In this document: in pieces, positions 1 to 22,434 of the stretch
How the letters are laid out: each line of letters begins with the position of its first letter
Position numbering within the stretch: the first letter of the stretch is position 1
Assembly: GCA_026786065.1 (NCBI GenBank)
Contig: JAJAYS010000104.1
Location: 1-22,434 of the forward strand
Length of the DNA: 22,434 bases
Direction: 5' to 3'
From: Polaromonas sp.
GTDB lineage: Bacteria > Pseudomonadota > Gammaproteobacteria > Burkholderiales > Burkholderiaceae_C
Notes under the pieces: model-generated
What the model saw: the letters and a program-made list of their open reading frames with translations, nothing else
The model's database searches: none
What the model was told of the DNA's origin: nothing
Position numbers and translations under genes: made by a program

Positions 1-158
1 AAGTCACCGGTATCGACGTGAGGCGTATAAATGGCCTTGTGTTTGCCGCGCAAACGGAGAGCAACTTCGCTGGCTACTCGTCCGAGGACCTTGTCGGTCG
101 CGTCAATCACAAACCACTCGTGCGTCACGTCAGCGGGTTTGGCGCTGAAGGTTTTCAT
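1..158 (-). CDS. rplM: 50S ribosomal protein L13, N-terminal part (cut by window edge)
   Basis: The reverse strand encodes the first 52 residues of L13, beginning [20 protein letters not shown] and continuing with the conserved stretch [21 protein letters not shown]13 is an early-assembly protein of the large ribosomal subunit that binds 23S rRNA; rpsI (S9) normally follows it, outside this window. The ATG at 158 is chosen because the family N-terminus begins exactly there, with a purine-rich GAAAGA a few bases upstream. The gene is divergent from rlmJ and is preceded by a clear promoter (323-352) and a terminator-like hairpin in the leader (244-276). The rest of the gene lies beyond base 1. 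Confidence 0.95.
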
Positions 159-243
159 GAGTATCTTTCGATGGAGGTTTGGATCGGTTCTTTTCCACGG
201 TCGGCGTTCTTCTAAAGTGAGAACCTCTTAGGTGGGAGATTGC

Positions 244-276
244 AAAAAAGCCGCCAGACCCAAAAGCCGGCGGCTT
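244..276 (-). terminator. intrinsic terminator-like hairpin in the rplM leader (possible attenuator)
   Basis: Read on the minus strand, AAGCCGCC (276-269) pairs with GGCGGCTT (255-248) around a 13-base loop, and the stem runs straight into six T residues (249-244). It has no T run on the plus strand, so it acts on leftward transcription. It lies about 40-70 bases downstream of the rplM start site and 85 bases before the rplM ATG, so it would terminate rplM transcription early. A competing pairing is possible: bases 290-294 (GCGGC on the minus strand) can pair with 270-274 (GCCGC) and break the terminator stem. This points to attenuation, or to a short RNA of about 73 bases. Confidence 0.7.
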
Positions 277-322
277 CAAATGCACCTCTGCCGCGGAACC
301 TCAATGCGCTGCAGAGCCTTGA

Positions 323-352
323 ATTATATGAATAATCCCGAACCCGAGTCAA
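323..352 (-). promoter_or_regulatory. sigma70-type promoter of rplM
   Basis: On the minus strand there is a -35 box TTGACT (347-352) and a perfect -10 box TATAAT (323-328) with an 18-base spacer. Transcription would start near 315-317 and give a leader of about 157 bases before the rplM ATG. This is the best promoter match I saw in the window and suits a ribosomal protein gene. The start site is inferred, not mapped. Confidence 0.85.
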
Positions 353-393
353 TTGCGGCGGCCACCAGCCGGGCACGGAAGTTACGATAGCCC

Positions 394-1431
394 ATGTTCT
401 CCTACCGTCATGCATTCCACGCCGGCAACCACGCCGACGTGCTCAAACACACGACGCTGATCGCGCTAATGCGCTACCTGACCCAGAAAGACACGGCGCT
501 GACGGTGATCGACACCCATGCCGGGGCGGGCCTCTACCGGCTCGATGGCGACTACACCGAAACCGGCGGCGAGGCCAAAGACGGTATCTTCAAGCTGTTG
601 TCTACGTCAAATCAGCCAAAGAGTAAGGTAATACTTGCCCAGGCAGCTACCAAAAAGATAGCGACTACGGCTGCATCGAAGCCGTCAGCCAGCCCCGAGC
701 GGGCTCCCGGCGCATTGAAAAAGCCCGCAACGGACGCGCATGCGGCCTGGGCACCCGCGCTGCAAGCCTATCTGGACCTGTTGAGGAAGCTGAACCCGCA
801 GTTCGCCGAAACCACGGACGCCGCGCACCTGAAAATCTATCCGGGCTCACCGTTCATCGCCCAGCAATTTTTAAGCGGCCGCGACAAGCTCAAGCTGTTC
901 GAGCTGCACCCGACTGATTTCAAGTCGCTGACCGGCAACATCGAACAGCTCGGCGTCGGCCGGCAAGTGACGGCGGCGCGTGAAGACGGCTTCGAAGCCC
1001 TCAAAACCTTTTTGCCCCCACCTGCTCGCCGGGCGCTGGTGTTTTGCGACCCAAGCTATGAAGTGAAGACCGACTACAACCGCGTCAGCACCTGCATCGC
1101 CGACGCTGTGAAGCGCTTCGCCACCGGCACCTACGCGGTCTGGTACCCCATCATTCCGCGACCTGAAGCCCACGACCTGCCGCGCAAGCTCAAGACACTG
1201 GCGGTAAAAACTTCAAGAAGCTGGTTAAACGCGACGTTGACCGTTAAATCCAGCAAGTTAACGACCGATTCTGATGGCGAGGTGGTTCGACCCGGTTTGC
1301 CGGCCAGCGGCATGTTCATCATTAACCCGCCGCACACGCTCAAGGCCGAACTGCAGTCCGCGCTGCCGCAATTGGTGGCGTGGCTGGGGCAAGACCGGAA
1401 CGCTGCATTCACTCTGGAGAGCGGCGGCTAA
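394..1431 (+). CDS. rlmJ: 23S rRNA (adenine(2030)-N6)-methyltransferase RlmJ
   Basis: RlmJ methylates N6 of A2030 in 23S rRNA using SAM. The N-terminus MFSYRHAFHAGNHADVLKHT is the family hallmark; the SAM-binding segment is VIDTHAGAGLY (about 38-48), and the motif IV equivalent is CDPSYEVKTDY (218-228), DPSY rather than the DPPY of E. coli. SGMFIINPP (305-313) is the conserved C-terminal signature. At 345 residues it is clearly longer than E. coli RlmJ (280). The extra length lies mostly at about residues 70-118, a Ala/Lys/Thr/Pro-rich segment that begins with an AT-richer stretch containing a copy of the dispersed repeat (624-663, residues 77-90). Start ATG 394 matches the family N-terminus; ribosome-binding signal is weak (GGAAG, far upstream). 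Divergent from rplM. Confidence 0.92.
   Translation: MFSYRHAFHAGNHADVLKHTTLIALMRYLTQKDTALTVIDTHAGAGLYRLDGDYTETGGEAKDGIFKLLSTSNQPKSKVILAQAATKKIATTAASKPSASPERAPGALKKPATDAHAAWAPALQAYLDLLRKLNPQFAETTDAAHLKIYPGSPFIAQQFLSGRDKLKLFELHPTDFKSLTGNIEQLGVGRQVTAAREDGFEALKTFLPPPARRALVFCDPSYEVKTDYNRVSTCIADAVKRFATGTYAVWYPIIPRPEAHDLPRKLKTLAVKTSRSWLNATLTVKSSKLTTDSDGEVVRPGLPASGMFIINPPHTLKAELQSALPQLVAWLGQDRNAAFTLESGG
624..663 (+). repeat. dispersed ~40-bp repeat, intragenic copy in rlmJ
   Basis: By eye, 24 of 40 positions match the intergenic copy at 20542-20581 in the same orientation, including the core GGCAGCTACC...ATAGCG. It is read in frame as residues 77-90 of RlmJ and lies in a region absent from the shorter family members. 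This is the most diverged copy I list; chance similarity cannot be excluded without a search. Confidence 0.45.
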
Positions 1432-1560
1432 AGTGCACTGGCTGTGGCTCCGTTTGGCAAGCCGGTTTTCACGGCCCCTGAAGCCCGATGAACCCGCACT
1501 TCAACTTAGCCGCGCAATCCCTGCCCTGCCAGCCGAAGTCCGACGCCAAGCTGCACTTTC

Positions 1561-2634
1561 ATGGATTCCCTTTCACAAATTGCATTGGGCGCCGCCGTCA
1601 GCGTGGCCGTGATGGGCCGCCGCACGGCGGTCTGGAAAGCCGCCCTTTCCGGCGCTGTGGCGGGCGCGCTGCCGGACCTGGATGTGCTGATTGACCATGG
1701 TGATCCGATTCGCAACATGGTGCTGCACCGGGCCGAGAGCCACGCCGTGTTCTGGCTGACGCTGTTTTCGCTGCCTTTCGCCGCTCTCGTGGCGCGGGTA
1801 AATGGCCAATGGGCGCTGCGGCGGCGTTGGTGGCTGGCGATGTGGCTGGCCCTCGTCACACATCCCCTGCTCGACGCCATGACGGTTTACGGCACCCAGC
1901 TGGCGCTGCCGTTCTCGAATCATCCTTATGGCGTTGGAAGCGTTTTCATCATTGATCTGCTCTACACGCTGCCGCTTCTGGTCGGCGTAGGCTGGGCGCT
2001 GGCGGGACGCAATAGACACAACACGTACGTCAGCGGGATGGGTCGCGGGCCGGATCCCGGGCTGAGGGCCAATGCGCTTGGGCTGGCCCTCAGCACGGCT
2101 TACCTGGCGTGGGGCGTGGCGGTGCAGCAGCATGTGAGCCAGATTGCCCGCGCGTCACTGCTTAAACAGGGGATCCAGGCCGAGCGTGTGCTGGTCACGC
2201 CGACGCCCTTCAACAGCGTGCTTTGGCGCGTCGTGGCCGTCTCGGGCGATGCCTACCATGAAGGCTTTTACGGATTGCTTGACCGATCGCCGCAGATCGT
2301 TTTCGACGCCTACCCGCGCGGCAACGCCCTGGCCGCCGAGTTGCAGGGCGCAGACAGCGTGCAGCTTCTTCGTGCCTTCAGTCAGGGCTTTTACGGTCTG
2401 CGGGAGGAAGGTGGCCGGGTTTAGATCAGCGATCTGCGCATGGGCCTGGAGCCCGCCTACACCTTCACCTTCGCGGTCGCCGAAAAACACAGCCCCGCCG
2501 TGCGGCTCTCCAAGCCAGAGCAGCTGACCGGCCGGGGTGACATCGCCTGCGGCTTGTCGTGGCTCGGGAAACGGGTGTGGGGCGATGCGCTGCCACCGCC
2601 GGCACGGCTTTGCGGTCGAGCGGTAGAGCCGTAG
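1561..2634 (+). pseudogene. YdjM-like membrane-bound metal-dependent hydrolase, interrupted by in-frame amber stop
   Basis: The first 287 residues match the LexA-binding, inner-membrane-associated putative hydrolase family (YdjM, PF04307): MDSLSQIALGAAVSVAVMG, then ALPDLDVLIDHGDP and HRAESHAVFW, HPLLDAMTVYGTQLALPF and SVFIIDLLYTLPLLVG, with several membrane segments. A TAG at 2422-2424 ends this frame, but the same frame continues directly with ISDLRMGLEPAYTFTFAVAE up to a TAG at 2632-2634. That second part looks like the expected C-terminal domain, so the full product would be about 357 residues and the gene appears recently inactivated by one nonsense change (for example TTG to TAG). A truncated product of 287 residues may still be made; a sequencing error or readthrough are alternatives. 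No clear ribosome-binding site precedes ATG 1561. The reaction of this family is not established. Confidence 0.8.
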
Positions 2635-2716
2635 AGCGGTAGCGGTGAATCACAGATGGGGTCGCAAACCGGGTCAGCACCCGGAAGCTGGAATTGTGTC
2701 GATTAAAGCCTACAGC

Positions 2717-2756
2717 CCAATTAATACGGGCGTATATAGCTACTAATTTTATAGCG
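2717..2756. repeat. dispersed ~40-bp repeat, intergenic copy 1
   Basis: An AT-rich element reading CCAATTAATACGGGCGTATA followed by the partial palindrome TAGCTACTAATTTTATAGCG. About 30 of 40 positions match the copy inside tlyA (14894-14933). It lies in the gap between the broken hydrolase gene and the outer-membrane protein scrap. The remaining gap (2635-2716) holds only a short imperfect tandem of GAGC[G/C]GTA units (about 2618-2645) and nothing else I recognise. Confidence 0.75.
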
Positions 2757-2818
2757 TCGGCTTGCCTCTGGAAGGCGTGTGGAGTCGGCCACAGTGGCTG
2801 ACCGGCCCGCCAGACAGG

Positions 2819-2983
2819 TCAGAAGCGGTAGCTGACGCCGACCGAGAACTTGGGCAGCACCGACAGACGCGCCGTGCTGTCCCGCAGCGATGCGGTTTCG
2901 GCATCGACGTCGGCCTGGGTGATGCCCTGTTTGCCGACCAGACTGGTCGTCGTGTCGGTCTTGAACCGGCCCGCAAGCCGCAA
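2819..2983 (-). pseudogene. C-terminal remnant resembling an outer-membrane beta-barrel protein
   Basis: Directly after the cydB stop, in the same frame, 54 sense codons read on to a TGA at 2819-2821 and end in LPKFSVGVSYRF. Alternating hydrophobic residues with a terminal phenylalanine are the classic end of an outer-membrane barrel recognised by the Bam complex. There is no start codon or N-terminal part, so this looks like the 3' end of a gene whose front was deleted next to cydB. The exact family cannot be named from this scrap; OmpP1/FadL-like or OmpW-like proteins are candidates only. A chance open stretch in GC-rich DNA is the alternative. Confidence 0.45.
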
Positions 2984-4015
2984 TCAGTACTTCAGCGCGG
3001 TGCTCTTGCCCCAGAACACGCGGTAGGCAAACACCGTGTAGCCGACGATCACCGGCAGCACCACAGCGGCGCCGACCAGAATCACCCCCATCGCGGCGGG
3101 CGACGAGGCCGCCTGCCAGAGCGTCAGCTTGTCGATGACCAGCCACGGGAACAGGCTGTAGGCCAGCCCGTACGACGCGAGCAAAAACACGCCAACGGTT
3201 GCGCCAAACGGCACCCAGGCGCCGTACTCGCTGCCCTGCGCCAGACGCACCGGCAGGCGCTGCAGGCTGCGGTAGATGACGGCAAACAGCACCGCAGTGG
3301 CCACCGGAATCGGCAGCAGCAACACGATGTACGGAAAGGCAAACCACTTGGCGAAAATGCTCGGGCTGACCAGCGGCGTCGCCAGCGAAATCGCCGCCAC
3401 CCCGGCCATCGTTAGAAAAAGACTGCCCTTGGCCCAGGCGATGGCGCGCAGCTGCAGCGCGCCTTCGGTCTTGATGATCAGCCAGCCGGCGCCCATCAGG
3501 CAGTAGGCGGCCATCAGCGCGAAGCCGATCACGATGCTGAAGGCGACGGTCCAGGGTGTCGAGTCAAAGCCGGTGATCAGCGAGCCCAGCATGTAACCCT
3601 GGCTCCAGGTTGCCAGCAGCGAGCCGGCGTAGAACGCCCGGTTCCATAGCGGTTTTAGCGCGGCGCGCGCCTTGACGCGAAAGTCGAACGCGACGCCGCG
3701 CAGCGTCAGCCCGATCAGCATCAGCGCGACCGGCAAATAGAGCGCGCCCAGAATCACGCCGTGGGCGCGCGGAAATACCGTCAGCAAAATGCCGACGCCG
3801 AGCACCAGCCAGGTTTCGTTGGCGTCCCAGAACGGGCCGATGCTGGCGATCATCGTGTCTTTTTCGTCGTCGCTGGCCTGGCGCATCAGCATGCCGACGC
3901 CAAGGTCGTAGCCGTCGAGCACCACATAGGCGAGCATCGCCAGCCCCATCACGAGGACAAAAACAATCGGCATCCAGCCGGCCGGCTGCGTCAGGTCGGG
4001 GGCGAGATCAAGCAT
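2984..4015 (-). CDS. cydB: cytochrome bd-type quinol oxidase subunit II
   Basis: CydB is the second membrane subunit of the bd-type terminal oxidase, which oxidises quinol and reduces O2 to water without pumping protons. The 343-residue product shows the family features: an early segment with VLDGYDLGVGML, then GPFWDANETWLVLGVGILLTVFP, GVAFDFRVKA, and about eight to nine hydrophobic helices. ATG 4015 is chosen because it gives the usual CydB N-terminus and overlaps the cydA stop by 8 bases (4008-4015), so translation is probably coupled. The longer open frame upstream is only cydA read in another frame. No small CydX-type gene is visible downstream; the next sequence is an outer-membrane protein scrap. 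Confidence 0.95.
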   Translation of the reverse strand: MLDLAPDLTQPAGWMPIVFVLVMGLAMLAYVVLDGYDLGVGMLMRQASDDEKDTMIASIGPFWDANETWLVLGVGILLTVFPRAHGVILGALYLPVALMLIGLTLRGVAFDFRVKARAALKPLWNRAFYAGSLLATWSQGYMLGSLITGFDSTPWTVAFSIVIGFALMAAYCLMGAGWLIIKTEGALQLRAIAWAKGSLFLTMAGVAAISLATPLVSPSIFAKWFAFPYIVLLLPIPVATAVLFAVIYRSLQRLPVRLAQGSEYGAWVPFGATVGVFLLASYGLAYSLFPWLVIDKLTLWQAASSPAAMGVILVGAAVVLPVIVGYTVFAYRVFWGKSTALKY

Positions 4016-5426
4016 GCGCCTGTCCTTCTTTTTCGGGGTAGTTGGCGACGTTGGGCTGGTCTTCCAGGTCGGCGTCGGCGCCGAGCGGCAGGCCGGAATG
4101 TTTGCGGTGTCGGGCCAGGTAAAACACCACCGACACATAGGCCACGATCAGCGCGGCATAGAGCGTCAGGTAAAGCGCCAGCGTCAGTGCGATGCGGGGC
4201 GCGGTCACGTTCGAGGCCGCGTCGGCCGCCGTCAGGATGCCGCTAACCAGCCAGGGCTGGCGCCCGATCTCGGTGGTGTACCAGCCGGCAAGCAGCGCCA
4301 GCCAGCCGGCAAAGGTCATTGCCACCAGCACCTGCGCCTGCCAGCGCTTTAGCTCGCGGCCCGGCGCGCTGGGCGTGGCCTTTTTCCACGGCGCGAGTTG
4401 CCAGGTACACAGCCAGCTCACCGCCAGCATCAGCAGCCCGGTGCCCACCATGATGCGAAAGGCCCAGAACACCGGCCCCACCGGCGGATGCGCACCCTTG
4501 AAGTCGTCCAGCCCCTTGACCTCGCCATTGATGTCGTGCGTCAAATACAGCGAAGCCAGTTTGGGGATGGCGATTTCGAATTTGTTCGACCGCGTGGCCT
4601 CGTCGGGAATGGCAAACAGCACCGCCGGCGCGCCGCGTTGGGTCTGCCAGATGCCTTCCATCGCTGCGACTTTGGCCGGCTGGTGCTCCAGCGTGTTCAG
4701 GCCGTGCAGATCGCCGGCAATAATTTGCAGCGGGATCAGCACTGCCGCCAAATAAACGCCGGTTTTCAGCCCAACCCGCACCTCAGGGCTGCGGTCGTCC
4801 CGCAGCCAGCGGTAGGCCGACAGCCCGGCCACCAGAAACGCCACCGTCAGGCCAGAGGCCAGCATCATGTGGGTCAAGCGATAGGGGAAAGACGGGTTGA
4901 AGATCACCGCCAGCCAGCTCGTCACATGTGCCTGGCCGTCGATCATCTCGAAGCCGGCTGGCGTGTGCATCCAGGAGTTGAGCGCCAGAATCCAGAAGGC
5001 CGACATGCTGGTGCCTGCGGCTACCAGAAAGGTTGCAAGCGTGTGCATGCGCTCGCTGACTCGCTCGCGGCCGAACAGCATGACGCCGAGCATCGTCGCC
5101 TCCAGGAAAAACGCGGTGAGCACTTCATAGGCCAACAACGGGCCGGCGACGTTACCGACTTTCTCCATGAAGCCGGGCCAGTTGGTGCCGAACTGAAAAC
5201 TCATCGTGATGCCGCTGACCACGCCCAGCGCAAACGTCAGCGCAAAAATCTTCACCCAGAACTGGTAGGCGTCCATCCAGTGCTCGCTGCGGGTCTTGAC
5301 GTAGCGCAGCTTGAAGAACAGCAGAACCCATCCCAGCGAAATGCTGATGGTCGGAAACAGAATGTGAAAAGTCATGTTGGCCGCAAATTGAATGCGCGCC
5401 AGCAGCAGGGGGTCCATGCCGTCCAT
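4008..5426 (-). CDS. cydA: cytochrome bd-type quinol oxidase subunit I, short Q-loop (CioA-like)
   Basis: CydA carries the hemes and the quinol site. Visible landmarks: ARIQFAANMTFHILFP (the His is the heme b595/d-side ligand equivalent to H19 of E. coli), GITMSFQFGTNWPGF, the glutamate-rich helix YEVLTAFFLEATMLG, the quinol-loop motif GDLHGLNTLEHQPAKVAAME, and GWYTTEIGRQPW near residues 380-391. At 472 residues it is about 50 shorter than E. coli CydA, the difference being the C-terminal part of the Q-loop; this and LHGLNTLEHQPAK fit the cyanide-insensitive CioA group. Start: ATG 5426 has AGGA about ten bases upstream; ATG 5417 (residue 4) is possible. First gene of the cydAB pair. Confidence 0.95.
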   Translation of the reverse strand: MDGMDPLLLARIQFAANMTFHILFPTISISLGWVLLFFKLRYVKTRSEHWMDAYQFWVKIFALTFALGVVSGITMSFQFGTNWPGFMEKVGNVAGPLLAYEVLTAFFLEATMLGVMLFGRERVSERMHTLATFLVAAGTSMSAFWILALNSWMHTPAGFEMIDGQAHVTSWLAVIFNPSFPYRLTHMMLASGLTVAFLVAGLSAYRWLRDDRSPEVRVGLKTGVYLAAVLIPLQIIAGDLHGLNTLEHQPAKVAAMEGIWQTQRGAPAVLFAIPDEATRSNKFEIAIPKLASLYLTHDINGEVKGLDDFKGAHPPVGPVFWAFRIMVGTGLLMLAVSWLCTWQLAPWKKATPSAPGRELKRWQAQVLVAMTFAGWLALLAGWYTTEIGRQPWLVSGILTAADAASNVTAPRIALTLALYLTLYAALIVAYVSVVFYLARHRKHSGLPLGADADLEDQPNVANYPEKEGQAHA

Positions 5427-5616
5427 CGAGGTTGTTTCCTATCCTTTTTGACAAGATGTTGGCCGCATTCACGGCCCGCGAATGGCGGCCGAAGGACATG
5501 AAAGCGTTCGTCCATTCGTGCAACCAGACGCAAGTGTCTGTCAGGGGATGCGTCTGCGCTGGGCGGCGCCACAAGACCCGCACGTTCACGCTGCTTATGA
5601 GCCGGAGACAAAACTG

Positions 5617-5743
5617 CGCAGTGGCCGGGACCACCGAAAACACCCGGTCATCCCGCGCTTGACTCGGGATCCATGCCCTTTCGGGCTGCCGGGGTGGATA
5701 CCGGCTCGGTTGCCAGGATGACCGAAATACGCAGTGGCCGGGA
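5617..5743. repeat. intergenic repeat element with inverted and direct repeats
   Basis: The 14-base word CGCAGTGGCCGGGA occurs at 5617-5630 and again at 5730-5743. Between them is an element bounded by inverted 8-mers GGTCATCC (5646-5653) and GGATGACC (5716-5723), with an internal segment CGGGATCCATGCC and the near mirror GTGGATACCGG. This is the style of the GTCATCCC...GGGATGAC intergenic repeats seen in many proteobacteria. It carries no open frame of its own. Confidence 0.65.
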
Positions 5744-5757
5744 TGACAGCCGAAAAA

Positions 5758-5797
5758 CGCTATCTATTTCATAGCTGCATACACCCAAATTAATCGG
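5758..5797. repeat. dispersed ~40-bp repeat, intergenic copy 2 (inverted relative to copy 1)
   Basis: Reads CGCTATCTATTTCATAGCTG then CATACACCCAAATTAATCGG, which is the same element as at 2717-2756 in the opposite orientation. It lies in the gap between cydA and the hybrid kinase, directly after the inverted-repeat element at 5617-5743. Confidence 0.65.
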
Positions 5798-5889
5798 CTT
5801 TTAGTCGCTTTTCACAATTTATTTTCACGCCCAGCCTCTGGCAAGCCTCTGCAGCACGGAACCCAAAACTTGGGCTTGTGGGTGGTCGC

Positions 5890-8763
5890 TCAGGTGGCTG
5901 CCCGGACTTGCAGCACGCTGGCCAGCATGCCTTCAACCGCATCCGGGTCCGCCGGCTTGGTCATGTGGGCATGAAAGCCCGCCATTTTTGATTTCCTGAT
6001 GTCTTCTTCGGTGCCCCATCCGGTCAAGGCAATCAGTCGCGTCGTCGCCGTGGCCGGATCGGCAAGCAGCCTTCGCGCCACTTCATAGCCGTTTATGTCC
6101 GGCAAGCCGATATCGAGAAACACCACGTTCGGGCGAAACGAGCGCGCGATCTCCAGTGCTTCCTGGCCGCAGAAAGCCGTACGTGTCTCATGACCAGACA
6201 GTTCGAGCAGCATGGCCATGGTTTCTGCGGCGTCCACGTTGTCGTCGACCACCAGAATCCGGTGTCCGGCAACCGGAGGGTTGACAGGACGCGCTGCCGG
6301 CTCGGCTCGCGCGGCTGCCTCGGCTGCGGGCACCGACGCTGTTGGCAGGGTCACCGTAAATTCGCTTCCCAAATCAAAACCACCGCTGGCCGCCTGAACC
6401 GAGCCGCCGTGCATTTCAACCAGCGACTTGACCAGCGACAAACCGATGCCCAAACCGCCCTGCGAACGATCAAGCGTGCGGTTGACCTGCATGAACATGT
6501 CGAACACCGTACCCAGCATGTCGGCCGGAATACCCATTCCGGTGTCCCGCACCGAAATCAAAACGCTGTCCCCCTCCTGTCGCGCCGAAAATTTAATTTG
6601 GCCGCATGCGCGCATGTACTTGGCAGCGTTGGTCAGCAAATTGCTGAAAATCTGTGCCAGTCGGGTCGGGTCAGCATCCAGCCAGACGGGCTGGTCTGGC
6701 CATTCAAGAATCAACGAATGCGCCAATGCGTCAATGAATGGCCGCGACGCCTCCACCGCGGCAGCGGCGACCTCCTGAAAAGCCACGCGCTTGCGTTGCA
6801 ATACGATCTTGCCGCTGCTGATGCGCGAAACGTCGAGCAGATCGTCAACCAAGCGCACCATATGCCCAAGCTGACGCTCAATCACCGGCAGGGTACGAGC
6901 CGCGACATCGCTTTTTGCCGATAGCTGGAGGAGCTGCAAACCGGTACGTATCGGTGCCAGCGGGTTGCGCAGCTCATGCGCCAGCGTCGCCAAAAATTCA
7001 TTTTTGCGCAGATCCTGCTCTAAAAGCTGCTGCTCGTAAGCCCGGCGGTCGGTGACATCGTGCGTCACTGCGAGTACGAACTCAACCTGCCTGTGCTCAT
7101 TGAACTCGGGCACCAGCCGGGAGGAAAAATGTCGCAACCCCTCGGGGGTCGGAAAAGAAAAGTCGAGCGATCCGTGAACCGCATGGTCAAACACGTGACG
7201 AATCGCTTTTTCCCATTCTTCGCACAGCTCTTGCGGCATACCTACTTCCCGGCTGGTTTTACCGAGAATTTCGGCCACTGGGCGACCGGTGATTTTTTTG
7301 ATTACGGAGTTGGCAAATACATGCCGAAACTGGCGGTCAAAACGCGCGAGAGAGTTTGGCGTATTTTCAGTCACGTTGCGCAGTTCGCGCTGCCGCCGGG
7401 CCAGCTCCTGGGTCACCCGCACCTCAGCCGTGCGGTCAACACCGTGAACAAAAATACCTGTCACGTGGCCATCGGCTTCATGCAACGGCAGATAAGCGAA
7501 GTCGACAAAAATATCGACCAGACTTCCACCCGGCCCGCGCGGCACGCTAACGACCATGGACTTGGCTTCAAAGGGCTTGCCCGTGCGGTAAACCTCTTCG
7601 AGCAAGGCCGGAAAAGGCTGAACGACGATTTCAGGGAGAGCTTCAACAAGTGTTTTTCCGATGATTTCCGGGCCGCGCCCGATCAGGTCGAAGTAAGACT
7701 GGTTGGCCAGTTGAAAAACAAAGCGGGGGCCGGCCAGCACGGCCGAAAACGACGGCATCACCTGCATCATCTCGGAAAGCTGCCGCTCTTTAGCCAGCAG
7801 ATTTCCTTCGGCCCGCGCATGCTCCACGGCAGACCAGGTGCGCTCGGCGATTTCCCGCGCGATCGATAGGTCTTCAGGAGTCCAGTCCCGCGGTGTTTTT
7901 TGATGAACGCCGAGGACTGCAGCCAGAGCGCCGTTTCGCATAATTGGAATGAGTAGATTGGCACCCATCTCCAACTTGGCATAGGCGGCCTTTTCGCTCT
8001 CCGAGTAGGCACAATCACCAGCCACGTCGGGCACCACAATGTCTTGCCCCGACTTTAAAGCGGCTAGCAGGAGCCTCGGGCCATAGTCGTCCAGGTTGTA
8101 GCTGCCCTCAATCTGCTGCACGCCGTTGCCATAGCTCTGCCCGACCACCAAGGTTGCTTCACCAACCACTTCGCCATACATGACCCTGCTGGCCTCCAGG
8201 TGCAGGCACAGTAGGTGGGATGCCACACCCTTGAGCGCATGCTCGTCCTTCAGGTCGCGCGTAGCGTCACCAAATAAGCTGCGGAATGTCTCGCGGTCAG
8301 CCACCCGCCGCAGGGCATCCTTGCGCTGGCGAAGTTCGCGCGCCATAGCCCAGCTTTCGCTGGCGTTTTCGACCGCCCGGTTCAACGCCTGTGGGCTGCT
8401 CCAGTCTTTACCAATGTAGTCTTGAGCGCCCGCGCGCAGCGCGCGCCGGCCGTGTTCCCGGTTGATGCCGCCGGTCATCACCACCACCGGGCACACCGGC
8501 ATGCCGTCCGGCCCTTTAAGCGCAGCCAGCACGTCAGGCGCCTCCATTTCCGGCAGGTTGTAGTCGAGCATGATGCAGTCGGGGGGCAGTACCGCACCCA
8601 GCACCGCCTGGATGCCTGCTTCAGCCGTTCCAGCCTCGATGAAGCTCAGGCGCCGGTCCGAACCCTTAAGCAGCAAGCGGCGAATTTCCGCGCGATCCTC
8701 CAGGCTGTCGTCAATGATGACGACGCACCAGGGCTTCAAGACCTCTTTTTCTGCGTTCGCCAT
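5890..8763 (-). CDS. hybrid histidine kinase, REC-GAF-PAS-PAS-HisKA-HATPase-REC
   Basis: The 957-residue protein has no membrane segments and is probably cytoplasmic. Domains: N-terminal receiver (about 12-130; acceptor Asp67 in CIMLDYNLPEM, Lys119); GAF (about 165-315); two PAS domains (about 335-445 and 455-575, the second ending in THDVTDRRAYEQQ); HisKA with His596 in FLATLAHELRNPLAPIRTGL; HATPase (about 695-808) with N box NLLTNAAKY and GMGIP, LGIGL; C-terminal receiver (about 834-950; Asp884 in FLDIGLPDINGYEV, Lys936). Start: ATG 8763 overlaps the stop of the upstream response regulator as TGATG; the TTG at 8766 just before it is a less likely start. Last gene of the bphO-bphP operon. 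Receivers at both ends suit a phosphorelay: the front one could take phosphate or an input from BphP, the rear one would feed an unseen phosphotransfer protein. No DNA-binding domain. Confidence 0.92.
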   Translation of the reverse strand: MANAEKEVLKPWCVVIIDDSLEDRAEIRRLLLKGSDRRLSFIEAGTAEAGIQAVLGAVLPPDCIMLDYNLPEMEAPDVLAALKGPDGMPVCPVVVMTGGINREHGRRALRAGAQDYIGKDWSSPQALNRAVENASESWAMARELRQRKDALRRVADRETFRSLFGDATRDLKDEHALKGVASHLLCLHLEASRVMYGEVVGEATLVVGQSYGNGVQQIEGSYNLDDYGPRLLLAALKSGQDIVVPDVAGDCAYSESEKAAYAKLEMGANLLIPIMRNGALAAVLGVHQKTPRDWTPEDLSIAREIAERTWSAVEHARAEGNLLAKERQLSEMMQVMPSFSAVLAGPRFVFQLANQSYFDLIGRGPEIIGKTLVEALPEIVVQPFPALLEEVYRTGKPFEAKSMVVSVPRGPGGSLVDIFVDFAYLPLHEADGHVTGIFVHGVDRTAEVRVTQELARRQRELRNVTENTPNSLARFDRQFRHVFANSVIKKITGRPVAEILGKTSREVGMPQELCEEWEKAIRHVFDHAVHGSLDFSFPTPEGLRHFSSRLVPEFNEHRQVEFVLAVTHDVTDRRAYEQQLLEQDLRKNEFLATLAHELRNPLAPIRTGLQLLQLSAKSDVAARTLPVIERQLGHMVRLVDDLLDVSRISSGKIVLQRKRVAFQEVAAAAVEASRPFIDALAHSLILEWPDQPVWLDADPTRLAQIFSNLLTNAAKYMRACGQIKFSARQEGDSVLISVRDTGMGIPADMLGTVFDMFMQVNRTLDRSQGGLGIGLSLVKSLVEMHGGSVQAASGGFDLGSEFTVTLPTASVPAAEAAARAEPAARPVNPPVAGHRILVVDDNVDAAETMAMLLELSGHETRTAFCGQEALEIARSFRPNVVFLDIGLPDINGYEVARRLLADPATATTRLIALTGWGTEEDIRKSKMAGFHAHMTKPADPDAVEGMLASVLQVRAAT

Positions 8764-9227
8764 CAATCGACTTTCGCCAGGCAGGCATGCAGCGTGACGC
8801 TTTCAAGCCAGTAGTGCATCAAGGAGCGAAGTAGCGATGAATACTGGTCGTAGCGAACCGGCTTGACGTGGTAAGCGTTGGCGCCTGCCTGATAGCAAAA
8901 GACCACGTCCTTGGGATTGCCCGACGTGGTCAGCACCACCACGGGAATTCCCTTCAAGCGGACATCGGTCTTGATGACCACCAGGGCTTCCCGGCCATCG
9001 ACGCCATGCGAATTCAGGTCCATCACGATAAGAGCCGGCAACAGTTCCAGATGCACCTCACCTTCTCCGCGCAGCATTGCCAGGCAATCACCGCCAGAAG
9101 CGCTACGGTGAATCACCCGGGTTACGCCGGCCGCAGCCGCAGCCTCGCGCAACGTGTCGAAGTCTTCGTCTGAGTCTTCCACAACCAAAATAGGCGCGGC
9201 GAAAGTGGACGGGGTACTAGTTGTCAT
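8763..9227 (-). CDS. Rcp1-like single-domain response regulator
   Basis: A 154-residue receiver-only protein: ILVVEDSDEDFDTLREA (acidic pocket, about 13-29), acceptor Asp70 in VMDLNSHGVDGREAL, TTS at 100-102 and Lys122 in HVKPV. The pattern DLN...GxDGREAL...IPVVVLTTS...GANAYHVKPV is that of Rcp1, the response regulator of cyanobacterial phytochrome Cph1, so it is the probable phosphate acceptor of BphP next door. ATG 9227 is chosen because it starts just before the receiver and overlaps the bphP end by 11 bases; the longer frame upstream is bphP in another frame. It shares the TGATG junction with the hybrid kinase gene. Without an output domain it would act by protein contact or pass phosphate on. 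Confidence 0.9.
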   Translation of the reverse strand: MTTSTPSTFAAPILVVEDSDEDFDTLREAAAAAGVTRVIHRSASGGDCLAMLRGEGEVHLELLPALIVMDLNSHGVDGREALVVIKTDVRLKGIPVVVLTTSGNPKDVVFCYQAGANAYHVKPVRYDQYSSLLRSLMHYWLESVTLHACLAKVD

Positions 9228-11649
9228 CCGAGCTACCCAGCGTGAAAAAAAACGTGCTTCCCTCGCCAGCGGCGGATTCAAGCCAGACCTGTCCCCGGTG
9301 TCGCTCCACCAGCTTGCGCACAATCGTCAGGCCCGCGCCGGTGCCGCCACCGTAATCTTCCCGGCCATGCAGACGCTTGAACATTTTGAACACCTGATCG
9401 AAATGATGGGGCGCGATGCCGATGCCGTTGTCGCGCACGTAGTACACCGTCTGCGTTTGGGTACCGGCAGGAAAAGCGCCGCGAAGCGATGTTTCATCGG
9501 CGCCCACATAGCCGACTTCAACCCGCTTGAACGCCTTGTCGTTGTATTTGATGGCATTCGAAAGCAGATTGACCAGCACTTCACGAACCCGGACGCTGTC
9601 GCACACGATCGAGGGCAGCACGCGCGGCGCGACGATCTCGGTACCGCTATCGCCGGTGCGCGAGCCAATCAGCTCCAGCGCATCGGCCAGCACTTCGTCC
9701 AGATCGACTATCTCCAGCGCCAGTTCTTCCCTGCCGACGCGCGAAAAATGCATCAGCGAATCAAGCAGGCTGTCCATTCGCAAAGTCAGGCGCATCAGGC
9801 CGTCGAGCTTGCGCTTTTCTTCTCCATTTACAGGCGCCGCTTCCATTAGCTGATGCGCGTATTTATGAATGCCGCGCAGCGGTTCTTTCAGGTCATGGCT
9901 GGCCACGTAGGCAAAAGCATCGAGCTCTTCATTGCTGCGCGCAAGGTCGTCATTCAGTGCGTCAATTCGTTCGGCACGGGCAATGACCAGATCCATGATC
10001 AGCGCCCGCAAGTTCGCTGCGGCTTCAACCTCAACGTCCAGCCAGGGCGTGGCTTGTTGATGCACCGATTCGCTGAACAGCTCGAAACTGCGCCGAGTCG
10101 TCAGACGCAGGCCGTGGGGGCCAGCGACCTGCGGCTTGTCATGCGGGTTACCGCCCCAGTTCACGGTCTGTATGACCTCAGGCCGAAACCACATCATCAG
10201 GGTCTGGCCGCTGCTGGACAACGGCGTAGCCAACACGCCGCTGGCGACATCGGCGAAAGCCGCGCCAGCAGGATAGGCCGCCGCGAGCGAATGCGTCGCG
10301 TACAACGGGCTGGCGAGCGCGCCGGTGTCGAGCCTGCCAACCAGCCACTGACCCAGCGCCACGAGCTGCGATTCATCCGGCGTCTTGCCGACCCGCCACC
10401 AGCGGTCACGGTGAAACAGCGCCGCGCCGCCAGCGCGCATGGCGCCCAGCAGCAAGGAGTTGCCATCGATCATGGAAGCCAGCCCGCCTTCCCGCACGAC
10501 CACGCTGAGCAGTTGCTGGTTGACCGCGTCCAGCCGAAGGCGGTAGGCCGCGTTTTCGCGCTCTTCGACAGCCCGGAGTTGAAGAGAGCCCATCTGCGCA
10601 AGAAATTCACAGGCGGCGCGCAGCTCATAGGGCATGTGGTACGGGCCGCTGTAATGGTGGCAGGCAATCAGCCCCCACAGCACGTTGTCCCGGCACAGCG
10701 GCAATGTCAGTCCGGCCGCGACGCCCATGTTTTGCAGGTATTCGGTGTGCATAACCGACAAGCCGCGCAGCGCGCAAAACGTCATGTCGACTGGATTGCC
10801 GGTATCGGGATTGACGAGCGGCATCATCTCGGCCAGTTCGCCATTGATGTCAGGCACCGGGCGAATCGAGATTTTGGCGAGCAAATCGCGCGCCTGCTGC
10901 GGAATGTCTCCGGCCGGGTAATGCAGGCCCAGCCAGGGCGCGAGGTCGCTTCGGCAACTTTCTGCAAAAACCTCGCCGTGGTGGTCGGCATGAAACTTGT
11001 AGATCATTACGCGATCCAGACCCGAAAGCAGACGCACCTCCTCAGCCAGCAACTGGCAGAGCGTCTGGCCCGTTTCCGTGGTCTGCAGCCGGGCCACCGT
11101 TTTCTTGATGAGCGAGTAATAGTCGGGACCATTTCGCGGGCGCGGTGCTACAGGGCCGGTTTCAGCGCCAGGCTGGGTCCGACCGGTACCCTCGAATTCC
11201 AGCATCGCCGCGCCGACGATGGTGTGCAGCGTCACATCCAGAGCGGCAATCTGCTCGCTGGCCGGCAGAGTGAAGGCGTAAATCGGGTTGCGGTCGGTCG
11301 GCTCGGTCGCCAGAATGCTGCGCTGCCGGGTTTCGCCCTCATTCTTGACGACGGCGGCGACGCTATGGCCGAGCAGTTCGCGAGGCTCGTGGCCGAGGAT
11401 GGCCTGGGTGTTTTCGCTCGCCTGCAATATCGAAAGATCGGACAGGCGCAACACCAGCAGCGCCCCGTGGGCCTGAATGCAGCCAGGCGTACGGACCGGT
11501 TCGGCGTCGCAGTTGGTGATGCTGGTGCCGTGGCGCTTGGTGCTGTAGGGCTGCGTGTCCCACGGCGCGCTGCTGGCGCTTTTTGGCGCGGCTACGCCGG
11601 CTGGTGGCGCCTGCAAGTCAGGTAGGTCGCGGATCGGGGTTTCAGGCAT
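9217..11649 (-). CDS. bphP: bacteriophytochrome histidine kinase (PAS-GAF-PHY-HK)
   Basis: Red/far-red photoreceptor kinase of 810 residues. PAS domain about 45-150 with the expected biliverdin-binding Cys47 in TNCDAEPVRTPG and IQAHGALLVL; GAF about 180-365 with PAGDIP at 245-250 (PASDIP in most phytochromes), His301 in SVMHTEYLQNMGV and GLIACHH at 327-332; PHY about 375-550 with the tongue motif TRRSF at 518-522 (PRxSF usually); HisKA with His585 in AYVASHDLKEPLRGIHKY; HATPase with NLLSNAIKYN, DNGIGI and GGGTGAGL. ATG 11649 overlaps the bphO stop by 8 bases, and its stop overlaps the response regulator start by 11. The partner genes supply the chromophore (bphO) and the phosphate acceptor. 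Light response itself is inferred from the family. Confidence 0.95.
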   Translation of the reverse strand: MPETPIRDLPDLQAPPAGVAAPKSASSAPWDTQPYSTKRHGTSITNCDAEPVRTPGCIQAHGALLVLRLSDLSILQASENTQAILGHEPRELLGHSVAAVVKNEGETRQRSILATEPTDRNPIYAFTLPASEQIAALDVTLHTIVGAAMLEFEGTGRTQPGAETGPVAPRPRNGPDYYSLIKKTVARLQTTETGQTLCQLLAEEVRLLSGLDRVMIYKFHADHHGEVFAESCRSDLAPWLGLHYPAGDIPQQARDLLAKISIRPVPDINGELAEMMPLVNPDTGNPVDMTFCALRGLSVMHTEYLQNMGVAAGLTLPLCRDNVLWGLIACHHYSGPYHMPYELRAACEFLAQMGSLQLRAVEERENAAYRLRLDAVNQQLLSVVVREGGLASMIDGNSLLLGAMRAGGAALFHRDRWWRVGKTPDESQLVALGQWLVGRLDTGALASPLYATHSLAAAYPAGAAFADVASGVLATPLSSSGQTLMMWFRPEVIQTVNWGGNPHDKPQVAGPHGLRLTTRRSFELFSESVHQQATPWLDVEVEAAANLRALIMDLVIARAERIDALNDDLARSNEELDAFAYVASHDLKEPLRGIHKYAHQLMEAAPVNGEEKRKLDGLMRLTLRMDSLLDSLMHFSRVGREELALEIVDLDEVLADALELIGSRTGDSGTEIVAPRVLPSIVCDSVRVREVLVNLLSNAIKYNDKAFKRVEVGYVGADETSLRGAFPAGTQTQTVYYVRDNGIGIAPHHFDQVFKMFKRLHGREDYGGGTGAGLTIVRKLVERHRGQVWLESAAGEGSTFFFTLGSSDDN

Positions 11650-12334
11650 GTCGGCTAGTCCTGGTTTCAGTGTGGTTACCCATTGCCTCACACCAGCCGC
11701 GCAGGCAGTTGAAGGTAGTAATGGCATTGGCGACGATGGCGTTTTCAGTCGGCCTGTCGGTTGCGGCGCCCAGCAGCAATTGACGCATGCCTTGCCACAT
11801 GCTGCCGGTATCCGCGCCATAGCCCCCGAAGAAACTGCCCGCTGCCGCAGCCGTGATGCCGAGCGTGGCCTCGATATGCCGGCCTATCATTCGCCCGCCC
11901 AGCGTGGCGCCTTCAATCACATACAGGCAACCAAGGACTTCGGCCTGGGTTGTAAGCGGCGGCAGGTCGCGGCACAGCGGCAGGTCTTCGGGCTTGACGC
12001 CAAGGCGGCGCAGATCGTGCCGCAAACGGGCGGTTTTGTCCAGGCGCAAGGCCAGCGCCGAACGCACCGCTGGCGCCAGGCTCAATGGACTCGCTTCGCC
12101 GGTCGTCGCCCTTTCTTCAAGCCGACCGCCAAGCGCTTTTTCCAACGGGGCATAAAAACCAAAAAACTGTTGCAGCCGACGCTCATAGCCTTCGCGCGTC
12201 AGCGAGGCGCACATCAAATCCAGGGCCTGCTCGACGGCTTCGTGCTCAGGGCGCGTCTCCAGCTTCAGCCGGGAAAGGATAGATGCGGGTGCTATCGACG
12301 CGTCCGGGGAAGGTTCGACTGGTGAGGCGGCCAT
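11642..12334 (-). CDS. bphO: biliverdin-producing heme oxygenase
   Basis: Heme oxygenase opens heme to biliverdin, CO and iron, providing the chromophore for BphP. The 230-residue product has the proximal heme His31 in LKLETRPEHEAVEQ, the central YVIEGATLGGRMIGRHI (138-153) and the distal-helix glycines GSFFGGYGAD (166-175). The length is normal for bacterial BphO. ATG 12334 is chosen because it gives a short N-terminal tail before the first helix; the open frame runs another 53 codons upstream without family similarity. The ribosome-binding signal is weak. First gene of the four-gene operon; its stop lies 8 bases inside bphP. Confidence 0.93.
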   Translation of the reverse strand: MAASPVEPSPDASIAPASILSRLKLETRPEHEAVEQALDLMCASLTREGYERRLQQFFGFYAPLEKALGGRLEERATTGEASPLSLAPAVRSALALRLDKTARLRHDLRRLGVKPEDLPLCRDLPPLTTQAEVLGCLYVIEGATLGGRMIGRHIEATLGITAAAAGSFFGGYGADTGSMWQGMRQLLLGAATDRPTENAIVANAITTFNCLRGWCEAMGNHTETRTSRHA

Positions 12335-12667
12335 AAATTCTTGCAATAGCTTTGAGGTGCGACAAGGGGGCCGCGTTGACCAAGGTCCCACTCGCGTGGC
12401 GTTTGCAACCTCTTGGGCCCAACGCCCTTTAAGACCAAATTTTATGTTGAGTGCGCGGCGCTCGGCGATTCCGGCCGAGCGGCGTTCTCGCACCGTTCAA
12501 CTCTTTGAGAACGCGAGAACTGGTTGGCTTCTCAACGAGTGTCGAACTCGCCCGGCGCGGTATCAGTAGGCCCGATTGCGATGGTGCGCCTGAGCAGTTT
12601 TCGCAGTGGCTCCTCTGTGTGCTTGGTAAGTGGACACTCGCCAATCGTTGCGCGCCCGCCAAAACGA
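12335..12667. other. 333-base gap upstream of bphO with two inverted repeats
   Basis: This gap lies between the rlpA stop and the bphO start, so it should hold the photosensory operon promoter. It contains a hairpin CGCTCGGC/GCCGAGCG (12459-12466 with 12474-12481) and next to it an 8-bp inverted repeat GTTCTCGC/GCGAGAAC (12484-12491 with 12513-12520), with an extra GAGAAC at 12507-12512. A minus-strand -10-like TAAAAT lies near 12440, but no good -35 fits. A weak open frame on the minus strand (stop near 12532) has no recognisable family. Just upstream of the bphO ATG, 12333-12354 weakly resembles the dispersed ~40-bp repeat. Confidence 0.5.
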
Positions 12668-13267
12668 TCAACGCGCAGCCAAGCGGTCGGCGCCCACGCG
12701 CAACCGGGGTCGAACTGCTTTTGCGGGAACACCGGCCAGCACGGTCGCCTCCGGTACCAACAGCAGCACCTCCTTGACGCCTAAACCCAACATGTCGAGC
12801 GCCTGCGCAGCCGAGCGGCTCAGATCGATCACGCGGCCGGGCTTAAACGGCCCCCGGTCGTTGATGCGTACATCGACCTCGCGGCCATTGACCAGACTCT
12901 GCACCCGCACCCGCGTGCCAAAGGGCAGGCTTTTGTGCGCGGCCGTCATGGCGTGCTGGTCGTAGCGCTCGCCATTGGCGGTACGCCGCCCATGAAAGCC
13001 CGGACCGTACCAGGAGGCCTTGCCACGCCCGGCCTGCTTGAAGGGCGGCTCGGCGGTTGACAGCCCGCTGGCCGGGTCGGGGCTGGTGCCGGTGCCGGTG
13101 GTGGCGGGACCAAGCGCTTCGGCCTGCGCCGCCGGAGCCGGGTCGACCGGGCGGCTTTCGCTGTCCTGCGCGGTGGGCACCGCTTGGGTTTGGAGCAGCG
13201 GACTTGCGCAACCGCCCAGCAGACCGGCCACCGCCAGAAGCAGCCCGGTCAAGGTTTGTCTGACCAT
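12668..13267 (-). CDS. rlpA: RlpA-family septal ring lytic transglycosylase lipoprotein
   Basis: RlpA cleaves denuded peptidoglycan glycan strands at the septum in the periplasm. The 199-residue protein has a signal peptide with lipobox LLGGC (Cys20 would be lipidated), a Pro/Ala/Thr-rich linker (about 25-80) and a double-psi beta-barrel: [46 protein letters not shown] and [16 protein letters not shown]. There is no SPOR domain, unlike P. aeruginosa or E. coli RlpA. Start ATG 13267 has a strong ribosome-binding site (GGGAGGA). The downstream neighbour on this strand is bphO, 333 bases away, so it is probably a separate unit. Confidence 0.92.
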
Positions 13268-13384
13268 AAGTTTTCCTCCCTCGTATTATTTGGTTTGGGG
13301 TCAGGTCCTTGAGGGTTCCAAGGCCTGTCCTCCGGGCCGGTCGCCCCTGACAAGTCAGTAAAGCAGAGCGCCGGCAAAACCGCA

Positions 13385-13418
13385 AGCGCAGCGCAGCGCA
13401 ACAGCGCAACAGCGCAGC
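13385..13418. repeat. short GCGCA-type tandem repeat
   Basis: The rlpA-metF gap (13268-13433) contains AGCGC-A units in tandem, first as AGCGCAGCGCAGCGCA and then as two ACAGCGCA units. This is a simple repeat prone to slippage; it lies between the metF stop and the rlpA start and probably has no coding role. Confidence 0.6.
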
Positions 13419-13433
13419 CTTGTTGCGCCGCGC

Positions 13434-14270
13434 CTATCGGCTTCTCGTCTGCAGCCGCGCAATGATCGCGCTGGTCGCCGCCGCCTGGTTCATGGTGTAG
13501 AAATGAATGCCGGGCACGCCGGCTGTGATCAGCTGGTCGCACAGGTCGGTCACGACGTCGAGGCCGAAGCTCTTGATGGAGGCGCTGTCGTCGCCAAAGC
13601 CTTGCAGGCGCAAACGAATCCAGCGCGGGATCTCGGCACCGCAGGCGTCGGAAAAACGCATCAACTGCGTCCCGCTGGTGATCGGCATGATGCCGGGAAC
13701 CACCGGCACGGCGACCCCGGCCGCCAGCGCGTCATCGACGAAGCGGAAGTAGGCGTCGGAGTTAAAGAAATACTGCGTGATGGCCGAATCGGCCCCGGCC
13801 TTGACCTTGGCCGCAAAGGCCTGCACATCGGCCTCGGCATTACGGGCCTGCGGGTGTACCTCGGGATACGCGGCGACTTCAATATGGAAAGTGTCTCCGG
13901 TCTCCTTACGGATGAAGGCCACCAAGTCGCTTGCGTAGTGAAACTCGCCGCCGGCACCGTAGCCGCTGGGCAGGTCCCCGCGCAGCGCCACCAGCCGCCT
14001 GACGCCCATCGCGCGCAGCGTGGCGAGCTGCTCGCGCACCGTGGCCCGGGTCGCGCCGACGCACGAGAAGTGCGAGGCAGCCTGCTGGCCCTCTTCCAGG
14101 ATTTCCTTGACGGTGGCGAAGGTGCCGGCCTGGGTCGAGCCGCCGGCACCGAAGGTGACCGAGCAGAACTCTGGCCCAAAGGGATACAGCGCCTGCCGCG
14201 TGCTGCGGAGCTTGTCGAAGCCTTCGGCCGTCTTGGGCGGGAAAAACTCGAAACTGAAGGGAACCTGCAT
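13434..14270 (-). CDS. metF: 5,10-methylenetetrahydrofolate reductase
   Basis: MetF uses FAD and NADH to reduce 5,10-methylene-THF to 5-methyl-THF, the methyl donor for methionine synthesis. The 278-residue product has the N-terminal FSFEFFPPKTAEG (with the catalytic Glu), FCSVTFGAGGSTQAGT, the folate/FAD region RLVALRGDLPSGYG, EVAAYPEVHPQA, and ITQYFFNSDAYFRFVDDA, ending with GIHFYTMN. Length is typical for bacterial MetF. ATG 14270 has AGAGG seven bases upstream. It follows ahcY and tlyA on the same strand, the usual Burkholderiales order, so it is likely under the same SAH riboswitch. Confidence 0.96.
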   Translation of the reverse strand: MQVPFSFEFFPPKTAEGFDKLRSTRQALYPFGPEFCSVTFGAGGSTQAGTFATVKEILEEGQQAASHFSCVGATRATVREQLATLRAMGVRRLVALRGDLPSGYGAGGEFHYASDLVAFIRKETGDTFHIEVAAYPEVHPQARNAEADVQAFAAKVKAGADSAITQYFFNSDAYFRFVDDALAAGVAVPVVPGIMPITSGTQLMRFSDACGAEIPRWIRLRLQGFGDDSASIKSFGLDVVTDLCDQLITAGVPGIHFYTMNQAAATSAIIARLQTRSR

Positions 14271-14332
14271 GGTCGAACCTCTTTGCTTGATGCGTAATTT
14301 TTATTGCGGGGGGCGCGGCTTCAATCTGGTCT

Positions 14333-15355
14333 TCAGTCTGGCTCGGGCTTGGCGCGCCGTTTGCCGCGCGCCGGCCCGTGCTGGCCGGCGTGCGCTTCTT
14401 CCGAGTCTTCGTGGGCGGCGTGCAGCGCACGCAGTTCGCTGCGCGGGGTGCGTTTTGGCAGGTTGCGCGCTGGCGCCGCCACCAGCGGCTGGTCTTCACC
14501 GGCCACGTTCTGGCCTTTTCTGGCGTGGATGAAAAACTCGCGGTTGCCGTCGCCGCCGGCAATCGGCGACTCCAGCCAGTGCAGTACCTCACAGCCCAGG
14601 CTGGTGCAGGCATCGCGCACGCGTTTTTCGACAAACTCGAACAGCGCCGGCTCGCGCACGATGCCGCCTTTGCCGACCTGCCCCGGCTGCAACTCGAATT
14701 GGGGCTTGACCAGCATCAGCGCATCGCCACCGGGCTTTAGCAGCCGCACGACTGCAGGCAGCACCAGCGTGAGCGAGATGAAGGACAGATCGCCGGTCAA
14801 AAAGTCGAAAACCGGATCGAAGCCGTCCTCGGCCAGCGCCTGCGCGTACAACGCCGATTCTGACTCGCGTTCATCATCAGACTGACCTTTAAACCATGTA
14901 AAACGGGCGTAACCAGCTATTAATTCAGTAGCGGTTAGCGACCGGGCGTTAATGCCTTCAAGACACACCACACGCGCATCCTCACGCAAGCTGGGGTGCA
15001 GCTGGCCGTGACCGACATCGACCCCGACGACCTGCGCCGCGCCGTGCTGCAGCAGGCAATCGGTGAAGCCGCCGGTCGATTGGCCGATGTCGAGGCAGCG
15101 CAAGCCGGTCACCGTCACGCCGGTTGCCTTCAGCGCGCCTTCGAGCTTTAGCCCGCCGCGCGACATGTATTTGGCTTCGGTGTTGTCGAGGATGTGGAGT
15201 TCGGCGCCGGCCGGTATTTCATCGCCGTTCTTGGCGATTTTTTTCCACGCGCCGTCGACAGCAGCCCGCCACTCTGCCCCCGCCCCTATCAGGCGCTGGG
15301 CCTGCGAGCGGGTGGTGGCAAAGCCGTGTTCAACCAGGAAGAGATCAGCGCGCAT
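14333..15355 (-). CDS. tlyA: TlyA-family rRNA 2'-O-methyltransferase, with in-frame insert
   Basis: TlyA-family proteins (often annotated hemolysin A) have an S4 RNA-binding domain followed by an RrmJ/FtsJ-type methyltransferase fold and methylate ribose in 16S/23S rRNA. Here S4 covers about 1-60 (MRADLFLVEHGFATTRSQAQ, then YMSRGGLKLEGAL), the SAM motif is CLDIGQSTGGFTDCLLQHGA (87-106), followed by GVDVGHGQLH and GDLSFISLTLVLP. Between GINARSL and GFDPVFDF (about 139-178) there is an unusual acidic insert containing a copy of the dispersed repeat (14894-14933), and the C-terminus carries a charged Arg/Lys/Glu tail, giving 340 residues against roughly 250-300 for the family. Start ATG 15355 fits the family N-terminus; ribosome-binding site weak. 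Lies between ahcY and metF. Confidence 0.9.
   Translation of the reverse strand: MRADLFLVEHGFATTRSQAQRLIGAGAEWRAAVDGAWKKIAKNGDEIPAGAELHILDNTEAKYMSRGGLKLEGALKATGVTVTGLRCLDIGQSTGGFTDCLLQHGAAQVVGVDVGHGQLHPSLREDARVVCLEGINARSLTATELIAGYARFTWFKGQSDDERESESALYAQALAEDGFDPVFDFLTGDLSFISLTLVLPAVVRLLKPGGDALMLVKPQFELQPGQVGKGGIVREPALFEFVEKRVRDACTSLGCEVLHWLESPIAGGDGNREFFIHARKGQNVAGEDQPLVAAPARNLPKRTPRSELRALHAAHEDSEEAHAGQHGPARGKRRAKPEPD
14894..14933. repeat. dispersed ~40-bp repeat, intragenic copy in tlyA
   Basis: Reads CCATGTAAAACGGGCGTAAC then CAGCTATTAATTCAGTAGCG; about 30 of 40 positions match the intergenic copy at 2717-2756. On the coding strand it is translated as ATELIAGYARFTW and sits in a stretch that ordinary TlyA proteins lack. 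The surrounding bases (14870-14945) are AT-richer than the rest of the gene, in keeping with an insertion that kept the frame open. Confidence 0.8.
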
Positions 15356-15400
15356 AAAAAGTGTCGAGTCAGTCTGTTCCGTCAGCCGTTCGCAGAGGAT

Positions 15401-15541
15401 CAGGGAGAGGGCTTTGTTCCCTCTCCCCGCAGGAGAGGGTTAGGGTGAGGGCTCCCCGTTCCCATCCGTCTCGTAACCAGTCGATGCCGCACCCCAGGAC
15501 CCCTTCGACAGGCTCAGAACGGGCCCGCCCTCTGCCGAAGG
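15401..15541. repeat. two GC-rich intergenic repeat motifs between ahcY and tlyA
   Basis: The 202-base gap (15356-15557) holds a hairpin CCCTCTCC/GGAGAGGG (15419-15426 with 15432-15439) followed by TTAGGGTGAGGG, and a second element bounded by CCTTCG (15502-15507) and CGAAGG (15536-15541) that contains TTCGACAGGCTCAGAACGGG. Both words recur in altered form inside uvrA (21789-21915). They lie within the presumed ahcY-tlyA-metF transcript. Confidence 0.65.
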
Positions 15542-15557
15542 ACAAGGGCGCAAGAGA

Positions 15558-17012
15558 TCAATACCGATAGCTATCGGCCTTGTACGGGCCTGCCTTGGAC
15601 ACGCCGATGTACGCCGCCTGCTCGTCACTCAGCTCGCTGAGCATTGCGCCGACCTTCTTCAGATGCAGGCGCGCAACTTTTTCATCCAGGTGCTTGGGCA
15701 GCACATAGACCTTGCCGACTTCGTATTCAGCCTGCTTGGTGAACAGCTCGATCTGCGCAATCGTCTGGTTGGCAAAGCTCGACGACATCACAAAGCTCGG
15801 GTGACCGGTGCCGCAACCCAGGTTCACCAGCCGGCCCTTGGCCAGCAGGATGATGCGTTTGCCGTCCGGGAAGATCACATGATCAACCTGCGGCTTGATC
15901 TCTTCCCACTTGCATTTTTCCAGCGCCACCACGTCGATTTCATTGTCGAAATGGCCGATGTTGCAGACGATGGCCTGATCCTTCATGGCCGCCATGTGGT
16001 CGTAAGTAATGACGTTTTTGTTGCCGGTGGCCGAGACAAAAATATCGCACTTGTCGGCGGCGTATTCCATCGTCACGACCTTGTAGCCTTCCATCGCGGC
16101 CTGCAAGGCGTTGATCGGGTCGATCTCTGTCACCCACACTTGAGCGGACAATGCCCGCAGCGCCTGCGCACTGCCCTTGCCCACGTCGCCGTAACCGGCA
16201 ACCAGCGCGACCTTGCCGGCAATCATCACGTCAGTGGCGCGCTTGATCGCATCGACCAGCGACTCGCGGCAGCCGTACAGGTTGTCGAACTTCGATTTCG
16301 TCACCGAGTCGTTCACGTTGATGGCGCGCAGAGCCAGCGTGCCCTTGGCCGACATTTCGTTCAGGCGCAGCACCCCGGTGGTGGTTTCCTCGGTCACGCC
16401 GACGATGTTTTTCAGGCGGCGGCTGTACCAGGTCGCATCTTGCGCCAGCTTGGCCTTGATCGAATTGAACAGGCAGATTTCTTCTTCGCTGCCGGGCTTG
16501 GAAAGCAGGCTGGCGTCTTTCTCGGCCCTGGTGCCCAGGTGCATCAGCAGCGTGGCATCGCCGCCGTCATCGAGGATCATGTTCGGACCTTCTTCCGGCG
16601 TGCCCTTGGCGCCCGAGAATTCGAAGATGCGGTGGGTGTAGTCCCAGTAATCGGCAAGCGTCTCGCCCTTGATGGCGAACACTGGCGTGCCGGCGGCCGC
16701 GATGGCGGCGGCGGCATGGTCTTGCGTCGAAAAGATGTTGCACGAGGCCCAGCGCACGTCGGCACCCAGCGCCTGCAGGGTTTCGATCAGCACGCCGGTT
16801 TGAATGGTCATATGCAGCGAGCCCGTGATGCGCGCGCCCTTGAGTGGCTGCGCCTTGGCGAATTCTTCGCGGATTGCCATCAATCCCGGCATTTCGGTTT
16901 CGGCGATTTTCAGTTCTTTGCGGCCCCAGGCGGCGAGCGACAAATCGGCAATCGTGTAGTCGGGGGTGGCGGGGGTGTAGGGGGCGAAAGACGGTTTCAG
17001 AACAGCACTCAT
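15558..17012 (-). CDS. ahcY: S-adenosylhomocysteine hydrolase
   Basis: AhcY splits S-adenosylhomocysteine into adenosine and homocysteine, relieving product inhibition of methyltransferases. The 484-residue tetramer-forming enzyme shows [20 protein letters not shown] (60-79), [20 protein letters not shown], the NAD-binding [16 protein letters not shown] (from 273), the insert region [18 protein letters not shown] typical of the long bacterial/eukaryotic form, and the conserved C-terminus ending [11 protein letters not shown] 17012 has GGAG ten bases upstream. It is the first gene after the SAH riboswitch (17121-17190) and precedes tlyA and metF on the same strand. Confidence 0.97.
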
Positions 17013-17120
17013 GGGTTTTCTCCAGGATCAAATCATCAAGCTCGGCAAGATAGCCACGGGCATGACGCAAGTCGAAAGCAGGGGAACAGATTCGTTCACC
17101 CGTGCCGGACAGCGCATGCG

Positions 17121-17190
17121 GGTGAGCGTGGTTGCAAATGAAGTCCTGAGCCTGGTCCACGTGATGTGGCTTGCAACGCTCCTCAGGAGG
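17121..17190 (-). promoter_or_regulatory. S-adenosylhomocysteine (SAH) riboswitch upstream of ahcY
   Basis: On the minus strand the leader has the conserved SAH riboswitch blocks in order: GAGGAGCGTTGCAAG (17187-17173), CCAGGCTCAGG (17154-17144) and TTGCAACCACGCTCACC (17137-17121). GAGCG pairs with CGCTC and TTGCAA with TTGCAA to form the main stem; CCTGAG of the middle block can pair with the CTCAGG-type sequence at the 5' end as the pseudoknot. This class is known from Beta- and Gammaproteobacteria upstream of ahcY and raises expression when SAH accumulates. A -10-like TAAAAT (17196-17201) would start transcription right at the aptamer edge; I see no good -35. The 108 bases between aptamer and ATG contain no obvious U-run terminator. 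Confidence 0.9.
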
Positions 17191-17301
17191 ACGAGATTTT
17201 ACAGCATGCGATAACTGGAGACCCTCTGCATAACCCCCGCGGCCTGCGATCGGCCGGCTGGGGCGGTCTGCAGTTGCAAGATTACCCGGCGCTGCCCTGG
17301 A

Positions 17302-17487
17302 CTGCCGCCGCCGCCCGACCGGTACCGAGCCATTGCGGCCCAGCTGCAGCAGACGGGGCAAACCATAGGCGCAATGGACACCCTGATCGCCGCCCAGGCG
17401 CTGGCCGAAGGCCTGATTCTGGTTACGCACAACACCCGCCACTTCGAACGTATCCCGGACCTGAAACTTGACGACTGGATGGTGTGA
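17302..17487 (+). pseudogene. VapC-type PIN-domain toxin, C-terminal remnant
   Basis: The plus strand reads RYRAIAAQLQQTGQTIGAMD, TLIAAQALAEGLILVTHNTR and HFERIPDLKLDDW before a TGA at 17485-17487. This is the C-terminal half of VapC ribonuclease toxins (PIN domain), with the acidic residue of GxMDxLIAA and the xTHNTRHF strand. There is no start codon and no N-terminal half, and no antitoxin gene beside it, so it is a decayed fragment. The sequence between it and the ahcY leader (17222-17301) is not recognisable. Confidence 0.75.
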
Positions 17488-17554
17488 ACCGCTTGCCGCC
17501 ACGGCTGGGGCAGACCATCGATCTTGACCCCCGTGGGCATGCGAAAATTTTGCA

Positions 17555-18430
17555 ATGCAAGACCTCCAACGCTGGCCCACTGCTGCCAGGCGCGGCATCA
17601 CAGGGGTGCTGACGGACATCGACGACACGCTGACCACCAACGGCGCGATCACGCCAGACGCGCTGGCTGCATTGCATGCTCTGAAAGCTGCTGGCCTGCC
17701 GGTGCTGGCGGTGACCGGCCGCCCGGTTGGCTGGAGCGAAGCCTTTGCGCTGGCCTGGCCGGTGGACGCCATCGTGGCGGAGAACGGGGCGGTGATGCTG
17801 TTTCGCAGCCAACCAGCCGATTGCCTGGTAACTGCGCATCACACCCGCTTGCAGCAAAATGTATCTGGACGTAACCAGCTATCTAAAGCATATCAACTGG
17901 CGCCGGCCACACGCGTCGCCAACCTGGTCCGCATGCAGCGCGTAGCGGAGCGCCTGCTGCGCGAGGTACCGGGTGCGCAGTTGGCACGCGACAGCGCCGG
18001 CCGTGAAACCGACCTGGCTATCGACCACAGCGAATTCACCACGCTGCCGCCCGAACGCATCGCCGACGTGCTGCGCATCATGCAGGCTGAAGGCCTGCAG
18101 GCCACCGTCTCGTCGATTCACATTAACGGCTGGTTCGGCAGGCACGACAAGCTGCAGGGTGCGCGCTGGGCGGTCGGGGAACTGCTGGGCCGCGACCTGG
18201 ATGCGGAGTTGGCGCAGTGGGTTTTCGTTGGCGATTCGACCAACGACGCGTTGATGTTCGAGGCCTTCCCCAACTCGATCGGCGTGGCTAATGTGGCGCG
18301 CTTCGCGGCGCAGCTGGCGCACAAGCCGCGCTACGTGACGCGAGGTGAGCGGGGCGAAGGGTTTGCTCAGGTGGTGCAGAGCCTGCTTGACGCCAGGCAG
18401 GTCGGCCGCAGCAGGTTGTTGCGGGCTTGA
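17555..18430 (+). CDS. HAD-superfamily (type IIB) sugar-phosphatase-like hydrolase
   Basis: A 291-residue HAD phosphatase: motif I LTDIDDTLTTNG (nucleophile Asp21, acid Asp23), motif II VLAVTGRP (Thr54), motif III Lys in GRHDKLQGARW, motif IV VFVGDSTNDALMFEAFP. The C2-type cap places it with the Cof/sucrose-6-phosphate or trehalose-6-phosphate phosphatase-like branch; the substrate cannot be read from sequence. Residues about 85-115 form an atypical stretch that includes a copy of the dispersed repeat (17857-17895). ATG 17555 fits the motif I spacing; no strong ribosome-binding site. It stands alone, convergent with the DUF4399 gene. Confidence 0.88.
   Translation: MQDLQRWPTAARRGITGVLTDIDDTLTTNGAITPDALAALHALKAAGLPVLAVTGRPVGWSEAFALAWPVDAIVAENGAVMLFRSQPADCLVTAHHTRLQQNVSGRNQLSKAYQLAPATRVANLVRMQRVAERLLREVPGAQLARDSAGRETDLAIDHSEFTTLPPERIADVLRIMQAEGLQATVSSIHINGWFGRHDKLQGARWAVGELLGRDLDAELAQWVFVGDSTNDALMFEAFPNSIGVANVARFAAQLAHKPRYVTRGERGEGFAQVVQSLLDARQVGRSRLLRA
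17857..17895. repeat. dispersed ~40-bp repeat, intragenic copy in the HAD phosphatase gene
   Basis: Contains ATGTATCTGGACGTAACCAG then CTATCTAAAGCATAT; the 11-base run CGTAACCAGCT(AT) is identical to the tlyA copy, and the flanks match with a one-base shift. It is read in frame as NVSGRNQLSKAY, within a segment that seems extra compared with related phosphatases. Confidence 0.6.
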
Positions 18431-18470
18431 GCCCCCGCGCAGGCGTTGCGCTCGGTGGGCTACCGCAGGT

Positions 18471-19292
18471 TCAGTTCATTGTTACCGCAAAGGCAACCGG
18501 TTTGCCCTTGGTCATGACGCTGCCGGCCGGCGTGTTGCTGACCAGTTCAAGTTGCGCTGTGTAGTCGCCGACGGGCGGATTGAGCCACACCTCGGTCTGG
18601 CCGGCGTTCAGCGTCAGCACTTCCGGCTTGCGCCCCGGTCTCTCCAGCGTCAATCTGAAATGACCGGTCTCGGGGACCTGCACCGCAGCGTGCGAAATAC
18701 CGTAGCCGCTGGCATGCATCTGCAACCGGAACGGCGGGCGAATGGTTTCCCGATCGGTCGGGCTGAGAATTTCTACCCGGCGCTCTCCTTTCAAGCTTTC
18801 GGGGCTCACGTCCTTGTTCTGCTTGGTGACCGTGATGTTCATCGGCTTGCTAAATATAAAGTACGGGATGTGCGCCTGGTCAGCCAACAGCATGCGCATG
18901 TCGTACGTGCCTGGCGGCAAGTTGACTACGGCTTCCATCTGCCCTTTACCAAAATGCAGATAGCGGTCTGTAAAGGGCAGCGGCTTGGCAAAATCAAGCG
19001 GCAGCGGCTGGTTGATGAGCAGGTGGTGATGGCCGGCCCGGCCAGCGACCTGGCCGGCTGGAACAAGGCCGCGCATTGACAGACCAAAACGTGCAACAAA
19101 AGGTGACTCGTACGAGCCGCCGTTCTTGAGGTTGGTGAAATAGCTTTCAGGCGAATGCGGCGAAGGAATCACCCATGTATGCAACGGAATCTCGGGCATT
19201 GCGGCGATGGCCGCACCGGTGTTTGCCCGGGCGCCCGCGCAAAGCGCGCTTGCCAGAAAAACCGAAACGAGCCAAGTCTGGTGCTGAGTCAT
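18471..19292 (-). CDS. secreted DUF4399-domain protein
   Basis: The 273-residue protein begins with a signal peptide (MTQHQTWLVSVFLASALCAG, cleavage likely after ARA at residue 23), so it is probably periplasmic. The segment AGRAGHHHLLINQP (84-97) and the following GQMEAVVNLPPGTYDMRMLLAD carry the DUF4399 signature; the C-terminal half (about 165-273) looks like a second beta-sandwich, ending TKGKPVAFAVTMN. The function of the domain is unknown; the clustered histidines hint at metal binding, which is inference. ATG 19292 has GGAGG upstream at good spacing. The 166-base gap on its upstream side (19293-19458) shows nothing I recognise. Confidence 0.85.
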   Translation of the reverse strand: MTQHQTWLVSVFLASALCAGARANTGAAIAAMPEIPLHTWVIPSPHSPESYFTNLKNGGSYESPFVARFGLSMRGLVPAGQVAGRAGHHHLLINQPLPLDFAKPLPFTDRYLHFGKGQMEAVVNLPPGTYDMRMLLADQAHIPYFIFSKPMNITVTKQNKDVSPESLKGERRVEILSPTDRETIRPPFRLQMHASGYGISHAAVQVPETGHFRLTLERPGRKPEVLTLNAGQTEVWLNPPVGDYTAQLELVSNTPAGSVMTKGKPVAFAVTMN

Positions 19293-19458
19293 AAAACTCG
19301 CCTCCGTGCTGTCGTTGTAAAAAACCATTATTTGGTTACAGAAAGTATCCACGAACAGCCAGGGAAGCGTCTCGCACCGTACTCATGGAAACAACAGCGC
19401 AACAAAAAAATGGCTCAAGCTGTGCGATTCTTCCGGTTTTGTACGCAGAGCCAACGGC

Positions 19459-20433
19459 TCACGGCCCCTTGGCCAGCCCCAGTTTTTCGATCAGCGTCTT
19501 CTCGCGCAAAAAAGTCTCTTGGGCAAATCTGGTGTAGTCGGCGCTGCTCATGTACATCGGCAGCATGTCGTACTTGCCAAGCGACTGGGCGTAGCTGGGC
19601 TCGTCCATCGCTTGCTTGAAGGCGTCGTGCAGCCGCTTGACGACGGTCGGCGGCGTGTCGCGCGGCGCGCCTAGGCCGAAGGGCGAGGCCTGCACCATGT
19701 CCAGGCCAAGTTCTTTCAGCGTAGGCGCGTCGGGAAAGCGCGCCAGCCGCTGATCGCCCCAAGTGTTGAGCACCCGCAGCTTGCCGGCTTCGACCTGCGC
19801 CGCGAAGCCGGTCGAATCGGCGGCGGCCATCAGGTTCCCGCCCAGGATCGACTGCATCAAATCGGCGCTGCCTTTGTAGGGCACATGCAGCAACTGCAGC
19901 CCCAGCTTCTGCGCGATCAGCTCCATCGTCAGGTGTGGGCTGGTGAGGTTGCCTGTCGAGCCGTAGCTGAGCTTGCCCGGATTGGCCTTGGCATAGGCGA
20001 CGAAATCACTCCAGGTTTTCAGCGCTGAATCGCTGGGCACGACGACGCCGAACGCATAGCCGGTGACGTTCAGCACATAGGCGATGTCCTTGACCGGATC
20101 CCAGTTGATTTTGGTGGTGTAGGGCAGCCGGAACACGCCAAGCGGGATCTGCGCGATGGTGTAGCCGTCGGCCGCGGCGCCCTGCAGCTGCTGCGCCGGC
20201 AGCGTACCGCCAGCGCCGGGCTTGTTTTCAACCACCACCGGCTGACCGAGAATTTTCGACGCGTTGTCGGCTAGTTGGCGCATCGTGATGTCGGTCGGGC
20301 CGCCAGCCGGGAAGGCGATGACCAGCTTGATCGACCGGGCCGGAAAGGACGTGGCATTGGACTGCGCCAGACCGGGCAGTACAGGCATGGCAGCGCAGGC
20401 GGCCGCAAGCTGGATGAGTGAGCGTCGTTGCAT
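19459..20433 (-). CDS. Bug/TctC-family tripartite tricarboxylate transporter solute-binding protein
   Basis: A 324-residue periplasmic binding protein. The N-terminus MQRRSLIQLAAACAAMPVLP has a twin-arginine-like signal, cleaved probably after GLAQ (24). The mature protein shows the Bug hallmarks: FPARSIKLVIAFPAGGPTDI, LGQPVVVENKPGAGGTL, DGYTIAQI, GKLSYGSTGNLTSPHL and VPYKGSADLMQSILGG. Bug proteins bind small carboxylates or similar ligands; the ligand cannot be told here. There is no TctA/TctB membrane gene nearby, as is common for the many orphan Bug genes of Burkholderiales. ATG 20433 is preceded by AGGAG at seven bases; the longer upstream frame is non-coding. Confidence 0.94.
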   Translation of the reverse strand: MQRRSLIQLAAACAAMPVLPGLAQSNATSFPARSIKLVIAFPAGGPTDITMRQLADNASKILGQPVVVENKPGAGGTLPAQQLQGAAADGYTIAQIPLGVFRLPYTTKINWDPVKDIAYVLNVTGYAFGVVVPSDSALKTWSDFVAYAKANPGKLSYGSTGNLTSPHLTMELIAQKLGLQLLHVPYKGSADLMQSILGGNLMAAADSTGFAAQVEAGKLRVLNTWGDQRLARFPDAPTLKELGLDMVQASPFGLGAPRDTPPTVVKRLHDAFKQAMDEPSYAQSLGKYDMLPMYMSSADYTRFAQETFLREKTLIEKLGLAKGP

Positions 20434-20541
20434 GAAAAATCTCCTGAAGGTGTAGCGTGCAGTGGACCTCTTCAGCCCTGCCGTTTCAATTCGGGTTGAC
20501 CCCGCCGATCTGTATTTAATAAGGCAAAATTGACATCTGGC

Positions 20542-20581
20542 CCAATGAATACGGGCGTAAGTAGCTATAAAAATCGTAGCG
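20542..20581. repeat. dispersed ~40-bp repeat, intergenic copy 3
   Basis: Reads CCAATGAATACGGGCGTAAG then TAGCTATAAAAATCGTAGCG, in the same orientation as 2717-2756. It sits 21 bases beyond the uvrA stop, in the 169-base gap between uvrA and the Bug gene. The rest of the gap (20434-20541) must hold the Bug promoter, which I could not define. Confidence 0.75.
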
Positions 20582-20602
20582 ACTGCGGGTTTGGCAGGCC
20601 GC

Positions 20603-22434
20603 TCAGGCCCTGGCCAGCACGGCCTGCAGCGCCTTTCCGGTGTGCGTGCCCAGCCGGACAACCTGCTCCGGCGGCGCCGACGCCACCACCTGCCCGCCCC
20701 CGTTGCCGCCGTCCGGGCCGAGGTCGATGACCCAGTCGGCCTCGGCGATCACGTCCAGGTCGTGCTCGATCACCACCACGCTGTGGCCGCCGCTGACCAG
20801 GCGCTGCAGCACATGAATCAGTTTTTCGACATCGGCCATGTGCAGGCCGACTGTCGGCTCGTCGAGCACATACAGCGTGTGCGGTGCCTTTTGTCCGCGC
20901 CGGGTGATGTCGTCACGCACCTTGCTTAGCTCGGTCACCAGCTTGATGCGCTGCGCCTCGCCGCCCGACAGCGTCGGCGACGGCTGGCCCAGCGTCAGGT
21001 AGCCAAGGCCGACGTCTTTCAGCAGTTGCAGCGGGTGCGAGATGGCGGTCATCGCGGCAAAAAATTCAACCGCTTCATCGACCTCCATCTTCAGCACCTC
21101 GCCGATGTTTTTGCCGCGCCAGGTCACCGCCTGCGTTTCTGGGTTGAAGCGGGCGCCGTGGCAGGTTTCGCACAGCACCTTTACATCGGGCAAAAAGCTC
21201 ATGCCGATGGTGCGCACGCCCGCACCTTCGCAGGTCGGGCAGCGGCCTTCGCCGGTGTTGAAGCTGAAGCGGCCCGCCGCATAGCCGCGTGCCCGTGCCT
21301 CCAGCGTGTCGGCGAACAATTTGCGGATGGTGTCCCAGAAGCCAATGTAGGTGGCCGGGCAGGAGCGCGGCGTTTTGCCGATAGGCGTCTGATCGACCTC
21401 AAGCACGCGGTCCACCACGCGGTAGCCGTTAATGCTTTCGCAGCCCGCCCACGCCGGATGTCGGCCTGCGTCGTCGGCGTCGCGCCCGGCTTTGGTCGAG
21501 CGCTGCATGACCGCTGCGTGGACATTGGTCAGCAGCACGTCGCGCGCCAGCGTGGATTTGCCGGAGCCCGAAACACCGGTGACCGCCACCAGCCGGTACA
21601 GCGGCACGGCGACTGTCACGTCTTTGAGGTTGTGCAGGTCCGCCTTGTTGACCTGAAGCCAGGACGTGAAGGGCCCGGCTGCCAGCGGAGTAGCGTTGTG
21701 CAGCGTGCTGGCGCTGGCGGCTGCGGCCTTCAGGGCGGCGGCTTTCAGCTTGGCCTGTTTTTGTTTGCTGATGGCTGGTGGGGCAGGGCCCTCACCCCCG
21801 CCCTTTCCCGCAAGCAGGAGAGAGAGTGAAGAAGACGACGACGCACCCGTCCGGCCCCCTCGCCCCTCCGGGGAGAGGGTAGGCCTGTCCTGAGCCTGGT
21901 CGAAAGGGGTGAGGGGCAGCCGCGTCTCGCGGCGAGCATGCAGCGGATGGATCAGCGGGTTGGCAAGATAGCGCCCGGTCAGCGACTCGGGCACCGCCGA
22001 CAACTGCGCCGCCGTCCCCTCTGCCACCAGTCGCCCGCCGCGCTTGCCGGCACCCGGGCCGATGTCGATGATGTTGTCGGCGCGGCGAATCGTGTCTTCG
22101 TCGTGCTCGACCACGACCAGCGTGTTGCCGCGCTCACTGAGCTTGCCGAGCGCGTCCAGCAAGATCTGGTTGTCGCGTGGATGCAGGCCGATCGTCGGCT
22201 CGTCCAGCACATAGCAAACGCCTTGCAGGTTGGAGCCGAGTTGCGCAGCCAGCCGGATGCGCTGCGCCTCGCCGCCGGAGAGCGTGGGTGCGCCACGGTC
22301 CAGCGTGAGGTAGCCCAGACCCACGTCTTCGAGAAATTCGAGCCGGCTCTTGATCTCGGGGATCAGGTCGCGGGCAATGCTGGCCTCGCGCCCTTGCAGT
22401 GCCAGCTTTTCGACCCAGGCGCGCACTTCCGTGA
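20603..22434 (-). CDS. uvrA: excinuclease ABC subunit A, C-terminal two thirds (cut by window edge)
   Basis: UvrA is the damage-sensing ATPase of nucleotide excision repair. The visible part starts inside ATPase I (signature LSGGEAQRIRLAAQLGS, Walker B CYVLDEPTIGLHP) and covers all of ATPase II: Walker A GVSGSGKST, the zinc finger CPTCEGAG...CETCHGARFN, signature LSGGEAQRIKLVTELSK and Walker B LYVLDEPTVGLH. Between the two ATPase halves, after LTGRYLANPLIHPLHARRET, there is an extra segment of about 90 residues, first a translated GC-rich repeat (21789-21915), then an Ala/Lys-rich run, before the usual LHNLKDVTV. The frame stays open, so the gene may be functional. The open frame continues past base 22434; the GTG at 22426 is an internal valine, not a start. 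Confidence 0.95.
   Translation of the reverse strand, partial: TEVRAWVEKLALQGREASIARDLIPEIKSRLEFLEDVGLGYLTLDRGAPTLSGGEAQRIRLAAQLGSNLQGVCYVLDEPTIGLHPRDNQILLDALGKLSERGNTLVVVEHDEDTIRRADNIIDIGPGAGKRGGRLVAEGTAAQLSAVPESLTGRYLANPLIHPLHARRETRLPLTPFDQAQDRPTLSPEGRGGRTGASSSSSLSLLLAGKGGGEGPAPPAISKQKQAKLKAAALKAAAASASTLHNATPLAAGPFTSWLQVNKADLHNLKDVTVAVPLYRLVAVTGVSGSGKSTLARDVLLTNVHAAVMQRSTKAGRDADDAGRHPAWAGCESINGYRVVDRVLEVDQTPIGKTPRSCPATYIGFWDTIRKLFADTLEARARGYAAGRFSFNTGEGRCPTCEGAGVRTIGMSFLPDVKVLCETCHGARFNPETQAVTWRGKNIGEVLKMEVDEAVEFFAAMTAISHPLQLLKDVGLGYLTLGQPSPTLSGGEAQRIKLVTELSKVRDDITRRGQKAPHTLYVLDEPTVGLHMADVEKLIHVLQRLVSGGHSVVVIEHDLDVIAEADWVIDLGPDGGNGGGQVVASAPPEQVVRLGTHTGKALQAVLARA
21789..21915. repeat. 127-bp GC-rich element with 10-bp inverted ends, inside uvrA
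   Basis: The element is bounded by perfect inverted 10-mers CCCTCACCCC (21789-21798) and GGGGTGAGGG (21906-21915). Inside are GGGGAGAGGGT and, on the minus strand, TTCGACCAGGCTCAGGAC, which correspond to the intergenic repeat words at 15419-15452 and 15502-15524. Read in the uvrA frame it yields PFDQAQDRPTLSPEGRGG, a serine run and AGKGGGEGPAPP, typical of translated intergenic repeats rather than a folded domain. Confidence 0.8.

Follow-up and report, generated by a model that had tools for sequence, protein, structure and literature searches.

A directional, dispersed repeat of approximately 78 bp occurs in Polaromonas and related genomes, both between genes and within reading frames. The repeat is probably a REP-like, non-autonomous element that spreads, or once spread, with a RAYT transposase of the HUH/Y1 type, its in-frame insertion being tolerated by the host genes. 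The window, which is the whole stretch of DNA analysed, comprises 22,434 nt of Polaromonas sp. (assembly GCA_026786065.1, contig JAJAYS010000104.1, positions 1-22,434, forward strand) and contains six copies.

The element and its copies in the window

The original prediction listed six repeat stretches, three of them inside genes; all six are present where it placed them and all belong to one family (Table 1). A model trained on copies from the same genome scores five of the six clearly, with the copy in the HAD gene reaching only 10.4 bits. By coordinates, the three host genes provide three different readings of the element, namely sense frame +0 in rlmJ, sense frame +1 in the HAD gene and antisense in tlyA. 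A search of the window against Rfam at gathering thresholds returned a SAH riboswitch only.

Table 1. Element copies and their host genes in the window
Feature	Coordinates	Strand	Evidence
rlmJ (rRNA large subunit methyltransferase J) with approximately 45-50 extra residues	394..1431	+	PDB RlmJ, two aligned pieces, E 4e-56
Element copy inside rlmJ, sense, frame +0 (...LAQAATKKIA)	601..672	+	own-genome model 33.9 bits
Intergenic element copy	2691..2768	+	own-genome model 56.3 bits (2700-2765); covariance model 72.6 bits, E 3e-20
Intergenic element copy	5749..5814	-	21-copy seed model 27.3 bits, E 3.1e-7; own-genome model 35.8 bits, core 5758-5806
tlyA (rRNA cytidine-2'-O-methyltransferase family)	14333..15355	-	PDB TlyA E 1.1e-44
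Element copy inside tlyA, antisense to gene, read as ATELIAGYARF	14871..14945	+	21-copy seed model 45.7 bits; own-genome model 42.8 bits, core 14885-14933
HAD-type phosphatase gene	17555..18430	+	phosphatases in PDB matched weakly, best E 4.8e-8
Most likely decayed element copy inside HAD gene, sense, frame +1	17857..17904	+	own-genome model 10.4 bits
Intergenic element copy flanked by two genes on the minus strand	20516..20593	+	own-genome model 57.0 bits, core 20533-20581; covariance model 73.8 bits, E 1.2e-20

The unit had been described as a palindrome of about 40 bp. A single gap suffices to align 72 copies from 22 genomes, and the real unit spans approximately 78 bp, the 40 bp seen by eye corresponding to columns 27-66. 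The palindromic character is retained for the right hairpin (AGCTAT-n7-ATAGC), which is the sole well-conserved hairpin and pairs in 91% of cells, but the element as a whole is directional and forms no full palindrome. The GC content is approximately 40% (hand count on the own-genome consensus). Each genome examined has its own variant of the element, referred to here as a dialect; swapping the arms of hairpin 1 among six dialects gave a mixed outcome, and the dialect of genome G035 lacks this hairpin. Translation in sense frame +0 gives approximately xFKSNRPxAxxxxAQAAIKLIA, and in one antisense frame approximately AINLIAACAxxxWAxGLFDLK; both frames are open, so that each copy adds approximately 20-25 residues to the host protein.

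Abundance and placement among genomes

The genome from which the window derives carries at least 150 copies, since all 150 candidates scored, out of 891 from a first look, match the family at 48.9-86.7 bits. A profile scan of 400 kb of Polaromonas sp. P2-4 identified 60 copies, which extrapolates to approximately 900 per chromosome, and a single Markov resampling of this DNA gave no match at 8 bits or above. Motif frequency had been chosen beforehand as a check that could refute the family, and the genomic counts are far above those of resampled DNA. Densities of 17.5-30.8 copies per 100 kb were observed in pieces of four further genomes (G035, G121, G120, G099), though these pieces lie at or near known matches and the densities are therefore biased, as are those from own-genome contigs, which were picked for holding matches. 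With the own genome counted, family matches are present in 39 of 61 same-genus genomes and in 52 of 200 genomes surveyed at the family level, and the repeat is abundant in many genera. Scoring under stricter filters covered the best 77 candidates per genome in the 61-genome survey, the best 23 in the 200-genome survey and the best 15 in one further survey.

Entry of the repeat into reading frames in both orientations, as proposed from the window, is borne out by a sample of 211 copies from six genomes. Within called genes lie 75 of these, 60 of them mid-gene and in both orientations, a fraction that depends on a home-made gene caller; 57 of the 75 use one frame per strand. The share differs among genomes, with 14 of 27 copies mid-gene in G099 and one of 20 in G120, where nearly every in-gene copy sits at the end of a gene. 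Host genes include lpxB, gatA, pgi, ubiA, putA (three copies), rlmJ and tlyA, together with genes for DAO-family and xanthine-dehydrogenase-type proteins. For 101 intergenic copies the genes on either side are known; of these copies, 32 lie between convergent, 61 between codirectional and 8 between divergent genes; divergent gaps are thus avoided and copies favour the 3' side of genes.

A functional RNA or transcription signal, such as a terminator or mRNA stabiliser, held in place by selection and not mobile, is an improbable explanation of this distribution. The 93 placed intergenic copies in convergent or codirectional gaps, the near lack of mid-gene copies in G120 and the frequent pairing of the right hairpin would all suit such a signal, yet more than a third of the sampled copies lie inside genes and in either orientation. 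The lack of compensatory changes in the hairpins also argues against it, the covariation score being no higher than in shuffled controls (reached by 185 of 500 shuffles). The number of paired hairpin cells was matched in 123 of 500 shuffles, and 35 of 500 matched the number of pairs in which both sides had changed; without covariation in the pair counts, no claim of RNA structure is made. In the rlmJ copies the rate of change at fourfold sites is close to that outside them (31% versus 35%), and in the tlyA copies it is 26% versus 40%, but these copies were picked by detectability and no synonymous constraint is therefore claimed.

Insertion into conserved genes

The copies in rlmJ and tlyA were predicted to lie in extra segments of otherwise conserved proteins, and the structural homologues agree. 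Residues 1-75 and 143-328 of RlmJ match PDB entry 7p8q, with residues 76-142 unmatched against 15 residues of the chain, and residues 147-182 of TlyA are unmatched against three residues of 7s0s. The comparison with distant orthologues, suggested as a possible refutation, leaves the prediction standing: the PDB RlmJ and TlyA proteins are without the segments, and most order-level RlmJ relatives give a two-part alignment flanking the extra segment. This rlmJ segment of approximately 45-50 residues exceeds the element, which accounts for approximately 24. The TlyA product scores 165.3 bits against NCBIfam TIGR00478, below the cut-off of 185.8.

Same-site copies are found in 16 of 29 congener orthologues of rlmJ and the element is absent from six of the 29. 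These six genomes have no family matches in the 61-genome survey, so the whole family may be missing there. For tlyA, 7 of 29 further orthologues from congeners carry a copy at a similar position. The HAD gene exhibits a copy of at least 10 bits, and up to 49.5 bits, in 11 of 19 same-genus orthologue loci and in none of four outside the genus (loci L262-L264 left out); in five congener orthologues the corresponding part of the gene scores 38-50 bits. Because of this difference between same-genus and outside-genus loci, the low-scoring window copy is most likely the decayed remnant of a real insertion. An apparent copy in uvrA is present in two congeners and missing in seven, with the nucleotide alignment of filled and empty sites too loose to define the ends of the element. 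At the level of sequence comparison, insertion is supported by the element-free rlmJ orthologues, the apparent uvrA case and the PDB homologues without the segments, and the intragenic copies of the window are, as judged from orthologues, old insertions common to congeners.

Such sharing raises the question of whether all copies are fossils of an old and now inactive expansion, decaying by descent, which is rather doubtful. In a syntenic region of nine congeners and the window, 44 of 62 copies can be paired with a recognisable copy at the corresponding site of another genome (hand count), these same-place partners show graded decay, and the rlmJ, tlyA and HAD insertions are common to the genus, all as a fossil family would show. 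Against this stand the many high-scoring copies in the own genome, the separate dialect of each genome examined and the patchy occurrence of the apparent uvrA copy.

Relation to RAYT transposases and known repeats

The RAYT-type Y1 transposase domain PF01797 is present in 48 of 52 carriers and in 99 of 148 non-carriers, a hand count in which kinship is ignored and a non-carrier is a genome without a match at E 1e-6 in the 200-genome survey. RAYT genes are thus common in non-carriers too, and the gene is single in most genomes. For 20 of the 48 PF01797 carriers, the 3' end of the RAYT gene was examined, and in 13 of the 20 loci the right part of the element scores above the 99% random level upstream of a GTCCC motif, the spacing to GTCCC being exactly 5 nt in 12 of the 13. 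In these 13 loci the end of the gene leads into a copy or remnant of the element; the other seven are under the threshold. The same test gave no positive among 13 testable non-carrier loci (Mann-Whitney p 2.7e-5, kinship ignored), seven of 20 such loci having been left out for want of GTCCC within reach. HUH and Y..NPVR motifs are present in all 20 carrier RAYTs, and HUH in 18 of 20 non-carrier loci, where some ORFs were called in the wrong frame. None of the three PF01797 loci of the window's genome has the element at its 3' end. In strain A23 no element remnant was seen; of the six PF01797 loci in the set inspected there, two (L333, L334) contained no ORF with the motif and were dropped.

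The RAYT-adjacent copy scores best with the model of its own genome in all four genomes for which one was available, four more adjacent copies without an own-genome model being outside this test. Any copy lying there by chance would also be expected to match the dialect of its genome. The RAYT locus has GGGGTCAG ends, which conform to the TIR motif GGGGWSAS reported at RAYT loci (PMC3733652). These end motifs are no commoner than in resampled DNA (1.07 Mb sample), and the element is therefore the only abundant motif at the locus among those sought. From these sequence patterns the element seems linked to a single ancient transposase gene.

Were the element a conventional MITE, mobilised by a DDE transposase or some other enzyme, its RAYT neighbourhood would be an inherited coincidence; this is considered unlikely. 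The RAYT-adjacent copies may descend from one ancestor and could thus stem from a single ancestral insertion, and no PF01797 match was obtained in G141, a carrier whose genome is 99% complete. Evidence to the contrary comes from the four-of-four dialect agreement, from the element being the one abundant motif at the locus and from the lack of terminal inverted repeats visible by eye in the 72-copy alignment. This last feature may distinguish the element from MITEs such as ERIC and NEMIS/Correia, which are likewise short, non-autonomous and dispersed.

If RAYT is the enzyme responsible, it would process the folded right hairpin as single-stranded DNA, by analogy with E. coli TnpAREP, which processes its REPs in this form in vitro (PMC8266576). 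New copies would then join elsewhere in the genome. Those striking promoters or breaking frames would be lost, and those 3' of genes, or in frame at tolerant sites of proteins, would persist and slowly decay.

Rickettsia palindromic elements had been named as the precedent, and the resemblance holds for in-frame insertion into protein genes, including those of housekeeping enzymes. They belong to another bacterial lineage and we know of no transposase linked to them, whereas one is proposed here. Their length is approximately 150 bp (PMC10969869). The closest known kind of repeat is the REP/RAYT system, and intragenic REPs have already been reported in other bacteria (PMC3733652). REP/RAYT, TnpAREP, REPtrons and TIRtrons (Nunvar 2010; Di Nocera 2013; Corneloup 2021) likewise feature many short hairpin repeats, mostly 3' of genes with some inside ORFs, and a Y1/HUH transposase gene, usually the only one in its genome, that has a repeat copy at its 3' end. 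The differences are a unit of 20-40 bp in those systems versus approximately 78 bp here, the large in-gene share of the present element in several genomes, and the missing GTAG/CGTC tag: on the two strands, GTAG sits as a tag 5' of the right hairpin in only 3 and 2 of 72 copies and CGTC in only 1 and 1. The lack of hairpin covariation and the dialect without hairpin 1 likewise speak against a REP/RAYT assignment. The main texts of three REP/RAYT papers (PMC3733652, PMC2817692, PMC6006769) contain no Comamonadaceae names. A literature search that included the core letters of the element, with most subscription journals outside its range and synonyms unmatched, brought up no account of the repeat.

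BRE, the beta-proteobacterial repeat element published by Hot et al. (2011), also occurs in Polaromonas and relatives with some copies in ORFs, 29 copies being reported from Polaromonas sp. JS666 and BREs sometimes lying wholly inside coding sequences (PMC3110155). Identity with the present element is very improbable and was rejected on description: the BRE of Bordetella is 75-91 bp long, averages 69% GC and is tandem at some loci (PMC3110155), whereas the present element is AT-richer and dispersed. A separate repeat in P2-4, with segments of 44-88 bp, 61-75% GC and a partly tandem arrangement at 83-84 bp spacing, fits the BRE description.

Tentatively, and with clearly less assurance than the RAYT link itself, a mostly single-copy and probably domesticated Y1 transposase may maintain this element across the family, with its two open frames, one per strand, adding segments to core enzymes and so lengthening very many proteins per genome in Polaromonas-like bacteria. 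If true, this would be the making of protein sequence from repeats on a far larger scale than by the Rickettsia elements. If densities throughout the genomes match those sampled, between tens and a few hundred genes in each genome, housekeeping enzymes among them, would carry in-frame repeat-derived segments in several genera. Shared insertions, datable through orthologues and set beside element-free relatives, would open to testing the long-standing question of how a gene survives the addition of protein sequence by mobile DNA. The RAYT link supplies a candidate enzyme for testing, and the dialects a natural specificity experiment.

A separate observation concerns annotation. In the ORF of an integron cassette, the stretch matched by Pfam DUF1010 starts with the translated element, of which annotators should be aware.

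The repeat unit and its conservation

All six stretches of the original prediction are present in the window at their predicted positions, and the repeat unit is approximately 78 bp rather than 40 bp in length, as 72 copies from 22 genomes align in 78 columns with a single gap in one row. The consensus of this alignment is nnTTTnAAGnnAAATnGGCCTnTAGCCCAnnnAAnACGnGCGCAAGCAGCTATTAAATnnATAGCAA, followed by a poorly defined tail. Strong conservation is limited to the right hairpin, AGCTAT-n7-ATAGC; the element has a direction and is not palindromic throughout. No GTAG or CGTC tag was found beside the hairpin, and covariation in the hairpins was not above that of shuffles. A first profile built from 21 aligned copies of the window's own genome detected four window copies with E-values of 2.2e-18 to 3.1e-7; the copies inside rlmJ and the HAD phosphatase gene, predicted to be more diverged, gave 0.014 and 0.098 respectively. 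With own-genome retraining these two copies scored 33.9 and 10.4 bits, and equal-sized resampled DNA contained no matches of at least 10 bits. The window also contains a SAH riboswitch upstream of a minus-strand gene.

The element does not resemble the beta-proteobacterial repeat element (BRE) of Hot et al. (2011) as described there, BRE being GC-rich and partly tandem (PMC3110155). A second and separate repeat family in Polaromonas sp. P2-4, itself GC-rich and with some units in tandem every 83-84 bp, fits this description. P2-4 also carries a 162-174-bp repeat that starts with GGGAAGCTCTGCATAACTCC or similar, has an inverted CTATTGGC motif and is possibly a MITE.

Coordinates of element-bearing genes, other repeats and associated features
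Feature	Sequence	Coordinates	Strand	Score
SAH riboswitch	window	17117-17190	minus	55.4 bits
Gene following the riboswitch	window	15558-17012	minus	
putA	own genome, L026	74-3253		
Inverted element copies flanking cobN	Diaphorobacter plasmid, L326	407-477; 4502-4568		
Integron cassette ORF, annotated DUF1010	E. coli pP11b, L325	1396-1686		
GC-rich second repeat	P2-4, L126	~9628-9847 (P2-4 169628-169847)		
162-174-bp repeat	P2-4	17323; 133968; 175084; 175350; 254655		

Insertion into genes

Of 29 congener rlmJ orthologues, 16 have a recognisable copy at the site occupied in the window, six (L211-L213, L215-L217) lack the element, six carry a segment but no recognisable element, and one is incomplete. 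The source genomes of the six orthologues without the element gave no family matches in the genus search. The predicted extra segments of RlmJ and TlyA were both substantiated, the former being missing from PDB RlmJ and most of the order-level relatives shown, which align in two pieces, and the latter from PDB TlyA. The tlyA copy occurs at about the same place in 7 of 29 other orthologues, and the HAD gene has a copy in 11 of 19 same-genus loci and in none of four outside the genus. A gene that is presumably uvrA, given its CPxCxGxRLN motif, is lengthened in frame in G239 by a segment that contains a copy in antisense orientation (16.4 bits); by alignment the segment is also present in G221, and it is absent in seven congeners. 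When nine congeners and the window are compared over their syntenic region, a detectable same-place partner in another genome exists for 44 of 62 copies (hand count), and the bulk of the copies are therefore old.

A home-made gene caller applied to six genomes places 75 of 211 copies wholly within genes; 60 of the 211 are mid-gene, at relative positions from 8% to 88% of gene length. Nearly all in-gene copies of G120 sit at gene ends. As 74% of random 49-mers from P2-4 are expected inside genes, the element avoids gene bodies, but far less than the term "extragenic" implies. In-frame entry in two orientations was borne out, with 57 of the 75 in-gene copies in one phase, corresponding to sense +0 or one antisense frame. 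These favoured frames are also those most often stop-free over all copies, in-gene copies included, in most of the six genomes (the sense frame is tied in the own genome, the antisense frame in G035). The frame bias is thus what would be expected to remain after selection against broken genes. The G099 hosts named by family models include LpxB, a DUF748 protein with two copies, xanthine-dehydrogenase-type subunits, NAD(P)H-hydrate dehydratase, two DAO-family enzymes and a urate-oxidase-type protein. Own-genome hosts include PutA, with three copies in this single gene, glucose-6-phosphate isomerase, GatA and UbiA; the own-genome host protein of L012 had no NCBIfam family match.

Element copies within called genes in six genomes
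Genome	Within genes/copies	Mid-gene
P2-4	22/60	17
Own genome	10/46	10
G035	12/37	11
G121	7/21	7
G120	9/20	1
G099	15/27	14

Abundance and distribution

All 150 candidates scored in the own genome match at an E-value of 3e-12 or better, a lower bound on copy number as 891 candidates were found in this assembly (2.93 Mb, 83.6% complete). The concern that the motif might be no commoner than expected is answered by P2-4, in which 400 kb of the complete chromosome holds 60 copies of at least 15 bits compared to none in resampled DNA, extrapolating to approximately 900 copies per chromosome. The core pattern occurs at no fewer than 86 loci in named public genomes; among the matches listed, 23 are from Polaromonas (nine genomes), and the non-Polaromonas loci look like chance matches. 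Psychrobacter provides 12 of the 86 listed matches (L034, L045, L054, L056, L071, L081, L086, L088, L092, L104, L109, L116), perhaps one conserved gene matching the core by chance.

The genus of the window is Polaromonas: the hit coordinates of the same-genus genome G216 are identical to those of G201, to which the named RGN.1 locus belongs. Matches were found in 39 of 61 genomes of the same genus (26 of 31 better assemblies) and 52 of 200 of the same family. Five genomes matched in an order-level draw of 300 searched with a second model. Four of these are members of the window's family; the other has a single weak match, in an assembly with 6% contamination. The genus, family and order searches scored at most the top 77, 23 and 15 candidates of each genome, respectively, under stricter filters, so absences in these searches are soft. 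Some same-genus genomes, including G231, G234 and G553, have few or no matches while their near relatives have many, a patchiness that could allow loss or decay of the family to be dated.

The element is also present on the four plasmids inspected (Diaphorobacter HDW4A, C. testosteroni pI2, the Pseudomonas plasmid pADP-1 and E. coli pP11b). Two inverted copies flank cobN on the Diaphorobacter plasmid. The pP11b cassette ORF, located between dfrA12 and aadA2, holds a copy scoring 44.7 bits with the G120 model, and its Pfam DUF1010 match (residues 31-95) starts with the element. This cassette may derive from a Comamonadaceae-type chromosome.

Association with RAYT transposases

The original observation is confirmed as part of a system across many genera. 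Based on sequence comparison, it is probably best accounted for by a REP-like element that is linked to a REP-associated Y1/HUH tyrosine transposase (RAYT, PF01797) and tolerates in-frame insertion. Intragenic REPs, uvrA included, are described for other bacteria (PMC3733652), so the kind of element is already known; within the literature searched, what appears new is the family, its size, its in-gene share and its coupling to RAYT in these genera.

PF01797 was found in 147 of 200 family genomes, comprising 48 of 52 carriers of the element versus 99 of 148 genomes without an element match at E 1e-6 (hand count). Carrier RAYTs have a median length of 234 residues, and all 20 examined show the HUH motif as well as Y..NPVR; one scored 72.2 bits with the NCBIfam REP-associated tyrosine transposase model, below its cut-off of 80. 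The ends of many RAYT loci resemble GGGGTCAGATTC and GAATCTGACCCC and are consistent with GGGGWSAS, the TIRtron motif of Di Nocera et al. (PMC3733652); these end motifs were no commoner than in resampled DNA in a 1.07-Mb sample.

An element copy or remnant lies between the RAYT stop codon and the right end, in the same direction. This 3' copy reaches at least 7.6 bits in 9 of 20 carrier loci. Upstream of GTCCC, 13 of the 20 have a piece around GCTATnAAATTT above the 99% random level, 12 of these with a spacing of exactly 5 nt. None of 13 testable RAYT loci from non-carriers has this piece, though the ends are present at many. By eye, the RAYT stop codon of L276 (G035) falls within the element. 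Two loci have an extra copy just upstream of the RAYT gene (L270, 40.8 bits; L284, 34.1 bits, opposite direction). RAYT-side copies fit the model of their own genome best in all four cases having one (49.4 versus 29.7, 25.4 versus 20.2, 40.4 versus 32.9 and 26.7 versus 8.7 bits). Counting against the link, none of three PF01797 loci in the own genome has the 3' element piece, G141 has the element and no PF01797 match, and the four RAYT loci from named Polaromonas strains are mixed: that of RGN.1 reaches 18.3 bits, two have remnants by eye, and that of A23 has none. The G015 chromosome has 20 PF01797 matches, several with identical scores, compared to one or two in most relatives, which suggests recent expansion of another Y1 transposase.
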